NCBI GenBank assembly: GCA_017547165.1
Contig: JAFYQK010000001.1
Span: forward strand, 283,422 to 347,421
Length of the DNA stretch: 64,000 bases
DNA from: Bacteroidaceae bacterium
Lineage (GTDB): Bacteria; Bacteroidota; Bacteroidia; Bacteroidales; Bacteroidaceae
Direction: 5' to 3'
Shown: piece after piece, positions 1 to 64,000 of the stretch
How the letters are laid out: each line of letters starts with the position of its first letter
Numbering within the stretch: position 1 is the first letter of the stretch
Translations under genes and position numbers: made by a program
The notes under the pieces: generated by a model
What the model saw: the letters and a program-made list of their open reading frames with translations, nothing else
Told to the model about the DNA's origin: nothing
Database searches by the model: none

Positions 1-819
1 TTATTTTTACCATTATTGTTTTTGGCATTATCACTTTACGCAAAAACAGAAAGGATTCCATCTTATAAGTCTTTTGTATATTGGATACAAGGAAATGATT
101 CTGTTTATGAAGAAAACAATACTCTTTTACAAGAATCATATTCTCCAGATGGCACTATAATTGTTCGAGTTCGACATGAGGATTGGAGAAGTACAGTGAC
201 AGAAAAGAGTCTTATGCGTTTGGCTCCATGGCATAGAATAGTCTCTTTAAAAAGAGGTATAAGAGCAATTTTGCATCAGGGGGGGGCTAATACAGATGCA
301 ATGATGCCCATGAAAATGATTCCTGGTGTTATGCCGAATGCTCTACATATAAATAATTTATCTTCTGAAACAGAAAAATACGAGATGAATTATGCAACTG
401 AGTATATGGTCGAAAATAATAGTGATCAGGAAGTTGTCGTAAATGATTTGAATCGTGGACTTGTATGGTATATACCTGCACATAATTATTTGCTACTTAA
501 TATGGGCAAGTTACCTCAGGCTTGTTTGTTAAGAATCTCAAATACAGATCCGTTACACCCATCTGTCAAATATGCAATTGTCGCCAGCGCATGTTATACC
601 GTGAAATATACCGTGGCTTATGAGGATGATGATTGCTGGATATTTTTAATTGATGAGGAGACAAAAGATAATGAGGAATATATTGATATGGGTAAGGCTT
701 TAGGAAAAAGTCATAATGTGATTAAAACCCACTACGTTAGACGTGATAAGGATAGTTTTATAGATATACCAATGCTTAAAGAAGAAGTATTCGATATTAT
801 TAAGAAATCAAAAGAATAA
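1..819 (+). CDS. Secreted protein of unknown function, 5' end outside the window
   Basis: The reading frame is open from base 1, so the true start lies upstream of the window. The first visible residues are a hydrophobic stretch ending in a small-residue region (LFLALSLYA), which looks like the end of a signal peptide, so the mature protein is probably periplasmic or surface-exposed. The remaining roughly 260 residues are polar, with no cysteine pair, repeats or motif that I recognise. The stop is 15 bases before the next gene on the same strand, so the two are probably co-transcribed with the thioredoxin-like protein. I do not recognise the family. Only the reading frame, the signal-like start and the co-orientation are seen. 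Confidence 0.75.
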   Translation, partial: LFLPLLFLALSLYAKTERIPSYKSFVYWIQGNDSVYEENNTLLQESYSPDGTIIVRVRHEDWRSTVTEKSLMRLAPWHRIVSLKRGIRAILHQGGANTDAMMPMKMIPGVMPNALHINNLSSETEKYEMNYATEYMVENNSDQEVVVNDLNRGLVWYIPAHNYLLLNMGKLPQACLLRISNTDPLHPSVKYAIVASACYTVKYTVAYEDDDCWIFLIDEETKDNEEYIDMGKALGKSHNVIKTHYVRRDKDSFIDIPMLKEEVFDIIKKSKE

Positions 820-834
820 CCATACTTAATTAAT

Positions 835-1371
835 ATGAAAAGAAATTTATATTTAATAATTCTAATGTTCATGGGCACGTTATTGGCCTATGCTGGAGGT
901 AACATTATTAATGATGTAAAAGTTAATGATAAGCAAAAGGTTTTGCATTCAGATTTTAAAGATGCAACTTTTGTAACTATCCAAGGAGATAGTGTTAAGT
1001 TATCAGATTATGTTGGTAAGTATGATTATGTTTTAGTCGATTTTTGGGCAAGTTGGTGTGGTCCATGTATGCGCGAGATGCCTAACGTAAAAACTGCATA
1101 CGAAAAATATAAAGGACGTGGTTTGCAGATAGTTGGAATCAGTTTAGATAAGGATAAGACAGCATGGAAAAATGCACTAACACGTTTGGCTATTACCTGG
1201 CCTCAGTTAACTGATATGAATGCTCAAGGTAGTTTCTCTGCAAGTCTTTATGGCGTTCAGTACATTCCTTATATAGTGATTTTTGATAAATCAGGTAAAA
1301 TTATTGCAAAAAATCTTCATGGTCCAGAATTACTTAATAAATTAGAGGAATTAATGCCATCCAAGAAATAA
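835..1371 (+). CDS. TlpA/thioredoxin-like secreted oxidoreductase
   Basis: This 178-residue protein has a signal peptide (about residues 1-21, ending LLAYA) followed by a thioredoxin fold of the TlpA/AhpC-TSA type. The active site WCGPC has its two cysteines near residues 75 and 78, after the usual FWASW strand, and a cis-proline region (YIPYIVIF) lies near residue 143. Family members act in the periplasm as thiol-disulfide reductases, often keeping cysteines of cytochromes or other exported proteins reduced. It follows the unknown secreted protein by 15 bases and is followed by a hairpin terminator, so it is probably the last gene of its unit. The specific client protein cannot be told from sequence. 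Confidence 0.9.
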   Translation: MKRNLYLIILMFMGTLLAYAGGNIINDVKVNDKQKVLHSDFKDATFVTIQGDSVKLSDYVGKYDYVLVDFWASWCGPCMREMPNVKTAYEKYKGRGLQIVGISLDKDKTAWKNALTRLAITWPQLTDMNAQGSFSASLYGVQYIPYIVIFDKSGKIIAKNLHGPELLNKLEELMPSKK

Positions 1372-1448
1372 TTATTAAGGTAATTATATATTACTTTACA
1401 GTAATACTCTTTTCTTATAAAAATAACAAAAGTACATAAAAAATTAAA

Positions 1449-1474
1449 GTCCTAGAAAACTCTAGGGCTTTTTT
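1449..1474 (+). terminator. Rho-independent terminator after the thioredoxin-like gene
   Basis: A nine-base stem (AGTCCTAGA / TCTAGGGCT, one G-U pair) with an AAAC loop is followed by a run of T. It lies about 80 bases after the stop of the thioredoxin-like gene and closes that transcription unit. Confidence 0.75.
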
Positions 1475-1553
1475 ATTACCTTTGTAATACTGTAAATAAA
1501 CATATATAAATATTAAAGACTGCAGTAGAAAGGAGGTGGTTATGAAGAATCTT

Positions 1554-1883
1554 TCAAACTACATAAAGAATACATTTTTCTATAGAAACATAAGGTTCTC
1601 CTTTCTTGGTTTTAATTACCTTATAAAAGACTACATGATGACTCTTCTTGTCAATATGCATATTATGACTATCCGCACTATAATTAAACTCTTTTGGAAA
1701 AATGGAATCAGAATGGTCATCTTTTTTACCGATAGAACTACTAATATTATCTCTTAACTTTTTCTTTTCATCTTCTGGTTTTACATGATGATACTTATCA
1801 GAGTTGGATTTCTTTAATTCTTGAAGATGGTCTTTATATTTTCTAAAATCATCTCTAGTATCAGGAGAAAACTTGACTTTCAT
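1554..1883 (-). CDS. Small basic protein, possible RelE/ParE-like toxin
   Basis: A lysine- and histidine-rich protein of 109 residues. Its start codon overlaps the stop of the upstream gene on the same strand (TAATG), so the two are translationally coupled. The C-terminal third ends in two predicted strands (HHVVFYKVI and VSIEKCILYVV) resembling the last strands of RelE/ParE-fold toxins, and the acidic-then-basic gene order resembles a toxin-antitoxin pair. This is inference: the middle of the protein is long and charged, I see no convincing catalytic residues, and I cannot assign the family. The pair is AT-rich and lies between terminators, as a small independent unit would. Confidence 0.6.
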   Translation of the reverse strand: MKVKFSPDTRDDFRKYKDHLQELKKSNSDKYHHVKPEDEKKKLRDNISSSIGKKDDHSDSIFPKEFNYSADSHNMHIDKKSHHVVFYKVIKTKKGEPYVSIEKCILYVV

Positions 1884-2263
1884 TATTCCATAATCATATT
1901 TTTAATCTCTTCTACGTTAATACCTTCATATATAATATTTCCGTTACGAATCTCATCTAAATACTCTTCATTTTCACAAAGATATTTGGTTACACCTTGT
2001 TCTCTCAATTTTCTTGAGATTTCAAGATTAACTTTGTCATTATATATAAAATCATCTATCTCTTCTGAATCATAACCTCCACCTAAAGATTCATATAAAT
2101 CTTCTTGTTCTTCAGTTAGAAATTCTACAGTATCACTTAAAATATTCCTTGTCCAATTATGTTCTCCAATAGTCTTTAGAATGAATTGAGAAAACTCTTC
2201 ACTTTTAGAATAATGTAGAAGTTTACATATTACATACTCTTGTTCTCTTGTCAGTTTGTCCAT
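1883..2263 (-). CDS. Small acidic protein of unknown function, first gene of a coupled pair
   Basis: A 126-residue, strongly acidic protein rich in Glu and Asp and probably mostly helical. It has no signal peptide, membrane segment or cysteine pair. It is transcribed ahead of, and overlaps by one base, the basic 109-residue gene, an arrangement common in toxin-antitoxin modules and other two-protein units. No helix-turn-helix is evident, so a classic DNA-binding antitoxin is not supported. I do not recognise the family. Low GC content and isolation between terminators fit an accessory gene. Confidence 0.6.
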   Translation of the reverse strand: MDKLTREQEYVICKLLHYSKSEEFSQFILKTIGEHNWTRNILSDTVEFLTEEQEDLYESLGGGYDSEEIDDFIYNDKVNLEISRKLREQGVTKYLCENEEYLDEIRNGNIIYEGINVEEIKNMIME

Positions 2264-2346
2264 ACCAATTCTTTTTAAGTTTTCATTTTAATGATATAAA
2301 TATAATAATATCTTTTGAATTATTTATGAATTTTCTAATGAAAAAT

Positions 2347-2373
2347 AAAAAGTCCCGAAAAATCGAGACTTTT
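2347..2373. terminator. Hairpin terminator upstream of the small two-gene unit
   Basis: The arms AGTCCCGA and TCGAGACT pair with one mismatch around an AAAA loop and are flanked by A and T runs on opposite sides, so it could work in both directions. Together with the neighbouring stronger hairpin it separates the small two-gene unit from the dnaX operon. Confidence 0.55.
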
Positions 2374-2416
2374 ATTGATTACTGTAAAATAATATATAAT
2401 TACCATTATTAATTAT

Positions 2417-2452
2417 TAAAAAAATCGAGTCTACATTAGACTCGATTTTTTA
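2417..2452. terminator. Strong bidirectional terminator of the dnaX operon
   Basis: A perfect 14-base inverted repeat with a CAT loop, with A-rich left and T-rich right flanks. On the minus strand it lies about 30 bases after the stop of the redox-active small protein, so it ends the dnaX transcript. Confidence 0.85.
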
Positions 2453-2480
2453 TTTATGTTCTAAATTTCAAGAAATGATA

Positions 2481-2963
2481 TTATCTATTTTTCATAATGT
2501 ATTCTGCAAAAATGCGTGAAGCATCTTCTACCTTTTGAGCACATGGTCTTGTGCTATAATATTGTTCGTTTCGTTTGTCTGGTATGTGTGTGTCGGAGAT
2601 GATTTTGCAATTACTTTGAGCCAATAGTTCTGCACATATAATGCTGCCGTTTTTTTCTTTGAAGCAATTTATCAGGTCCTGCACAACTTTATAGCAATGC
2701 GCTTTTTTATCGCTATCATCACCGTTTGTTGCTCCATATTCCAATCCTGCAAGTGTAACAATGCCAGATACAGCTCCACAAACCATTCTTAGTCTACCAA
2801 TTCCTCCGCCAAAACCAGCTCCTATACGTAATGCTGTATCTTGATCAAGGTTATATAAATTAGAAAACGCTGCTATCACACTTTGGCAACACCCATATCC
2901 TTCCATAAAAAGTTCAACAGACCTTTTTACACAACATTCTAATTCTGAAGATAATTTTGCCAT
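2481..2963 (-). CDS. C_GCAxxG_C_C family redox-active protein
   Basis: A 160-residue cytosolic protein of the C_GCAxxG_C_C family (putative redox-active proteins). The family signature is visible: a double cysteine at about 25-26 (GYGCCQSV), the glycine-rich GAGFGGGIGR stretch near residue 48-57, CGAVSG at about 62-67, and further cysteines near residues 89, 109, 117 and 140. No biochemical function is established for most members; conserved cysteines suggest metal binding or redox activity. It starts 17 bases after dnaX on the same strand and precedes a strong terminator, so it is probably co-transcribed with dnaX. Nothing in the sequence links it mechanistically to replication. Confidence 0.85.
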   Translation of the reverse strand: MAKLSSELECCVKRSVELFMEGYGCCQSVIAAFSNLYNLDQDTALRIGAGFGGGIGRLRMVCGAVSGIVTLAGLEYGATNGDDSDKKAHCYKVVQDLINCFKEKNGSIICAELLAQSNCKIISDTHIPDKRNEQYYSTRPCAQKVEDASRIFAEYIMKNR

Positions 2964-2980
2964 AATATATAAAAATATTT

Positions 2981-4750
2981 CTATGAGATTTCAAGGTTTA
3001 AAATATCAACAAAACGTTGAATATTTTCATTCTTGTCAGTCATTGTTTTAAGTAATGCAGTTTTATTTGTAATTACTTGCACTTCTTGAACCTCTGCTAC
3101 GCGAACAATCATTTGTATTGTAAAATTTCCCAGTCCTGCTCTTATTTCTCTTAATATGCATTCCTTCATATTGAGAAGATATTGGCCTACCTGTTTATTG
3201 GTTGCGACAATTTCAAATGTGTTATCATCTATGAGTCTTGGTCTCATGAATTTCATTCTCATGGACATTGCTCTTCTTTCCGTAGGCATTTGTTCAATAT
3301 AATAATGCCACTGTCTGCTAATGTCTTCTTCTGTAAAATTTTTATTCTTGCTTAATGGATTGTTCGTATTGTCAGCATTGTTTTCGCTGATATTTATATT
3401 ATTGAACGATTTTATACTGGGACCTAAACTGTTTAATTTTATACCAGCATTTTGTTGAGTAGGATTTGGCTTATCTAAATTTAATTCGTGGTTCTTTTTT
3501 ACAAGTGATGCTACTGTTTCCTTTGTTGAGGGCTTAAAATTGTTGCTCTCCGTATTACTAATTGTAACCTGAGTCATCTGCTGAGCATTTGACCCTAATT
3601 TAAATATGGGTTTAAGAATCTTGTTAGGGCATCGCCCCGAACCAACAGAATCATCATTCGATGTCAATTGTGCACATTGTATAAGGCAAATCTCGACTTG
3701 TAGACGTTTGTTGTTGCTTTGCCTGTATGCTTGATCGCAATCATTGCATAATTTAATTGCTCTATATATAAATTTGCTGTCGCATTTACTGGCCTGTTCC
3801 TGATATCTAACTTTTGTTTTTTCTGAAGCTTCAAGCAATGTAAGCGTTGTGCTGTCTTTGGCAACTAAAAGTTGTCGCATATGGTTTGCCAATCCTGAAA
3901 TAAAATGACTGCCATCAAATCCTTTGTGTAAAATTTCATTGAAGAGAATCATACATTGCGGAACATCATTATCAATGAAATAATTGGTTAATTTGAAATA
4001 ATATTCCGTGGAAAGTACATTAAGACTTGCACAAACCTTCTCATATGTGAGATTTCCTCCTGTAAATGATACCATTTGGTCAAAGATACTTAGTGCATCA
4101 CGCATGCCACCATCGGCTTTTTCTGCGATAAGCTGTAGAGCATCATCTTCTGTATTGTATCCTTCGCTTTGAGCTACATTACGTAGATGTGATATAGTAT
4201 TCTCGATGCTCATTCTCGAAAAATCGTAAATTTGGCAACGAGAAAGGATTGTTGGGAGAATTTTGTGCTTCTCTGTTGTGGCAAGAATAAATATTACATA
4301 TGATGGTGGTTCTTCCAATGTTTTGAGAAATGCATTGAAAGCCTGTGACGAAAGCATATGAACCTCATCAATGATGAATACTTTATACTTGCCGATTTGT
4401 GGAGGTATTTGTACTTGTTTAATAAGTTCACGAATGTCTTCAACACTATTGTTAGAGGCTGCATCTAATTCGTGGATATTCATAGAACGTCCCTCATCAA
4501 AGGCCTTGCAACTTTCACATACTCCACAACTCTCTCCATCTTGTTGCGGAGTTAAGCAGTTTATAGTTTTAGCAAAAATACGTGCACATGTTGTTTTGCC
4601 AACACCTCTGGGACCACAAAAGAGATATGCATGTGCCAGTTTCTCTGCTGCGATGGCATTTTTTAGTGTTGTTGTCAATGAGGTTTGTCCAACCACTGAA
4701 CTAAAAGTTATTGGGCGATATTTTCGTGCCGAAACAATGTATTCTTGCAT
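2981..4750 (-). CDS. dnaX: DNA polymerase III subunit gamma/tau
   Basis: A 589-residue clamp-loader ATPase that loads the beta clamp and organises the replisome. Walker A (GPRGVGKT) lies at about residues 46-53, four zinc-ligand cysteines at about 65, 75, 78 and 81, Walker B DEVH at about 128-131, and the SRC sensor motif (ILSRCQ) follows. The C-terminal part from about residue 380 is low-complexity and Asn/Ser/Thr-rich, then becomes a folded tail, as expected of a tau-type extension. Length is in the normal range. I did not find an obvious A6-type slippery site that would give a shorter gamma form, but this was not searched exhaustively. It heads a two-gene minus-strand unit, divergent from the DivIC/FtsB-like gene. 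Confidence 0.97.
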   Translation of the reverse strand: MQEYIVSARKYRPITFSSVVGQTSLTTTLKNAIAAEKLAHAYLFCGPRGVGKTTCARIFAKTINCLTPQQDGESCGVCESCKAFDEGRSMNIHELDAASNNSVEDIRELIKQVQIPPQIGKYKVFIIDEVHMLSSQAFNAFLKTLEEPPSYVIFILATTEKHKILPTILSRCQIYDFSRMSIENTISHLRNVAQSEGYNTEDDALQLIAEKADGGMRDALSIFDQMVSFTGGNLTYEKVCASLNVLSTEYYFKLTNYFIDNDVPQCMILFNEILHKGFDGSHFISGLANHMRQLLVAKDSTTLTLLEASEKTKVRYQEQASKCDSKFIYRAIKLCNDCDQAYRQSNNKRLQVEICLIQCAQLTSNDDSVGSGRCPNKILKPIFKLGSNAQQMTQVTISNTESNNFKPSTKETVASLVKKNHELNLDKPNPTQQNAGIKLNSLGPSIKSFNNINISENNADNTNNPLSKNKNFTEEDISRQWHYYIEQMPTERRAMSMRMKFMRPRLIDDNTFEIVATNKQVGQYLLNMKECILREIRAGLGNFTIQMIVRVAEVQEVQVITNKTALLKTMTDKNENIQRFVDILNLEIS

Positions 4751-4778
4751 ATTGATGTGTATTTATAAAATATGTATG

Positions 4779-4786
4779 CAAATTTA
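4779..4786 (-). promoter_or_regulatory. Predicted -7 box of the dnaX promoter
   Basis: The minus strand reads TAAATTTG, matching the Bacteroidota -7 consensus TAnnTTTG, about 29 bases before the dnaX start. A long A/T tract lies just upstream. The -33 element is not clear. Confidence 0.5.
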
Positions 4787-4829
4787 AAAAAAAAAAAGCT
4801 TAAAGCAGTGACTCTATGTCGTTTTTTGC

Positions 4830-4837
4830 TACCTTTG
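4830..4837 (+). promoter_or_regulatory. Predicted -7 box of the DivIC/FtsB-like gene
   Basis: The plus strand reads TACCTTTG, a good match to TAnnTTTG, 18 bases before the chosen ATG. This short leader supports the ATG at 4856 rather than any start further upstream. Confidence 0.6.
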
Positions 4838-4855
4838 CGAAAAATACATTTAGTA

Positions 4856-5164
4856 ATGAAAGTTGTAAAAAATATATTTAATACTATAAGAGGAAATAAA
4901 TACACAAAATATATAATTACTATATTTGTGATAATACTTGTCGTCGGTTTTATTGATGACAACAGTGTCATGAATAGCCAGGAAAGAAAAAGAAAGATAG
5001 AGAAGTTAAAGAGCGAGATAGCTGACTTAAAGGCCAAATATGAAGAGGACACCCAAAAACTGAATAGTCTAAAGCAGCATGATCAAGTTGAACGTTTAGC
5101 ACGTGAACGATATTTTATGAAAAGAACCAATGAGGATGTATTCATAATAAAAACTGATAAATAA
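4856..5164 (+). CDS. FtsB/DivIC-family septum formation protein
   Basis: A 102-residue bitopic membrane protein: a short basic cytoplasmic start, one membrane segment (about residues 19-36, YIITIFVIILVVGFI), then a coiled coil of about 40 residues (KIEKLKSEIADLKAKYEE) and the family ending with VERLARERYFMKR. FtsB/DivIC proteins form a complex with FtsL and FtsQ at the division site. The reading frame is open to 4772, but the ATG at 4856 lies just after a TACCTTTG box and gives the normal family length, so I chose it. It is monocistronic and ends at a bidirectional terminator. Confidence 0.9.
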   Translation: MKVVKNIFNTIRGNKYTKYIITIFVIILVVGFIDDNSVMNSQERKRKIEKLKSEIADLKAKYEEDTQKLNSLKQHDQVERLARERYFMKRTNEDVFIIKTDK

Positions 5165-5192
5165 AAACAGCTCAATCATTGAGCTGTTTTTA
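5163..5192. terminator. Bidirectional terminator between DivIC-like and RluA-like genes
   Basis: A perfect hairpin AAAACAGCTCAA / TTGAGCTGTTTT flanked by A and T runs. It serves both convergent genes, whose stops lie within a few bases on either side. Confidence 0.85.
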
Positions 5193-5197
5193 TTTAT

Positions 5198-6094
5198 CTA
5201 ATTGAAAAATTTAGCGAAATCAAGTGGAATCGGAGTTTCGAACTCCATTTTTTCATTAGTTTTGGGATGAATGAAGTTTAGACGAAAGGCATGTAAGGCC
5301 AATCTGTGTACTGGGTTACGTCCATTTCCGTATTTTAAATCTCCAGCAACAGGATGTCCTAAATCTGCCATTTGTACACGTATTTGATTTTTTCTTCCTG
5401 TTTCCAATTTCATTTCAACTAAAGAGAAATTTTCATTTCTTTTCAGACAATGATAGTGAGTGATAGCCAATTTGCCTCCATTTTCCGTGGGTGACGAATA
5501 GGTGATGAAGGACTTGCTTTCTTTTAACCATGATTGAGCGGTTCCTCCATCTTGTTTCATCTCTCCGCACAATAAAGCGATGTATCTACGGTCATATACC
5601 ATTTCGTGCCAATTTTCTTCAAGAAGTCTTGCTGTTTCAATGTTTTTGGCATATATCATCAAACCACTGGTTTCTCTGTCTAGTCGGTGAACGACATGTG
5701 CCGTGCATTTAAAATGCCTTTTTTCAAAATATTCATCTAACACCTTCTTTACACAATATTGTTTCGGTGTTGATGCCATTGATAAAATACCCTCACTTTT
5801 TTCGATAACAACTAAATCTTTGTCCTCATAAATAATTTTGACATATTTATTGAGGAGCATGGTGTTTTGGCGATGACGGGAAATTCTAACAACTTCTCCG
5901 ACATGCAGTTGAGTGTCATGTCGAGATACTTGTTTTCGATTAACCGAGATTGCTTTTCCCGCAAGAAGGTCCTTGGCTCGATTACGTGAGATTCCCATTT
6001 GCTTTAAAAGAAAATCAATTAAAATCTGCTCTTCTCTGACAGGAATCTCTATGTATTTGCTTGCGGCATATTCCGCTCCAGTAATATTTCGCAC
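5198..6094 (-). CDS. RluA-family RNA pseudouridine synthase
   Basis: A 298-residue enzyme converting specific uridines of rRNA or tRNA to pseudouridine. An S4-type RNA-binding domain covers about residues 22-72 (ILIDFLL, RAKDLLAGKAISVN). The catalytic domain carries the RluA motif HRLDRETSG with catalytic Asp at about 139, followed by GLMIYAKN and later GRKNQIRVQM and HPVAGDLKYG. This arrangement resembles RluC/RluD, but the exact target cannot be assigned. It starts 28 bases after the fbp stop on the same strand, so it is probably its co-transcribed partner. Confidence 0.93.
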   Translation of the reverse strand: MRNITGAEYAASKYIEIPVREEQILIDFLLKQMGISRNRAKDLLAGKAISVNRKQVSRHDTQLHVGEVVRISRHRQNTMLLNKYVKIIYEDKDLVVIEKSEGILSMASTPKQYCVKKVLDEYFEKRHFKCTAHVVHRLDRETSGLMIYAKNIETARLLEENWHEMVYDRRYIALLCGEMKQDGGTAQSWLKESKSFITYSSPTENGGKLAITHYHCLKRNENFSLVEMKLETGRKNQIRVQMADLGHPVAGDLKYGNGRNPVHRLALHAFRLNFIHPKTNEKMEFETPIPLDFAKFFN

Positions 6095-6122
6095 AATGAT
6101 ATGTGTTTGGATTTAAAACAAA

Positions 6123-8093
6123 TTATTTTCGCTCTTTCAAATAACCGCATTTATATGCATTCACCAATTCGCGCAAATCTGCTATGCGGGTTTGGATTTT
6201 TAATCCGAGATCAGTGTCCCTCACACGTAAACGATGCCCAGTCATTTCTACAAGTTGTTTGCTTGAGTGGGTGTCCGTTCCATTTAGTATGGCATCCTTT
6301 CTATTGGTGAATGGTTCATGCTGAATAAGCTCAAAACCTCTACTATGATATACTAATGTATAACCAGCAATGCCAGTTGTTGAGTGGTAGTGTTGAGAAA
6401 AACCACCATCAATTACCATTAAGCGTCCTTCCGCTTTAATAGGACTCTCTCCTTCAGCAACATGTACCGGTACATGTCCGTTGATTATATGTCGATGTTT
6501 GCCTTTTACATCAAAACTGTCTAGGATATAATCACAAACCTTGGGATCGTTTCTTAAGCGGAAATATGCTCCCTTCTCTTCGTGTATAAGGGACTTATCT
6601 GCGATAAAGTAACGTTCAAAGGTAATCATTCTTTTTTTGTCAAATAAAGGAGATTCTGGTCCACACCAAAGATACATCAAATAATCTCTTGCAGCGTTTT
6701 TTTCTTCTGTGGGAGTATCTCTATTGAATGCGGCGCGAACAACCATACCAATACGATCCATTAGTTCACGTCCCGAACTCTTTTTCCCCATTAACTCCAC
6801 CTCTTTAAGAGTCCCGTCCTCGTTTAGGGGGACTGACGCATGGAATAAAAGATTGCCGTTGCAGATGTTGTACATGCTACCGTGTGATAAAATGCACTTG
6901 ATGTGTTTCTGGAGTTTGTCTGAAACTCGGAAGGAGTGATTCAGTTTATGCAGCATGTCCTGTTCCTCTGGTGTCAGTTTATATGGGTCGGACCAATCTA
7001 CGGTGGGGAAGAGGGTATCCTTCAAGGGATATTCCTGACCATTGATTGAGAAAGTGCCTCTTTCTGGATTGATATGTTCCAATGTTCCTTCACGAGAAAT
7101 GTTCCATTCGCGGTGGGCATTGATGGTCTGTTGTTCTACCTTGAATTGAATAATTGTTATAGCTTTGTGCATCTTTCCGATGAGCTCGCGTTGGCGTTCG
7201 CTTAATTTGCCATATCTGTTGCTTGGTAAGAATATTGTGCATGGGTCATCTTTATATGCTTCTAAAGCAAAAGTGGCCAATGGAAGCATATTTATACCAT
7301 ATCCATCTTCTAATGTGGCCATATTTCCAAAACGTAGGCAGAATCTCAATACTGTGCATATACAGCAGTCATTGCCAGCTGCAGCTCCCATCCATAACGC
7401 ATCATGATTACCCCATGTGAAATCAAAATTGTGATAATTCATGAGCGCATCCATAATAATATGTGCTCCAGGTCCTCTATCCCAAATATCTCCAAGAATA
7501 TGCAATTGGTCTATAGCCAGTCGTTGTATTACTTGGCATATGGCTGTGATGAAATTTCCAGCTTGCCCAGTCTGTATGATACTGTCAATAATGCATTTAA
7601 AATAGGCGTCTTTATTGTTATCCTCTGCACTTTCATGCATCAGTTCTTCTATTATATAAGCAAATTGTTTTGGTAGGGCTTTTCGAACCTTACTTCGTGT
7701 GTATTTGCTACATATGCTTTGGCAAACGCGAATCAGACGTTTTAGTGTTTCGCTATAGAATTCTGTAGAAACACCTTCATCTTGTGCTTCTAAAAGTTCT
7801 AATTTTTCCTCAGGATAATATATTAGTGTGCAAAGCTCTCGTATTTCTTCTTTGCTTAGTTCGTTTTGATATATTTCTTTTACCTTTCGCTTTATGTTTC
7901 CGGATGCGTTTCTTAGTATGTGTTCAAAGGCTTCGTGTTCACCATGGATGTCTGCCATAAAGTGTTCTGTACCCTTGGGTAAATTAAGAATTGCTTCAAG
8001 GTTAATGATTTCTGTGCATGCCGATTCTACATTGGGAAAGTTTTGCGCCAACAAGCTCAAAAGTCTTAAGTCTGAACTATTATTTTCTGCCAT
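6123..8093 (-). CDS. fbp: Fructose-1,6-bisphosphatase, class III
   Basis: A 656-residue gluconeogenic enzyme hydrolysing fructose 1,6-bisphosphate to fructose 6-phosphate. It belongs to the large metallophosphatase-type class III known from Firmicutes and Bacteroidota. Metal-site motifs are visible in order: MADIHGEHEAF (about 46-56), GDIWDRGPGAH, WGNHDALWMG and a C-terminal INGHVPV block with the histidine typical of the fold. Length is normal. The family is unrelated to the inositol-phosphatase-like class I enzyme. A minus-strand TAATTTTG box lies about 51 bases upstream of the start. It is followed by the RluA-like gene. Confidence 0.97.
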   Translation of the reverse strand: MAENNSSDLRLLSLLAQNFPNVESACTEIINLEAILNLPKGTEHFMADIHGEHEAFEHILRNASGNIKRKVKEIYQNELSKEEIRELCTLIYYPEEKLELLEAQDEGVSTEFYSETLKRLIRVCQSICSKYTRSKVRKALPKQFAYIIEELMHESAEDNNKDAYFKCIIDSIIQTGQAGNFITAICQVIQRLAIDQLHILGDIWDRGPGAHIIMDALMNYHNFDFTWGNHDALWMGAAAGNDCCICTVLRFCLRFGNMATLEDGYGINMLPLATFALEAYKDDPCTIFLPSNRYGKLSERQRELIGKMHKAITIIQFKVEQQTINAHREWNISREGTLEHINPERGTFSINGQEYPLKDTLFPTVDWSDPYKLTPEEQDMLHKLNHSFRVSDKLQKHIKCILSHGSMYNICNGNLLFHASVPLNEDGTLKEVELMGKKSSGRELMDRIGMVVRAAFNRDTPTEEKNAARDYLMYLWCGPESPLFDKKRMITFERYFIADKSLIHEEKGAYFRLRNDPKVCDYILDSFDVKGKHRHIINGHVPVHVAEGESPIKAEGRLMVIDGGFSQHYHSTTGIAGYTLVYHSRGFELIQHEPFTNRKDAILNGTDTHSSKQLVEMTGHRLRVRDTDLGLKIQTRIADLRELVNAYKCGYLKERK

Positions 8094-8143
8094 ATGCTAT
8101 GCATTTATGCATTTTAATTGCTTATTCTTATTCAAAATATCCA

Positions 8144-8151
8144 CAAAATTA
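8144..8151 (-). promoter_or_regulatory. Predicted -7 box of the fbp promoter
   Basis: The minus strand reads TAATTTTG, matching TAnnTTTG, 51-58 bases upstream of the fbp start. No confident -33 box. Confidence 0.45.
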
Positions 8152-8193
8152 GTATTTAAATAAGATTGTTACAAATCTTAGAGGTTTTTTTTT

Positions 8194-8201
8194 TAACTTT
8201 G
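8194..8201 (+). promoter_or_regulatory. Predicted -7 box of the outer-membrane protein gene
   Basis: The plus strand reads TAACTTTG after a T-rich tract, 21-28 bases before the ATG at 8222. It is divergent from the fbp promoter. Confidence 0.6.
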
Positions 8202-8221
8202 TAACCGAATTATAACAAAGA

Positions 8222-9565
8222 ATGTTAAAAACACTCCAAATGAAGAATTTTTGTAAACACCATTTTCTATTTATTTGTTTTTTTATTGCGATTTGCAGTG
8301 TTTCTTTTTCTGCTTCTGCATCATCATTGACAGAAACTCGTGATAGCATCGTAGTTGATTCAATTACGGGTGATACAAGAAAATATAAGATTACCGATAA
8401 TAAGGCATTAAAACCATTATATTGGGTTTATAATTATTTGGCTAATTCGAATAAGTTGCGCAGTGATGTAACTTATGATGGCGGTTTTGTATTTGGTCCT
8501 GCATATAATATCAATACTGGTTTTGCCATTGGTGGTGGTTATAGTGCTCTATATACTTTTGATAGAAATGATCCAACATTGAAGAAAAGCGTGGTAAATG
8601 GTTTCTTTCAGGCAAGTGTTAAGGGTATCGTTGCAATTGGTGTGGAAGGACATAATTATTTAAAAGGGGACAAGCAGCGTTTTAATTATGAATTTAGTTT
8701 TACGCACTATCCTTCTGCATTTTGGGGTATAGGAACAGAAACATCTCTAGATAACTATGAGAATAATGTCATGGTAGAGAGTAAACAGCTCTTGCTTAAA
8801 TTGGAAGGTGACTACACCTGGCGTTTGGCCAAGAATCTCTATTTCGGCCCCAAACTGGATTTTCTTTATTCCTACATGTATAAAACGAATGATATCATAC
8901 CTGCCAATCTTCCAGATTACAAGAGAACAGAAATAGAACAGGGAGTGAAGGAGTATGGTGATTTGATGAACTATCTTTTACGTTTTCCTGACGGAAGTGG
9001 ACGATATCAGGATAAAACGCAGGTTGCTCTTGGCTTGGGTGTTACTTTTACGTATGACTCTCGTGACTTTGTCACTAATGCCTACAAGGGACACTATTTC
9101 AATCTTCAGCAGTTAGGCTTTATGCCAGGTGTTAATGATTATGGATTTTTTACTACTGATGTAAAATACCAGTTTTATACTCCATTATGGAAAAAGTGTA
9201 CTCTAGCATTTCAGGCACATGGACGTTTCAACTATGGTAACGATGTTATACCCTGGATTCGTTTGGCAAGTACTGGTAATCAAGGCATGGGACGTGGATA
9301 TTTCTATGGACAATATCGTGACAATAACGTAATGGAAACCCAACTTGAACTTCGCCAACGTTTAATTTGGAGATTCGGAGTTGTTGCATGGGTTGGTGCA
9401 ATTAATGTTTTCCACGACTTTAATAGCATCTATATGAAGCAGACTTTGCCAACATATGGTTTTGGTCTTAGATGGGAATTCAAACCTCGTGTTAATGTGC
9501 GTGTTGATTGGGGATTCACTAAAACCGGAAACAGTATCATCTTCAATATAGGTGAAGCTTTCTAG
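8222..9565 (+). CDS. BamA/TamA-type outer-membrane beta-barrel protein
   Basis: A 447-residue protein with a signal peptide (hydrophobic FLFICFFIAICSVSFSA after MKNFCKHH) and a C-terminal half of alternating strands typical of the surface-antigen/Omp85 barrel: GYSALYTF, VTFTYDSRDF, GMGRGYFYGQYRDNN, and a final strand ending in NIGEAF with a terminal Phe. In Omp85 barrels the block with RGYFYG resembles the strand-15/loop-6 region. No clear POTRA domains precede the barrel, so it is a short family member with unknown role. ATG 8240 (MKNFCKHH) is an alternative start that gives a more canonical signal peptide. Confidence 0.85.
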   Translation: MLKTLQMKNFCKHHFLFICFFIAICSVSFSASASSLTETRDSIVVDSITGDTRKYKITDNKALKPLYWVYNYLANSNKLRSDVTYDGGFVFGPAYNINTGFAIGGGYSALYTFDRNDPTLKKSVVNGFFQASVKGIVAIGVEGHNYLKGDKQRFNYEFSFTHYPSAFWGIGTETSLDNYENNVMVESKQLLLKLEGDYTWRLAKNLYFGPKLDFLYSYMYKTNDIIPANLPDYKRTEIEQGVKEYGDLMNYLLRFPDGSGRYQDKTQVALGLGVTFTYDSRDFVTNAYKGHYFNLQQLGFMPGVNDYGFFTTDVKYQFYTPLWKKCTLAFQAHGRFNYGNDVIPWIRLASTGNQGMGRGYFYGQYRDNNVMETQLELRQRLIWRFGVVAWVGAINVFHDFNSIYMKQTLPTYGFGLRWEFKPRVNVRVDWGFTKTGNSIIFNIGEAF

Positions 9566-9619
9566 TAAATAATCTACCAAATAACTAATCCAATAAGTTC
9601 ATCTTTCAAAATTATTGTT

Positions 9620-10594
9620 ATGAGAAGACGGCTATTAATACTATTTGTTAATTTTTCTGTTGTTCTTGCTTGTTTTGCACAAAGAGAGGAGCTAATAAAG
9701 TTTGCGGATTTTGAGCAATGGATGAAACGAGACATCAAAGAAAGTGGAGTAATTGGTGGAGAAACTAAGACTTTATATGAAATAGCTCCGTCTGCTCATT
9801 GGAATAAAGACAACAAGAAACAAAATACCCCATATTGTAATCAGGGGGGATCTCCATGGGCTACAAGTAATATTTATGCCCGAGTTAGTGGTATAAATAA
9901 AACTAATATCAGTGTTTGGAGAGATGTTCATGACAATGGTTATTGTGTTAAGTTACAGACCCATATAGAAAATGTAAAGGTTTTAGGCTTAATAAATATA
10001 AGTGTGTTGGCTTCTGGGGCTATCTTCACAGGTGAGATGATAGAACCTATTACTGATACGGATAATCCTATGTCAAAAATGGACTTAGGTGTTCCTTTTA
10101 ATAAGAAACCTAAGGCAATAAAATTTGATTATAAAGTACATCTCACTGGAGAACCTAATCGCATTAGACAATCAGGTTTCTCAAAGGTTACGACAGTTCC
10201 AGGTAAAGATATGCCAGAAATGGTTGTTTATTTGCAACATCGTACGGAGGATGCTGATGGCAATATTGTAGCTAAAAGAGTAGGAACCTTGATTTATAAC
10301 TTCCCAAAGAGTACTAATGGTTGGCGCATAGGTCAGACTTTCGAGATACATTACGGTGATATAACATCTGCATCATTCTATGAAAGTCGTATGGGGCTTC
10401 TAAATGGGGCCAAGTCATTGTATGCAAGGAATAGTAAAGGTAAGGTTGTTCCAATTAATGAGAATGCATGGGCAGATAAGTCTTTGAACCCCACTCATGC
10501 TATTGTAAAATTTGATAGCAGTTGTGGTGGTGCCTATATTGGTACAATTGGTACAACTTTATGGTTAGACAACATAAAATGGGTATATGATTAA
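9620..10594 (+). CDS. PCMD-domain secreted protein
   Basis: A 324-residue protein with a signal peptide (residues 1-20, ending VLACFA). The body matches the putative carbohydrate metabolism domain (PCMD) seen in many Bacteroidota secreted proteins: the strand pattern FDYKVH in the middle and the closing LWLDNIKWVY near the C terminus, which resembles carbohydrate-binding beta-sandwiches. Function is not established; polysaccharide binding is a guess from the family. The last 8 bases overlap nspC, so the two are probably translated from one message, which is an unexpected partnership between an exported protein and a polyamine enzyme. Confidence 0.85.
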   Translation: MRRRLLILFVNFSVVLACFAQREELIKFADFEQWMKRDIKESGVIGGETKTLYEIAPSAHWNKDNKKQNTPYCNQGGSPWATSNIYARVSGINKTNISVWRDVHDNGYCVKLQTHIENVKVLGLINISVLASGAIFTGEMIEPITDTDNPMSKMDLGVPFNKKPKAIKFDYKVHLTGEPNRIRQSGFSKVTTVPGKDMPEMVVYLQHRTEDADGNIVAKRVGTLIYNFPKSTNGWRIGQTFEIHYGDITSASFYESRMGLLNGAKSLYARNSKGKVVPINENAWADKSLNPTHAIVKFDSSCGGAYIGTIGTTLWLDNIKWVYD

Positions 10595-11786
10595 TTTAAA
10601 AAAAGATAGTTTGGTGAACACACCTTATTATATGATTGAAGAAAGGTTGCTAAGACGCAACCTTTCTCTTATTAAAGACGTTGCGGAACAGAGTGGATGT
10701 GAAATTATATTGGCATTCAAGGCTTTTGCTCTATGGAAGACATTTCCTATATTTCGTGAGTATATCAATCATACGACTGCCAGTAGTCCATATGAGGCTC
10801 GTCTTGCTTTTGAAGAGTTTGGAAGCTCTGCTCATACTTATAGTCCTGCGTATACTGAAGAAACATTTGAAGACATTTTACGTTTTTCTTCTCATGTCAC
10901 TTTTAATAGTTTGTCGCAGTATCAGCGTTTTTATCCCTTTGTAAAAAAGTGGAATCTTGAACGTGGGATAGACTCTAGTGTCTGTTGTGGAATACGTATC
11001 AATCCAGAGCATTCGCATATAGAAACAGACCTTTATAATCCAACAGCTCCTGGTTCTCGCTTTGGTATAATCTCTTCACAGTTACCACTACAACTACCCG
11101 AAGGTATTGAGGGGTTCCATTGTCATTGTCATTGTGAGAGTAGTGCAGAGGATTTGGTTGATAATCTAAAATATATTGAGGCAAAATTTGGGCAATGGTT
11201 TAGCCAAATCAAGTGGCTTAATCTTGGTGGAGGACATCTTATGACCCGTAAAGGTTATAATGTTTCTTTGCTGATAGATACGATAAAGGATCTTAGATAT
11301 CGTTATCCTCAATTGAAAATAATTTTAGAACCAGGATCCGCATTTGCTTGGCAAACAGGTCCATTAGTGGCTTCTGTTGTAGATATTGTTGACAATCATG
11401 ATATACGTACTGCAATCTTAGATGTATCTTTTACTTGTCATATGCCTGATTGCCTCGAAATGCCATATTGGCCTGCGGTGCGAGGGGCTGAAACGATTGA
11501 GGATCCTGAGGGTAATATCACTTCAAAAGACGATAATGAAGGTTATGTGTATCGTTTAGGTTCAAACTCTTGTCTAAGTGGAGATTTTATGAGTTCATGG
11601 CGTTTTGATCATCAATTACAGATAGGTGAGAAGATAATCTTTGAGGATATGATACATTATACAACGGTCAAGACTTGTATGTTTAACGGAATTCATCATC
11701 CTTCTTTGACGATATTACGAGAAAATGGTGTGCACGAAATCTTACGTGAATATGTGTATGAGGATTATCGTGATAGAATGGATTAG
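10587..11786 (+). CDS. nspC: Carboxynorspermidine decarboxylase
   Basis: A 399-residue PLP enzyme of the alanine-racemase-like fold III group, which decarboxylates carboxynorspermidine or carboxyspermidine in polyamine synthesis. In gut Bacteroidota the pathway yields spermidine. The PLP lysine is in AFKAFALWK (about residue 45), a histidine block FHCHCHCES and the phosphate-binding LNLGGGH lie mid-protein, and the C-terminal SNSCLSGDFMS carries the catalytic cysteine of this enzyme family. The partner dehydrogenase is not in the window. It overlaps the PCMD gene by 8 bases and is followed by a terminator. Confidence 0.95.
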   Translation: MINLKKDSLVNTPYYMIEERLLRRNLSLIKDVAEQSGCEIILAFKAFALWKTFPIFREYINHTTASSPYEARLAFEEFGSSAHTYSPAYTEETFEDILRFSSHVTFNSLSQYQRFYPFVKKWNLERGIDSSVCCGIRINPEHSHIETDLYNPTAPGSRFGIISSQLPLQLPEGIEGFHCHCHCESSAEDLVDNLKYIEAKFGQWFSQIKWLNLGGGHLMTRKGYNVSLLIDTIKDLRYRYPQLKIILEPGSAFAWQTGPLVASVVDIVDNHDIRTAILDVSFTCHMPDCLEMPYWPAVRGAETIEDPEGNITSKDDNEGYVYRLGSNSCLSGDFMSSWRFDHQLQIGEKIIFEDMIHYTTVKTCMFNGIHHPSLTILRENGVHEILREYVYEDYRDRMD

Positions 11787-11874
11787 TTAAGGTTTATGTA
11801 ATATGAGATAACGGATGCAGGTTGTATTTTCGCGTAATAAATGATTGTTTGTAATTTTTGCGAAATTAAAATAT

Positions 11875-11908
11875 AGGGTTGATACTCGAGTATCAACCCT
11901 TCTTTTTG
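11875..11908 (+). terminator. Terminator after nspC
   Basis: A 26-base perfect palindrome (AGGGTTGATACTC and its complement) followed by TCTTTTTG, about 90 bases after the nspC stop. Confidence 0.8.
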
Positions 11909-11979
11909 TAAATGTCATTGCTAAAACCATATAACTATGAGCAAATTCATTTGTTTTTCTGGATAGTAAAATAAAACAA

Positions 11980-12010
11980 AAAACCGAAGGATTCTAATTC
12001 CTTCGGTTTT
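11980..12010. terminator. Terminator at the 3' end of the tRNA cluster
   Basis: The hairpin AAAACCGAAGGA / TCCTTCGGTTTT lies just after the last tRNA gene read on the minus strand. A and T flanks make it potentially bidirectional. Confidence 0.75.
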
Positions 12011-12017
12011 TCTTTTG

Positions 12018-12090
12018 AGCGGAAAACGAGGCTCGAACTCGCGACCCCAACCTTGGCAAGGTTGTGCTCTACCAACTGAGCTATTTCCGC
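12018..12090 (-). tRNA. tRNA-Gly (anticodon GCC), copy 2 in transcript order
   Basis: The minus strand folds as a 73-base cloverleaf: acceptor GCGGAAA/TTTCCGC, D arm with AGTTGGTAGAGC, anticodon loop TTGCCAA (GCC), T arm with GTTCGAGC. CCA is not encoded. The sequence is identical to the tRNA-Gly at the other end of the cluster. Confidence 0.96.
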
Positions 12091-12099
12091 AATTGAAAG

Positions 12100-12180
12100 T
12101 GAAGAGGAGGAGACTCGAACTCCCACGCCTCGCGGCACTGCCACCTCAAAGCAGCGCGTCTACCATTCCGCCACCTCTCC
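12100..12180 (-). tRNA. tRNA-Leu (anticodon GAG)
   Basis: A class II tRNA with a long variable arm. Acceptor GGAGAGG pairs with CCTCTTC (one G-U), the anticodon loop TTGAGGT gives GAG, and the T loop has GTTCGAGTC. CCA is not encoded. Confidence 0.94.
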
Positions 12181-12200
12181 ATTTCTTTATCACAAAGTTG

Positions 12201-12285
12201 TGGTGCCCAAGACAGGAGTCGAACCTGCACGCCTCTCGACACACGCACCTGAAACGTGCGCGTCTACCAATTCCGCCACTTGGGC
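12201..12285 (-). tRNA. tRNA-Leu (anticodon CAG)
   Basis: A class II tRNA with a long variable arm. Acceptor GCCCAAG pairs with CTTGGGC, the anticodon loop TTCAGGT gives CAG, the T loop has GTTCGACTC, and CCA is encoded at 12201-12203. Confidence 0.95.
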
Positions 12286-12292
12286 TGCTTTG

Positions 12293-12365
12293 AGCGGAAA
12301 ACGAGGCTCGAACTCGCGACCCCAACCTTGGCAAGGTTGTGCTCTACCAACTGAGCTATTTCCGC
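12293..12365 (-). tRNA. tRNA-Gly (anticodon GCC), copy 1 in transcript order
   Basis: Identical over 73 bases to the copy at 12018-12090. It is the first tRNA of the minus-strand cluster, about 70 bases after a TACCTTTG promoter box. Confidence 0.96.
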
Positions 12366-12432
12366 ATTTAGTATTTTGCGCTTTGTGATTTGAATCATCC
12401 CTATGGGATTGCATTTCCTCTGAATTGCGGTG

Positions 12433-12440
12433 CAAAGGTA
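12433..12440 (-). promoter_or_regulatory. Predicted -7 box of the tRNA cluster
   Basis: The minus strand reads TACCTTTG, an exact TAnnTTTG match, 68 bases before the first tRNA. It would drive the four-tRNA transcript. Confidence 0.6.
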
Positions 12441-12870
12441 TATCTTTTTTTTGAATGTTGCAAGTTTATCAAAGAAAAAATGCTCTTTTTCTTTTAAAAA
12501 GTAAAATGCCTAACAGTTTCTTCGTTGACTTTTGTTGGTGCTGGTGTTTGCTTCGTAGTATTAGTTTCTTTCAATCACTATAATGTCTTGCTCAAAATAT
12601 AGTAATGTATTCTTTGTTTTTGTTCTTTTGAATATTTGGGTTGTCTTGTTCATGGTATTTTTAATTATATTATAAAATCAAATTGATTGAATCTATTTCC
12701 CTTTTTGTTGTTCATTGCATATTTGCCAGTTATTACTTTTGTAAGTATTTGATGTTCGTCTTATTAGGAACAGTAGGTAATCTAAGTTCATATCATATTA
12801 ATTATTGTAGCATAAAATGCTACGATGTTGTACTTTTAGTTTTTAGATCTCTTATTTTGATTTTGTAAAA
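12441..12870. other. AT-rich intergenic stretch without a recognised gene
   Basis: This stretch lies between the tRNA promoter and the rpmA terminator. Short open frames here lack coding character. A small perfect hairpin (GTAGCAT / ATGCTAC, 12807-12823) is present. I found no RNA family I can name. Confidence 0.5.
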
Positions 12871-12871
12871 A

Positions 12872-12905
12872 ATAAGGTTCAAAGTCTCTTGACCTTGAAC
12901 CTTAT
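12872..12905 (-). terminator. Terminator of the rplU-rpmA operon
   Basis: Eleven-base arms ATAAGGTTCAA / TTGAACCTTAT around a 12-base loop, followed on the minus strand by TTTTTTAC. It lies about 30 bases after the rpmA stop. Confidence 0.85.
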
Positions 12906-12932
12906 ATAGCTTGTTCTTGTGTTTATTAGAAC

Positions 12933-13196
12933 TTATGCTTCTGCGATGGGCTCAACGCTTACTGTTGAGCGGTTGAGACGACCCTTGCGGAAAGTCACGA
13001 TACCGTCTGCCAATGCAAACAGAGTGTCATCCTTGCCGATGCCTACGTTCTTACCAGGATAGTGGCGTGTGCCACGCTGACGTACGATTACATTGCCGGC
13101 AACGCACTTCTCACCACCGAAGATTTTGATACCGAGTCTCTGTGAAGCTGATTCACGACCGTTCTTTGAACTACCAACACCTTTTTTATGTGCCAT
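12933..13196 (-). CDS. rpmA: 50S ribosomal protein L27
   Basis: An 87-residue ribosomal protein near the peptidyl-transferase centre. The N terminus [22 protein letters not shown] is the family signature, and [21 protein letters not shown] follows. No N-terminal extension of the kind cleaved in Firmicutes is present. It lies 28 bases after rplU, the standard rplU-rpmA order. GC content is higher than in neighbouring genes, as expected for a highly expressed gene. Confidence 0.98.
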
Positions 13197-13224
13197 TTCT
13201 GTGTTCCTCCTGTGATTTTAGTGA

Positions 13225-13542
13225 TTAAGCAATAACTTCCTTGATAGTCAACTCTGTGAACTGCTGACGGTGACCGTTCAGCTTGCGGTAGCCCTTACGA
13301 CGCTTCTTGTGGAAAACAAGAACCTTGTCGCCCTTTACAAGGGGAGAAACTACTTCGCATACTACCTTAGCGCCCTCTACGGTGGGAGCACCTACGGTGA
13401 TAGTACCATTGTTGTCTACCAACAACACTTTCTCAAACTCAGCAGTCTGGCCAACCTCTGCACCAGCAATGTGGTGAACGAAGAGCTTCTTACCAGCTTC
13501 AGCTTTGAACTGCTGACCGTTAATCTCTACGATTGCGTACAT
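13225..13542 (-). CDS. rplU: 50S ribosomal protein L21
   Basis: A 105-residue 23S-rRNA-binding ribosomal protein. It starts [20 protein letters not shown] and ends with the [19 protein letters not shown] block characteristic of L21. It is the first gene of the rplU-rpmA pair and is preceded by a leader of about 80 bases with hairpin potential and a TAACTTTG promoter box. Confidence 0.98.
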
Positions 13543-13622
13543 TTGTTTAATTAATTATAACGGGTTTGACCGCGGGGCGGAGTCAACTCGTGACCCACTT
13601 TTTCGAGCCTCTACGGCATAAA
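13543..13622 (-). promoter_or_regulatory. Structured leader of rplU-rpmA
   Basis: The predicted leader between the promoter and the rplU start is GC-rich compared with the surroundings and contains a GGGTCA / TGACTC hairpin and a CCGCCCCGCGG block. Ribosomal-protein leaders often bind their own product, so autoregulation is possible but only inferred. Confidence 0.35.
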
Positions 13623-13629
13623 TCGGCTG

Positions 13630-13637
13630 CAAAGTTA
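13630..13637 (-). promoter_or_regulatory. Predicted -7 box of the rplU promoter
   Basis: The minus strand reads TAACTTTG, an exact TAnnTTTG match, about 90 bases before the rplU start. Confidence 0.6.
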
Positions 13638-13679
13638 ATGCTTTCTTATGATATATGCAAGAAATGATGAATTAAAAGC

Positions 13680-14261
13680 TTATTTTTTAGCGTTATATCG
13701 TTTGTTTAGGCCTGTAACAATATCATTTGTAATGTTATATTTTGGATTTGCTACAAGGAAGTTGTCGCCAGCCTTAATCATTACATAATCATACTTTTTT
13801 GTCTGGTTGTATATCTTCAGGAAATTTTGAATGCTATCACGTGCTTCCTGGTTAATGCGTAATTGCTCTTCATTGAATTCGTTTTGCAATTTTGTTGCAA
13901 GTTGTTGAAGTTCCAGTTCTTGTTGTTGTAGTCCTTTTTGGGCTTTTTCAAGTTCGTCGCGAGTCTGAAAACCATTGTTCTCATATTTGCGCTGAAGAGC
14001 AATTGCGCTTGATTCAAGTTTGCGTTGCTTTTGAGCCAAAGTGTTTTGGATATCTGTGCCCTTTCGTGTTAGCACTTCTTCGTAGTCTTTGTACAATTGA
14101 TATTGGTTTAGTAAACTATCAAATTCAACGTATGCAATGCGCAAACCTACAGATTCGGATTCTGTGTTCTGTGCAGTTTCGTTTGTTTCTTTCTGTGTGT
14201 TTTTACAGCATGATGTAAAACTAATAGCTATTGTAATAGCTAAAAAGAGCATTTTTTTCAT
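13680..14261 (-). CDS. OmpH/Skp-like periplasmic lipoprotein
   Basis: A 193-residue protein with a lipoprotein-type signal (residues 1-18, AISFTSC followed by a second Cys). It has a Thr/Glu/Asn-rich linker and then the Skp/OmpH pattern: a strand IAYVEFDSLL, a long coiled coil with heptads (KQRKLESSAIALQRKYEN, LQQQELELQQLATKL), and a closing strand YDYVMIKAGDNFLVANP. Skp proteins are trimeric chaperones for outer-membrane proteins; this one would be membrane-anchored. It lies 24 bases after a small membrane-protein gene and is probably co-transcribed with it. Confidence 0.88.
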   Translation of the reverse strand: MKKMLFLAITIAISFTSCCKNTQKETNETAQNTESESVGLRIAYVEFDSLLNQYQLYKDYEEVLTRKGTDIQNTLAQKQRKLESSAIALQRKYENNGFQTRDELEKAQKGLQQQELELQQLATKLQNEFNEEQLRINQEARDSIQNFLKIYNQTKKYDYVMIKAGDNFLVANPKYNITNDIVTGLNKRYNAKK

Positions 14262-14285
14262 TGTTATTTGTTTGATGTTATTTGT

Positions 14286-14495
14286 TTATGAATGTTCTTT
14301 GATTTTGTGCGGACTTTGTCGTCTCATCATTTTGTCCATGCTTTGAACGCAATGAATTCCTCTTTTTCTCATTTCTGGACTTTGTCCTATGTGCAGGCTG
14401 CGAAATTTTCCTTTTTTTTGAAGAATAATGCGTATGGACAGAAGTAAAATGCTAATTGAACAAATTCCAAGTGTTAAGAGTAGCAGTTTCAACAT
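14286..14495 (-). CDS. Small conserved membrane protein of Bacteroidales
   Basis: A 69-residue protein with one N-terminal membrane segment (about residues 2-24, LLLLTLGICSISILLLSI) and a short cytoplasmic tail containing KGKFRSLHIG, MRKRGIHCVQSMD. The tail pattern (a basic stretch, then RKRGI-C-QS) is one I know from small Bacteroidales proteins of unknown function. It is the first gene ahead of the OmpH-like gene, with a good promoter about 40 bases upstream. No function can be given. Confidence 0.75.
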   Translation of the reverse strand: MLKLLLLTLGICSISILLLSIRIILQKKGKFRSLHIGQSPEMRKRGIHCVQSMDKMMRRQSPHKIKEHS

Positions 14496-14502
14496 TTATT
14501 TG

Positions 14503-14510
14503 TATATTTG
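14503..14510 (+). promoter_or_regulatory. Predicted -7 box of pepD
   Basis: The plus strand reads TATATTTG, matching TAnnTTTG, about 110 bases before the pepD start. The long frame that reads through here from 14428 is therefore not the real start. Confidence 0.45.
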
Positions 14511-14537
14511 CATACGATATATTATAAAATCAGATGG

Positions 14538-14569
14538 CAAAGATAGTGAATATTTGCGTATCCTCCAAA
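14538..14569 (-). promoter_or_regulatory. Predicted promoter of the small membrane protein / OmpH-like unit
   Basis: On the minus strand TTTG (14566-14569) is followed after 20 bases by TATCTTTG (14538-14545), a full match to the Bacteroidota -33/-7 promoter. Confidence 0.65.
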
Positions 14570-14622
14570 TAAAATTAAATAGCAATTATAGGTATATTTT
14601 AATGATAAATTTTGATAAACAT

Positions 14623-16065
14623 ATGACAAACTTAAAACCTTCTTCAGTTTTTGAGGCTTTTAGAGAAATAAATCAGGTTCCTCGTCCATCGAAAAAAGAA
14701 GATAAAATGATGGATTATCTTTTAGGTGTAGGCCGTGAACTTGGATTGGAAACTGTTCGTGACGAGATAGGTAATGTTGTTATTCGCAAACCTGCAACTC
14801 CAGGCATGGAGAATAAACCCATTGTAGTATTGCAGAGCCATATGGATATGGTGTGTGAGAAGAACAACGATGTGGAGTTTGATTTCGAGAAAGATGCTAT
14901 TCAGGCTTATGTTGATGGTGAATGGATGAAGGCCAAAGGTACTACATTAGGCGCTGACGATGGCATTGGTTGTGCTATGGAAATAGCAATTTTGCGCGCA
15001 AACGACATCAAGCATGGTCCTTTAGAGTGTGTTTTTACTCGTGATGAGGAGACTGGTTTGACTGGTGCTGAAGCAATGCCCGCAGACTTCTTGCAAGGTC
15101 GTATGATGGTTAACCTGGATAACGAAGAAGAGGGGTATATTTTTGTAAGTTGTGCTGGAGGTTGTCGAACGGCTGCAACTTTCCGTTACGAGGATGTTCC
15201 TGTAGAGGAGGGTATGTTCTTCGTGCGTTTAACTATAAAAGGTTTGACTGGAGGTCATTCTGGTGACGATATCAATAAGATGCGTGCCAATGCTAATAAG
15301 TTGCTTGCTCGCTTCCTGTATATGCAACAGGAGAAAACTAATCTTCGTTTGGTTGATATCCAGGCTGGAGGTCTTCATAATGCTATTCCACGTGAAGCTT
15401 CTTGTGTAGTTGCTATACCTTATGCTTATAAGGAGCAGATTCGTGTAGATTGGAATATATATCAATCTAATGTTGAGGAGGAGTATAATCGTACCGAGCA
15501 GTCAATGGAGTTTATCTTGGAGAGTGAAGATACCCCAAGTAGTGTTATTGATGAGAAGACCAGTCGCAATTTGATTCTAGCCTTGCAGGCTGTAGATAAT
15601 GGCATCTATGCGATGTGTCAGGATATAGATTTGGTTGAGACCAGTTCAAATTTAGCTAATATCAGAAAGAATCCAGCAGACCATACTATTGTCGTTAATT
15701 CGAGTCAGCGTAGCAGTATTTTGAGCGCACGCCACAACATGGCGGCAACTATCCGTGCTACTTTCGAATTGGCTGGTGCTGAGGTAGAGAGTGGCGAGGG
15801 TTATCCTGGATGGAAAATGAATCCCAATAGCAAACTTTTAGTCGTTGCCGTTGAACAATACAAGAAACTATATGGTAAGGGGCCTTTCGTTGGCGGAATT
15901 CATGCAGGTTTAGAGTGTGGATTGTTTAGCGAAAAGTTCCCAGGAATGGATATGGTGAGTCTCGGCCCCACTATGCGTGGAGTGCATAGTCCTGATGAGC
16001 GTATGCATATTCCCAGCGTGCAGTTGGTATGGGATCATCTGTTGGCAATTTTGGCAAATATCTAA
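14623..16065 (+). CDS. pepD: Aminoacyl-histidine dipeptidase (M20 peptidase)
   Basis: About 480 residues. It is a cytosolic zinc dipeptidase of the PepD branch of M20, hydrolysing Xaa-His and other dipeptides. The metal and catalytic motifs are intact: LQSHMDMVCEKN, TTLGADDGIG, FTRDEETGLTG, and a late GGIHAGLECG. I place the start at MTNLKPSS (14623), which aligns with the usual family N terminus; ATG 14602, seven codons earlier, is an alternative. The open frame extends to 14428, but that part is crossed by a promoter and has no coding character. The next gene begins 11 bases after the stop. Confidence 0.95.
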   Translation: MTNLKPSSVFEAFREINQVPRPSKKEDKMMDYLLGVGRELGLETVRDEIGNVVIRKPATPGMENKPIVVLQSHMDMVCEKNNDVEFDFEKDAIQAYVDGEWMKAKGTTLGADDGIGCAMEIAILRANDIKHGPLECVFTRDEETGLTGAEAMPADFLQGRMMVNLDNEEEGYIFVSCAGGCRTAATFRYEDVPVEEGMFFVRLTIKGLTGGHSGDDINKMRANANKLLARFLYMQQEKTNLRLVDIQAGGLHNAIPREASCVVAIPYAYKEQIRVDWNIYQSNVEEEYNRTEQSMEFILESEDTPSSVIDEKTSRNLILALQAVDNGIYAMCQDIDLVETSSNLANIRKNPADHTIVVNSSQRSSILSARHNMAATIRATFELAGAEVESGEGYPGWKMNPNSKLLVVAVEQYKKLYGKGPFVGGIHAGLECGLFSEKFPGMDMVSLGPTMRGVHSPDERMHIPSVQLVWDHLLAILANI

Positions 16066-16076
16066 TTCATCATAAC

Positions 16077-17546
16077 TTGAAAAAGTCTTATATATATATA
16101 TTAGGTATAATCCTGATTATAATCAGTTCCTGTTCGGATTATGATTCCTGGACAACATCAGTTGATGCGCGTCTAACATTTGGACGTGATACTGTGAGTT
16201 TTGATACATTAATTAGTACAATAAGTAGCAGTACTCAACGTTTATTGGTGTATAACAATAATAAGGAGGGATTAAGGATTAACGAAGTAAGACTGAAGAA
16301 TGCAGGAATGAGTCCATTCCGTGCCAATGTAGATGGACAATTCCTTTATGATGGCTATGCTCGTGATTTTGAAATAATGAGCAACGATAGTTTGTTCGTT
16401 TTAGTAGAAGTCACTTTGCCTGATGCTAATGCAGATACCATAACAACCTATACTGATAGTTTGTGTTTCCTTCTTGAGAGTGGAGAAATGCAATATGTGA
16501 CTCTGGTTGCAGGAGGACAAGACGCTGTTCATTGGTATGGTGTCAAAGTTATTGATGAAGACACAATTTTTCATCCTCGCAAACCATTGATAATTTATGA
16601 TAGTCTATATGTTTCTTCGGGTACGACATTAACCATAGAAGAAGGATCACAATTATACTTTCATCAACATGCCTCAATGCAAGTGGATGGAACATTATTG
16701 ATAAATGGAACCGTTTCGTCTCCTGTAGTTTTCAGAGGGGATAGAACAGGAAATTTGTTTGATTATTTGCCATATGATAATACTCCGCAACAGTGGGGAG
16801 GTGTTTATCTTTATGGTAGTGGTCATCGTTTCACATATTTGGATTTGCATAGTAGCACATTTGGAATTGTAGCAGAGGATACCGATGTGGAGTTTTCAAG
16901 TTGTATAATACACAATACTGGTGGAAATGCAATTTGGAGTAAAAATTCCCGCATCAAAGCATACAATACCCAAATAAGTAATGCCTTTGGGGATTTGTTG
17001 CATATGATAGGTGGTGAGGTCGAAATGACTTTCTGTACCTTAGCTCAATTTTATAATTTTGATGCTACTCGTGGTTGGGCTTTGAGTTTACGCGACTATG
17101 ATGTAGAATATGGCGACACTATGTACTATGAAATGAAGCGAGCCAACTTTATCAATAGTGTGATTACTGGTTATGGAGATGATGTTATTTCTGGTTCTTT
17201 TATTAAAGAAAAGAAATTTCAAGAACCTGTAAATTATTATTTCAGCAGATGTTTCTTAAATACTATATATAGTGATTCTGATACCTCTCGCTTTGTTAGG
17301 AATATATATGAAAATCCAGAGGATACCATGTCATATGGTCGTCAGTTCGTGTTATTTGATGAGTATACACGTCAGTATGATTTCACTCCAGATACTTTAG
17401 CTCACTTTTGCGATAGTGCTGATGTATATTGGGCAGAAGAGTTTCCTTTAGATCGCTTAGGCCGCAGTCGTGAGGCAGATGGCAAGGCAGATATTGGAGC
17501 GTATGAAAATGTACAAAGACTGAAGGTGGAGGAGAAGAAAAAATGA
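16077..17546 (+). CDS. Lipoprotein with predicted right-handed beta-helix
   Basis: A protein of about 489 residues if it starts at TTG 16077 (LKKSYIY), which gives a good lipoprotein signal (LIIISSC, Cys about 19). The N-terminal 170 residues look like a beta-rich domain (VDARLTFGRDTVSFDTLIST). After that come short turns and strands with repeated Asn, Gly and Ser typical of a right-handed parallel beta-helix (LYVSSGTTLTIEEGSQL, VDGTLLINGTV, FSSCIIHNTGGNAIW), and a closing DIGAYE motif common in such proteins. Such folds often bind or cleave polysaccharide, but no active site is visible. It is exported to the envelope and overlaps rlmH by 4 bases (ATGA). Confidence 0.85.
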   Translation: MKKSYIYILGIILIIISSCSDYDSWTTSVDARLTFGRDTVSFDTLISTISSSTQRLLVYNNNKEGLRINEVRLKNAGMSPFRANVDGQFLYDGYARDFEIMSNDSLFVLVEVTLPDANADTITTYTDSLCFLLESGEMQYVTLVAGGQDAVHWYGVKVIDEDTIFHPRKPLIIYDSLYVSSGTTLTIEEGSQLYFHQHASMQVDGTLLINGTVSSPVVFRGDRTGNLFDYLPYDNTPQQWGGVYLYGSGHRFTYLDLHSSTFGIVAEDTDVEFSSCIIHNTGGNAIWSKNSRIKAYNTQISNAFGDLLHMIGGEVEMTFCTLAQFYNFDATRGWALSLRDYDVEYGDTMYYEMKRANFINSVITGYGDDVISGSFIKEKKFQEPVNYYFSRCFLNTIYSDSDTSRFVRNIYENPEDTMSYGRQFVLFDEYTRQYDFTPDTLAHFCDSADVYWAEEFPLDRLGRSREADGKADIGAYENVQRLKVEEKKK

Positions 17547-18016
17547 AGGTGACATTGTTGGTTGTAGGAAAGACCACAGATAAGCATATCATAGCCTTGA
17601 TAGACGATTATCTTACTCGCCTCAAACACTATCTGCCTGTAGAGATAGAGGTGATACCAGAGTTGCGACAGACTAAAGCCTTGTCCGAAGCTCAGCAGAA
17701 GGAACAAGAGGCTCAGGCGATACTTTCTCGCATACAATCAGGCGATAGGGTTGTGCTTCTGGATGAACATGGTGTGGAGAGGCGCAGTATTGAGTTTGCT
17801 TCGTGGATGCAAAAGAAGATGGTGTCTGGCACAAAGCGCCTGTTGTGCATAGTTGGAGGGCCTTACGGTTTTGCTCCTGTTGTTTATGATAGGGCAGATG
17901 AAAAAATATCCCTTTCGCAGATGACACTCTCACACCAAATGATAAGACTGCTCTTTGTTGAACAGGTATATAGAGCTATGACAATACTGAACGGTGAACC
18001 TTATCATCATGAGTAG
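17543..18016 (+). CDS. rlmH: 23S rRNA (pseudouridine1915-N3)-methyltransferase
   Basis: A 157-residue SPOUT methyltransferase that methylates pseudouridine 1915 in helix 69 of 23S rRNA, acting on the 70S ribosome. The N terminus KVTLLVVGKT, the SAM-binding knot IVGGPYGF (about 110-118) and the C-terminal HQMIRLLFVEQVYRA with terminal NGEPYHHE are all family signatures. Length is normal. The start overlaps the beta-helix lipoprotein stop (ATGA), so it is translationally coupled to an envelope gene with no obvious functional link. Confidence 0.97.
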   Translation: MKVTLLVVGKTTDKHIIALIDDYLTRLKHYLPVEIEVIPELRQTKALSEAQQKEQEAQAILSRIQSGDRVVLLDEHGVERRSIEFASWMQKKMVSGTKRLLCIVGGPYGFAPVVYDRADEKISLSQMTLSHQMIRLLFVEQVYRAMTILNGEPYHHE

Positions 18017-18175
18017 TTTTTAACGGTGAGCGGTTAACGGTGAGCGGTGAGCGAAATAATTGGAACACGGATTATAAACGATGAGCGGTGAGTGGTGAGC
18101 GATTAGCGACTGGCTAGTTTAAAAACGGATTATAAAACGATGAGCGTTTAACGGTGAGCGGATGAGCGAGAAATA
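18017..18175. repeat. Degenerate short repeats ACGGTGAGCGG between rlmH and nadC
   Basis: The gap contains many copies of a short unit close to ACGGTGAGCG or GGTGAGCG, plus two copies of ACGGATTATAAA(A)CGATGAGCG at 18067-18087 and 18125-18146. It has no coding character. Its style resembles the CGGAAAA repeats later in the window, but the sequence is different. Confidence 0.8.
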
Positions 18176-18210
18176 TAATTAACGAAATATCAACAATAAT
18201 AAATACAATT

Positions 18211-19086
18211 ATGCTAAGTGTAGAAGAATTGAACGAAAGGCTGATTGACTTGGCTTTTAGTGAGGACATTGGTGATGGTGATCATACCACATTGTGTTGC
18301 ATCCCGGCAGACAGTATGGGCGAGAGTAAGTTGCTCATCAAGGAAGAGGGTATTTTTGCTGGTGTGGAGATAGCTAAGCAAGTGTTCCATCGTTTCGACC
18401 CCACTATGGAGGTTGAGGTTTATATCGAGGATGGCGCACATGTTAAGCCTGGTGATATCGTAATGAGTGTTAAAGGTAAGGAGCAGAGCTTGTTGCAGAC
18501 AGAGCGTTTGATGCTGAACATCCTTCAGCGTATGTCTGGTATCGCCACAATGACCAACAAGTATCAGCAGGCTCTTATCGATGCAGGTACAAAGACTCGA
18601 GTGCTTGATACTCGCAAGACCACTCCCGGTATGCGTATGCTTGAGAAGGAGGCTGTTAAGATTGGTGGCGGAATGAACCATCGTATCGGTTTGTTCGATA
18701 TGATTCTGTTGAAGGACAATCATATCGACTTCTGTGGTGGTGTGCATAATGCCATTTCTCGTGCAAAGCAGTATTGCAAGGACCATGGTAAGGACTTGAA
18801 GATCGAGTGTGAGGTTCGTAATTGGAAGGAACTTGAAGAGGCTCTGGCAGAGGGATGCGACCGCATTATGTTTGATAACTTCTCTCCCGAGGACACCAAG
18901 AAGGCCGTTGAACTGGTGGCAGGACGTGCCGAGACAGAGTCAAGTGGTGGCATCACTTTCGAAACAATGATTCCATATGCACAGGCAGGTGTTGACTTCA
19001 TCAGTTTCGGTGCTTTGACACATAGCGTTAAGGGACTGGATATGAGTTTCAAGGCTGCAGGTTCTGATAAGTTGGTGATAAAGTAA
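18211..19086 (+). CDS. nadC: Nicotinate-nucleotide pyrophosphorylase (carboxylating)
   Basis: A 291-residue enzyme of NAD synthesis converting quinolinate and PRPP to nicotinate mononucleotide. Motifs seen: EDIGDGDHTT near the N terminus, LNILQRMSGIAT, the substrate-binding DTRKTTPGMR, KIGGGMNHRIGLFDMILLKDN and the C-terminal SSGGI and ISFGALTHS. Length is normal. It is followed after 7 bases by the C69 dipeptidase, so the two may be co-transcribed. nadA and nadB are not in the window. Confidence 0.97.
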   Translation: MLSVEELNERLIDLAFSEDIGDGDHTTLCCIPADSMGESKLLIKEEGIFAGVEIAKQVFHRFDPTMEVEVYIEDGAHVKPGDIVMSVKGKEQSLLQTERLMLNILQRMSGIATMTNKYQQALIDAGTKTRVLDTRKTTPGMRMLEKEAVKIGGGMNHRIGLFDMILLKDNHIDFCGGVHNAISRAKQYCKDHGKDLKIECEVRNWKELEEALAEGCDRIMFDNFSPEDTKKAVELVAGRAETESSGGITFETMIPYAQAGVDFISFGALTHSVKGLDMSFKAAGSDKLVIK

Positions 19087-19093
19087 TATAATA

Positions 19094-20758
19094 ATGCGTA
19101 AAATATTTTCAATTCTATGCCTTCTCTTAGTGGCTGTTGTTGCTATGCCATGTACCAATCTCATTGTTGGTAAGAAGGCTTCTACCGATGGTAGTGTTAT
19201 TATAAGTTATAGTAGTGATAGTTATGGCATGTTCTCTTCTTTGTACTACAAACCCAGAATGAAACATGCCAAGGGTGCAATGCGTCAGTTATATCACTAT
19301 GAAACAAGTAATTATCTTGGTGAGATTCCCGAACCAGAGGAAACATATCAGGTAACTGGTTTCCTCAACGAGTATCAACTTAGCATCATGGAAACAACCT
19401 TTGGTGGTCGTCCCGAATTGGATGGTGGTCCTGGTATGATGGATTACGGATCGCTGATGTGGATTGCTCTGGAACGTTGTAAGACTGCTCGCGAAGCTAT
19501 CAAGTTGGTTGACGAGCTTTGTCAGGAGTATGGCTATCAGTGTAGCGGTGAAAGTTTCACTATTGCCGACAAGAACGAGGTGTGGATAATGGAACTTATC
19601 GGTAAGGGTAAGGAAGAGAAAGGTGCTGTTTGGGTAGCTCTCCGTATGCCTGACGACATGATCAGTGCGCATGCCAACCATAGTCGTATACGCAAGTTCC
19701 CTTTGAAGGATAAGGAGAATTGCATGTATTCCAAGGATGTTATCACTTTTGCTCGTAAGAAGGGTTATTTCAATGGTAAGGATAAGGATTTCTCCTTCTC
19801 CGAGGCTTATGCTCCTATAGATTTCGGTGCCAAGAGATATTGCGAGGCTCGTGTATGGAGTTTCTTCAATAAGTGGGCGGCTGAGGATATGAAACCTTAC
19901 ATGCCTTATGCTATGGGCGAGGATATTGATCTCGAGACAAAGCAACCTATCGAAGGTATTCCTCATGAGATGCCTCTTTGGGTTAAGCCCAAGCAATTCT
20001 TAAGTACACAGGATGTTAAGGATATGATGCGCGACCATTATGAGGGTACACCTATGGATATCACCGAGGGACTTGGTTCTTTACCTTGGCAAATGCCATA
20101 TCGTGTTACCCCTTTGTCTTACAAGGTTGATGGCAAGGAGTACTTCAATGAGCGCCCTATCAGCACAGTTCAGTCAAGTGCTATTTATGTGGCACAGATG
20201 CGTGATTGGTTGCCCGATTATATTGGCGGTGTCCTCTGGTTTGGCAATGACGATGCCAATATGGTTGCTTTGACTCCTATTTACTCATGTCTGGAATCTG
20301 TTCCTGAGTGTTATAGCAGTAAGTTGGCAAATGCCACCACATTTAATTTCCGTAATGCATACTGGATGTGCAACTGGGTGAGCAATATGGTTTACTATCG
20401 TTATAATCTGCTTTTCCCAGAATTACAAGCTGTGCGTGACCGTATAGAGAAGGATTTCAATAGCGTTCAGGATCTTATGGAAACTAAAGCCAAAGAGATG
20501 TCTGAATCAGAAGGTAAGAAATTTCTCAGCGACTATAGTCTTCGTATGGCCAGCATGATGATGGACGAATGGATGCAGTTGGCTCAAAAACTTATTGTCA
20601 AGTACAACGACATGTGTGTGAAGAAGGTTGATGAGAAGGGTGACTATATCCTCACTCCAGGTGGAGAACCTGTTGCTCCTCAACGCCCCGGATATCCTGA
20701 ACACTACCTGCGCAAGATGGTTGAGGAGAGTGGAGAAAAGTACTTGATTAAGCAATAA
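19094..20758 (+). CDS. C69-family dipeptidase, exported
   Basis: A 554-residue Ntn-hydrolase of peptidase family C69 (formerly U34). The signal peptide of 19 residues is cleaved before Cys20 (AMPCTNLIVG), and that N-terminal cysteine is the catalytic nucleophile, as known for the family. Further signatures are DGSVIISYSSDSYG, GGRPELDGGPGMMDYGSLMWIALERC and IADKNEVWIMELIG. It acts in the periplasm on short peptides. It follows nadC by 7 bases and ends at a terminator. Confidence 0.93.
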   Translation: MRKIFSILCLLLVAVVAMPCTNLIVGKKASTDGSVIISYSSDSYGMFSSLYYKPRMKHAKGAMRQLYHYETSNYLGEIPEPEETYQVTGFLNEYQLSIMETTFGGRPELDGGPGMMDYGSLMWIALERCKTAREAIKLVDELCQEYGYQCSGESFTIADKNEVWIMELIGKGKEEKGAVWVALRMPDDMISAHANHSRIRKFPLKDKENCMYSKDVITFARKKGYFNGKDKDFSFSEAYAPIDFGAKRYCEARVWSFFNKWAAEDMKPYMPYAMGEDIDLETKQPIEGIPHEMPLWVKPKQFLSTQDVKDMMRDHYEGTPMDITEGLGSLPWQMPYRVTPLSYKVDGKEYFNERPISTVQSSAIYVAQMRDWLPDYIGGVLWFGNDDANMVALTPIYSCLESVPECYSSKLANATTFNFRNAYWMCNWVSNMVYYRYNLLFPELQAVRDRIEKDFNSVQDLMETKAKEMSESEGKKFLSDYSLRMASMMMDEWMQLAQKLIVKYNDMCVKKVDEKGDYILTPGGEPVAPQRPGYPEHYLRKMVEESGEKYLIKQ

Positions 20759-20812
20759 TTTATGCTCCATAGTAAATAGGGAAATACAAAGCTTTGTTGC
20801 CCTTGAAACAAT

Positions 20813-20866
20813 ACATTGATCGACCTTAGACAATACGTTGTCTTTGGTCGGTCAATGTTTTTTGTC
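20813..20866 (+). terminator. Terminator after the C69 dipeptidase gene
   Basis: A long stem ACATTGATCGACC / GGTCGGTCAATGT (one G-U), with an inner ACAATACGTTGT hairpin, is followed by TTTTTTG. It separates the dipeptidase from the rnf operon. Confidence 0.8.
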
Positions 20867-20927
20867 CTCTTTTTAATTTAATGCAATATTTTTTCTTGTC
20901 ATAGGGGTGATAATATTTAAAAAAGAC

Positions 20928-20935
20928 TATCTTTG
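20928..20935 (+). promoter_or_regulatory. Predicted -7 box of the rnf operon
   Basis: The plus strand reads TATCTTTG, an exact match. Transcription would start near 20942, after ATG 20937, which supports the next ATG at 20958 as start of the first gene. Confidence 0.6.
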
Positions 20936-20957
20936 TATGTCAAAATGCAAAGTCTAC

Positions 20958-21236
20958 ATGACAAAAACGGACAATATTGAGTGTCACGGTTGCAAGATTT
21001 CTATGTTTTGCAGTCGTAAAGACAAAGATACAGCCCAACCATGTGAAACAAATCTCGTGGCTGTTGGGGTGGCATTTGTCCTGCCTCTTGTATGTATAGT
21101 GCTGATATTGTTCCTGGCACAGGGCAGAGTAGGCGAGGGATGGGCAGCTTTGGCTGTTTTGTTGTTCTTATCGCTCTATTTCTTGGTGATAAGGATGCTG
21201 AAGATTGATTTTGGCAAACATGTGACGAAGAAGTAA
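20958..21236 (+). CDS. Short RseC-like four-cysteine membrane protein, first gene of the rnf operon
   Basis: A 92-residue protein when started at ATG 20958 (MTKTDNIEC). It keeps the cysteine pattern of RseC/SoxR-reducing-system proteins (CHGCKISMFC plus one more Cys before the membrane) and two membrane segments (about 31-50 and 57-75). It lacks most of the N-terminal beta region of normal RseC proteins, which are about 140 residues. RseC genes commonly stand at the head of rnf operons in Bacteroidota, which supports the assignment. ATG 20937 and TTG-type starts upstream are possible, but the promoter box overlaps them. The role is unknown, perhaps electron transfer or cluster delivery to Rnf. 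Confidence 0.75.
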   Translation: MTKTDNIECHGCKISMFCSRKDKDTAQPCETNLVAVGVAFVLPLVCIVLILFLAQGRVGEGWAALAVLLFLSLYFLVIRMLKIDFGKHVTKK

Positions 21237-21254
21237 ATAAAAACTATTATAGTT

Positions 21255-22208
21255 ATGAACGTAATTTTGATTGCGGTAATCGTGCTTGGAGTTGTGGGAC
21301 TTGTTTCCGCCTTGGTCCTGTTCCTAGCCTCCAAGAAGTTTGCCGTTTGGGAAGACCCTCGCATCAAGCAGGTGTCTGATTTTCTGCCCCAGGCCAATTG
21401 TGGCGGTTGCGGTTACCCTGGTTGCTCGGGTTTTGCTTCAGCTTGCGTCAAGGCTGCCGAAGGTGGAAGTCTTAGTGATTTGAACTGTGCCCCTGGTGGT
21501 CAGGCAGTGATGGAACAGATTGCCGGCATTCTCGGACTTCAGGCATCGGCAGCAGCACCCAAGGTGGCTGTGGTACGTTGTCAGGGAACATGTGATGTCC
21601 GCCCCCATGGTGTTGAGTTCGATGGTGCCCACTCCTGCAAGGTACAGAACATGACTGGTATGGGCGAGACCTTGTGCCAGTACGGCTGTCTTGGCGAGGG
21701 CGATTGTGCCAGCGTGTGTCTGTTTGGTGCCATCACCGTTAATCCTGCCACCCGTATTGCCGAGGTTGACGAGAGCAAGTGTACAGGTTGTGGCGCTTGT
21801 GCCAAGACCTGTCCTCGTGGCATTATCGAGTTGATACCTCAAGGTCCCAAGAACCGCAAGGTTGTTGTTCTTTGCAACAACAAGGACAAGGGTGCTCTTG
21901 CCACCAAGGAGTGTAAGGTAAGCTGCATTGGCTGTGGCAAGTGTGTCAAGGTGTGTGAGAAGTTCGAAGCCATCACCCTCGGTACAAACCTTGCCCATAT
22001 CGATCCCGATAAGTGCAAGATGTGCCGTAAGTGTGAGGAGGCTTGTCCCCGTGGTGCCATCAAGGCATTCAACTTCCCTCCACGCAAGCCTAAGGCTGAG
22101 GTTCCTGCTGCAGAGGCTCCCAAACCAACCCCCAAGTTAGAGGTTGTAAAGGAGACCGTCCAGTCAGAGGCTCCTCCAACAAATAAAGTAGAAACCACTA
22201 AAGAATAA
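21255..22208 (+). CDS. rnfB: Rnf electron-transport complex subunit B
   Basis: A 317-residue iron-sulfur subunit of the Rnf complex, which couples ferredoxin oxidation and NAD+ reduction to Na+ or H+ pumping. It has an N-terminal membrane anchor (about 3-26), an Fes domain cluster motif NCGGCGYPGC with C49, C52, C57 and a further Cys, and ferredoxin motifs CTGCGACAKTC, CIGCGKCVKVC and CKMCRKCEEAC. The C-terminal 40 residues are Pro/Ala/Glu-rich and disordered, a common extension. It starts 18 bases after the RseC-like gene and is followed after 13 bases by rnfC. Confidence 0.97.
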   Translation: MNVILIAVIVLGVVGLVSALVLFLASKKFAVWEDPRIKQVSDFLPQANCGGCGYPGCSGFASACVKAAEGGSLSDLNCAPGGQAVMEQIAGILGLQASAAAPKVAVVRCQGTCDVRPHGVEFDGAHSCKVQNMTGMGETLCQYGCLGEGDCASVCLFGAITVNPATRIAEVDESKCTGCGACAKTCPRGIIELIPQGPKNRKVVVLCNNKDKGALATKECKVSCIGCGKCVKVCEKFEAITLGTNLAHIDPDKCKMCRKCEEACPRGAIKAFNFPPRKPKAEVPAAEAPKPTPKLEVVKETVQSEAPPTNKVETTKE

Positions 22209-22221
22209 GGATATTGCCCAT

Positions 22222-23568
22222 ATGAAGACATTTAGAATAGGCGGTGTACATCCCGCCGAGAACAAGCTCAGTGCCGGCAGTCCTATCCGTGAGGCTGCAT
22301 TGCCCAAGCAGGCAGTTTTCAGTATGTTCCAGCATATCGGTGCTCCTGCCAAGCCAGTCGTGAAGAAAGGCGATGTTGTAAAGGTTGGTACCTTGTTGGG
22401 CGAAGCCGGAGGTTTTGTCAGCGCACCCATATACTCCAGCGTGAGTGGTAAGGTCAGCAAGGTTGATGTTGCCCTTGATGCCAGCGACACTCGCCGTATG
22501 GCAGTCTATGTAGATGTGGAAGGCGACGAATGGGAAGAAAGCATTGACCGTAGCGATGCCCTTGTCCGTTTGGAAGACCGTCCCGATCTTGATGCCAAGA
22601 CCATTGTGGAGAAAATCAAGCAGGCCGGTATCGTGGGTATGGGCGGTGCCACATTCCCATGCCATGTAAAACTTTGTCCTCCTCCAGGTGAGAAGGCAGA
22701 ATGCGTCATTATCAATGCTGTAGAGTGTGAACCATATCTTACCGCCGACCATAGTCTTATGCTCGAGAAGGCAGATGAGATCCTCGTTGGTGTTGCCCTT
22801 ATAATGAAGGCCGTTGGCGTGGAGCGTGGCTATATCGGCATAGAGAACAACAAACCCGATGCCATCGCCCTGATGCAGGAAAAGGTAAAGGCTTATCCCC
22901 GGATAGAGGTAGTCCCCCTGAAGGTACAGTATCCCCAGGGTGGTGAGAAGCAGTTGATAGATGCCGTTATAGCTCGTCAGGTTCCTGCTCCTCCAGCTAT
23001 CCCCATCAGTGTAGGTGCCGTGGTGCAGAATGTGGGTACAGCCTTTGCCATTTATGAAGCTGTAATGAAGAACAAGCCCCTCATCTCCCGTATCATCACC
23101 GTAACAGGCAAGAGCGTGAAGAATCCTTCCAACCTCTTGGCTCGTCTTGGCACTCCATTCTCTCAATTGATAGAAGAGTGTGGTGGTCTGCCTGCCGATA
23201 CAGGCAAGATTATCGGTGGCGGTCCTATGATGGGCAAGGCTCTGATCTCTTTGGACATTCCCATGACAAAGGGTTCGAGCGGTCTGCTCATTATGAACGA
23301 AAAGGAAGCACGTCGTGCCGAGCCAGAACCATGCATACGTTGTGCCAAGTGCGTAGGAGCATGTCCAATGGGACTTGAACCTTATCTTTTGGCAAAGATA
23401 AGCTCGCAGAATATGTGGGATGAAGCAGAGAAGGAGTGCATAGTATCTTGCATAGAATGCGGTTCGTGTGCCTTCATCTGTCCCAGTCATCGTCCTTTGC
23501 TAGACAATATTCGCCTTGGCAAGTCCACGGTGATGGGTATTATCCGCGAAAGAGTGGCAAAGAAGTAG
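22222..23568 (+). CDS. rnfC: Rnf complex subunit C
   Basis: A 448-residue NADH-binding, flavin-type peripheral subunit. The N-terminal barrel-sandwich region covers about residues 1-110, and the Nqo1-like domain with GMGGATFPCHVKL and NAVECEPYLTAD follows. Two C-terminal 4Fe-4S motifs are present: CIRCAKCVGACPMGLEP and CIECGSCAFICPSHRP. It is the fourth reading frame on a strand of continuous rnf genes and has typical length for a Bacteroidota RnfC, without the long repeats found in enterobacterial proteins. Confidence 0.97.
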   Translation: MKTFRIGGVHPAENKLSAGSPIREAALPKQAVFSMFQHIGAPAKPVVKKGDVVKVGTLLGEAGGFVSAPIYSSVSGKVSKVDVALDASDTRRMAVYVDVEGDEWEESIDRSDALVRLEDRPDLDAKTIVEKIKQAGIVGMGGATFPCHVKLCPPPGEKAECVIINAVECEPYLTADHSLMLEKADEILVGVALIMKAVGVERGYIGIENNKPDAIALMQEKVKAYPRIEVVPLKVQYPQGGEKQLIDAVIARQVPAPPAIPISVGAVVQNVGTAFAIYEAVMKNKPLISRIITVTGKSVKNPSNLLARLGTPFSQLIEECGGLPADTGKIIGGGPMMGKALISLDIPMTKGSSGLLIMNEKEARRAEPEPCIRCAKCVGACPMGLEPYLLAKISSQNMWDEAEKECIVSCIECGSCAFICPSHRPLLDNIRLGKSTVMGIIRERVAKK

Positions 23569-23595
23569 TAAAAACTCACAGAAAGTAAAGATACA

Positions 23596-24594
23596 ATGTC
23601 AAACAGATTAATAGTTTCACTTTCTCCGCATGTTCATTCTGGCGATAGTATCCAGAAGAATATGTATGGAGTATGCATTGCGCTTGTGCCAGCCTTGGTG
23701 GCGAGTCTGTACTTCTTCGGACTTGGTGCTGCTGTGGTTATGCTTACAAGCGTTGCCTCATGTGTGATTTTTGAATGGGTTATAGCAAAGTTCATTTTGC
23801 GTCGTCCCCGTACAACCATAATGGATGGTTCTGCCATCCTTACAGGTGTTTTGCTTGGTTTCAACTTGCCCTCCAACCTTCCTTTGTGGATTATCATTAT
23901 CGGTGCCTTGGTGGCAATTGGTATTGGCAAGATGACCTTTGGCGGACTGGGACAGAATCCTTTCAATCCTGCCCTTGTAGGTCGTGTGTTCCTGTTGATA
24001 TCCTTTCCTGCACAGATGACAACATGGCCCGTTAGCGGTAGTGTGGAGTATCTTGATGCACAGACAGGTGCCACACCTCTTTACCTTATGAAGTGGGCCA
24101 TTCAGTCGGGCGATGTGTCGGTGCTCAAGGATATGCCTTCATCTTTAGAGATGATTATTGGTCAGCATGGTGGTTCTCTTGGTGAGGTCTCTGCAATATT
24201 GTTGCTAATCGGATGCCTGTTTATGATTGTTCGCAAGATTATCACCTGGCACATTCCTGTCAGCATTCTTGGCACCGTGGCCATCATCAGTGGCGTACTT
24301 CATCTCGTTAATCCCATCTATTCAGATCCAATCAGCGTGCTTTGTAGCGGTGGTCTTATGCTTGGTGCTTGCTTCATGGCAACAGACTATGTCACCTCTC
24401 CCATGGTGCCCAAGGGACAGATTATCTATGGCGTTGCTATAGGTGCTCTGACTGTAATCATCCGTAACTGGGGTTCTTATCCAGAAGGTATGTCGTTTGC
24501 CATACTTATTATGAATGCGTTCACACCTCTTATAAATACATATTGTAAGCCTCGTCGTTTTGGTGAGGTCATCAGAAAGGAGGCCAAGAAATGA
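23596..24594 (+). CDS. rnfD: Rnf complex subunit D
   Basis: A 332-residue integral membrane subunit with about nine to ten hydrophobic segments. It carries covalently bound FMN on a threonine in family members; here the likely site is in ATDYVTSPMVPKG near residue 266. The N terminus SPHVHSGDSIQKNMYGV and FGGLGQNPFNPALVGR are also conserved. It lies 27 bases after rnfC and overlaps rnfG by 4 bases. Confidence 0.97.
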   Translation: MSNRLIVSLSPHVHSGDSIQKNMYGVCIALVPALVASLYFFGLGAAVVMLTSVASCVIFEWVIAKFILRRPRTTIMDGSAILTGVLLGFNLPSNLPLWIIIIGALVAIGIGKMTFGGLGQNPFNPALVGRVFLLISFPAQMTTWPVSGSVEYLDAQTGATPLYLMKWAIQSGDVSVLKDMPSSLEMIIGQHGGSLGEVSAILLLIGCLFMIVRKIITWHIPVSILGTVAIISGVLHLVNPIYSDPISVLCSGGLMLGACFMATDYVTSPMVPKGQIIYGVAIGALTVIIRNWGSYPEGMSFAILIMNAFTPLINTYCKPRRFGEVIRKEAKK

Positions 24595-25184
24595 AGAAAC
24601 TTGAATCTACATGGTACAATATGGCCATAGTGCTGACATTCATCTCTGTGATTGCCGGTGCTGCGTTGGCTTATGTAAATGAGATAACAAAGGGACCTAT
24701 TGCCGAGATTCAGCAGCAGAACGAGGCCCAGGCCATCAAGACTGTGCTTTGCGATGACAATGCTGCGATCACAGATACCATTGTCAATGGAGATGTTACA
24801 TTGTATCTTACTGACAACGGTGCAGCAGTGAAGACAGTTGACCCTAAGAACGAGAGTTTCTCTGGTGGACTAACTATAATGGTTGGTCTGGACAAGGAGT
24901 TCAAGGTATTAGGCTATACTGTTATTGTATCCAACGAGACTCCTGGTCTTGGTGCCAAGGCAAGTGAGTGGTTCCAGAAGGGTGGCAAGGGCGATATCAT
25001 CGGCAGAGTGGCTGGTCAGTTCAAGACCACCAAGGACGGTGGCGATGTGGATGCCATTACAGCCAGCACCATCACTTCACGCTCCTTCCTGCGTGCCGTG
25101 AACAATGCCTATGCAGAATATGCCAAGGTAATGAGCCCCGAGGTAGATGTACAAACTGCAGCAACGAACCCAAACAACGAATAA
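24591..25184 (+). CDS. rnfG: Rnf complex subunit G
   Basis: A 197-residue periplasmic FMN-binding subunit with an N-terminal membrane anchor (about 11-29) and an FMN-attachment region DAITASTITSRSF near residue 160. The usual motif is S(G)AT; here ASTIT still provides the threonine. GYTVIVSNETPGLG is another conserved block. It overlaps rnfD (ATGA) and precedes rnfE by 19 bases. Confidence 0.95.
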   Translation: MKKLESTWYNMAIVLTFISVIAGAALAYVNEITKGPIAEIQQQNEAQAIKTVLCDDNAAITDTIVNGDVTLYLTDNGAAVKTVDPKNESFSGGLTIMVGLDKEFKVLGYTVIVSNETPGLGAKASEWFQKGGKGDIIGRVAGQFKTTKDGGDVDAITASTITSRSFLRAVNNAYAEYAKVMSPEVDVQTAATNPNNE

Positions 25185-25188
25185 TAAT

Positions 25189-25194
25189 AGGAGG
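25189..25194 (+). promoter_or_regulatory. Strong Shine-Dalgarno before rnfE
   Basis: AGGAGG lies 9 bases before ATG 25204. Such strong sites are rare in Bacteroidota and here decide the rnfE start over an upstream in-frame ATG at 25147. Confidence 0.7.
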
Positions 25195-25203
25195 ACAACA
25201 GAT

Positions 25204-25785
25204 ATGAATCAATTGAAAGTACTTTGGAATGGTATTATCAAGGAGAATCCCACCTTTGTTCTCCTCTTGGGTATGTGTCCCACATTGGGTACAACCAGTT
25301 CTGCCCTCAATGGTATGTCTATGGGTTTGGCCACTATGGCTGTGCTCATCTTCTCCAACCTGATAATCTCACTTATCAAGAACCTTGTTCCAGACATGGT
25401 GCGCATACCATCGTTCATCGTGGTCATAGCATCGCTGGTTACAATTCTGCAGATGTGCATCAAGGCCTTTGCTCCAGAGATAGACAAGTCACTTGGCTTG
25501 TTTATTCCCTTGATTGTGGTTAACTGCATCATCCTTGGTCGTGCCGAGGCATTTGCCGCCAAGAACGGTCCTATTAGTTCTGTTATGGACGGTATAGGTA
25601 TGGGTCTGGGTTTCACTTTGGGTCTCACATTGTTGGGTGCTGTGCGCGAATTGCTTGGTACGGGTAAGGTCTTCTCTTTGACAATCTTCCCCGATAGTTA
25701 TGGTGCCCTTGTCTTTGTCCTTGCCCCTGGAGCCTTCATTGCATTGGGTTTCCTGATAGCTATAGTAAATAAATTGAAGAATTAA
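25204..25785 (+). CDS. rnfE: Rnf complex subunit E
   Basis: A 193-residue integral membrane subunit with about six membrane segments, paired with RnfA in the complex. The start MNQLKVLWNGIIKENPTFVLLLGMCPTLGTT is the family N terminus, and the frame further upstream to 25147 overlaps rnfG and lacks coding character. Two-fold related halves with RnfA are part of the known ion-translocating module. It is followed after 2 bases by rnfA. Confidence 0.96.
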   Translation: MNQLKVLWNGIIKENPTFVLLLGMCPTLGTTSSALNGMSMGLATMAVLIFSNLIISLIKNLVPDMVRIPSFIVVIASLVTILQMCIKAFAPEIDKSLGLFIPLIVVNCIILGRAEAFAAKNGPISSVMDGIGMGLGFTLGLTLLGAVRELLGTGKVFSLTIFPDSYGALVFVLAPGAFIALGFLIAIVNKLKN

Positions 25786-25787
25786 TT

Positions 25788-26408
25788 ATGGCATACATAC
25801 TTATATTTATAACTGCGATATTTGTAAATAATGTCGTACTCAGTCAGTTCCTTGGCATTTGTCCTTTCCTTGGTGTCAGTAAGAAAGTAGAAACAGCCCT
25901 TGGTATGGGAGCAGCAGTAGCCTTTGTACTCACTTTGGCAACTATAGTAACATATCTCATACAGGTCTATGTTCTTGAGGCCTTTGGATTGGAGTATCTT
26001 CAGACCATTGCCTTTATCCTGATTATTGCCGCTCTTGTGCAGATGGTGGAGATAGTTCTCAAGAAGGTGTCTCCTTCGCTCTATCAGGCACTGGGTGTGT
26101 TCCTTCCTTTGATTACAACAAACTGTTGCATTCTTGGTGTTGCCATCCTTGTGGCACAGGGAACCTACAACACACAGGGACTGGAACCCAATCTCCTCAC
26201 CGGTGTTGTCTATGCCATTGCCACAGCCCTTGGTTTTGCCCTTGCAATGGTCATCTTTGCAGGCATCCGTGAGCACCTCTCTATGATGAATATCCCCCGC
26301 GGCATGCAAGGCATGGCAATAGCTCTTGTTACTGCTGGCCTTTTGGCTATGGCTTTCATGGGTTTCTCCGGAGTAGATGCAGGTTTGGCAAAAGCTTTAG
26401 GATTATAG
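25788..26408 (+). CDS. rnfA: Rnf complex subunit A
   Basis: A 206-residue integral membrane subunit with six predicted segments and the family motifs NNVVLSQFLGICPFLGVS and PLITTNCCILG, where the cysteines are thought to coordinate an Fe-S cluster between RnfA and RnfE. It is the last gene of the operon and is followed by a strong terminator. With it the window contains every Rnf subunit (B, C, D, G, E, A). Confidence 0.96.
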   Translation: MAYILIFITAIFVNNVVLSQFLGICPFLGVSKKVETALGMGAAVAFVLTLATIVTYLIQVYVLEAFGLEYLQTIAFILIIAALVQMVEIVLKKVSPSLYQALGVFLPLITTNCCILGVAILVAQGTYNTQGLEPNLLTGVVYAIATALGFALAMVIFAGIREHLSMMNIPRGMQGMAIALVTAGLLAMAFMGFSGVDAGLAKALGL

Positions 26409-26420
26409 AACTTACGAACA

Positions 26421-26467
26421 AAAAATGTGCGTCACTTGCTTTATATTTAAGTGGCGCACATTTTTTT
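26421..26467 (+). terminator. Terminator of the rnf operon
   Basis: The stem AAAAATGTGCGTCACTT / AAGTGGCGCACATTTTT (with wobble) is followed by T. It lies 13 bases after the rnfA stop. Confidence 0.85.
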
Positions 26468-26498
26468 GTACATCCCAAATAATATCTTCAGTGTTTTG

Positions 26499-26792
26499 CT
26501 ATTTCACATAGACCGGCTCCACTACAGATTCGTCGGGCCATTTGGGCAGATAGAGCAGGGCAGAGGGAGTGCCGCCCGCACCCGACCAATCGATACGGCG
26601 CAGGGTGCTGAAATCCGGCTGCCCGAACTCAAAGGAACGCCCATACAACATTATCGCACCATGCATAGGGTCCCTTTTCCAAAGTCCTCCGCCTCCCGTG
26701 CCATCTTCGCCCCAGGAGAGGAGGTCGTGGTGCAGGTACACGTTGCCGAACTTCAAGACACCATCCTGTGTGATAATGAATTTCTGGTACAT
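26499..26792 (-). CDS. Conserved Bacteroidales protein of unknown function
   Basis: A 97-residue protein when started at ATG 26792 (MYQKFIITQDG). It is rich in Trp, Tyr, Gly and Pro, with blocks LKFGNVYLHHDLL, GGGLWKRD, IMLYGRSFEFG and LPKWPDESVVEPVYV that I recognise as a conserved small Bacteroidales family without known function. There is no signal peptide or membrane segment. An upstream in-frame ATG at 26831 would overlap the predicted promoter, so I prefer 26792. It stands alone between the rnf terminator and the flavodoxin-type gene. Confidence 0.75.
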   Translation of the reverse strand: MYQKFIITQDGVLKFGNVYLHHDLLSWGEDGTGGGGLWKRDPMHGAIMLYGRSFEFGQPDFSTLRRIDWSGAGGTPSALLYLPKWPDESVVEPVYVK

Positions 26793-26828
26793 AACTTGAC
26801 GGATAATTATGAATGGACTGTTTTTATG

Positions 26829-26863
26829 CAAAAATAGAGATTTTACGCTATAATTAATCCAAA
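26829..26863 (-). promoter_or_regulatory. Predicted promoter of the small conserved protein gene
   Basis: On the minus strand TTTG (26860-26863) and, 23 bases later, TATTTTTG (26829-26836). The implied start of transcription falls after ATG 26831, which supports ATG 26792. Confidence 0.45.
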
Positions 26864-26983
26864 AATGCCATATTAGTCACAAATTTGCCTACATCTATGA
26901 TAAATATAAATATACGCTAAGCAAGACTTGCCGATGCTCCACGCCTGCTGGAGAAACTTTTTGAAAATTAACCCTGATTTGTG

Positions 26984-27790
26984 TTAAATCATAAACTTGT
27001 TTTCCTTGCGCTGGGAGAAGTTCTTTGCCAGAAGCGGGGCAAACGGCGTGGGGAACGAGCGTGCTCCTGTGGGGCATCCCTTCACGCAAGCACAGCATTT
27101 TATGCATTTCCCGGCTTCGGCCTTGTTGTCGACGATGGCTCCCGTTGGGCATATACCGGCGCATGCATCGCAATGTGTGCAAAGCGCCTCGTCCACAATA
27201 GGTGCAGAGGGCATCTGCATGCCGTCCTTCATCCATCCCATCACCGTTTGCTTGAAATGCATCATCACCTTGACATCCTGTTCGGGCTGCTCTATTTGCC
27301 TTGCATCTACAGCGTCATCGGGGTGGGTGGATGAAAGTTTCCGTGCAATGCCCTCTCCAAACATCATGGCACATGCCATGTCCTCCGTGTCGGGCCTGCC
27401 CACGGCAATGGGTGTCGCTGGGGTGGAGTAGGAGTGCTCGCCTATGAAGGTTCCTGCACCGATGAGGTGGAAGCCGCGAGCGCTGAGGAAATCCGATAGT
27501 TCCTCCAAGGCATGCTCGTAGTGCCTGTTGCCATACACCACCACAGCCACGGCAAGGGCACCGTTGCCCTGAAGCCCCTTCATCCTCTGCATGGCGGCGG
27601 GAGCCACTTGGCCGCCATATACAGGAACGGCAATAATGACAAGGTCGCTGGTGCCATACGCTTCTGCTGGCGGTGCATGGAAGGTCATGTCCGTGTGGCA
27701 GATGTGTTCATAACCTGTGCCCTGCGCTATGCCTTGCGCCACCTTTTTCGAAGTACCTGTGGGCGAGAAACTGAGAGTGTGTATGTTCAT
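26984..27790 (-). CDS. EFR1-family flavodoxin/ferredoxin fusion protein
   Basis: A 268-residue protein joining an N-terminal flavodoxin-like domain (FSPTGTSKKVAQGIA phosphate loop at about 8-22; AVPVYGGQVA; VVVYGNRHYEHAL) and a C-terminal double 4Fe-4S ferredoxin (CTHCDACAGICPTGA and CIKCCACVKGCPTGA). Proteins of this EFR1 type are taken to shuttle electrons, but the partners are not known. It stands alone and has a TATCTTTG promoter box about 30 bases upstream, divergent from the ABC exporter. Its GC content is clearly above that of its neighbours. Confidence 0.9.
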   Translation of the reverse strand: MNIHTLSFSPTGTSKKVAQGIAQGTGYEHICHTDMTFHAPPAEAYGTSDLVIIAVPVYGGQVAPAAMQRMKGLQGNGALAVAVVVYGNRHYEHALEELSDFLSARGFHLIGAGTFIGEHSYSTPATPIAVGRPDTEDMACAMMFGEGIARKLSSTHPDDAVDARQIEQPEQDVKVMMHFKQTVMGWMKDGMQMPSAPIVDEALCTHCDACAGICPTGAIVDNKAEAGKCIKCCACVKGCPTGARSFPTPFAPLLAKNFSQRKENKFMI

Positions 27791-27820
27791 AGAATGTATG
27801 CTTTATGCTTAACCTTAGGG

Positions 27821-27828
27821 CAAAGATA
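27821..27828 (-). promoter_or_regulatory. Predicted -7 box of the flavodoxin/ferredoxin gene
   Basis: The minus strand reads TATCTTTG, 31-38 bases before the start codon. Confidence 0.6.
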
Positions 27829-27901
27829 CTGATTTTACCCTGATTTTTTATCTTGATATAAATATTTGTAGCAAAAAAGTCGTGTTGGAGATGGAAAGTT
27901 G

Positions 27902-27909
27902 TATCTTTG
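27902..27909 (+). promoter_or_regulatory. Predicted -7 box of the MacAB-like exporter operon
   Basis: The plus strand reads TATCTTTG, 25-32 bases before ATG 27934. Confidence 0.6.
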
Positions 27910-27933
27910 TGACGTTTTAAAAACTATATTTTG

Positions 27934-28653
27934 ATGATACACCTTAGGGACATCAACAAGACATATTTTGGAGCGCAGCCCTTGCATGTGCTCAAAGGCA
28001 TAAATCTGGATATTGAGGAGGGCGAGTTTGTCTCCATCATGGGGCAATCCGGTTCGGGCAAGTCAACCCTGCTAAATATTCTGGGCATATTGGACAATTA
28101 CGATTCGGGCGAATATACTCTGGCTGGAACAAAGATATGGAATCTGTCCGAGTCAAAGGCGGCATATTACCGTAATAGGATGATAGGCTTCATCTTCCAA
28201 TCCTTCAATCTTATTGGTTTCAAGAATGCAGTGGAGAATGTGGAACTGCCTCTCTACTACCAGGGTGTGGGACGCAGGGAAAGGCATCGCCTGGCTATGG
28301 AATACCTCGACCGTTTGGGACTGGCCCAATGGGCGGAACACTATCCCAACGAGATGTCTGGCGGTCAGAAGCAGCGTGTAGCTATAGCACGTGCACTGAT
28401 AACGAAACCCAAGATAATCCTTGCCGATGAGCCAACAGGTGCTCTTGACTCCAAGACCAGTGTTGAGGTGATGCAGTTGCTCAAGGAACTGAATCGCAAC
28501 CAGGGTATGACCATAGTGGTGGTGACCCACGAAAGCGGTGTGGCCAACGAGACAAACAAGATCATACGCATACAGGACGGCATAATCGGCAACATAGAGA
28601 TAAATGAGGAGCACAATGCCTCGCCATTCGGCATTAATGGATACATGAAATGA
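27934..28653 (+). CDS. ABC transporter ATP-binding protein, MacB/LolD type
   Basis: A 239-residue ATPase: Walker A GQSGSGKST (about 40-48), Q-loop, signature MSGGQKQRVAIARAL, Walker B IILADEPTGALD and a switch histidine in VVVTHE. It powers the two FtsX/MacB-type permeases that follow. Translation should begin at ATG 27934; an in-frame TTG just before it is not needed. The stop overlaps the first permease start (ATGA). Family members drive mechanotransmission across the envelope with an adaptor and TolC. The substrate is unknown. Confidence 0.96.
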   Translation: MIHLRDINKTYFGAQPLHVLKGINLDIEEGEFVSIMGQSGSGKSTLLNILGILDNYDSGEYTLAGTKIWNLSESKAAYYRNRMIGFIFQSFNLIGFKNAVENVELPLYYQGVGRRERHRLAMEYLDRLGLAQWAEHYPNEMSGGQKQRVAIARALITKPKIILADEPTGALDSKTSVEVMQLLKELNRNQGMTIVVVTHESGVANETNKIIRIQDGIIGNIEINEEHNASPFGINGYMK

Positions 28654-29909
28654 TAGAACTCTTCAAGGAGATATGGGCAACGGTACGCCACAACAAGTTG
28701 CGCACGGCACTGACGGGTTTTGCTGTGGGATGGGGTATTTTCATTCTAATCTTCCTGCTCGGTGCCGGTAACGGCCTTATAAATGCGCAGATGCAGCAGT
28801 CGGATCGCTTCCTGGCAAATTCAATGGTTGTCTTTGGTGGATGGACAAGCAAACCATATAACGGTTTCGACCAGGGACGGCACATAGAACTGAACAACAG
28901 GGATATGCTTGCCACGTCCAACAACTTTACGGAAAACATTCAGGAAACGGGTGCTACGCTTTGGAAGGTAGCCAATACATTCAGCCTGGGTCCCAATTAT
29001 GTGGCGGCACAGAATATATGTGGTGCATATCCGGTGAAGTTGAAGATAGACAAGATAGAGATAGTGAATGGACGGTTCATAAACGAAATAGACATACGGG
29101 AGAAACGCAAGGTTATCGTACTCACGCAGACACAAGCAAAGGAACTTTCCAAGAATGTAAGTTACCTTCTGGGTAAGTACATAAGGGTGAACGATAGCAT
29201 GTTTCGTGTGGTGGGAATAAGCAAGGATGACAAGTCTGGGGAGAATAATACGGCTTATTCACCGTTTACCACCATATCCTCCATCTACAACTATGGACAT
29301 AATGTGGACAGAATAGAGTTCACCTTCAGCGGAGTCTCTACTCAGGAGGAAAGTGATGCCTTTGAGGACAGATATCGTGCACGCATCAATGCCAATCACG
29401 ATGCTGCGCCTGATGACGAGAGTGCCTTGTGGATATGGAACAGACATGCCCAAAGTTTGCAGATGAATACAGGTCTTGGTATCTTGCGCACGGCATTGTG
29501 GGTGGTTGGTTTGTTTACATTGCTTAGCGGCATTGTGGGCGTGAGCAATATCATGCTCATCACCGTTAAGGAGCGAACACGCGAGTTTGGCATACGCAAG
29601 GCTCTCGGTGCCGGCACATGGTCGATACTGAGGATGATAATTGTGGAGAGTGTGGCCATAACTACATTCTTCGGCTACATGGGAATGCTTTGTGGCGTGC
29701 TTGCTAACGAATATATGAATGCCACTATTGGTCAGGAGGTGGTAGACACCGGTATCTTTCAGGCTACCATGTTCCTGAACCCCACTGTTGGTTTGGATGT
29801 ATGTGTGCAGGCAACCCTGGTGATGATAGTGGCAGGTACTGTCGCTGGCCTTATCCCTGCCTTTAAGGCGGCACGCGTAAGACCTATTGTTGCACTTAAT
29901 GCCAAATAG
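28650..29909 (+). CDS. MacB-type ABC permease, first of two
   Basis: A 419-residue permease with one N-terminal membrane segment (about 20-41), a periplasmic MacB-core domain (about 42-280) and three C-terminal segments (about 285-400). The coupling motif TREFGIRKALGAG lies just after the second membrane segment. It overlaps the ATPase by 4 bases and is followed after 21 bases by a second permease of the same kind, so the active transporter is probably a heterodimer rather than the MacB homodimer of Escherichia coli. Confidence 0.93.
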   Translation: MIELFKEIWATVRHNKLRTALTGFAVGWGIFILIFLLGAGNGLINAQMQQSDRFLANSMVVFGGWTSKPYNGFDQGRHIELNNRDMLATSNNFTENIQETGATLWKVANTFSLGPNYVAAQNICGAYPVKLKIDKIEIVNGRFINEIDIREKRKVIVLTQTQAKELSKNVSYLLGKYIRVNDSMFRVVGISKDDKSGENNTAYSPFTTISSIYNYGHNVDRIEFTFSGVSTQEESDAFEDRYRARINANHDAAPDDESALWIWNRHAQSLQMNTGLGILRTALWVVGLFTLLSGIVGVSNIMLITVKERTREFGIRKALGAGTWSILRMIIVESVAITTFFGYMGMLCGVLANEYMNATIGQEVVDTGIFQATMFLNPTVGLDVCVQATLVMIVAGTVAGLIPAFKAARVRPIVALNAK

Positions 29910-29930
29910 GGTGGAGGGAGGTAAACTGGT

Positions 29931-31166
29931 ATGACAGAATTTCTTAGAGAAATATTAGATACAATATCCCGCAACAAAAGCCGTAGTTTACTAACGGGTT
30001 TCGGTATCTTCTGGGGTATCTTTATGCTTGTGAGTCTCATTGGCGGTACGCACGGACTCAAGGAATTGCTGAATAGTAACTTTAGCAACTTTGCTACCAA
30101 TTCAGCCATGGTGTGGGCAAAACCTACAACAAAGGTATACAAGGGTTTCCAGAAGGGGAGAACATGGCAGATGACTATGGACGACATTAAACGCGTGAAG
30201 AACAACATCACAGAATTGGATGTGGTTACACCCGTTCTCTTCGGAGGTAACAAGTTGTCTGTGTTTGGGGAACATAGTTTTAGTGCCAATGTTAACGGCG
30301 TTACTCACGACTATCAAAAGGTATGTACGCCCGAAATGCGATACGGACGCCACATCAATGCTATGGATATTATTCAGGACCGTAAGGTGTGCGTGATTGG
30401 AAAACAGGTGTATGACAATCTTTTCCCTGACGGAGGCGACCCCTTGGGCAAGAGCATACGCATAGACTCCACTTACTATCGTGTGGTGGGAGTGGATGTA
30501 AATCCTGGCAACTTCTCCATTGGCGGTCGCACTGACGAAAGCATATTGGTGCCCATCAGTGTTATGCAGAGGGTCTATAATTATGGCAATGAGGTGCATC
30601 TTATTGCACTCACGGCCAAGGAAGGAATAAAGATAGGCCTTCTAACCGACCATATCCGCCAGATGATAGCACGACATCATCTTATTAGTCCTGAGGACGA
30701 ACAGGCTATTTCTGTTTTTAACACCGAGGTGCTTTTTGGCATACTGGACAGCCTTTTCAAGGGAGTTACTTTTCTAAGTTGGCTTGTGGGCATAGGCACA
30801 CTGCTTGCCGGAGCAATAGGCGTGAGCAACATCATGATGGTGACGGTGAAGGAGCGTACTGTGGAGATAGGTATTCGTCGCGCCATTGGCGCCACCCCCA
30901 GGATGATACTGACACAGATCATCTCCGAGAGCATTGTGCTGACCGCCGTAGCCGGCATGATAGGCGTACTGTTTGCCGTATCCGTTCTGCAGATGATAGA
31001 ATTAGCAAATACCACGGACGGTGTTGTGGCGGCACGTTTCCAAGTGGACTTCTGGACGGCTATCATTGCTACCTTGCTCTTGTGCCTGTTGGGTGCTATG
31101 GCAGGCATGGCACCAGCACTTCGTGCCATGGCCATAAAGCCTGTGGATGCAATGAGAGACGAGTGA
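29931..31166 (+). CDS. MacB-type ABC permease, second of two
   Basis: A 411-residue permease with the same four-segment plan (segments at about 20-40 and three from 280 on), a periplasmic domain and the coupling motif TVEIGIRRAIGAT. It is similar in design to, but not a near copy of, the preceding permease. An adaptor gene follows after 57 bases, completing an exporter unit without its own outer-membrane channel. Confidence 0.93.
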   Translation: MTEFLREILDTISRNKSRSLLTGFGIFWGIFMLVSLIGGTHGLKELLNSNFSNFATNSAMVWAKPTTKVYKGFQKGRTWQMTMDDIKRVKNNITELDVVTPVLFGGNKLSVFGEHSFSANVNGVTHDYQKVCTPEMRYGRHINAMDIIQDRKVCVIGKQVYDNLFPDGGDPLGKSIRIDSTYYRVVGVDVNPGNFSIGGRTDESILVPISVMQRVYNYGNEVHLIALTAKEGIKIGLLTDHIRQMIARHHLISPEDEQAISVFNTEVLFGILDSLFKGVTFLSWLVGIGTLLAGAIGVSNIMMVTVKERTVEIGIRRAIGATPRMILTQIISESIVLTAVAGMIGVLFAVSVLQMIELANTTDGVVAARFQVDFWTAIIATLLLCLLGAMAGMAPALRAMAIKPVDAMRDE

Positions 31167-31223
31167 CAGTGCTCTGACGAGTGACGGTATAATGATTTAG
31201 AAAATATAATACAACGGACATAT

Positions 31224-32321
31224 ATGAAAAAGTATTCAAAACTATTCTTTGCCCTCATTGCCCTGGTGGTATTTGTTGGCACTTTCGTGTTCCTGTGGCA
31301 GAAGTCATTGCCTAAGGAGATTCGCTACAACGAAATCACGCCCCAGAAGGAAACCATAACGAAGAGCACCATCATAACAGGCAGGATAGAGCCTCGTGAC
31401 GAGGTGAATGTCAAACCTCAGATAAGCGGTATTATCTCCGAGATATATAAAGAGGCAGGTGAAACCGTAAAGGCAGGTGAGGTAATAGCCAAGGTAAAGG
31501 TGATTCCCGAGATGAACCAACTCACCTCGGCGCAGAGCCGTGTGCGTCTGGCTGAAATAAATCTCAGTCAGGTAAAGACGGATTACGAGCGCTACCAGCG
31601 CCTGTTTGACAAGCAGTTGGTAAGTTCTTCGGAATACGAGAAGATTCGCCAGCAATACTTGCAGGCTCAGGAGGAGAAGGCAGCTGCCGACGATGCCCTG
31701 CTCGTGGTAAGCGAGGGTGTATCACGAAGCAATGCCAATGCAAGCACAACCCTTATACGTTCCACTATATCAGGTCTGATACTGGACGTGCCTGTTAAGG
31801 TGGGCAACTCCGTAATTCTTAGCAACACCTTCAACGAGGGTACCACCATTGCCTGTGTGGCAAACATGAGCGACCTCATTTTCCGTGGCAATATTGATGA
31901 GAGCGAGGTGGGTCGCATCCATGCCGGCATGCCCATGTCCATTACGATAGGTGCCCTGCAGAACCTGCGTTTCAGCGCCCTGTTGGAGTACATCTCGCCC
32001 AAGGCGGTGCAGAGCAATGGCGCCAACCAGTTTGAGATAAAAGCCTCTGTGTCCATCAATGATAGTGTGCAGATGCGTTCTGGTTACAGTGCAAATGCCG
32101 AGATTGTGCTGGCTCAGGTCAAGGATGTACTCTGTGTTCCTGAGAGTACTATTGAGTTCACCAACGATTCCACTTTCGTACATGTGGTGCAGGGTGTCGG
32201 TGACAAGAAGACATACCTGCGCACTCATGTGGAGACAGGTCTTAGCGATGGTGTGAAGATAGAGATCATAAAAGGTATTACTGATAAGGACTTAATCCGT
32301 GGTCCTCAGATTGTAGAGTAG
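31224..32321 (+). CDS. MacA/HlyD-type periplasmic adaptor
   Basis: A 365-residue protein with an N-terminal anchor (about 6-24), a lipoyl-type barrel (VKPQISGIISEIYKEAGETVKAGEVIAKVK), a coiled-coil hairpin (about 90-170) and beta-barrel and membrane-proximal domains after it (SDLIFRGNIDESEVGRI). Such adaptors join the inner-membrane permease to a TolC-type channel. No tolC gene is next to it; the only one in the window is at 54.6-56.2 kb with another exporter. It is the last gene of this unit. Confidence 0.92.
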   Translation: MKKYSKLFFALIALVVFVGTFVFLWQKSLPKEIRYNEITPQKETITKSTIITGRIEPRDEVNVKPQISGIISEIYKEAGETVKAGEVIAKVKVIPEMNQLTSAQSRVRLAEINLSQVKTDYERYQRLFDKQLVSSSEYEKIRQQYLQAQEEKAAADDALLVVSEGVSRSNANASTTLIRSTISGLILDVPVKVGNSVILSNTFNEGTTIACVANMSDLIFRGNIDESEVGRIHAGMPMSITIGALQNLRFSALLEYISPKAVQSNGANQFEIKASVSINDSVQMRSGYSANAEIVLAQVKDVLCVPESTIEFTNDSTFVHVVQGVGDKKTYLRTHVETGLSDGVKIEIIKGITDKDLIRGPQIVE

Positions 32322-32419
32322 TGGTGTAGCATTCTTGTGTCTTCTAATGGAGTCAGAAGAGACTACAGTTTTTTTGTGAGTGAACTTCTCGCTATGCAAT
32401 ATTATAAGATTATATATAG

Positions 32420-32460
32420 AAAGAATCCCATGAGGTGCGGTACTCATGGGATTCTTTATT
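32420..32460. terminator. Bidirectional terminator between adaptor and Hsp20
   Basis: AAAGAATCCCATGA / TCATGGGATTCTTT forms a perfect 14-base stem with A and T flanks. It closes the exporter operon and the convergent hsp20 transcript. Confidence 0.8.
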
Positions 32461-32485
32461 TTGTTAATTTGCTATAGACATAAGG

Positions 32486-32929
32486 TCATTTGACCTCGAT
32501 AGCTCGGTGTGACTGCACTTCGGCCTCCTTGTTACGTTTGGGCAGAGCTATGCTCAGTACACCATCTGATACCTGTGCAGAGATATTGTCTGCATCCACG
32601 TTTTCGGGAAGACGGAATGTCTGTTGGTAGTTGCTGTAGTAGAACTCGCGACGCAGATAACGTTCCTTGTGTCCATCCTCTCTCTCATCCTGCTTGTGCT
32701 CCATCTTGTTTTCGATGGCTATCTGCAGATTGCCGTCGTTGGTCACATGCACACGGCAGAACTCTTTTCTTATGCCTGGTGCAGCCATCTCTATGGTATA
32801 GGTCTTTGCATCTTCCTTCACGTTGATGGCAGGTGTGGTGTCGTTCACCCTGTACATCCAGTTCTTTCCGAAGAACTCGTCAAACATTGTTGGCATCCAA
32901 TTGCGGTTGTTAATCATCATTGGTAACAT
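32486..32929 (-). CDS. Hsp20-family small heat shock protein
   Basis: A 147-residue holdase chaperone. The alpha-crystallin domain spans about residues 36-135 (INVKEDAKTYTIEMAAPGI, YSNYQQTFRLPENVD, DGVLSIALPK), and the C-terminal tail has an I-x-V type motif (AIEVK). The N-terminal arm is short and hydrophobic. An unusually good Shine-Dalgarno (AAAAGGAG) lies 10 bases before the ATG. No CIRCE or other heat-shock operator is evident. Confidence 0.95.
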   Translation of the reverse strand: MLPMMINNRNWMPTMFDEFFGKNWMYRVNDTTPAINVKEDAKTYTIEMAAPGIRKEFCRVHVTNDGNLQIAIENKMEHKQDEREDGHKERYLRREFYYSNYQQTFRLPENVDADNISAQVSDGVLSIALPKRNKEAEVQSHRAIEVK

Positions 32930-33063
32930 AACTTAATCTCCTTTTACCTTTAGTTAATAATATAATGTGTGTATTTCTCTTTATAGACCCATTGCCATGT
33001 GTTGTGGGCCTACACCATTATATCCGCAATTCTGCTGCCAAAGCATTGATTGTTAAGGAGTTT

Positions 33064-33131
33064 GAAAAACGGACAACATTCTGTCAGTTGTGTTAATATG
33101 TTTAACACAGGCACTGACGTGCTGTCCGTTT
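33064..33131 (-). terminator. Terminator after the TonB-domain gene
   Basis: AAACGGACA and its complement form the base of a long, branched hairpin (inner arms GTCAGT / ACTGAC and GTGTTAA / TTAACAC) followed on the minus strand by TTTTTC. It lies just after the TonB-domain gene. Confidence 0.65.
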
Positions 33132-33150
33132 CCTTGCCAAAGTGGCTTGT

Positions 33151-33633
33151 CTATTTGGTTGTATTGGAATTTTTCGGTTGAAGTTTGAACATTACTGGTA
33201 TGGTTAATTTTACTCTTACCACTTTGCCCTTGTGAGTGCCAGGTTGCCATCGTGGCATCTTCTTTATGACACGCATGGCCTCCTTATCGAGGTGTTTGTT
33301 GCCCGATGTTTGTAGTACCTTAACATCTGTCACTTTACCGTCTTTGTCAACAACGAAGTTGATGATGGAGCGTCCTTCTATTCCCTCCTTCGCACACTTC
33401 TTGGGGTAGCGCACGTTTGTCCTCATGTATTCCATCATTGCTGGCATGCCACCAGGGTATTGTGGCAGATTCTCCACTACAGTATGTACCTTGTTGTCAT
33501 CGTCCTTCTCGGCCGAGCAACATTCATCATGCACAGGAGTCTTTGCATCTGCCTCTGCACGGCAAACCTTTGTGCCAAACATGGTCATTGCTATCGTAGC
33601 AACGATGGTTAATAGTTTAAAGCGTCTATTCAT
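33151..33633 (-). CDS. Exported TonB C-terminal-domain protein
   Basis: A 160-residue protein with a signal peptide (residues 1-26) and a TonB C-terminal domain (about 56-150: LPQYPGGMPAMMEYM, YPKKCAKEGIEGRSIINFVVD, VLQTSGNKHLDKEAMRVI, MPRWQPG). Unlike classical TonB it has no membrane anchor followed by a proline-rich linker, so it is probably released into the periplasm or only transiently membrane-bound. Its partner, if any, is not adjacent. A TATATTTG box lies about 27 bases upstream. Confidence 0.88.
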   Translation of the reverse strand: MNRRFKLLTIVATIAMTMFGTKVCRAEADAKTPVHDECCSAEKDDDNKVHTVVENLPQYPGGMPAMMEYMRTNVRYPKKCAKEGIEGRSIINFVVDKDGKVTDVKVLQTSGNKHLDKEAMRVIKKMPRWQPGTHKGKVVRVKLTIPVMFKLQPKNSNTTK

Positions 33634-33659
33634 AGCAAGAATTCGTTTGTATCATACGC

Positions 33660-33667
33660 AAATATAC
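33660..33667 (-). promoter_or_regulatory. Predicted -7 box of the TonB-domain gene
   Basis: The minus strand reads TATATTTG, matching TAnnTTTG, 27-34 bases before the start codon. Confidence 0.5.
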
Positions 33668-33889
33668 GAAAATACCTTTGATAATAAGTATAATGTAGCT
33701 GGCATTATTTTTCATTCTTATGTTATTTACGTACCTTTCTCACATCTCGTCTTAATGATAGACTAGTCCTCATTGTAAAAGGACTGGTTTATGAATGGTG
33801 AAGCGTGTTAGTGTTCAAACGAGATAAGATTGTTAGGGGCGGCATTGATGTTGTGAAGGAATATATAGAGAGGCACACGCCCCCGAAAG

Positions 33890-34342
33890 CTAATGGCTAC
33901 AACTATTGCACGAACTCTGATGGCTTATGTCGGAGGACTGTTGCAGGATTTCTAATGCCTTGTCCTTGTTTGACGAGAAAGAGAATTGTTTCACAATATC
34001 TGTAACATCTCTGTCTATCATCCGGGGTGCAAGGACTTTCAAAGCCTTTAATTTCGCGTCATCAAAGGAAATCATCGAGAGTAGTTTGGCGCACTGCTTG
34101 CTATTGAAGTAACTGCTGATGCAAGCCACTTTGATGATTCCAATCTTCTTTTCATGGAAAGAGGCATCATCCACTACTTCGCACATCATCTTGAAGTCTT
34201 TATTATGCATAGCCCTGGGTCTGCGCTCATATCTCATCTCCTTCCTGTGGTGATGCTCCACCTCATGTCTCTGCACCGATGCCATCATTGGCATGGCAAG
34301 TGTAAATAGCATAACAAGTGCAATAATTGATTTCTTATTCAT
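33890..34342 (-). CDS. DUF4476-type exported protein
   Basis: A 150-residue protein with a signal peptide (1-20). The C-terminal part (about 48-135) has the DUF4476 pattern: F...K...IK, YFNSKQCAKLLSMISFDDAKLKALK, and MIDRDVTDIVKQFSFSSNKDKALEIL. A His/Arg-rich stretch (HEVEHHHRKEMRYERR) precedes it and a Ser/Cys-rich tail follows. Function unknown. It lies 25 bases after the previous gene of the ECF sigma unit and is probably its last member. Confidence 0.82.
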   Translation of the reverse strand: MNKKSIIALVMLFTLAMPMMASVQRHEVEHHHRKEMRYERRPRAMHNKDFKMMCEVVDDASFHEKKIGIIKVACISSYFNSKQCAKLLSMISFDDAKLKALKVLAPRMIDRDVTDIVKQFSFSSNKDKALEILQQSSDISHQSSCNSCSH

Positions 34343-34367
34343 AATCTTCTAACGTTTAGGTATTCAC

Positions 34368-35477
34368 TTAATTTTCTAATAATATATCCATGTCGTCCAA
34401 GCTGTTCAGGAATACTTGCAAAAGGAAATTTGCAGGTTTTTCCTCATTATTCTCGTCTATATATATGCAGTTGGGACTTCCTGGCTGTATCCACGAATTA
34501 CACAAGATGTCCAGTTTGGGTAGTGCATTGATGTACCAGGCAAAGGACCTTGTAAGTACCGCGCCATTAGGAGGGGTTACCTGTACATAATAGCCGGGAA
34601 TGTCGTTCAGTATACGGTACAGTTCTGTTTTCTCTTCATCTGTAGCAGTGGTGAGCAGAGTTGTTACACGTTTGTTTATTGACTTTACTGCGGCACGCTT
34701 AGATGTCTCATCCGTTGATGTGACTAAAAGTTTACCAAGAACTCGTACCTCCGAGAGCATGTCTTTTGCCGGTGATTCTCCTATAACTATTCCCTCTATT
34801 CTCCCGTTTTTGCTTATTTTCAGGAAAGGGCCATCTTCTCTGATATAGTCCCCGTACAAATCATCCGTTTCCACATCAGCCTTTGATATATTGCTTTGCT
34901 TCAGAGCATACTCATAATGCTCCTTGCTAAAGGGACCGAATATGCGGAAGGTCCTGAACTTGGCTACTTGATGTTTGCGGTCCACCCTTTCCAGCCACCA
35001 TTCTATGCCTATTACATGTCTGTAGTATGGGTTCTGCTTGCTGTTGAAGCGAAGAACGGCATAGTTGCGTCCCTTGCCACCAACCACAAAGGGGGCAATG
35101 TCCTCTCCGTAGTACATCTGCAGTTTCTTGCTCTCTATGGGATTGTCCACACGCAACAGGTTTGATGAGCAGAAACCGCCAGTATAATGTGGCATATCCT
35201 GGTCATAGCAACAGAGTATGGATGCCACCACGTTTTTTACTACCAGCTGCTCCTTCTGGCTGTCGTAAGAGTGTTCATATATTCTGGTATCCAGATAATA
35301 GGTAGAATCCAGACGGTCGCGCCCCTGCTCACTGGCCTTGCCAACCATCCAATTCGCAGGCCATGTTTTGATGAGGTGCTCTATTTTGTTTGATTGGGGC
35401 ATTGCCTCACCCTTTGATTGTGCAAAACAGCCAAAGGCTATTGTTGCAAGGATGATAGATGATAGAATGTGTTTCAT
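34368..35477 (-). CDS. Exported protein of unknown function in the ECF sigma operon
   Basis: A 369-residue protein with a signal peptide (1-19, ending AFGCFA). The region at about 30-200 looks beta-rich and contains many aromatic residues (YYRHVIGIEWWLERV, FRTFRIFGPFSKEHYEYAL). I do not recognise a domain and see no catalytic signature. It overlaps the putative anti-sigma gene by 4 bases (ATGA), so it is translationally coupled, and is a likely target or partner of the ECF system. Confidence 0.8.
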   Translation of the reverse strand: MKHILSSIILATIAFGCFAQSKGEAMPQSNKIEHLIKTWPANWMVGKASEQGRDRLDSTYYLDTRIYEHSYDSQKEQLVVKNVVASILCCYDQDMPHYTGGFCSSNLLRVDNPIESKKLQMYYGEDIAPFVVGGKGRNYAVLRFNSKQNPYYRHVIGIEWWLERVDRKHQVAKFRTFRIFGPFSKEHYEYALKQSNISKADVETDDLYGDYIREDGPFLKISKNGRIEGIVIGESPAKDMLSEVRVLGKLLVTSTDETSKRAAVKSINKRVTTLLTTATDEEKTELYRILNDIPGYYVQVTPPNGAVLTRSFAWYINALPKLDILCNSWIQPGSPNCIYIDENNEEKPANFLLQVFLNSLDDMDILLEN

Positions 35478-36031
35478 AATGATAATTCTGGTATGTTATG
35501 TTCGTTAGATGCGTTTCTGCAGATTTCCTCCATCAGAGTGTAATATAGATGTTCCTCGTATTTCTTCTCAGCAACCGTCTGGAGTGTAACCTCGTCAAGT
35601 AGTTCGCACATCATTTCCATTTCGTCAATTTCCGTGCTCTTTTGATTACTTTCAGGTTCAGTCTTTACAGGTGTTGCCGTAGGTAGTGGCGCCTTTTCTT
35701 TTTGTGGCAAACTTAAACTTGTGGTTTCGGTGACTATTGGGGTAGGGGATGAGGTTGCTGTTGTGTTGTCGTCAGAGTCTGAAACCTGAGCAACAAGTTT
35801 TCCCTCAGTTTGTGACCTTGCCTCAGTGATGGTATTTTTGTTCTCATCGTCCGTGCCAATCAGCATTTGTAAGGATATGCCCACCACGGCCACTATACAC
35901 GCTGCCACTGCCCATGGCCATAGACGTATCGACTTGCGCGGATAGGCAAGGTAGTCAAACTCTTGGCTGAGGTCTGCCTCGAAGATATCAATGTCTTCGG
36001 CTGCCTGTCGTATAAGTTCCTTGTCAATCAT
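35474..36031 (-). CDS. Putative anti-sigma factor, single-span membrane protein
   Basis: A 185-residue protein: a short cytoplasmic N-terminal part (about 1-38), one membrane segment (about 39-60, WPWAVAACIVAVVGISLQML), and an acidic, Ser/Thr/Pro-rich periplasmic part. The gene overlaps the sigma gene by 8 bases, the usual arrangement of ECF sigma and anti-sigma factors, and that context is the main evidence. No zinc anti-sigma motif is seen, so the cytosolic domain would be a non-classical one. Confidence 0.7.
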   Translation of the reverse strand: MIDKELIRQAAEDIDIFEADLSQEFDYLAYPRKSIRLWPWAVAACIVAVVGISLQMLIGTDDENKNTITEARSQTEGKLVAQVSDSDDNTTATSSPTPIVTETTSLSLPQKEKAPLPTATPVKTEPESNQKSTEIDEMEMMCELLDEVTLQTVAEKKYEEHLYYTLMEEICRNASNEHNIPELSL

Positions 36032-36515
36032 GTGTCTTAATCAGTTTTAGTAGATGTTTCTTTGCCGAGCTGATGATGCTGCTGGCTGAACGCCGCGTCA
36101 TTCCTGTCTCTTGTGCTATCTCTTCCAGGGTCATGTCCTCCTGATGTCTCATCCTTATCAGTTTCTGCTCGGACGGAGGAAGTTTTTGGATGGCATTTTC
36201 TATCTCTGTTTGCCGTTCTTCGCTCAGCATGGGACTGTCTGCAGAATCATGTCCTGTTGATTCGGTAACACTTTCCAGAGGTTCCGCCTCTCGTAATCGT
36301 TGCCGTCTCCATACGCTCACGCATAGGTTCTTTGTTGCCCTTATGCTCAGGGCTTCGACATTGTCCCCCTGTTGCCATCCGCGTTTCAGCATTCTCACAT
36401 AAACCTCCTGTACTATATCCATGGCATCCTCCTCGTTGTGGAAGAAATCCATGGCCACCCTCATCATCTGAGGGCGCATTTCTATCAGTTTATGTTCAAA
36501 CTCTGTTTGTGTCAT
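36024..36515 (-). CDS. ECF-type RNA polymerase sigma factor
   Basis: A 163-residue sigma-70 family factor. Region 2 is at about 10-75 (FHNEEDAMDIVQEVYVRMLKRG), and region 4 at about 105-160 (LPPSEQKLIRMRHQEDMTLEEIAQETGMTRRSASSII, a helix-turn-helix). It overlaps the putative anti-sigma gene by 8 bases and heads a four-gene unit ending in the DUF4476 gene. No SusC/SusD pair follows, so it is not a classical polysaccharide-utilisation sigma factor. Confidence 0.94.
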   Translation of the reverse strand: MTQTEFEHKLIEMRPQMMRVAMDFFHNEEDAMDIVQEVYVRMLKRGWQQGDNVEALSIRATKNLCVSVWRRQRLREAEPLESVTESTGHDSADSPMLSEERQTEIENAIQKLPPSEQKLIRMRHQEDMTLEEIAQETGMTRRSASSIISSAKKHLLKLIKTHD

Positions 36516-36587
36516 CTATCTATATAACGCTTACAACTATCAAATGTCAAGTGTAAAAGAAGAAAAAAGATATTTCGTACGCTTATT

Positions 36588-36771
36588 CGTATTTCTGAAA
36601 CCGTTTTCCTAAGATACTCACGCTCGGAAAAACAAAATTAAAGCACGCTTCGTTTTGTTTTTCGCTCACTTAATCGTATCTCTGAAACTGGGTTTCTAAG
36701 ATACTCACGTTCGGAAAAACAAAATTAAAGCACACTTCGTTTTGTTTTTCTCTCACTTAATCGTATCTTTG
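36588..36771. repeat. Tandem 87-base repeats with promoter elements
   Basis: Two full copies of an 87-base unit (starting at 36588 and 36675) and the first part of a third (36762-36771). Each contains a CGTATCTCTGAAAC-like start, AAGATACTCACG, GGAAAAACAAAATTAAAGCAC and TTTTGTTTTTC with internal hairpin potential. In the third start the -7 box reads TATCTTTG; the first two read TATTTCTG and TATCTCTG. Confidence 0.9.
36741..36771 (+). promoter_or_regulatory. Promoter of the kinase-like gene inside the tandem repeats
   Basis: TTTG (36741-36744), 19 bases, TATCTTTG (36764-36771), 13 bases before ATG 36785. This is the exact Bacteroidota promoter layout. Confidence 0.75.
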
Positions 36772-36784
36772 ACCCCAAAAAGCA

Positions 36785-37426
36785 ATGATGCATGAAATAC
36801 TTGAATCAATTTCACAAAGAATCAACGGAACGGAAGTTGAAGAAAATCGCCGAATCTATGAATTCGCCAATGAGTTTAGCAGACGTTGTCGCATATGTGA
36901 ATGCGAACTTCGAGAAAGCGAAAAGCATGTAAGCGAAATAGATATTGAGCGCTTAGTTGCAGAACGTTATGCCAAAGAAATTGGATGTTGGATTCCAATA
37001 ACCAAAATGTTTGAGATAGGTACTCCTGGACCATGCGGAAATGAGAATGATACATACCTTTCTAGGAAGTATATATATAAGGTAAATAACTTATTGAACT
37101 CAAGGGGAAGCATTTTACAACATTTTATCAAGATTTTACTTCATAATTCTTTGTTTGAAGAAACATCTTATACTTTTTTAGGATTTACTGGTTTTAGTTC
37201 TTCTACAATAATGCCTGTTTTCCAACAACCACTCATAAAGAATGCCATTCCTGCCACTCCTATAGAAATCTCAACATACATGGCAGCCTTGGGCTTTTAT
37301 AGTACCGCTACAGAAGGCTGTTTTACCAATGGTGAGATAGAAGTGTGGGATGTAGTAGCAAGAAATGTTTTAAAGGACAACGATGGTGACATCTTTGTGA
37401 TTGATGCAGAACTTCGCTTATTATAA
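36785..37426 (+). CDS. Stand-alone polyvalent-protein-type kinase-like protein
   Basis: A 213-residue protein whose C-terminal two thirds resemble the kinase-like domain found in phage and conjugative-element polyvalent proteins (Kinase-PolyVal group). Seen are CGNENDTYLSRKYIYKVNNL (possible nucleotide-binding strand and Lys), LHNSLFEETSYTFLGFTGF, and the closing ARNVLKDNDGDIFVIDAELRL, which resembles a kinase catalytic/metal-binding DG-x-IDxE block. The N-terminal part (about 1-75) is helical and contains three cysteines (RRCRICECEL). Target and activity unknown. It is monocistronic, with its promoter in the 87-base tandem repeats. Confidence 0.7.
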   Translation: MMHEILESISQRINGTEVEENRRIYEFANEFSRRCRICECELRESEKHVSEIDIERLVAERYAKEIGCWIPITKMFEIGTPGPCGNENDTYLSRKYIYKVNNLLNSRGSILQHFIKILLHNSLFEETSYTFLGFTGFSSSTIMPVFQQPLIKNAIPATPIEISTYMAALGFYSTATEGCFTNGEIEVWDVVARNVLKDNDGDIFVIDAELRLL

Positions 37427-37453
37427 ATAACCACTTCACATACCCACACAAAT

Positions 37454-37516
37454 AAGACTATTATACTTACACCCGTAAGAGTACTATACTTATGCCTATA
37501 AGACTATTATACTTAT
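37454..37516. repeat. Three near-copies of AAGACTATTATACTTA
   Basis: Units at 37454-37470, 37478-37494 and 37500-37516, spaced 24 and 22 bases, lie directly after the kinase-like gene. The last copy overlaps a hairpin (about 37503-37536) followed by GTTTTTCC that may act as terminator. Confidence 0.7.
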
Positions 37517-37550
37517 GGCGATAGGTATAGTATAGTGTTTTTCCAAGATA

Positions 37551-38198
37551 TCAGTATTCTATCCCATGCGCCTTGATGATACTCTGCAAGCGCTCAATTT
37601 CTTCGGCTTGCTGCTTCATTTGTTTGCGCAGGGCGTTTAATTCATCTTGTTCTTGCTGACGGTATCCCGTACGTGCGGCGTGCATCCGCTCCTTGATACC
37701 CCCCCTTGTAACAAATTCCTTTTCCAAATTCACCAGATGCCTGTTAAGCATAGTATCCACCATATAGCAGAGGGTGAGGGCAGTGTTGGCCATCTCCTCG
37801 TTGTTCCATTTATCAAAGTGTGGCTGATAGTCCTCCACGCGATTGTGGATTTTGCAAAACTCCTGCATCTTACTGTAGCGATTGTGCCCCTCTGTCCAAA
37901 TAGTTAGGTTGCGCGAGATGAGATAGTCACGATAATCCTCGCGCAACTCTTGTATAGAACTTCGAGCCACATTGAGGAGTTTCAGTTGCATTTCCGTGGA
38001 AGCCACTCCATCCTCTATGCCCTCAACAATATTTTGCTTTCCACTACGAGCAGCCTGTATCATCTGATCCACCGTGCGGTCGCCATGAGCAGGAAGGAAA
38101 CGCTTGCAGAATACATAAGTCAGGTGGTAAAGCACCTCACTCTTTTGGTAGAAATATGTATTGCGCCAAGGCGCCTGCCTCTTTAATACCTGCTGCAT
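37551..38198 (-). CDS. Four-helix-bundle suffix-domain protein
   Basis: A 215-residue all-helical cytosolic protein. The N-terminal part resembles the S23/four-helix-bundle group (YFYQKSEVLYHLTYVFCKRFLPAHGDRTVDQMIQAARSGKQNIVEG), and the C-terminal part has the suffix region with a coiled coil (LRKQMKQQAEEIERLQSII). This layout is known from Bacteroidota as four-helix-bundle suffix proteins, of unknown function; S23 relatives occur as rRNA intervening-sequence proteins or retroelement accessory proteins. A TATCTTTG box lies about 35 bases upstream. Confidence 0.85.
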   Translation of the reverse strand: MQQVLKRQAPWRNTYFYQKSEVLYHLTYVFCKRFLPAHGDRTVDQMIQAARSGKQNIVEGIEDGVASTEMQLKLLNVARSSIQELREDYRDYLISRNLTIWTEGHNRYSKMQEFCKIHNRVEDYQPHFDKWNNEEMANTALTLCYMVDTMLNRHLVNLEKEFVTRGGIKERMHAARTGYRQQEQDELNALRKQMKQQAEEIERLQSIIKAHGIEY

Positions 38199-38232
38199 AG
38201 TATAGTGGGATTTAAAAGGGTTTGGATAGATG

Positions 38233-38240
38233 CAAAGATA
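38233..38240 (-). promoter_or_regulatory. Predicted -7 box of the four-helix-bundle suffix gene
   Basis: The minus strand reads TATCTTTG, an exact match, 35-42 bases before the start. Confidence 0.6.
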
Positions 38241-38264
38241 GCTTTTTTTCTGAAAAAGATGGAT

Positions 38265-38327
38265 AGAATAGATGCTATAGTATCTATAGATTCTATAGTT
38301 TTTATAGTTTTCTATAGCATCTATTCT
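38265..38327. repeat. Inverted repeat with CTATAG units after the last permease
   Basis: The arms AGAATAGATGCTATAG (38265-38280) and its exact complement (38312-38327) flank a loop made of further CTATAG-like units. It lies 11 bases from the stop of the last permease and may terminate or stabilise that long transcript. No strong T run follows. Confidence 0.75.
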
Positions 38328-38338
38328 CTATTTTTCGT

Positions 38339-40666
38339 TCATTCTGTTATCACCGTTGTTGGATTCTCCCTGAAACACACTTTTACTTTATGGGCAACGA
38401 GGGCGGTGACGATGAGGGCGATGAGTGTGGCGATGCCGAGGGCCGGCAGGATGCCAAGGGAGATCTGCAGGGCGTAGGTTTGCAGCCAGAGGGTCATCAG
38501 ATAGTAACCCACGCAGAGGCCTATGGTAGTACCGAGGGCAGAGATGATGCCGTATGTGCGGAGGGTGCGGCGCAGGCAATCCCTATAGTGGGCGCCGAAG
38601 ACACGGCGTATGGCTATGGCACGGCGCTGGCGCTGGAGGTCGGCACTCAACAGGGTTATCACTCCGAAGAGGGCAATGCCCAAACCCACTGCTGAGAGCA
38701 CGGAGTAGAGCCACAGGAAGTTCTGCTCCTTGCGGTACTTCTCGGCAATGAGGTCGCCATAGTTTACTACACGCACTGTTCCTGCATCGGGGTTGATGTC
38801 GTGACGGCGCAGAACCTCTTCCACGGCGGCAATGCCTTCCTTCTCCCTGCCGGGGAGTATGCGGAAGTAGAGTTGGGAATCTCCGTCAGAGCCGCCTAAA
38901 TCCTGGACATATCCTATCAGTTCGGGTTCTTGGTGCAGGTCGCGGGTGCAGAGGTCGAGCGTGCCGATAACTTCTTGTTGGCTACGGGTATTGATATATG
39001 GATTCTCTGGCGTTACCCCGTAATATGCCGCGGCATTGCTGCTCAGCAACACCTGTCCGTCCTGCCACTTGAATTCGCCCTGCATGGGTTTCCATAGGTT
39101 GGGTTTGATATCGAACAGGCGTATCGTCGCCTCGGAAAGTATCATCATGGTAAGGTTCTGTTCAAAACCATCCACATTGAAACCTATCGCCCATCCGCGT
39201 TCGAAGATGGGATGGTTCAATACGCAGGTGTCCACTGCCGAAAGGGCACACAGTTCTTGTGCAAACTCGTTGGTGTTTACCACCCTCTTTTCCTCATAAC
39301 TCTTGAAACGGAAGGTATATACCCTTTCGGGGTTCACGCCCAGGGCATCTTTGGTGACGAAGCGGATTTGTCTGCCACCGTTCCACACCAGGAACAGCAA
39401 CAGCACGCTCACCGCCACCTGCATCACGGCAAGGGGATAGTTCAATGCCGAGGGACGTCCCTGCGGAGCACCCTTCAGGGCGAGGCGGTGCCTGCGGTTC
39501 TGCACATATACGGGCAGCAGGCAGAGTGCCAGTTGCACAAGGAGGAGCGTGAGCAGACTGCCTGCGAACCAAAGGTACACTTCGCCACGGGTAATCTCCA
39601 TTCCCTCGAAATAGGTGTCGAACGTCAGTGTCATCAGCACAAAGGAGAGCACACCGATGGCGCAGAACATCAGCAGGGCCTCGGCCTGCAGGCGGAGCAG
39701 GGTGTCGCGGCTGCCACCACCCAGGCAGATGCGCAGGCGATGGTCGCTCCATCGGGCATCGGCAGCAGTGTTGAGCAATGCCAGGTAGGAGAACAGAGCC
39801 GAAAGAAGCAGCAGTGTGGAGAGGATGAAGAACACGCCGGGGTAGAAGGCCGCTTTCCAGAAACTTCCTTCGTTGCGCAACAACTCGCCCATGCGGAGCG
39901 GTACGAGCCGGAAACTTTCATAATCATCGTTGTATTGTGAACCGGCAAATCGTTCCAACGTCTCGTCCAGCGCGCGTTGCATCTGTTCGGGGTGTTTCGT
40001 GCGCACGAAGAGTTCCATGCTTTCGGGTGTGTAAGAATATCCTTTTGCAGGGGTGGGCTCCAGTTTCTGGTAATGATAAGCGGGAATCTCATTATCCGCT
40101 CCGACAGGCTTCTGTGCTTTTGTCACACCCACCACACGCAATGTCTTCTCGGCACCGCCTTCGCGCAGGAACTTTGCCGTCACCGTGGTGCCCACCAAGT
40201 CCGTGGTGCCGAAGAGGGCAAGGGCAGTCTTGTCGGTGAGTACCACTTCGCCATCCTCACGGGCAGGCCTGCCGGAGATGAACTCAAGGCGCATGACCTC
40301 GTAATATTCTGGGTTCACCCTCAGTATCGGCTGTGCTGGTGTCGTATCATTTGTGCTTATAATCTCAGCACCAGTATACATGATGAACCCCACTTTGGCA
40401 TCTTCAGGCGCATGCTCCAGGATGTCATGCCCCAGACTGTCGGTGAGATGGTAGGTGAAGGCTCTGAACCCCTGTGGCTCACTGGCCTGCACGCGATAGA
40501 CGTCCTCCACGTCGGGGACATGACTCGCCTCGTGTGTCTGCCTCCAGATGCTGGAAGCCGAAAACACGAAGGCAGTGAGGGCAAACGAGATGATGCCCAC
40601 GATAAGAATGCTTTGCCCCATATTGCGCCTTATGTGGCGCAGGGCTTGGAGAAGATTGTGATTCAT
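38339..40666 (-). CDS. Large FtsX-type ABC permease, fifth in the locus
   Basis: A 775-residue permease with two FtsX-like halves: a first membrane segment (about 19-38), a large periplasmic domain, three segments around 280-390, a further segment near 415, a second periplasmic domain, and three C-terminal segments ending at about 770. The coupling motif AIAIRRVFGAHYRDCL is present. It is the most diverged of the five permeases. It starts 7 bases after the preceding permease stop and is the last gene of the run. Confidence 0.9.
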   Translation of the reverse strand: MNHNLLQALRHIRRNMGQSILIVGIISFALTAFVFSASSIWRQTHEASHVPDVEDVYRVQASEPQGFRAFTYHLTDSLGHDILEHAPEDAKVGFIMYTGAEIISTNDTTPAQPILRVNPEYYEVMRLEFISGRPAREDGEVVLTDKTALALFGTTDLVGTTVTAKFLREGGAEKTLRVVGVTKAQKPVGADNEIPAYHYQKLEPTPAKGYSYTPESMELFVRTKHPEQMQRALDETLERFAGSQYNDDYESFRLVPLRMGELLRNEGSFWKAAFYPGVFFILSTLLLLSALFSYLALLNTAADARWSDHRLRICLGGGSRDTLLRLQAEALLMFCAIGVLSFVLMTLTFDTYFEGMEITRGEVYLWFAGSLLTLLLVQLALCLLPVYVQNRRHRLALKGAPQGRPSALNYPLAVMQVAVSVLLLFLVWNGGRQIRFVTKDALGVNPERVYTFRFKSYEEKRVVNTNEFAQELCALSAVDTCVLNHPIFERGWAIGFNVDGFEQNLTMMILSEATIRLFDIKPNLWKPMQGEFKWQDGQVLLSSNAAAYYGVTPENPYINTRSQQEVIGTLDLCTRDLHQEPELIGYVQDLGGSDGDSQLYFRILPGREKEGIAAVEEVLRRHDINPDAGTVRVVNYGDLIAEKYRKEQNFLWLYSVLSAVGLGIALFGVITLLSADLQRQRRAIAIRRVFGAHYRDCLRRTLRTYGIISALGTTIGLCVGYYLMTLWLQTYALQISLGILPALGIATLIALIVTALVAHKVKVCFRENPTTVITE

Positions 40667-40672
40667 AGGTGT

Positions 40673-43114
40673 TTATTCTTTTGCAATAATATCCGCAGGA
40701 TGTTGTTTTATTACTTTACGTACGTGGAGAGAGACTACGAGGAGGACGATGAGGGAAGTGATGCTTATGCTTAGAGCGAGGGGCATGACGGGGGATATGA
40801 GATGCTGTGGAATCATTTCCGATACTGCCCACTCCTTCAGGAACTGGCTGAAGAGGATAACGGCAGGGATGGCAAGTATGCTTGCCACTCCTATGAGCCA
40901 CAGGTAAAGGCGACCGAAGAGCAGGGCTATATCCCCTCGCTTTGCGCCATGTATCTTACGCAAAGCCACTTCCTTCTGTCTCGAACGGGTGTCGAGGGCA
41001 ATGGTGCTCCAAATTCCCATGAAGCAGATGACGAAACATACGGCTGAGAGAATCCAGGCACCGCGCTGCAGGTTGAGGAGTGCTTGGAGTTCCTCGGTAA
41101 GTGTGTCGCGTAGGTTGGTGACCGTTTCTCGCAAGGGAAGCGGATTGATGCGGCGCATCTCGTCCTTCAACTGTTGCATCACTTCGTGGTACATGCCCTC
41201 TTCGGGTTCAATGATAAATTGACCAAAAAGTCCATAGGGATTCTGACGGAAGATGGCAAGGTCATGAGATGAGAAGTGTTGGTGATTGTAAGGCAGCGTG
41301 GCAAACGTGCCGCCAACGGGCCATACTTCATAAACATCGTACCATGAGATGTAAAGACTGAGCGTTCCGTTTTTGATTACTCCTAAGGAGTCAAACTTAG
41401 CGTAGAGCGCCTCGTTGAGCACGATGCATTCTTTTCGTTGGTCCTCGGGCACGAACCATTTGATGGGGCGTTGCCAAAAGTCGAAGAAGGCGGTGTCGGT
41501 CAGGAAGAAGGTCTCGAAAAGAGTAGTACCAAGCGCCTCTTTAGCACCAGGCGTTTCTTCAATCTCTTTGAACGACATGAGCATCCTAGAATGTTCGATG
41601 GCACGCTTGATTCCCTTGCGGGGCATCTGCAAGTATTCTTTCAGCGCCACAAAGTCGTTGGCGTTGTAGGGGTCTATGGCAAGGCATTCCTGATAGTGGT
41701 CGTCATTTTCGGGAATGTTCTTTTGGTCCTTGACCAACCCTATGAACTGCGTGAATGCCAGTGCGCCCGAAAGGAAGACGAGGCTCACCACCAACTGAAT
41801 GCCCAGCATCGTATTGCGCAAGGAGTGCCCCGCATTGCGGTGTAATCCTGCCGCCAGGTTGGTGTTTGACTTGCGGATGCGACGGAGTGCCACCCACACG
41901 ACAAAGGCGCTCAGCAATGCCACGATGCAGAAGATTTGCAGAATCGTAGTGTTCTGACCATACACCACCCAGGCAAGGTCGTCAAACATTGTCCTGAAGT
42001 GCACTTCCACAAAATTGACCAACCAACTCATCAGCACCAAAGCCACTGTCAATGAAAGGGAAAGGACAAGAGACACCTCCGTCAAAAATAGCCCATACAG
42101 ACTCCATTTTGAGGCGCCATGCACCGTGCGTAGCATTACCTCGCGTCGGCGCATCTGGAATAGTTGCAACTGCATCTTGAGGAAACCCACAAGGGCTGCC
42201 AGCAGTACCATGGAACTGATCAGGTAAACAATGGTGCGCACCAGCAGCACAGACCCATTCTTTCGCTTATTCACCTCGCTCATTGACTCCACCTTTGCCT
42301 TCAGTCCCAAGGGTTGCAGGCGGAGATTTGCTGCCTGCTCCAGGTCTTTGGCGGTATAGCCTTCCTGCAACAGCACCTCGTATCTCCTGGCATAAAATTG
42401 CTCTACTGCTTTATGCTCACTACCTTTCATACAAAAGAAAGCCCAATTTCCGATAACGTCATTAGTGGACATCGTTTTCACCACATCAATCACCGTGTAG
42501 GTGTCTATAACTACGCGCTCCTCCTCTAAATTCAAATACTCCATGCGAATCTTAATGCCCACAGGATTCTTGTCTCCGAAGATGTACTTCGCCTGCGTTT
42601 CGCTCAACACCGCTTCATTATAATTCAGCACAGGAATCTTCTCGCCCGTTAGTGCCGAACGCGCTCCGCGGAAGTTAAGGTATTCGCGCATCGTGTAACT
42701 ATGCCTCATATCCATCTCTCTTTCCGTAGAGTCGTGAAATTCTATTATGATTTGAGACTCGCCATGCTGGTCGTCCACGTAGAACAGTTTTTCCACGCCC
42801 ACCATACCTCCGCCAGAGGTCAGTGCAGTGTGAATATCTTCAAGGATTCTTATTGTCTGAGTATTGAAAGCAACGCTCCCGTCCTCGGGATTGGGAGCAA
42901 TGTCTTCATGATGGAGCTTGACGAACGACATTTCATACGTGCGGTCGAAATAAGGCTCATCGCAAATGGCGGGATTTCCGAAATGTTTTAACACAAAGTG
43001 CGTAGCCGCCAGTGTGACCATACCCACCGCCAGCGCTGCTACGCTGACAAGGGTCTGGAACTTGTATTTCATGAGATTGCGGAGGGAGATTTTTAGATTG
43101 TGACTTATAAACAT
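40673..43114 (-). CDS. Large FtsX-type ABC permease, fourth in the locus
   Basis: An 813-residue permease starting MFISHNLKISLRNLMKYKFQ. It has the double-half layout with eight membrane segments and carries the coupling motif EVMLRTVHGAS in the first half and EVALRKIHGAKRGDIALL in the second. The first 40 residues are nearly identical to those of the third permease, which shows they arose by duplication. A 53-base gap separates it from the third permease. Confidence 0.92.
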   Translation of the reverse strand: MFISHNLKISLRNLMKYKFQTLVSVAALAVGMVTLAATHFVLKHFGNPAICDEPYFDRTYEMSFVKLHHEDIAPNPEDGSVAFNTQTIRILEDIHTALTSGGGMVGVEKLFYVDDQHGESQIIIEFHDSTEREMDMRHSYTMREYLNFRGARSALTGEKIPVLNYNEAVLSETQAKYIFGDKNPVGIKIRMEYLNLEEERVVIDTYTVIDVVKTMSTNDVIGNWAFFCMKGSEHKAVEQFYARRYEVLLQEGYTAKDLEQAANLRLQPLGLKAKVESMSEVNKRKNGSVLLVRTIVYLISSMVLLAALVGFLKMQLQLFQMRRREVMLRTVHGASKWSLYGLFLTEVSLVLSLSLTVALVLMSWLVNFVEVHFRTMFDDLAWVVYGQNTTILQIFCIVALLSAFVVWVALRRIRKSNTNLAAGLHRNAGHSLRNTMLGIQLVVSLVFLSGALAFTQFIGLVKDQKNIPENDDHYQECLAIDPYNANDFVALKEYLQMPRKGIKRAIEHSRMLMSFKEIEETPGAKEALGTTLFETFFLTDTAFFDFWQRPIKWFVPEDQRKECIVLNEALYAKFDSLGVIKNGTLSLYISWYDVYEVWPVGGTFATLPYNHQHFSSHDLAIFRQNPYGLFGQFIIEPEEGMYHEVMQQLKDEMRRINPLPLRETVTNLRDTLTEELQALLNLQRGAWILSAVCFVICFMGIWSTIALDTRSRQKEVALRKIHGAKRGDIALLFGRLYLWLIGVASILAIPAVILFSQFLKEWAVSEMIPQHLISPVMPLALSISITSLIVLLVVSLHVRKVIKQHPADIIAKE

Positions 43115-43167
43115 ATATATAAGATATAGTTTTTATGTAGGGACGATGGGGCTGTTTTCCGTTTGTT

Positions 43168-45582
43168 TTACTCCTTCGCAATCATCTCGGCCGGTTTTAC
43201 TTGCAGCACTTGGTGGAGATGGTAGCCTACGATGAGGAGGATGATGAGGGCGGTGAGGAGGAGGGCACCGAGGATGGGGAGTGTGGGGGAGAGACGCTCT
43301 GCCATACCATTGATAAAACCATTTCTTGCCCAGTCTTTCAGGAGGGTGTTGAAGAGGACAATGAGGGGCGTGCTGACGATGGCGGCGATGCCGATGAGCC
43401 ACAGATAGAGGCGGCCGAATAGCAAAGCAATATCCCATCGCTTGGCGCCGTGAATCTTACGCAGTGCCACTTCTTTCTGTCGCGAACGGGTGTCGAGGGC
43501 TATAGTGCTCCAGATGCCCATAAGGCAGATGACGAGGCAGATGCTGGAGAGTATCCACGAGGCATCACGCATGATTTCGATGAAGAAGATTTCATCGTCG
43601 AGCGCATCGCGCAGGTTGGTCACACGTCGCTCTAAGGGTTTTGGATTGATGCGTTGCAGGGTATCGGTGAGGTCGGAAAAGACGCGGTCGTAAGCACCCT
43701 TCTTGGGTTGGACAATAATCTCGGTCATCTCCTCGTCGCGCCAGTTGCCCAGGTGTACCACTTGGTACCTTTGCGAAATGCGTGTCCTATTCGCATAAGG
43801 CCAAGTGGAGAACGTGCCACCGATGCGCAGAGGTTGCCTGTCGATAGGTAGGAACCAACCATTGGCATTGAAGCCGTATCTTTCCATCATGGCATAGAGC
43901 GAGTCGTTCATCAGGATGCAATCGTGGCGCTCCTCTGGGGGAAGAATCCAGTTGATAGAGCGGTTCCAAAAGTCGAAAATAGCGGTGTCGTTCACCATGC
44001 ACTCGCGTATATAGACAGTTCCCTGTTCTTCGTCGGCCACGGAATCTTCTTGAATTTCCTTTGATTGGAGTAATTCGTGATTCATGGGGATGAAACGCTC
44101 CACGTCCTGCGCCTCTGTGCGCAAGTATTCCAGTAATTTAGGTGATTCTAAATAACTCTTGTAAGGGCGTACGATGATGCACTCCTTGTAGAAGTCATCA
44201 TTCTCCGGCACATTCATTTCCCTTAATGCCAATTCGCTGAAATGCGTCAAGGCAAGACTACCGCCCACAAAGAGGATGCAGATGGCTATTTGTATGCCCA
44301 GCATCGTGTTGCGCAGGGCATGCCCACGGCTGCGTTGCAACTGCATCGTCATGCTTTGGCGCTGGTGCACCATGGAGCGGACGGTGAGCCACACGACGAA
44401 GAAACTGATGAGTACAACAGCCAAAAGTATCACCGCCACACTTTCGTACACACCTTCTATGCGCCCCCCAAATTCATTTAAGTAAGGCGTGAGCGCGGCA
44501 TTGGCAAAGTCGATGAGCAAGGTGGCAAGAATGCCTGCCACGATGCCTGTAAACATGAAGGTGAAGAGTGTTTCGCAGGCAAAGAGGCGGAAGATGCTGC
44601 CGCTTTTGGCTCCATGCACACGTCGCAAAGCCACCTCGCGTTGGCGCATACGGAAGAGTTGCAACTGCATTTTCAAGAAACCAATCAGGGCGGCGGCGAG
44701 GATAAGCGAACTGATGAGGTAAACAATGGTGCGGGTAACACTCATGTGGCCCGTTTGCTCGTCTATCTTTTTACTCAGGGGTGTGAGGCGTGCGCTGAAT
44801 TGCGGGTCAAGCGTTTTCAGGCGGCGCGTCATCTCTGCCTCAACGTCCTTGGAGTTTATTCCTTCTTGCAAAACAAGACCATAATTGATATGGTAATAGT
44901 CCTTCGCTCCTTCCACATAGGTGTACATTCCGTCGCTCACGCCGTCGGCAATGCGCTCTGAGGTATAGACATCGCGGATGGTGAATGTTTTCCATTTGCC
45001 ATTGTGATTCATAAGCACGCTACAGCCTACGGGATTCTCGTTGCCAAAAATCTCCCTCGCATGCATTTCGCCGATGACGATTTCTTTATCGCCCAGCACG
45101 GGAATCTTCTCACCCGTCAGCGCCGAGCGGATGCCCCAGAAGTTGAGGTCCTCAGCCTGCGTCACATAATAATGGTATGCTCCCGTGCGTTCGCTTCCGT
45201 CAGGCAAGGTAAAGGTCATGCTTCCGCCCATAGTGCATCCGCCCAGGGAGGCATTGTGCGTCACTTTCTCCACACCGGGCAAGGGTCCGCCCGAGAAGAG
45301 CGCATCGTCCATTTCGGTGGTGATGCGAGTGAGAACAAACGTCCACTCTTGCGTACCATCCTCCTTGGTAATACCATAATTCTTTTGTCCGTTGCTGAGT
45401 TCAGCCACATACGTGCGCTCATAATAAGGTTCGTCAGCAATGGCAGGCGGTCCCATGTGTTTGAGCACAAAGTGCGTAGCCGCCAGAGTTACCATGCCCA
45501 CCGCCAGCGCCAAAACGCTGACGAGGGTCTGGAATTTGTATTTCATGAGATTGCGGTAGGCAATCTTGAGGTTGTGGGTCAT
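43168..45582 (-). CDS. Large FtsX-type ABC permease, third in the locus
   Basis: An 804-residue permease starting MTHNLKIAYRNLMKYKFQ, with eight predicted membrane segments and coupling motifs EVALRRVHGAK and EVALRKIHGAKRWDIALL. Both periplasmic domains are retained. It is the closest relative of the fourth permease over the membrane parts, while the periplasmic parts differ, which would suit different partners or substrates. The 40-base gap to the second permease holds CGGAAAA-type repeats. Confidence 0.92.
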   Translation of the reverse strand: MTHNLKIAYRNLMKYKFQTLVSVLALAVGMVTLAATHFVLKHMGPPAIADEPYYERTYVAELSNGQKNYGITKEDGTQEWTFVLTRITTEMDDALFSGGPLPGVEKVTHNASLGGCTMGGSMTFTLPDGSERTGAYHYYVTQAEDLNFWGIRSALTGEKIPVLGDKEIVIGEMHAREIFGNENPVGCSVLMNHNGKWKTFTIRDVYTSERIADGVSDGMYTYVEGAKDYYHINYGLVLQEGINSKDVEAEMTRRLKTLDPQFSARLTPLSKKIDEQTGHMSVTRTIVYLISSLILAAALIGFLKMQLQLFRMRQREVALRRVHGAKSGSIFRLFACETLFTFMFTGIVAGILATLLIDFANAALTPYLNEFGGRIEGVYESVAVILLAVVLISFFVVWLTVRSMVHQRQSMTMQLQRSRGHALRNTMLGIQIAICILFVGGSLALTHFSELALREMNVPENDDFYKECIIVRPYKSYLESPKLLEYLRTEAQDVERFIPMNHELLQSKEIQEDSVADEEQGTVYIRECMVNDTAIFDFWNRSINWILPPEERHDCILMNDSLYAMMERYGFNANGWFLPIDRQPLRIGGTFSTWPYANRTRISQRYQVVHLGNWRDEEMTEIIVQPKKGAYDRVFSDLTDTLQRINPKPLERRVTNLRDALDDEIFFIEIMRDASWILSSICLVICLMGIWSTIALDTRSRQKEVALRKIHGAKRWDIALLFGRLYLWLIGIAAIVSTPLIVLFNTLLKDWARNGFINGMAERLSPTLPILGALLLTALIILLIVGYHLHQVLQVKPAEMIAKE

Positions 45583-45589
45583 AATAGTT

Positions 45590-45619
45590 TTCCGTTTTCC
45601 GTTTTCACTTTTCCGTTAT
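45590..45619. repeat. CGGAAAA-type repeat between two permeases
   Basis: Plus-strand TTTTCCGTTTTCCGTTTTCACTTTTCCG, that is, repeated complements of CGGAAAA. It fills nearly all of the 40-base gap between the second and third permease genes. Confidence 0.75.
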
Positions 45620-45622
45620 CTT

Positions 45623-48253
45623 TCACTCCTTCTTCACCACCTCCGCGGGTTGAATCTTGCTCACCTTCCATATCTTGTTGCTGATGGTGAGAAGGGTAAT
45701 GGCGACGACAATGAGGATGGCGAGGATGAGGTAGAAGAAGAGCCATGGGAGGTCTTTGCCGAGGCCTATGTCTCCATCAACTACGAGTATCGTTGCTATG
45801 ACGGCACTGGAAACGACAATAACGATTACAGCGCTGATAGCGAGCAGGCGCAGGTAATACTTGCCGAAGAACAGGATGATGTCGCGCGTGTGGGCGCCGT
45901 GAATCTTGCGAAGTGCTACTTCCTTCTGACGTCCGCGGCTCTCCAACGCAATGGCGGAATACACACTTGCTACGATGCAGAGGATAGAGACGATGACGAG
46001 AATCAGGCAGAGTTGGCGCATCATTTCAACCATGCGCATGAGGTTAAACCACTCATCTGCGAGATTGTGAATCGGCAGGATGTTTCGGTCGCCCGGACGT
46101 GCTTCGCGGTAGAGTTCGGTGATGTCGTCCTTCACCTTGTTGTACTTTCCCTCCTTGGGGAAGATGATGTAGTGAGGGTTCGGAGAGTGAGAATGCAGTT
46201 CCGAAGAGTTGCGCAAATCACGCCAGTCGATGTCTTCGTCCACCATCCAGAAGGAAGGACAAGTATAAGAACCATGACGATACCCCAGAAGGGCAGGAGC
46301 ATAACCGATGAGCGTGTAGGAGCGTTGCTTGTAGAGCGGGCGCACCTGTACATCACGGCTGACGTCAAGGTTCCACTTCTTGCGCAGACGCTCTGCCTGC
46401 TCGGTGCGTACGTAAATGGCGCTGTAAAAACCGTGCATCGTGCTATCGGCAGGGAGATTGGGGGTAATCTCTACCTTCAAGAGGTCAATCAGATTTTCGC
46501 TAGTGGAGATGAAACTATAACCGTAACTCCGGTCTGTACCATCATCATTTTTATTGGTCCAGAAATTGCGCACCAGTGTTCTGTCGAGTTGGTCTGGTGC
46601 TACTTCAGCAATGCTGAAAATGCTATACCCCACGTGTTCTACGTCCCTGTTTTGCGCCAAACGATTGGGGAAGTCAGGAATGGCAATTTCAAAAGTGGGT
46701 TGAGGAATCATGATGGCCTGTTGGTAAAGCGTGCGGTCTTCTGAGATACCTCCGAATTCCTGTTTCTCTATGAAGCCAAACGCATACATCATTCCGAGCA
46801 CGGCAAAGGTAAGGAACATGCTCACGGTGAGTTGTGTGGTGAGCATAAAGCCTTGTCCCTTCGTCTTCGTGCGGTGACTGCGCCCCACTCGCATACCTAC
46901 GGGAATGCGCAACTGGCGGTAAACGGTGGCAAAGGCTGCGATGAGGGCGAGCAAGAGGGTGGCAAGCGTGATCCACAGTTCAAGGTTCAGGATGAAGTCC
47001 ACATCGAAATTCAGTTGCTTATAATAAAAGCGCTGCAGGATGGGGAGTGCATAATCTGCAAGAGAGTAGGTCAGCGCCACGGTTGCAAGCAAGGTCAGCG
47101 CAAAGACGATAACGACTTCCCAGGCAAGGAGCATGAAGAGGTGGCGCGTGCGAGCGCCCATCGTGCGGCGCAGTGCCATTTCGCGCGAACGGAGGGAGAA
47201 GAGTTGCAATTCCATTTTTAGGAATCCCATCACCCCAATGATAAGCACGCTGGCGCCTAACGAAAGTACCACCCCGATAATGAGAATGATGAGGAAGAGT
47301 TCATCGTTGTCAAAGGCCCGATAGTGTAGCATGAAGGTGTATTCGGGAAAGGCGCTTTGCAGTTGTTCGCGCAAGTCCTCGCCCGTGTATCCCACGGTCA
47401 ATTCTGCGGTAAACCCGTTTCTGTTTTCTACGGCAGTTTCGGGGTCGTTGCGGATAATCACTACGGCATTTGTGGCATGGGCTTCCAGACGGTCGGTCAC
47501 CTTTATGACGTCGCGGATGGGGCGTTTCCCTGTGCCATCCTCCATTGCATATTCAAAACCGCGGGGGTCGGTGCCTTCTCCAAAGAGTTGGGCACTCAGG
47601 TCGTCGGTGATGAGGCAGTCGTTCTCCTCCAACTCAGTGAGCGGTTCGCCCGTTATGGCAGAGCGATACCCGTAGTACATCCAGTAGCGCGGAGAGGAAT
47701 GTGTGTAATAGCAACCGCAGGTCTTGGGTTGGTCCGTGTTGTCGTAGAAAGTCTGGTTCCCTCCCGTAAGGGGGCGATAGCCATGAAGTCCTTCCATTGC
47801 AGGAAGTTTTAGACTGAGCAAGTGATTGAAGAAATCATTGTCTAATTGTGCATTCGGCGGGAAGGAACCTGTCTTCCTGAGTCGCTCCGTTTCTTCATTA
47901 GGAGCTGCTAATACACTGAACGAAGCGAGGTCCTGTTTTATCTGATTGTAATAAACGGAGCGCCCGAAATTGTACATGAAGTACACCGTTATGGCAAAGC
48001 ACACCACACCTGCCGCTAAGCAGAGAATGGAAATGGCGTTCTGCACTTTATATTTCAGCAGATTGCGGAGGGAGATTTTTAGGTTGTGAAGTAGGAGAGG
48101 ACCCACCCCAGCCAGTCCGCGCGTCGCACTGGGGAGTGCTCCCCTCCCGAGGCACAGAAGCACACTTGGTGCTTCTTCAGAAGACCTCGCTCGCCCTGTG
48201 AGGGAGGGGGTAGGATCAATAGGGTGATGATTAACTCTTATATTATTGGGCAT
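45623..48253 (-). CDS. Large FtsX-type ABC permease, second in the locus, start uncertain
   Basis: The frame gives 876 residues from ATG 48253, but the first 49 residues are encoded by a GC-rich repeat element also found elsewhere in the locus. Sequence related to the other permeases begins at GPLLLHNLKISLRNLLKYKVQ, and GTG 48106 just before it gives a protein of about 827 residues and is the more likely start. The rest shows eight membrane segments, two periplasmic domains and coupling motifs EMALRRTMGARTRH and EVALRKIHGAHTRDII. It belongs to one subgroup with the first permease (similar length and sequence), distinct from permeases three and four. Confidence 0.88.
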   Translation of the reverse strand: MPNNIRVNHHPIDPTPSLTGRARSSEEAPSVLLCLGRGALPSATRGLAGVGPLLLHNLKISLRNLLKYKVQNAISILCLAAGVVCFAITVYFMYNFGRSVYYNQIKQDLASFSVLAAPNEETERLRKTGSFPPNAQLDNDFFNHLLSLKLPAMEGLHGYRPLTGGNQTFYDNTDQPKTCGCYYTHSSPRYWMYYGYRSAITGEPLTELEENDCLITDDLSAQLFGEGTDPRGFEYAMEDGTGKRPIRDVIKVTDRLEAHATNAVVIIRNDPETAVENRNGFTAELTVGYTGEDLREQLQSAFPEYTFMLHYRAFDNDELFLIILIIGVVLSLGASVLIIGVMGFLKMELQLFSLRSREMALRRTMGARTRHLFMLLAWEVVIVFALTLLATVALTYSLADYALPILQRFYYKQLNFDVDFILNLELWITLATLLLALIAAFATVYRQLRIPVGMRVGRSHRTKTKGQGFMLTTQLTVSMFLTFAVLGMMYAFGFIEKQEFGGISEDRTLYQQAIMIPQPTFEIAIPDFPNRLAQNRDVEHVGYSIFSIAEVAPDQLDRTLVRNFWTNKNDDGTDRSYGYSFISTSENLIDLLKVEITPNLPADSTMHGFYSAIYVRTEQAERLRKKWNLDVSRDVQVRPLYKQRSYTLIGYAPALLGYRHGSYTCPSFWMVDEDIDWRDLRNSSELHSHSPNPHYIIFPKEGKYNKVKDDITELYREARPGDRNILPIHNLADEWFNLMRMVEMMRQLCLILVIVSILCIVASVYSAIALESRGRQKEVALRKIHGAHTRDIILFFGKYYLRLLAISAVIVIVVSSAVIATILVVDGDIGLGKDLPWLFFYLILAILIVVAITLLTISNKIWKVSKIQPAEVVKKE
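48114..48232. repeat. GC-rich repeat element, copy 1 (before the second permease)
   Basis: Contains GCGTCGCACTGGGGAGTGCTC, CCCTCCCGAGG, a GAAGCAC / GTGCTTC hairpin and AGAAGACCTCGCTCGCC. It is related to 52713-52812 and, inverted, to 48455-48492. It lies across the potential 5' end of the second permease gene. Confidence 0.85.
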
Positions 48254-48316
48254 AGATTTGTTTCAAAAGTTTGTTCTTATATCCGAGAGGAAAAGTGTTG
48301 GATAGATGTAGTGGGG

Positions 48317-48532
48317 ACATACCCCCTCCGTTTCGCTCGTCCCCCTAACTTAGAGGGACAGTTTGTTACAACTGATATTTGTGCGCCAGCCTACTGTCCC
48401 TCTGAGTCAGGGGGACGAATGAGGTCTTTTGAAAAATGACTAAATGTCATTTTGTGCCTCATGAGGGGAGCACTACCCAGTGCGACGCTAGGGCCAGAGG
48501 TGAGCATAGCGACGGAGGGGGTATGTTAGTTT
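48317..48532. repeat. Cluster of GC-rich repeats between ATPase and second permease
   Basis: A CATACCCCCTCCG...GTCCCCCT...AGAGGGACAGT unit (48317-48362) is followed in inverted orientation by ACTGTCCCTCTGAGTCAGGGGGACGA (48393-48418), then an inverted partial copy of the neighbouring element (48455-48492) and a GACGGAGGGGGTATG end (48510-48524). No coding character. Confidence 0.85.
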
Positions 48533-48556
48533 TCCGTTTTCAACTTTCCGTTCTCC

Positions 48557-49231
48557 CTACATTTCCACCTCGCTCACTACTTCGCCGTCGAAGAGGTTTA
48601 CTATGCGGTCGGCATAGTTGGCGTCGTGCTGGGAGTGGGTTACCATGATGATAGTGGTGCCCTCCTTGTGCAGTTCGCAGAGCAGGTCCATCACCTCCTT
48701 GCCGTGCTTGGAGTCGAGGTTACCCGTTGGCTCGTCGGCCAGGATGATGTGGGGACGTGAGATAACGGCACGTGCTATTGCCACACGTTGCTGCTGACCA
48801 CCGGAGAGCTGCGAGGGGAAGTGCTGTGCACGGTGAGCCATGGCAACACGTTCGATAACCTCCTTCACCAGTTTGCGGCGTTCCTTCTTGGGCACACCCA
48901 TATAGAGCAGAGGCAGTTCCACGTTCTCCGACACATTGAGTTCGTCGATGAGGTTGAAGCTCTGGAACACGAAGCCCAGTTTGCCCTTGCGGAGGTCGGT
49001 GCGGTCGTCCTCGCTCATCTGGCTCACGTCCTTGCCGTCCAGTATGTAGGCTCCCTCTGTGGGTGTGTCCAGTAGGCCAAGGATGTTCAGCAGGGTGGAC
49101 TTGCCACAACCGCTGGGGCCCATGATGGCAACGAATTCGCCTTTCTTCACTTCCAGGTTCACGTTCTGCAAAGCCCAGGTTTCCACTTCATCGGTCTTGA
49201 AGACCTTCTTGATGTTTGATAATGTAAGCAT
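48557..49231 (-). CDS. ABC transporter ATP-binding protein, MacB/LolD type
   Basis: A 224-residue ATPase with Walker A GPSGCGKST (about 39-47), Q-loop FQSFNLI, signature LSGGQQQRVAIARAV, Walker B IILADEPTGNLD and switch His in MVTHSQHD. It is the only ATPase in the locus and would have to serve all five large permeases, or at least the adjacent ones. It lies between the first and second permease genes, with repeat-filled gaps of about 950 and 300 bases on either side. Confidence 0.96.
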   Translation of the reverse strand: MLTLSNIKKVFKTDEVETWALQNVNLEVKKGEFVAIMGPSGCGKSTLLNILGLLDTPTEGAYILDGKDVSQMSEDDRTDLRKGKLGFVFQSFNLIDELNVSENVELPLLYMGVPKKERRKLVKEVIERVAMAHRAQHFPSQLSGGQQQRVAIARAVISRPHIILADEPTGNLDSKHGKEVMDLLCELHKEGTTIIMVTHSQHDANYADRIVNLFDGEVVSEVEM

Positions 49232-50182
49232 AGTTGTAAAGGACCCCTCCCTTTTGAAACGGAAAAGTGAAAACGGAAAACGGAAAACTGACTTGCGGAG
49301 CTTGATAAGCCAGAGCGACTGTTTATCTTGATGAACCGCAGGTGAATAATAACCGTAGGTCGACGTTAAGTCAAGTCAAATCAGAAAACTGAACCGAAGC
49401 AGAACCTTTAGGTCGATGTCCCGTTTTCACTTCCGTTTGTTTGGGAATGGGGATTTTTTAATGAGTTAATGAATAATGTTTATAATTACTTTTATTTTGG
49501 TTCAAATCAATTTGTGTCTAATCTCACACGGAATCCACGGAATCCACAGATTTACCTTTCATCTGAGAGAACATCATGCTGGCGCTGGAATTTTTACGCA
49601 GCTTTGCGCGTAGAATCCACAGAATGGCACATGTTTCACAGTGCCCTTGTTCTCCGTTGAACGTTCAATGTTAATTGTTCTCACCGCGCCAGCCGTCGTA
49701 GCGAAGCTTGCGACAAATTCTGTGGATTCTTTTTTCATTTTCTTATGTTTGTTGTATTGTCGTCATTGAATAGTTCCGTGTATTCGGTGAGTTCTGTGTG
49801 AGGTTTGTTGAGAGCGGTTATGTGTTTTTTGCACGCAGATTACGCCGAGAGCGCAGAGTTTTTTATTTTCCTTGGCGTATTACGCTGGCGCTGGAGGGGG
49901 TCGCAAACTTCGTTACGACGAGAGAGCGCAGAGGGGAGATGTAAGCGAGGCAGTTTAATTACCTTCTACATTGCTTTTGTGACTCAGTTTCGGACACAGC
50001 GTGCCGTGTCCCTACTGCTATTGTAACTGACTGTCCCTCTAAGTTAGGGGGACGAGCGAAGCGGAGGGGGTATGTAATAGTTTTCCGTTTTGACATTGTC
50101 GAGCCTGCTCCCGCTTGGCATTGAAGTAAACTTCATTGCTCTCGCTTACTCGCAGCCTTCACCTTTCCGTTTTCCGTTCGCA
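49232..50182. other. Repeat-rich gap between ATPase and first permease
   Basis: No credible gene in about 950 bases. It holds CGGAAAA units (49256-49290), two CACGGAATC units near 49530, a 21-base inverted repeat with two mismatches (49694-49714 and 49900-49920, CGTCGTAGCGAAGCTTGCGAC type), GCTGGCGCTGGA twice, a GTCCCTCT...AGGGGGACGAGCG...GGAGGGGGTATG unit (50022-50076), and CCGTTTTCCGTT near 50163. It looks like an accumulation of short repeats. Confidence 0.7.
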
Positions 50183-52852
50183 TCACTCTTTCTTCACCAC
50201 CTCCGCCGGATGGATGTGGCTTACTTTCCATATCTTGTGGCTGATGGTGAGGAGGGTGACGGCCATGACGATAAGGATGGAGAGGAAGAGGTAGAGGGTG
50301 AGCCAGTCGAGGTCGTTGGCGATGCTGTCATCCAGGGCAAAGGTGTAGAACGTTGCTATTATTGCCATGGACACGATGATGACGATGATGGCACTGATGA
50401 TGAGCAGGCGCAGGTAATACCTGCCGAACAGACGCATGATGTCCCACGAGTGGGCACCATGAATCTTGCGCAGTGCCACTTCCTTCTGTCGGCCACGTGA
50501 TTCAAGAGAGATTGCCGAGTAGACACTTGCTACGATGCAAAGGATGGAGATGATAACAAGTAGGAAACACAATTCGCGCATCAGTTCCAGCACGCGTATG
50601 CCCTTGAACCACTCTTCATACAGGTTGTCCACAGGCACGTCGTTCATGTTGCCTGGCTGAGCCTCGCGCCACAGGTCGGTTAACGCATCTTCGACCTTGC
50701 CATACTTGCCGTCTTTGGGGAAGATGAGGTAGTAGTCGGTATCGTGGCTATAGGCACGAAGTTCTTTCAGGTTGTCCTTGTCCTGCCATGTTATGTCCGG
50801 TTCTATCATCCAGAACGACGGTGTGCTATGCGAACCTGGACGATAGCCGATGAGAGCAGGAGCATAGCCAATGAGAGTATAGGAACGGTCCTTGTAAAGC
50901 CGGCGTGTCTGCACATCGCTGCTTATGTGCAAGTCCCATTTCTCACGCAGACGCTCCACCTCTTCGGTACGAACGTATATGGCACTGACATGCTTCTGCA
51001 GATTCTCGTCTTTGGGTTTGTCTTCGCTGATTTCTATGTCGAGCAAGTCGAAGAGTTCTTCATCGGTGGCGAGGAAACTATAAGCATGACTTTTGATGCT
51101 TCCGTCGGTGTTCTTGTACTTGAGCGTATGCGTTATCAGTCCTTCGTCCACCTCGGGACCTTCGGATTCGCAACAGAAGTAGATGCACTTGGATATGTGC
51201 TCTACATCCTTGTTCTGTGCTATCTTGTTGGCAAAGTCGGGTACTCGAATGTCCATTGTCGTCATGCGTGCCATAAGTGTCTTGCGGTATGGCGCCTTGT
51301 TCTCCGTATGGCTTCCGTATTCCTGTTCGGCAATTACGTTAAGGGCATAGAAGGCACCCAACACCGCAAAGGTGAGCATCATGCTTATGGCAAACTGAGT
51401 GCCCAACATCACGCTTTGTCCTTTGGTGCGAGGATGTCCGCTACGGCCTACTCGCATGCCCACGGGACTGTGCAACTGGCGGTACAGGGAAATGAAAGCC
51501 ACCACTAAGGAGCAAAGTAATGTGGCAAGGCAAATCCACATGCCGGTCTCCACAATCATGTCAACATCGAAGAGGATTTCATCGTTCAACCTCTGTATAA
51601 TGGACATGGCATAACGCGACACTTGTACGGTGATCAACAACGTGGCTATGGCCGTAAAGGCGAACATGATTGCCATTTCCGTTACGAGTAGCAGGAACAG
51701 GTGTCGGGGCTTTGCTCCCATTGTTCGGCGCAGAGCCATCTCACGGGCACGGAGCGAGAAGAGTTGCAACTGCATCTTCAGGAACCCCATGGCACCTATG
51801 AGCAGTACACTGCTTCCAAGCAAAAGCACAACACCTATTATCGTCAGATAGAACAAACCATCGTCCGTCCAATCCCATGCGTTCCATCGCAGAGCCACAA
51901 AGTATTCGGGCAAGGCACCTGCCAGTTGTTCGCGCAACTGTTGTGCCGTGTAGCCCTCAGCCAGTTCTATCTGCAGGCCATTGATGGGGTTGTATTGCGC
52001 TTCAGCGATGCAGTTCTTCTGGCAATAGATGACGGCATTGTTATAGGAATCCTCCATGCGTTCGGATATGTTCACCACATCGCGTATGGTGCGCTGGCTA
52101 CCGTATATTTCGGTAAGTATCCTGAAACCACGAGGGTCCACACCTTTGCCAAATACCTTATCGCGGAGATCGTCCGTTATAAGCACGTCGCCTTCGTTCA
52201 GTTCGGGTATCCTTTCGCCCGTGATGGCCGAACGGTATCCGAGGTAATGGTATCTTCGTGGCGAGCACTGGGCATAGCGGGCAAGGTATGTCTTGGGTTG
52301 TTCTGTGTTGTCCTCGAATTCGAAGTTCATGTGCAACACACTGACAATACCATGAATCTCCTTCATGGCAGGCAGTTTCATGCTATACAGCCTGTCGATA
52401 AATGCGTTGGTGATGTTCACCATGGGCAATTGTCTGTCTGCTCCGTTGGCATCATGTTTGGCGGTGTTCTTGAATTCCTCTTCGCTCATCTCGTAGATAG
52501 TGAACACCGGCCTGCCTTGGTCAATAGAACTGTAATATAAGTTGCGTGCAAAGTTGAACATAATATGCACGGTGATGGCAAAGCACACCACACCCACGGC
52601 AAGGCAGGCAATGGAAATGACGTTCTGCACTTTATATTTCAGCAGATTGCGCCATGAGGTAGCGAGGGAGTTGGCAAGAAGTCCTCCCCATACCCAGCGG
52701 ACCCTCCCCCTTACCCAGTCCTCGCGTTGAACTGGGAAGTTCGCCCCTCCCGAGGTACAGAAGCACATTCGGTGCTTCTTCTGAAGACCTCGCTCGCCAC
52801 AGGGGACAGGAGAAGGATGTGCTGGGGATTGAGATTGATTGTGGTTTTGCAT
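50183..52852 (-). CDS. Large FtsX-type ABC permease, first in the locus, N terminus altered by a repeat
   Basis: The frame gives 889 residues from ATG 52852. The first 55 residues or so are encoded by a GC-rich repeat, and sequence related to the other permeases starts only at SLATSWRNLLKYKVQ. No ATG, GTG or TTG is in frame between ATG 52768 (MCFCTSGG, inside the repeat) and that point, so the protein either carries a repeat-encoded extension or uses an unusual start. The rest is intact: eight membrane segments, coupling motifs EMALRRTMGAKPRH and EVALRKIHGAHSWDIM. It belongs with the second permease. Confidence 0.85.
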   Translation of the reverse strand: MQNHNQSQSPAHPSPVPCGERGLQKKHRMCFCTSGGANFPVQREDWVRGRVRWVWGGLLANSLATSWRNLLKYKVQNVISIACLAVGVVCFAITVHIMFNFARNLYYSSIDQGRPVFTIYEMSEEEFKNTAKHDANGADRQLPMVNITNAFIDRLYSMKLPAMKEIHGIVSVLHMNFEFEDNTEQPKTYLARYAQCSPRRYHYLGYRSAITGERIPELNEGDVLITDDLRDKVFGKGVDPRGFRILTEIYGSQRTIRDVVNISERMEDSYNNAVIYCQKNCIAEAQYNPINGLQIELAEGYTAQQLREQLAGALPEYFVALRWNAWDWTDDGLFYLTIIGVVLLLGSSVLLIGAMGFLKMQLQLFSLRAREMALRRTMGAKPRHLFLLLVTEMAIMFAFTAIATLLITVQVSRYAMSIIQRLNDEILFDVDMIVETGMWICLATLLCSLVVAFISLYRQLHSPVGMRVGRSGHPRTKGQSVMLGTQFAISMMLTFAVLGAFYALNVIAEQEYGSHTENKAPYRKTLMARMTTMDIRVPDFANKIAQNKDVEHISKCIYFCCESEGPEVDEGLITHTLKYKNTDGSIKSHAYSFLATDEELFDLLDIEISEDKPKDENLQKHVSAIYVRTEEVERLREKWDLHISSDVQTRRLYKDRSYTLIGYAPALIGYRPGSHSTPSFWMIEPDITWQDKDNLKELRAYSHDTDYYLIFPKDGKYGKVEDALTDLWREAQPGNMNDVPVDNLYEEWFKGIRVLELMRELCFLLVIISILCIVASVYSAISLESRGRQKEVALRKIHGAHSWDIMRLFGRYYLRLLIISAIIVIIVSMAIIATFYTFALDDSIANDLDWLTLYLFLSILIVMAVTLLTISHKIWKVSHIHPAEVVKKE
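52682..52812. repeat. GC-rich repeat element, copy 2 (5' end of the first permease)
   Basis: It contains GACCCTCCCCCTTACCCAG, CTCGCGTTGAACTGGGAAG, CCCCTCCCGAGG, a GAAGCAC / GTGCTTC hairpin and GAAGACCTCGCTCGCC, the same order as 48114-48232. It lies inside the open frame of the first permease, in a different reading frame from that of the other copy. Confidence 0.85.
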
Positions 52853-53264
52853 ATTTGTGATGATTTATGTTTATTGTAATAACGGGATTGGAGGTTATTT
52901 TGTTACATGGTCGTGTTTCATTTCCTTGCCCTCCATCAAAACTGGAGGGCAAGGGCGTCTTCTAACCTAATTTATAACCTTTTTCAACATCTTTTAATTA
53001 TTGGCTTAGGGGGTGTTTTGTAGAGTCAAGATTGTCATACCCCCTCCCCACTTCGTGGTACTCCCCCTGTCTCAGAGGGAGAAAGTTGGATGCTATTGTA
53101 ACTGACTGTCCCTCTGAGTCAGGGGGACGAGCGCGGAGCGCGGAGGGGGTATGTAAATTATTGTTTATACATTGACTGGTGTCATCTATCAGTTAGTAGT
53201 AACCACTCCCCGCCCTTGGGAGGGGCTGGGGGAGGGTCCGGAGACTGGATTGTTTATTATTAAC
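52853..53264. repeat. Repeat-filled gap between HlyD and the first permease
   Basis: Contains a perfect 11-base hairpin CCTTGCCCTCC / GGAGGGCAAGG (52924-52954), a CATACCCCCTCC...CTCAGAGGGA unit (53036-53084), an inverted GTCCCTCTGAGTCAGGGGG...GGAGGGGGTATG unit (53096-53154) and an ACTCCCCGCCCTTGGGAGGGG unit (53206-53240). No gene is seen. Confidence 0.8.
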
Positions 53265-54515
53265 CTAATTTATAACCACCTCCTCTACATCTCCCAATCT
53301 GTCATAGCCGCTCACTATTACCTGGTCACCGGGGTTGAGACCTTCGATAACCTCGTATTGCTCGGGGTTCTGGCGACCTATCTTTATGTCCACACGGCGT
53401 GCCACATTGCTGCCTTCCTCCATGCGGTAAATCCAACGGCCACCGGTCTTCTGGTAGAAGTCGCCACGAGGTATGATGATGGCCTGTTCGGGTTGGCCAA
53501 GTTCTATCTTCACACGGTAACTCTTGCCCAGGCGTATGTTCTCGGGGATGGAGTCGATGAAGAGCAGGTCGGTGTCGAACTTGCGGTCCTTGACCTCGGG
53601 GATGACACGGCTGATGCGCAAGGGGAAGGTGTCCTGCTTCTGAATGACGGTGGCAGGCAGACCGGCATGGATGCGCTCGACATAGTATTCGCTCAGTTGG
53701 GTGTGTACCTTGTACTGGTTCATTATCTTCAGTTGTCCTATCATGGCACCGCCACCTACGGACTGACCGATGGTAAGGTTGATGTGTCCCAACTGTCCGT
53801 CCTGGGGTGCACGGACAATGAGGCCGTCTATGCGCCTTTGTGCATTCTCCAGCTTGCGTGTTGCCGCCTGACGGTCGGAAACAATCATCTCGCGACGCAG
53901 GATGGCGGTGACGGAGTCGTGGCGAAGGCTCTCCATCTGCAAGAGCAGTTTCTGGTGCTCGTGCTTATAGTCTTCCTCGGCTATGGTGAGTTCGGCACGG
54001 CTCTTGATGCCCATGGAGAACTCCTCGCGGCTCTGGGTGAGTTTTCTTTCGAGGCTTGCCAACTGATGGCGTTGCTCCAAGGCTTGCATGTTGAGCGAGA
54101 TGCTCTTCTGCTCCATCTGTATCTCCTGTTCGCGGAGGTTGCGCTGGGTCTTTTCCCATTGCTCGCGCTCTTCCTGTATGGTGCGCATGAGTTCGGGATT
54201 GTTGAGCACGAGGATGGTGTCGCCACGGTGTACCATGGCACCCTCTTCGCGGACAATCTTTTCGACGAAGCCACTCTCGAGGGCATTGATCTGTATGGTC
54301 ATGATGGGGTGCACGATGCCTTCGGTTTCGAGGAACTCCATGAAGGGGGCTTCCTGAACGGAGGCAATCTTGACACTCTCCGACTTGATGCTCTGACGGC
54401 GTGGCGAGAGTGCCACATAGATGGTGTAGGCAACGATGCCGGCAAGTACAAGGCATCCAAGGATGTGCATGCGGTATTTAACATACCAGGGGCGGGGAGG
54501 GAGTTTGATGTCCAT
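53265..54515 (-). CDS. HlyD-type periplasmic adaptor
   Basis: A 416-residue adaptor with an N-terminal anchor (about 13-31), a split lipoyl domain (INALESGFVEKIV and QDGQLGHINLTIGQSVGGGAMIG), a long coiled-coil hairpin (about 95-210, e.g. EREQWEKTQRNLREQEIQM) and C-terminal barrel domains. It connects the inner-membrane permease to TolC. It follows tolC with a 97-base gap containing an inverted repeat and is part of the sigma-54-controlled run. It differs clearly from the adaptor at 31.2 kb. Confidence 0.93.
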   Translation of the reverse strand: MDIKLPPRPWYVKYRMHILGCLVLAGIVAYTIYVALSPRRQSIKSESVKIASVQEAPFMEFLETEGIVHPIMTIQINALESGFVEKIVREEGAMVHRGDTILVLNNPELMRTIQEEREQWEKTQRNLREQEIQMEQKSISLNMQALEQRHQLASLERKLTQSREEFSMGIKSRAELTIAEEDYKHEHQKLLLQMESLRHDSVTAILRREMIVSDRQAATRKLENAQRRIDGLIVRAPQDGQLGHINLTIGQSVGGGAMIGQLKIMNQYKVHTQLSEYYVERIHAGLPATVIQKQDTFPLRISRVIPEVKDRKFDTDLLFIDSIPENIRLGKSYRVKIELGQPEQAIIIPRGDFYQKTGGRWIYRMEEGSNVARRVDIKIGRQNPEQYEVIEGLNPGDQVIVSGYDRLGDVEEVVIN

Positions 54516-54523
54516 GATTAATA

Positions 54524-54666
54524 AGGACCCACCCCCGTACCCCTCCCTCTATGGAGGGGAGTATATACAATAAGGAGGATGAGGTCTTGGTTTGAGGTTA
54601 GTAAATGTTATTTTATTTTCTGTTGTAACTACTCCCCTCCATAGAGGGAGGGGTAAGGGGGAGGGT
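54524..54666. repeat. Inverted pair of GC-rich repeats between adaptor and tolC
   Basis: The two arms (54524-54561 and 54628-54666) match over about 38 bases with few mismatches; the core is CCCCTCCCTCTATGGAGGGG in each. The right arm lies inside the last codons of tolC. The layout, two inverted copies about 65 bases apart, resembles a miniature element or a strong hairpin. Confidence 0.85.
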
Positions 54667-56163
54667 CTTGAGTTGTTCAGTTATTGGAATATTATGCTGA
54701 AAATCATACCCTGTCATTGAGCGGAGGGTGTAGTATAGGCGCCAGAAGGTGCTCATGGCAGAGAGATAGGAACGGCGGGCATTGTTGCGCTCGGAGATGG
54801 CATCGTTGAGGTCGAGAAGGGAACTTTCGCCCATGATGTAGAGGCGCATGGCCACGGTGTGACGGTGCTCGGCACGACGACCGGTGAGTTGGGCTATGTG
54901 TACCTTGCGTGCCTGCATGTTGAACTGGGAAACGAGTTTCTGCACATTCTGGCGGAAGTCCTCCATGCCTTGCTCTGCCGTAATCTCGGTGAGTTCCTGT
55001 TGTGAGCGTGCCACACGCACCTGACCCTTGCCACGACCCCAGTCGAGGATGGGCAGAGAGAGGGAGATGCTGCCATACTCCTGGGTGAGTGGGCGATGAT
55101 AGGCAGATGCTATGGTGCTGCCCGTCTGGGAGAGACCGAACTGAAGGTATATGTCGGCCTTGAGACCTGCATTTGCCTTGGCACGGGAGAGGGAACTCTG
55201 CGCTTCGCGGCGTATGCGCTCGTAGTAGACAGGGTCTGGGCTGTTTTCCATGGCCAGGTCGAGGGCTTGTGCGTAAGGAACCTCGAACTCTGGCACCGTG
55301 TCGGGCATGACGAGGCGTATGGGAGTGTCCTGGGCAAGGCCAAGGAAGGAACGGAAACTCTGCATCTGTTCCTCGAGGGATATCTCGGCATCCATGGCAG
55401 AGGTTTCCTCGCTGAGGCGACGAATCTCGAGCTGAAGCATCTCGTTCTCGGTGATGGTACCTATCTTGTATCTGCCCTGTGCCATGCGATAGAGAGTGTC
55501 GGCGCTGGCGAAGTTGCTTCGTGCCATTTCCAGGTCGCTCTTTGCCGTGGCGAGGTTGAAGAAATAGGAGCAGGTGCTGGCAGAGACGAGTTCGATGGTC
55601 TCGGCATAGCTTTTCTTTGCCTCGGTGTAGCGCAAGGGTTCGATGCGCTTGTCCCACTTTAGCGAGTTGTAGCCGAATAGACTCTGGCTATAACCTATGC
55701 TTATGGGCACGGTGCTGAACATGTTGGTGTGGTTGCTGAGCTCGCGATGATAGTTGGCGGTGCTCTTTACGAAGAATGTACCTCCCGTCCAACTGATGTT
55801 CTGATTGATGCTTAGGCTGAGGTCGGCACCCAACTGACTCTGGCGCAGGTAGAGCGAACTACCATCGCTCTGGGTAATCTTGTTTATCTGATTGTTGATA
55901 TATGGAGAAGAACTCAATGTGACACTAGGCAGATAGTTGGCACGGAAATTGCGATAGTTCCAATGCTGGGAGAGGAACGAATGGCGTGCGCTACGTGCCG
56001 TGGGCGATTGCTCGAGAGCCAGGGAGATGGCTTGCTGAAGGTCGAGCACCAGGGTGTCCTGAGTCTGTGCCTCTCCTGTAATAGGGGCGATGAATGTGAG
56101 CAGTACACACAGGATGGAAGGCCTGATGCACGATTTGTGGTTGAGTATGAAGTTTATGTTCAT
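54613..56163 (-). CDS. TolC-family outer-membrane channel protein
   Basis: A 516-residue protein with a signal peptide (about 1-32) and two repeats of the outer-membrane efflux domain (long helices and short strands; ISLALEQSPTARSARHSF, FRANYLPSVTLSSSPYI, LDLAMENSPDPVYYERI, LPILDWGRGKGQVRVARSQ). It would form the trimeric exit duct. The C-terminal LPLTPPSMEGSSYNRK is encoded by a repeat and is probably not part of the original protein. The gene is first in the run and lies 50 bases after a predicted sigma-54 start site. Confidence 0.93.
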   Translation of the reverse strand: MNINFILNHKSCIRPSILCVLLTFIAPITGEAQTQDTLVLDLQQAISLALEQSPTARSARHSFLSQHWNYRNFRANYLPSVTLSSSPYINNQINKITQSDGSSLYLRQSQLGADLSLSINQNISWTGGTFFVKSTANYHRELSNHTNMFSTVPISIGYSQSLFGYNSLKWDKRIEPLRYTEAKKSYAETIELVSASTCSYFFNLATAKSDLEMARSNFASADTLYRMAQGRYKIGTITENEMLQLEIRRLSEETSAMDAEISLEEQMQSFRSFLGLAQDTPIRLVMPDTVPEFEVPYAQALDLAMENSPDPVYYERIRREAQSSLSRAKANAGLKADIYLQFGLSQTGSTIASAYHRPLTQEYGSISLSLPILDWGRGKGQVRVARSQQELTEITAEQGMEDFRQNVQKLVSQFNMQARKVHIAQLTGRRAEHRHTVAMRLYIMGESSLLDLNDAISERNNARRSYLSAMSTFWRLYYTLRSMTGYDFQHNIPITEQLKTLPLTPPSMEGSSYNRK

Positions 56164-56222
56164 AATATAATGTTTTATTACATAGAATGTGTTTTGGCAG
56201 TAAGTGCGCCTATATATTTACC

Positions 56223-56238
56223 TGCAAATATCGTGCCA
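56223..56238 (-). promoter_or_regulatory. Sigma-54 (RpoN) promoter of tolC
   Basis: The minus strand reads TGGCACGATATTTGCA, an exact match to the sigma-54 -24/-12 consensus (TGGCACG, four bases, TTGCA). Transcription would begin near 56212, about 50 bases before the tolC start. The sigma-54 activator gene lies divergently next to it. Confidence 0.88.
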
Positions 56239-56293
56239 AAGTTGCAAGTGGTTGAAATATAATAAATTAATCTCTGTTTTGGCGTTCGAGAAA

Positions 56294-56338
56294 GTGTGCG
56301 AAAACGAACATAGGTGTGCGATATCGCACTTGCGCACA
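56294..56338. promoter_or_regulatory. Candidate activator binding sites upstream of the sigma-54 promoter
   Basis: A perfect 14-base palindrome GTGCGATATCGCAC (56316-56329) is flanked by the half-sites GTGTGCGAAAACG (about 56294-56306) and TGCGCACA (56331-56338). It lies about 80-90 bases upstream of the -24 element, the right distance for an enhancer-like site of an NtrC-type activator. Confidence 0.65.
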
Positions 56339-56399
56339 TGTTGGCTTTCGGAAAAGTGCAGAAAACAGAGGGATAAGGCATAAAATAACCTTCCTCGGC

Positions 56400-56431
56400 T
56401 TTGGAAGATTCAGGTGTTTTACTTATCTTTG
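56400..56431 (+). promoter_or_regulatory. Promoter of the sigma-54 activator gene
   Basis: TTTG (56400-56403), 20 bases, TATCTTTG (56424-56431): a full Bacteroidota housekeeping promoter. It implies a leader of about 215 bases before the activator gene. Confidence 0.65.
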
Positions 56432-56444
56432 CCCACAAGCATTC

Positions 56445-56617
56445 TTAAACCCAAATCGGTCATTAGACTGTTACGCGCTAATGAAGTCATCTTTTTGTCA
56501 TCTGTTTCCTCGCTTCTCGGTTACAATGGAACCCCATTGCGCCCTCAAAGCGCCAAAACATTTGTTCAAAAATAAAAACTATTATCATCATAACGCTAAT
56601 AACCGATTTGGGTTTAA
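56445..56617 (+). repeat. Long-range inverted repeat in the activator leader
   Basis: TTAAACCCAAATCGGTCATTAG (56445-56466) and CTAATAACCGATTTGGGTTTAA (56596-56617) are complementary over 22 bases with one mismatch, 129 bases apart. Both lie in the predicted 5' leader of the activator mRNA. Could be a closing RNA stem or the ends of a small element. Confidence 0.8.
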
Positions 56618-56653
56618 TAAACCTGGGCGCAAAACTTATCAATACATAACTTC

Positions 56654-58009
56654 ATGGAATGTAGAGGCAAGATATTGATTGTGGATGACAATCAGGATAT
56701 TCTCCTGTCATTGAACATGCTGCTGAAACCCTGGGTGGAGGCTATACGAGTGATTAGCACCCCGGAGCGTATAATAGAGTTCATGGATAGTTTCCAACCT
56801 GACGTGATTCTGTTGGACATGAACTTCCGCAAGGACATGGTGAGTGGTGAGGAGGGATATGAATGGCTGGCGCGCATATTGGAGCACGACCCAACGAGCG
56901 TGGTGGTGTTCATGACGGCATATATCAGTACGGAAAAGACGGTAAGGGCCATCAGAGCAGGAGCACTGGACTTCATTGCCAAACCTTGGGACAATAAGAA
57001 GATGTTGGAGGTGGTGCACTCTGCCGTGGATATGAAACGGAGCAAGATGGCGCAGATTCAAGCTCAGGAATCTGAAGACCAAAAGGGAGCGGAGACATTG
57101 GCCGATGGAAGCAACTTCATTGGCGAGTCTCCACAGATACTGGAACTAAAGTCGCGCATGGGCAGGGTAGCAAGAACCGATGCAAATGTTCTGATAACCG
57201 GAGAGAACGGTACGGGCAAGGATGTGCTGGCAAGGGAATTGCACAGACTTTCCAAAAGAGGCGACCAGCCTTTCGTGTCCATCGACCTTGGTTGTGTGCA
57301 CGAGCAACTGTTTGAGAGCGAACTGTTCGGGCATGTGAAAGGGGCCTTCACCGGTGCACATACCGCAAAGCAGGGCAGGGTTCAGCAGGCAAACGGCGGT
57401 ACGTTGTTCCTGGACGAGATAGGAAACCTGTCTTTGCCTATGCAACAGAAGTTGCTCACCGTGATAGAGAGGCGCGAGGTGTCTCCCGTAGGTTCAAACC
57501 AGGTGCAGAGGGTGGACATACGCATAGTGGCGGCAACGAATGCCAATCTGCATGAACGTGTGGCGGAGGGAACTTTCCGCGAGGACCTGCTTTACCGTCT
57601 GAACACTATAGAGATGCATATTCCCCCATTGAGAGAAAGGGGTGAAGACATAATGCTTTTAGCAAGGCACTTCCTTGCCCGTTATGCCGAGAAGCATGGG
57701 GGAGAGGTGAGGGACTTCACTGCTCGCGAGGAGGCCAAACTGATGGCGCATTCCTGGTATGGCAATGTGCGCGAGCTTCAGCATAGTGTGGAACGATGGA
57801 TAATAGACCCTCATGCTCCCCTCGTAACAGAGAGCATGAAACAAACAAAGCCAGAGAGCATCTACGATACGCTGAATCTGGAGGACATAGAGCGTCTGGC
57901 AATACGCAAGGCTTTGGAACAAGCCAATGGCAACATGAAGCAGGCTGCCGAACTATTAGGCATCACACGCTATGCGTTGTATAGGAAGATAGACAAGCAC
58001 GGGATTTAA
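56654..58009 (+). CDS. Sigma-54-dependent response regulator, NtrC type
   Basis: A 451-residue regulator. The receiver domain covers about 1-120 with phospho-acceptor Asp near 55 (VILLDMNF) and acid pair IVDDN. The AAA+ domain contains Walker A GENGTGKD, the sigma-54 contact loop GAFTGA intact (GHVKGAFTGAHTA), Walker B LFLDEIG and a conserved arginine region. The C-terminal Fis-type helix-turn-helix reads GNMKQAAELLGITRYALYRKI. Together these make a functional enhancer-binding protein. It is divergent from tolC, whose promoter is of the sigma-54 type, so that operon is its likely target. Confidence 0.97.
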   Translation: MECRGKILIVDDNQDILLSLNMLLKPWVEAIRVISTPERIIEFMDSFQPDVILLDMNFRKDMVSGEEGYEWLARILEHDPTSVVVFMTAYISTEKTVRAIRAGALDFIAKPWDNKKMLEVVHSAVDMKRSKMAQIQAQESEDQKGAETLADGSNFIGESPQILELKSRMGRVARTDANVLITGENGTGKDVLARELHRLSKRGDQPFVSIDLGCVHEQLFESELFGHVKGAFTGAHTAKQGRVQQANGGTLFLDEIGNLSLPMQQKLLTVIERREVSPVGSNQVQRVDIRIVAATNANLHERVAEGTFREDLLYRLNTIEMHIPPLRERGEDIMLLARHFLARYAEKHGGEVRDFTAREEAKLMAHSWYGNVRELQHSVERWIIDPHAPLVTESMKQTKPESIYDTLNLEDIERLAIRKALEQANGNMKQAAELLGITRYALYRKIDKHGI

Positions 58010-58010
58010 G

Positions 58011-58187
58011 AAAACGGAAAACGGAAAACTGTTACTAACTGAAATCTGAAAACGGAGAACGGAAAGGTGACATTTGAAGGGTTAAAGCTGAAATCTGAGA
58101 ACGGAGAACTGTTACTAACTGAAATCTAAAAACGGAGAACGGAAAGGTGACATTTGAAGGGTTAAAGCTGAAATCTGAAAAAGTGAT
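58011..58187. repeat. CGGAAAA repeats and 80-base tandem duplication before the four-helix-bundle gene
   Basis: AAAACGGAAAACGGAAAACTGTTACTAAC begins directly after the activator stop. A unit of 80 bases starting GTTACTAACTGAAATCT occurs at 58031 and again at 58111 with few differences, containing ACGGAGAACGGAAAGGTGACA. Confidence 0.85.
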
Positions 58188-58221
58188 TTGTATAAGTTGG
58201 TAAGCCCAAATCTATAAAACT

Positions 58222-58581
58222 ATGGACAATATACTTGATAGTAAATGTATGGCATTTGCTGTACGTATAGTACGCTTTTATAAGTTTTTGGTTCATGATA
58301 AGAAGGAGACTGTTATCTCAAAGCAGATGCTACGTAGTGGTACAAGTATAGGTGCTAACGCAAGAGAAAGACGAAACGCACAAAGTAAACTTGATTTTGT
58401 TCACAAACTTTCAATTGCCCTTAAGGAGGCTGATGAAACACAATATTGGCTTGAACTTCTTCTCAATAGCGATATAATAGACGATTCTGCTTTTACTTCT
58501 CTCAACGAGGATTTGAAAGAAATCATAGCAATGATAACATCAAGTATAAGAACAGTTAAGCGAGCAGAGAATAACTTATAA
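58222..58581 (+). CDS. Four-helix-bundle protein (S23/intervening-sequence type)
   Basis: A 119-residue, all-helical protein with the family pattern: MAFAVRIVRFYKFLV, KQMLRSGTSIGANARERRNAQSKLDFVHKLSIALKEADETQYWLELL, ending in a long helix LKEIIAMITSSIRTVK. Relatives are encoded in 23S rRNA intervening sequences or serve as accessory proteins of diversity-generating retroelements; none of these is adjacent here. Function unknown. It is flanked by inverted CGGAAAACTGTTACTAAC repeats and is AT-richer than its neighbours. It separates the regulator and kinase genes. Confidence 0.9.
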   Translation: MDNILDSKCMAFAVRIVRFYKFLVHDKKETVISKQMLRSGTSIGANARERRNAQSKLDFVHKLSIALKEADETQYWLELLLNSDIIDDSAFTSLNEDLKEIIAMITSSIRTVKRAENNL

Positions 58582-58629
58582 TCGTACTATCTGTTTTCCT
58601 AGTTTTCCAATTTCACTTTTTACATTTCT

Positions 58630-58691
58630 GTTAGTAACAGTTTTCCGATTTCCGTTTTCCGTTTTCAGTTTTCCGTTTTCCGTTTTCCGTT
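58630..58691. repeat. Inverted CGGAAAA repeat after the four-helix-bundle gene
   Basis: GTTAGTAACAGTTTTCCG (58630-58647) is the exact complement of 58022-58039, followed by several TTTTCCGT units up to nine bases before the kinase start codon. Confidence 0.88.
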
Positions 58692-58699
58692 TAATAAAT

Positions 58700-59905
58700 A
58701 TGAGTATCTGGCAGAATTTGTTTTACAATAAAAGCACACGGCGGCTTAGGCAGATGTTGGAGTCGGTGCGCATGAGGGATTTCAGCTTGCAATACTCTCT
58801 GGAGCATCTGCACGGCGAGGAACGACGTATGGCTGAGGAGATAAATGCCGTAATACGCGAGTTTCGTGAGTCGGAACACCAACGTGTGAGTGATTCGCAT
58901 TTCTATGATGCCATGCTCTCCAAGGTGGATGCCATTCTAATTGCCACGGACGAGAACGGACGTGTGCGATGGATGAACAAGGCTGCCATAGAGGGCTTGT
59001 GCGGTTTCCGATTCGACAACCTTGACCAGTTGGCTGTGCTTCATCATACATTGCCCCTGCAACTGAGAGGCCTGAAACGTGGAGCGTCGCAACTGGTATC
59101 GTATGTCAGTAAGGAGGGCGAGGAAAGGCAGTATGCCGCATCGCGCACACAAGTGTTCGTAAGCGGTATACCTTATATATTATATAGCCTGCAGAGTGTG
59201 GCAAGTATTCTGGAGCAGGGGGAGATTGAGGTTCAGCAGAAACTTATCCGTGTACTGACGCATGAGATAATGAACTCGCTGGCTCCAATAGTATCGCTCT
59301 CCAACACCTTGGCGGAGAATCTTACAAGCGAAGTGGCTGTAGAGAGATACCGCGACGAGGAGGTGCAGATGGTATTGTCTACCATAAGCAGGCGTGCCAA
59401 CGGATTGATGGATTTCGTGCAGAGGTATCGCATGGTATCGAATATTCCACACCCTGATTTAGAGAATGTTAGCATTGGGAAGTTGATGGAAGACTTTCAG
59501 TGTATGTGCGCCTCTGTTCTCAGGGAGGACTGCCATGTGGAGTATGACGTGCAATGTGCCGAAACCTTTATGCGACTGGATTCTTCGCAGATAGAGCAGG
59601 TGCTGCTAAACCTGATGAAGAACGCTTTGGAAACAGAAGCGACAAGTGTAAGGGTGAAGGTGGCTCTGTCCGAAAACGGCAGACATGTGGTAATGTCCGT
59701 AGAGGACAACGGAGGCGGCATATCGCAGGAAGTGGTGGACAATATCTTCACACCATTCTTTACCACCAAGGAAGGCGGACAGGGCATTGGTCTGGCCGTA
59801 TGCCGACAGATAGTGAGCAACCACGGTGGGTTGATAGGTGTGGAAAACAAAAGCTATGCCGACGGAAGCAAAGGCACACGCTTCACCGTGCGTCTGCCGA
59901 TGTGA
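58700..59905 (+). CDS. Soluble sensor histidine kinase
   Basis: A 401-residue kinase with no membrane segment. A helical N-terminal part (1-65) precedes a PAS-like domain (about 70-175, LIATDENGRVRWMNKAA). The dimerisation/phosphoacceptor helix RVLTHEIMNSLAPI has its His near 188, and an HATPase domain follows with N-box NLMKNALE, DNGGGIS and GGQGIGLAV. Its cytosolic location suggests it senses an internal cue. It is the likely partner of the adjacent NtrC-type regulator, although the two genes are now separated by the four-helix-bundle cassette. Confidence 0.95.
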   Translation: MSIWQNLFYNKSTRRLRQMLESVRMRDFSLQYSLEHLHGEERRMAEEINAVIREFRESEHQRVSDSHFYDAMLSKVDAILIATDENGRVRWMNKAAIEGLCGFRFDNLDQLAVLHHTLPLQLRGLKRGASQLVSYVSKEGEERQYAASRTQVFVSGIPYILYSLQSVASILEQGEIEVQQKLIRVLTHEIMNSLAPIVSLSNTLAENLTSEVAVERYRDEEVQMVLSTISRRANGLMDFVQRYRMVSNIPHPDLENVSIGKLMEDFQCMCASVLREDCHVEYDVQCAETFMRLDSSQIEQVLLNLMKNALETEATSVRVKVALSENGRHVVMSVEDNGGGISQEVVDNIFTPFFTTKEGGQGIGLAVCRQIVSNHGGLIGVENKSYADGSKGTRFTVRLPM

Positions 59906-60160
59906 GCAATTTGCCAGAGTAATTGTGCGGTTTTATGTAATTATCTGTGAGAATATTGTTGGTGTAAATATTTTTTACTTATATGTCCGCAGAATTTAAT
60001 GAACCTTAAAAGGGAAAGTGCTTAAAGAAATAAACTTGAGTATAGCGAAACTATATTTAGCATTGGTTTAATTAGAAGTATTGTATATTGCTGCAAATCA
60101 ATGAAATAATGTTAGATAGAACGGCAAGTTTAATTCTTGTTCAAGGTTTGCCATAATCAT
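59906..60160. other. Intergenic stretch after the kinase gene
   Basis: No gene recognised. A TGTTGGTGTAAATATTTTT segment near 59958 has a near-copy (TGTTGATGTAAATATTTTT) near 60294, about 335 bases away; the bases in between hold hairpins only. Confidence 0.5.
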
Positions 60161-60197
60161 AAAAAAGGGGCGTCCTAATCTTATTGATAGGACGCCC
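60161..60197 (-). terminator. Terminator of the DUF4251 unit
   Basis: GGGCGTCCTA / TAGGACGCCC perfect ten-base stem, followed on the minus strand by CTTTTTTATG. Confidence 0.7.
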
Positions 60198-60211
60198 TAA
60201 TCTCAGGCTCG

Positions 60212-60267
60212 TAAGATTACAATCTTATGACCTTAAGATTATAATCTTCGGTTCATAAGATTATAAT
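60212..60267. repeat. Three palindromic units AAGATTATAATCTT
   Basis: TAAGATTACAATCTTA (60212-60227), AAGATTATAATCTT (60235-60248) and ATAAGATTATAAT (60255-60267). Each is a palindrome or near-palindrome of a similar core, so they are either small hairpins in the 3' region of the DUF4251 gene or a set of operator-like sites. Confidence 0.7.
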
Positions 60268-60320
60268 GTCTTTTTGCATATAAAGTGAAGTGTTGTTGAT
60301 GTAAATATTTTTGTATGCTT

Positions 60321-60770
60321 TTATTCTGCAGGGGTGTTCCATTCACCCTTGTAGCTGATGCTTTCAGCATGGGAGGGGGTAAGGTTTATGTATGCTGCTC
60401 TGTCGGGATAGATTTCAATCTTGAAATCGTATGTAGCAGTGGAGTTGTTGCATGTGAACTGGATTATCGTTCTGCCCTTTTTACCTGGTTTGACTTCCTT
60501 TTTGGTAATAGGAAGCTTGAAGTTGAGACCGTCGGTGTTGCCATATGTGGCATGGTAAGCCTGTCCCATATATGGAAGCTGGGATATTACGGTGTCACCC
60601 TTGAGGCAAAGTAAATAATCATTTACGGCACGGGTAGGGTAGCGCTGAGGCATCATGTAGTTTACATCTATGCAGATGTTTTCCGGGTCAACCTTAGGTG
60701 TATCCTGTTGGGCTGTTGCTGCTAATGGTGTGCATAGAAAAAGAAGTAGTGCTGATATTATATTTTTCAT
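60321..60770 (-). CDS. DUF4251-type exported protein
   Basis: A 149-residue protein with a signal peptide (1-20). The rest matches the DUF4251 layout of small Bacteroidota beta-rich proteins: VNYMMPQRYPTRAV, YLLCLKGDTVISQLPYMGQAYHATYG, LNFKLPITKKEV, and a closing AESISYKGE. Its function is unknown and it is periplasmic or outer-membrane associated. It follows the SH3/multispan protein gene by 29 bases on the same strand. Confidence 0.85.
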   Translation of the reverse strand: MKNIISALLLFLCTPLAATAQQDTPKVDPENICIDVNYMMPQRYPTRAVNDYLLCLKGDTVISQLPYMGQAYHATYGNTDGLNFKLPITKKEVKPGKKGRTIIQFTCNNSTATYDFKIEIYPDRAAYINLTPSHAESISYKGEWNTPAE

Positions 60771-60799
60771 GTTATGTGTTCTTTTGTGTGTAGTAATTA

Positions 60800-61963
60800 T
60801 TAGTATTCGCGTTCTCCGTTACTCATGTTGTATTTTCGTCCTCCGTATTCTGAGTATCCGTCTTCGTCCACTCTGTCTATTTCTCGTCCGTAACTGTCTC
60901 TTACGCTATAGTTGTACTGATTTTTGGATTTGCTGCTTCCTCCACCGCCAGATGCCAATGCTCCCAAGCATAGCATAGCACATGCCAGAATGAATACTAT
61001 CTGTAGTGCCATGGTGGTAAATACTATTGTGGGTAGCAGGCATACAGCCCATAGTGGTATGATGGCAAGGAAGTTGAGGATGCAATCGTTTTTGATAGCA
61101 TCTACCAAGTACAGGATAAAGAAGATTATGTTTCCGATGATGAGAATCAGTATAACAATGTCTGTCCATGACTCAATCCAGAATCCGCATAGCATAGCAG
61201 CAGAAATACCAAAGCAAAGGAACTTTGCATGAATCCCGGCAAAGGAACTGCCATGTAACATGCCAGAGGTTGTTCCCATCAGGGCTGCCCATAGCATGAA
61301 TACAAGAATCAAGAAACCTATAACCAGCAATATGCTTACGAACCAGTTGGGATCCCATGAGTCAAGATTGCCTTCCGTGAAAAACGCTATGTAGGAAAGC
61401 ACGGCACCATTTATAAATGTTACAGTGTAGGTAAGCCATAGGGGAATGGTGTCGTCATCATCCGAATCAATATATGATATTCCCATTCCTCCAGCAATCA
61501 GTGTGAGTATACATCCTACCACAATAAGCCATATGGGGCACTCGGTACGTTGCTGGCTATTGTATAAGTTGATAATGGAAACAGTGAGATCTTGCTTTTC
61601 TACTATAAGGTCATCAATGTCAGTCTTTTTTCTGACCTTATATCTGTTTGTCTCAGATTCGATGTATTTGCTTCGTACGAAACCTGTGTCTCCTTGCATG
61701 GATACAACCTTGCTCCATTCGTCATTGTAATACTCTACATTAGCAAGTTTGGTCGCTTTCTTGAGTTTGGTAATAGTCTTCGCCTTTTGCTTTGGTTCCT
61801 TTCTCATGTTTACAGCAACCCTGCAATTGTCTATGTGGTATGTTGTAGAGGTGTCCCAAATCCACTCGTCGCTATCGTCGCAGGAGGTAAGGAGGCCAGA
61901 CAAAAGAACTGACATTGTGATAAGCAATGCCTTTGGGAATGATAAGATGTTTCTGGAAAACAT
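60800..61963 (-). CDS. Multispan lipoprotein-like protein with SH3 domain
   Basis: A 387-residue protein with an apparent lipoprotein signal (SVLLSGLLTSC, Cys about 28) followed by a bacterial SH3-type domain (about 40-108, VNMRKEPKQKAKTITKLKKATKLANV). Then come six or so membrane segments (about 145-335) and a soluble Ser/Gly/Tyr-rich tail. A lipid anchor followed by several membrane segments is unusual; the first hydrophobic stretch may instead be a signal anchor. Its function is unknown. Confidence 0.78.
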   Translation of the reverse strand: MFSRNILSFPKALLITMSVLLSGLLTSCDDSDEWIWDTSTTYHIDNCRVAVNMRKEPKQKAKTITKLKKATKLANVEYYNDEWSKVVSMQGDTGFVRSKYIESETNRYKVRKKTDIDDLIVEKQDLTVSIINLYNSQQRTECPIWLIVVGCILTLIAGGMGISYIDSDDDDTIPLWLTYTVTFINGAVLSYIAFFTEGNLDSWDPNWFVSILLVIGFLILVFMLWAALMGTTSGMLHGSSFAGIHAKFLCFGISAAMLCGFWIESWTDIVILILIIGNIIFFILYLVDAIKNDCILNFLAIIPLWAVCLLPTIVFTTMALQIVFILACAMLCLGALASGGGGSSKSKNQYNYSVRDSYGREIDRVDEDGYSEYGGRKYNMSNGEREY

Positions 61964-62050
61964 AGATCGTTAATGTGAAGTTGAACAAATTGTTTGTTTT
62001 GTCGGATTTTGGGTTGATAAATTATTCTTATCTTGAATTTCGGCCAATTT

Positions 62051-62761
62051 TTAGGTCAAGCTTAAGTCTATTGTATCCGATTGAATGATACGGAATATAC
62101 GAAACATATTTGAGTATTTTATGCTCACAACATCGCCTGTTCTTACTTGAAAAGAATATACCTTGCTATCTTTGTTAAAAGTATGCTCGTTGCCATTTAT
62201 GAATACTCTTAAATACCGTGGATAGAAGAATGCAGGTTTGTGCAGATTTAGAGTGATGTTTTCATGAACTGGAGTTAGGCTCGGATTACATTCAAGCATC
62301 TGCGCTGTAAGTGTCTTTAGCATAGATGTCTTCGCAAATGAACTTACATTTAAAAATATACTTGAATCGGCCGTTTTAATGCAAAGCAACTCTATTGGAA
62401 TATTGCGAATAATCTCTTCTGTTATAGTACTTATACTATGTATTTCACTTAAGGGAATTTCTGCATATATCTTTTTGGGAAACCAGCCTTTGTCATATCC
62501 GCGGTAGTAAATGTTACCATTAGAAACAGACATTTCGCCATAGATAAGCATTGTATAACCTTGGTATGCATAATATAATAAGACGGGGACAAATCCCAAT
62601 ACTATTAATGGAGCATAAGAGTTGATTTCTTCCACTAAACTTAAGCAATATGGTACTGAGCATACACCTATAAGCAAAAGTATTGCAATAAGAAAGTAAA
62701 ATAAGTATATGGTTCGTGTTTTCTTAAAAGATTTGTCGTCTATATGTTTGGTATAACTCAT
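62051..62761 (-). CDS. Two-span membrane protein with PH-like C-terminal part
   Basis: A 236-residue protein with two membrane segments (about 18-40 and 50-68) and a cytosolic part with beta-strand pattern (MLIYGEMSVSNGNIYYRGYDKGWFPKKIYAEIPLSEIHSISTI) reminiscent of bacterial PH-like domains. The C-terminal third looks like a separate beta domain. I do not recognise the family with certainty. It lies between the SH3 gene (87 bases) and the thioredoxin-like gene (50 bases) on the same strand. Confidence 0.7.
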   Translation of the reverse strand: MSYTKHIDDKSFKKTRTIYLFYFLIAILLLIGVCSVPYCLSLVEEINSYAPLIVLGFVPVLLYYAYQGYTMLIYGEMSVSNGNIYYRGYDKGWFPKKIYAEIPLSEIHSISTITEEIIRNIPIELLCIKTADSSIFLNVSSFAKTSMLKTLTAQMLECNPSLTPVHENITLNLHKPAFFYPRYLRVFINGNEHTFNKDSKVYSFQVRTGDVVSIKYSNMFRIFRIIQSDTIDLSLT

Positions 62762-62811
62762 AATCTAATGCTATAAATGAGATGGTCTAATTGATTATTC
62801 TTCACTATGTT

Positions 62812-63300
62812 TTACTTTATAGCTTCTGGAGTCCAGTTCTTGAGGAAGCGGAGAACCTTGGCCTTGTCATACGAGTTGCCAGACTCCAGGAAACTGCTGT
62901 CCTGTATGTGCATGACCTTGCCCGAGGGACTGAGCACCACCAGCACTGGATAACCGAAACGGCCGGCATTGTTAAGGCGCTTCTGCAATGGTGCGGCAGC
63001 ATCGTACTGAGGAGTGCCACGGCGGGGGATGTTCACGTGGATGTACTCATAGTTAGTGTCGATGATAGACTTGATTTCAGTATCCTTGGTGATGAAGTCG
63101 GCAAACCTCAGGCACCATATGCACCAATTGCCTCCTAATTGCACAATGATGTTCTTCTTGTTCTTGGAAGCCCTGCTCACGGTCTGTTCTATCTGTTTGA
63201 GAGGGTCAATGCTCTCGTCGTAAACCTTGGGGAGTGGCGTTTGTGCGTTCATCCCAAGGCATGCAAGGGCGAGAACGAGGGTAAAGAGTACTTTCTTCAT
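62812..63300 (-). CDS. Exported thioredoxin-like protein with CIWC site
   Basis: A 162-residue protein if started at ATG 63300 (MKKVLFTL), giving a signal peptide (1-20, ending GMNAQ). The body is thioredoxin-like with active-site pattern GGNWCIWCLRF near residue 60, TNYEYIHVNI, and the cis-proline YPVLVVL. The frame extends further upstream, but that part overlaps the dihydrouridine synthase gene. The start overlaps the dus stop (ATGA), so it is translationally coupled. Role: periplasmic thiol exchange; partner unknown. Confidence 0.88.
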   Translation of the reverse strand: MKKVLFTLVLALACLGMNAQTPLPKVYDESIDPLKQIEQTVSRASKNKKNIIVQLGGNWCIWCLRFADFITKDTEIKSIIDTNYEYIHVNIPRRGTPQYDAAAPLQKRLNNAGRFGYPVLVVLSPSGKVMHIQDSSFLESGNSYDKAKVLRFLKNWTPEAIK

Positions 63301-64000
63301 AGTTTTCGTATTGCTTCTAAATAGTTTTTCATGTTGCCAGCCTTCATAATGCGTTTCCATGTCTTGCGCTCCAATTGGCTTTCCTGGTACTCCCAGAAGG
63401 CATGTATGTGCATGAGTATCTGCGAATCCACCTTGTACTTGCGTGTGCAATAGTCAAGCATGTCCTGGTGCATCTGCATCAGAACGTTCATGCGTTCACC
63501 AGTGGGCATCTCCATACCCTGTAGGCATTCACGTGCCAGGGTGGGACGTGCCAGCAGACCTCTGCCCATCATTATGCCATGGAGCTTGGGGAATCTTTCA
63601 GTCAAGGAGGCAAACTGTTCCATGCTGGTGACATCTCCATTATATATAATAGGTATGGTTATGGAATCATATATATCGTGGAAGGTGTCCATGTCCACCT
63701 CGCCCTTGTACATCTGCTTGCCTATGCGTGGATGTATGGTAAGGTGCTGGAGGCTGGAGGAATTGAGCATGTCGGTCAGTTCCCTCCATTCTTCCCTGTC
63801 TTCAAGGCCAAGACGCATCTTTGCAGAGAAGCGAACCTCTGGTCGTCGTTCCATCTCCCTGAGCAGAGCCTGTACGAGCATGGGGTGGGGAAGTATGCCA
63901 CTCCCACGCATCAGTTTTGTCTGCATCGGAGCAGGACAACCCATGTTAAGGTCAATCTCTCCATAGCCATACTCTTGAACTACGTCGCACAGACGATTAA
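63297..64000 (-). CDS. tRNA-dihydrouridine synthase, 5' end outside the window
   Basis: An FMN-dependent enzyme reducing uridines in the tRNA D loop. The frame runs off the window end; what is seen includes IDLNMGCPAPM with the catalytic-cysteine region GCPAP, KMRLGLED, LTIHPRIGKQMYKG (the HPR substrate-binding block), PIIYNGDVTS and IMMGRGLLARP, all family signatures. The subfamily (A, B or C) is not decided. It is coupled by overlap to the thioredoxin-like gene. Confidence 0.95.
   Translation of the reverse strand, partial: NRLCDVVQEYGYGEIDLNMGCPAPMQTKLMRGSGILPHPMLVQALLREMERRPEVRFSAKMRLGLEDREEWRELTDMLNSSSLQHLTIHPRIGKQMYKGEVDMDTFHDIYDSITIPIIYNGDVTSMEQFASLTERFPKLHGIMMGRGLLARPTLARECLQGMEMPTGERMNVLMQMHQDMLDYCTRKYKVDSQILMHIHAFWEYQESQLERKTWKRIMKAGNMKNYLEAIRKL

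Follow-up and report, generated by a model that had tools for sequence, protein, structure and literature searches.

Can five large permeases be served by one ATPase, and how is such a set of genes controlled? The question is raised by a locus of a Bacteroidaceae bacterium, contained in a window of 64,000 nucleotides (the whole stretch of DNA that was analyzed). The genes of interest encode a two-component regulator pair and, divergently, a TolC-family channel, an HlyD-type adaptor, one ATPase and five permeases (P1 to P5). We consider it likely that they form a dedicated two-component, sigma-54-inducible tripartite exporter of the MacB (type VII) kind, in which a shared chassis works with alternative, co-expressed permeases of double size.

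Organization of the locus

The gene order, strands and coordinates reported in the first-pass annotation were confirmed, with the kinase and activator genes divergent from TolC-HlyD-P1-ATPase-P2-P3-P4-P5.

58700..59905, + strand: sensor histidine kinase (Pfam HATPase_c; weak PAS match below cut-off; 0 predicted transmembrane segments)
56654..58009, + strand: NtrC-type sigma-54 activator (Sigma54_activat, i.e., AAA+ with GAFTGA; Response_reg, REC; HTH_8, Fis HTH)
56316..56329, - strand: palindrome 1, putative upstream activator site, GTGCGATATCGCAC, starting 91 bp before the -24 element
56296..56309, - strand: palindrome 2, putative upstream activator site, GTTCGTTTTCGCAC, starting 71 bp before the -24 element
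56223..56238, - strand: predicted sigma-54 promoter TGGCAC-GATAT-TTGCA, ~60 bp 5' of the tolC ATG
54613..56163, - strand: TolC-family outer-membrane channel (Pfam OEP, PF02321)
53265..54515, - strand: HlyD/MacA-type periplasmic adaptor (Pfam HlyD_3 and lipoyl domains; top NCBIfam model DarC, below cut-off)
50183..52852, - strand: P1, double MacB/FtsX-type permease, start uncertain (Pfam FtsX, two stretches)
48557..49231, - strand: ATPase of MacB/LolD/DarD type, the only one in the cluster (ABC_tran; Walker and signature motifs)
45623..48253, - strand: P2, permease, sister of P1, start uncertain (Pfam FtsX, two stretches)
43168..45582, - strand: P3, permease (Pfam FtsX, two stretches)
40673..43114, - strand: P4, permease, sister of P3 (Pfam FtsX, two stretches)
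38339..40666, - strand: P5, divergent permease (one FtsX stretch and an N-terminal MacB_PCD)

The ATPase is a separate protein of 224 aa, and the permeases measure 775-889 aa, each with two MacB/FtsX halves. Because the 5' ends of the P1 and P2 reading frames (the first ~50 residues) come from repeat-rich DNA, the true starts of these two proteins are uncertain. Genes P2 to P5 are separated by 6-53 bp, and larger gaps are found at P2/ATPase (303 bp), ATPase/P1 (951 bp) and P1/HlyD (412 bp). Since 303 and 951 bp separate the ATPase gene from its neighbors, the exporter genes may be on more than one transcript.

The activator carries the intact GAFTGA motif that had been claimed for it, and its AAA+, receiver and Fis-type helix-turn-helix domains are those of a sigma-54-dependent two-component regulator. 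Its score with the ntrC equivalog model was 357 bits, below the cut-off of 559 bits. The description of the kinase as cytosolic also agrees with hydropathy analysis, which gives no transmembrane segment. A predicted N-terminal segment is present in 47 of 53 homologous kinases adjoining an AAA+ regulator and absent from six, including the present kinase. An RpoN gene was found in the same genome; a -24/-12 promoter and upstream activator sites are also present, as judged by sequence only.

A conserved promoter module

The predicted module, which stands before tolC, combines the -24/-12 promoter with two palindromes that start 91 and 71 bp ahead of the -24 element. This promoter is the sole site without mismatches in the window, and the module occurs without mismatches only once in the whole genome, before tolC; the one remaining genome match, with three mismatches, falls in an unrelated coding frame. 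In homologous loci the module was found at 69 sites in 57 loci (2.69 Mb, with duplicates L202, L206, L218 and L146 still included, as in other early counts), and five block shuffles gave no match. With duplicates removed, 48 of the 60 loci that have an AAA+ regulator contain it, versus none of 22 whose regulator lacks AAA+; the exact promoter geometry is absent from 12 of the 60. No module was found in 20 stretches of paralogous clusters. In relatives, 25 of 26 examined sites lie at the 5' end of genes of the same exporter. The module, its conservation and its association with the regulator type give strong sequence support to the sigma-54 control proposed earlier.

Two other proposals were not supported. 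As to a nitrogen-type circuit, the genome has a single exact site, before tolC, and in relatives nearly all examined sites are followed by exporter genes. Switching among permeases had also been suggested; the present row has one module, and some array-internal permeases in relatives are preceded by copies of the same module, so that co-induction is predicted.

A first, strict consensus (exact GG and GC, 10 of 11 letters) was rejected, having detected the promoter in merely 5 of 58 loci with a full-length activator, the present one included, and in 2 of 559 control genes. In the intergenic sequences inspected, the -12 element reads TTGA in Bacteroides and TTGT in others. The relaxed motif with fixed geometry that replaced the consensus was chosen after part of the same data had been seen. 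In a later, separate search of 99 genomes of the genus, the reversed-pattern control gave no match; the strict module was unmatched in 63 of these genomes. In a search of 15 genomes, 8 of 28 matches had three mismatches, and these can be chance because the reversed control pattern gave five matches. Two three-mismatch matches were inspected, the one in a coding frame of the present genome and one at an orphan permease of B. fragilis. In B. bouchesdurhonensis, a weaker site (G112:C1:3784190) without a neighboring exporter gene was attributed to chance.

One ATPase probably shared by several permeases

A search of related genomes for the same gene order, as the first-pass annotation had advised, found the arrangement to be widespread in Bacteroidales. 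Among 117 homologous loci (the present one included, the four duplicates excluded), 74 have one cluster ATPase, 43 have none within the fetched stretch and none has two. For the 45 loci that have an ATPase and are not cut downstream, we counted two to seven permeases in 24 and a single permease in 14, leaving out permeases shorter than 450 aa. Five of these 14 are also unflagged for an upstream cut, and the single-permease loci could have further permeases elsewhere in the genome. Extended loci combine one ATPase with ten permeases in B. oleiciplenus, at least 11 in one MAG, seven each in B. ndongoniae and P. plebeius, and four in P. vulgatus. The system is common, and a set of five permeases is mid-range.

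The counts thus favor the proposal that one ATPase serves several permeases, and the arrangement that would contradict it, a separate ATPase near each permease in relatives, is absent from the 117 clusters. Two paralogous clusters go against the rule: L241 of B. fragilis has the order P-ATPase-P-ATPase-P, with two ATPases and three permeases, and L260 has two ATPases amid half-size permeases. The ATPases of these clusters are more distant (68-69% identical in L241 and 60% in L260).

The array permeases might instead be driven by several ATPases encoded elsewhere, with the local ATPase serving one or two only. Candidates exist: the same genome holds a second close ATPase (C23, 67% identical), and in the 21 relatives searched, between one and eight ATPases match at E <= 1e-80. 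The C23 ATPase has its own permease and could cross-serve those of the array. However, a permease is also present in all 20 stretches examined around other ATPases, and no cluster has a second ATPase. Moreover, the ATPases displaced from the array in P. gordonii (21.6 kb) and P. acidifaciens (6 kb) each have their own copy of the array's enhancer-promoter module. We regard dispersed ATPases as improbable and continue with a single ATPase shared by the array.

Permeases can also be remote. The orphan permease of B. fragilis carries the module (the three-mismatch match) and is kept in another genome of the genus with 92% identity; ATPase, adaptor and channel were not found within ~8 kb. In genome G144, TolC-HlyD-ATPase stands without a permease across the 16 kb fetched, and the module was found on a permease of a different contig. 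This remote permease appears as two ORFs, and so does the NtrC of G144.

Architecture and divergence of the permeases

As the first-pass annotation had it, P1 and P2 (53% identical) and P3 and P4 (43%) are sister pairs, with tree supports of 0.93 and 0.96, and P5 is distant (15-17% identity to the others). The tree and the conservation analysis cover uncut permeases of at least 650 aa. Single-sequence Pfam searches detect FtsX in P1-P5 and MacB_PCD above cut-off in P5 only; the permease family profile matches the MacB structures 5lil and 5nik and also 3is6. One double permease probably is the entire transmembrane unit, since 14 of the 45 loci have a single one, each two-halved.

The sister pairs, together with same-locus cherries in the tree (15 of 64), could also mean that the permeases work as hetero-pairs (P1 with P2, P3 with P4) in the manner of LolC and LolE, and not as alternatives. 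The single-permease loci argue against such pairing, as do loci with three, five and seven permeases and the position of the ATPase gene between P1 and P2. With two FtsX/PCD-like halves per protein, one chain may correspond to a pair of LolCE or MacB type, and the half-size paralogous permeases occur in even numbers in L247 (8), L260 (6) and L259 (2). Hetero-pairing has, in our judgment, a small probability, and we keep the double permease as the unit. Odd numbers of half-size permeases were seen in L251 (11) and L244 (9), both starting at an edge, and in L256 (5).

The whole-array comparison, for which 23 loci were picked by hand, shows that the permeases diverge much faster than the remaining parts (median identity 41% vs 79-93%). 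The periplasmic domains, whose comparison had been recommended, diverge beyond the membrane domains in 32 of 37 non-redundant pairs and, in a stricter test, in 46 of 70 pairs. On the other hand, the predicted coupling motifs R..E..LR..GA rank among the best-conserved positions of 195 permeases. The first docking Glu is replaced in 41 of the 195 and the second in seven (two of them gaps). In P5, Asp and Ala stand for the Glu of both predicted ATPase-docking motifs, so its coupling to the ATPase may be weak.

Tandem sister pairs and the altered motifs of P5 would also be found in an ordinary multidrug pump in which most permeases are decaying, redundant duplicates. Decay is difficult to reconcile with five open reading frames, with docking motifs that are kept in 195 diverged permeases while the periplasmic domains diverge, and with orphan copies that retain the promoter module. 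This explanation appears improbable to us compared with a set of functional alternatives.

Relation to known systems

The locus resembles MacAB-TolC, the type VII ABC tripartite efflux system, by its FtsX-type permeases with a MacB-like periplasmic core domain and the co-encoded HlyD/MacA adaptor and TolC channel. In contrast to MacAB-TolC, it has a separate ATPase, double-size permeases, several permeases per ATPase and predicted sigma-54 control; macAB is PhoPQ-regulated according to the accessible part of one source (PMC8277102). In MacB proper, one chain holds both the ATPase and a 4-TM permease; no such fusion was found here. LolCDE equivalog cut-offs were not reached either (LolD 227 of 308 bits, top LolC/E 27.5 of 362 bits). 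The ADOP double permeases (TIGR03434) share the duplicated layout, and all five permeases match the model with 35-93 bits, far below its cut-off of 622 bits.

The darobactin exporter DarBCD also combines a separate ATPase, a double permease and an HlyD adaptor. It has one permease; the present locus has several and no biosynthetic gene was seen in it. A RiPP-like peptide secretion system akin to DarBCD would explain why DarD and DarC are the top NCBIfam models for ATPase and adaptor. Yet the scores remain under the equivalog cut-offs (DarB at most 34 of 700 bits, DarC 142 of 450 and DarD 289 of 375), Pfam gave no radical-SAM match in 20 ORFs of the window, and neighboring permeases are separated by a median gap of 24.5 bp. 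We find a peptide secretion system rather unlikely and prefer the multi-permease exporter.

Group II ECF transporters use one energizing ATPase for several membrane partners. Similar sharing is described, in the accessible parts of the sources, for MsmK sugar importers and for MceG (PMC4519317, PMC9947336). Unlike these importers, the present system would be an exporter that shares adaptor and channel as well; in the accessible text of the literature matches listed, ATPase sharing is described for importers only. No description of a multi-permease, single-ATPase exporter was found in the open PMC literature, which mostly does not include subscription journals. According to its accessible part, a 2025 study found sigma-54-regulated COG0577 permeases enriched in Bacteroidia (PMC12316311), i.e., the same sigma factor and permease COG; that part gives genome-wide statistics, without arrays, a single ATPase, a dedicated activator or enhancer geometry.

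Proposed mechanism

Sequence comparison establishes the composition of the system, the single ATPase, the conserved promoter module, the fast permease divergence and the remote module-bearing permeases and ATPases. In the proposed mechanism, the chassis would consist of the regulator pair, TolC channel, HlyD adaptor and one ATPase, with the double-size permeases as the variable part. A signal would cause the kinase to phosphorylate the NtrC-type activator, which would bind the palindromes 91 and 71 bp 5' of the -24 element and open the sigma-54 promoter of the exporter genes. An ATPase dimer could then dock on any permease, both membrane halves being in one chain, to give a complete inner-membrane pump. 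Like MacB, this pump would take substrates from the periplasm or the outer leaflet of the inner membrane and expel them via the common adaptor and channel, and the five permeases would be alternative, co-expressed substrate modules. Physical sharing of the ATPase and the direction of transport are what we infer from these comparisons. Amphiphilic or peptide-like toxic compounds would be the most likely substrates, because the permeases and their periplasmic domains change fastest.

We see roughly an even chance that the system is for export what group II ECF transporters are for import. One chassis would energize in trans an open-ended, rapidly exchanged set of permeases (up to 11 or more, some unlinked, in one regulon with a fixed enhancer-promoter module). 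This fast-evolving set would serve substrate recognition and would probably take part in an arms race against antimicrobials or bacteriocin-like substances of the gut. If the mechanism is correct, the energy module, adaptor and channel of an ABC exporter can be shared by many interchangeable permeases, and many pumps should fail together when one small ATPase gene is lost. Fast permease divergence on a conserved chassis would point to quickly changing substrates, e.g., antimicrobials of gut competition. For a dedicated sigma-54 activator of bacteria that are abundant in the human gut, the probable binding sites and a large part of the predicted regulon are also tentatively assigned.

Intergenic repeats

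Palindromic repeats sit inside the 303-, 951- and 412-bp gaps, as identified by repeat analysis.

53036..53154, no strand: palindromic repeat, HlyD/P1 gap
50013..50075, no strand: half palindromic repeat, P1/ATPase gap
48317..48421, no strand: palindromic repeat, ATPase/P2 gap

Inverted repeats thus flank the ATPase gene (48317-48371 and 50021-50075). An invertible switch was considered and not adopted. The repeat core occurs at four sites, all in the present locus (the genome searched is incomplete), and the similar repeat pair of a close relative, L144, lies between HlyD and permease. The repeats are kept as an observation.

Composition of the locus

The gene inventory of the first-pass annotation was borne out by gene positions and Pfam matches: ten genes, with a kinase and an NtrC-type activator divergent from TolC, HlyD, permease P1, the ATPase and permeases P2-P5. 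The ATPase retains its Walker A, signature and Walker B motifs. All five permeases are double. Pfam found two FtsX domains each in P1-P4 and one in P5, which additionally has an N-terminal MacB_PCD domain. The hydropathy layout of P3 is TM1, a periplasmic part (residues ~41-284), TM2-5, a second periplasmic part (447-669) and TM6-8. A profile built from 40 double permeases matched MacB structures and the solved periplasmic domain 3is6 (E 4e-21).

The source genome is a 2.26-Mb draft, 84.5% complete. It encodes a second, smaller system (L133, G000:C23) with a double permease, a 67%-identical ATPase, a divergent REC-Fis regulator without AAA+ domain and a kinase with a predicted transmembrane segment. 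The window itself also contains a conventional set:

27931-31166: ATPase with two half-size permeases

One ATPase with a variable number of permeases

The adaptor search (E ≤ 1e-10) gave matches in 47 of 101 genomes, weaker matches being other adaptors; a scan of named genomes yielded the 80 top-scoring loci out of a larger number, and by adaptor the closest of these records were mostly Bacteroidales. We annotated 121 loci, including the window locus. The comparison of gene order that the first-pass annotation had suggested found the same plan across Bacteroides, Phocaeicola, Parabacteroides, Mediterranea and other Bacteroidales, i.e., a kinase and regulator, usually divergent, followed by TolC, HlyD and permeases surrounding one ATPase. 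The place of the ATPase within the permease row varies.

After removal of four duplicate records, 117 loci remained, of which 74 had one ATPase and 43 had none in the fetched stretch. Among the 45 loci with an ATPase and an intact downstream end, permease numbers were 0 (7 loci), 1 (14, of which 5 were not flagged as cut upstream), 2 (7), 3 (7), 4 (4), 5 (3), 6 (1) and 7 (2). Extended loci contain 10 permeases in B. oleiciplenus and at least 11 in a MAG, where the stretch end cuts the array.

By the earlier annotation, a separate ATPase encoded nearby for each permease in relatives would count against sharing. None of the 117 homologous clusters has two ATPases, but among the 20 paralogous stretches examined in the same genomes L241 of B. 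fragilis has the order P-ATPase-P-ATPase-P, and L260 also has two ATPases. Paralogous rows of half-size MacB-like permeases with one or two ATPases are found in L247 of P. vulgatus (eight permeases, one ATPase), L260 (six, two ATPases), L244 (nine) and L251 (11), the last two beginning at the stretch edge; L259 has two half-size permeases and L256 five. In the cleanest cases half-size permeases are even-numbered, and double ones occur in any number, as would be expected if a double permease corresponds to two half-size ones; given the odd counts, this equivalence is a possible reading.

Divergence of the permeases

We compared 23 loci as complete arrays, and in 18 pairs (with shared members) the adaptors were 80-99.9% identical. 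Median identities in these pairs were 84% for the adaptor, 79% for the channel, 93% for the ATPase and 88% for the activator vs 41% for the best-matching permease, and permeases were less similar than the adaptor in all 18 pairs. Between B. faecis and B. congonensis, the adaptor is 92%, the ATPase 98% and the permeases 43-78% identical. The partial contig L144 encodes an adaptor 98% identical to that of the window, whereas the permease in the P1 position is 51% identical to P1.

When periplasmic domains were compared, as also proposed earlier, 32 of the 37 non-redundant pairs of permeases had diverged more there than in the membrane domains; under a stricter test, with both periplasmic domains below both membrane domains, this held for 46/70 pairs. 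R313, G324, R701, E704, R708 and G712 are among the best conserved positions and lie between TM2-3 and TM6-7, regions that serve for ATPase docking in known type VII structures. Of 195 permeases, 41 lack the first docking Glu and 7 the second (two by gaps); P5 has Asp and Ala instead.

The predicted sigma-54 module and associated regulators

The only sigma-54 site without mismatches within the 64 kb precedes tolC:

56238-56223, minus strand: sigma-54 site, perfect match

With up to two mismatches, 41 motifs were observed vs 23 expected, so the weaker sites carry little meaning. Two palindromes, predicted activator sites, begin 91 and 71 bp upstream of the tolC site. The combined module (sigma-54 site with ≤1 mismatch, plus palindromes 89-93 and 69-72 bp upstream, either of them with ≤3 mismatches) occurred at 69 sites in 57 loci in 2.69 Mb scanned, and was absent from five block-shuffled sets and from the 20 paralogous stretches.

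Judged by best regulator match, 48/60 loci with an AAA+ motif carry the module vs 0/22 without; the one short regulator checked contains only REC and Fis HTH domains. Six further loci have the module and no regulator in the fetched stretch. The sigma-54 contact loop is GAFTDA in 55 AAA+ regulators and GAFTGA in five, including that of the window (56654-58009). TTGA and TTGT are common forms of the -12 element in relatives. The 12 AAA+ loci without module are L068, L069, L072, L083, L084, L090, L145, L147, L196, L198, L203 and L205; in L145 and L196, for example, its parts are present at other spacings.

The kinase (58700-59905) lacks the N-terminal transmembrane segment(s) predicted in 47 of 53 homologous kinases, as do those of L145, L147, L152, L179 and L186. 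Judging from this absence, sensing may have shifted to a cytosolic signal at these loci.

Remote components

In the source genome, the module occurs once with 0 mismatches, with one 3-mismatch match inside an unrelated frame. In 99 genomes from the genus of B. fragilis (≤3 mismatches, strict 91-bp spacing), 55 sites were found in 36 genomes and none in 63; the reversed pattern gave no match. Genes behind 26 of the 55 sites were inspected; 25 of these sites map to the 5' ends of genes encoding this exporter, the exception being G112:C1:3784190.

Array permeases with their own module occur in B. fragilis (2), B. oleiciplenus (1), SIG135 (2), P. acidifaciens (1) and others. The ATPase, with its own module, lies 21.6 kb off the array in P. 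gordonii and 6 kb off in P. acidifaciens. A module-bearing orphan permease of B. fragilis is on a separate contig, with no ATPase, adaptor or channel found in the fetched 19.5 kb; its 92%-identical counterpart in genome G197 is 1.1 Mb from a site resembling the B. fragilis tolC site. In genome G144, TolC, HlyD and the ATPase are together, with no permease found in the fetched 16 kb, and a module-bearing permease, read as two ORFs, is on another contig. From the co-regulation of these displaced ATPases, the orphan and the G144 parts, we infer that ATPase and remote permeases cooperate in trans; alternatives are hard to square with the arrangements.

Proposed mechanism

Most likely, one permease with an ATPase dimer would form a complete pump, each pump would feed a common HlyD-TolC conduit, and all permeases would be induced together. 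The pumps probably act on periplasmic substrates in a MacB-like manner, and the substrate may be antimicrobial or amphiphilic. A weak lead to function comes from a cloned piece of gut metagenomic DNA that is reported to confer salt tolerance on E. coli; its two ORFs overlap, and one of them resembles an ABC permease of Prevotella, with MacB_PCD and FtsX domains (PMC5780487). Another study reports that COG0577 permeases of Bacteroidia are enriched for sigma-54 (PMC12316311), so the regulatory link is already in print at family level. Searches of open PMC papers found no description of shared-ATPase arrays, the dedicated activator geometry or in-trans orphans.

Repeats and neighboring ORFs

Palindromic repeats occupy three junctions:

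48317-48421: P2/ATPase
50013-50075: ATPase/P1
53036-53154: P1/HlyD

Within the incomplete genome, the repeat core is found only in this locus (4 matches, ≤2 mismatches), and similar copies occur at the HlyD/permease junction of L144. Two PF05635 ORFs flank the exporter system, the one between the regulatory genes sitting among GAAAACGGAAAA repeats. A sigma-70-like ORF adjoins a Kinase-PolyVal ORF.

58222-58581: four-helix-bundle ORF (23S rRNA intervening-sequence protein, PF05635), between activator and kinase genes
37551-38198: second four-helix-bundle ORF (PF05635, below Pfam cut-off), after P5
36785-37426: Kinase-PolyVal ORF (PF18762), kinase of polyvalent proteins
36024-36515: sigma-70-like ORF
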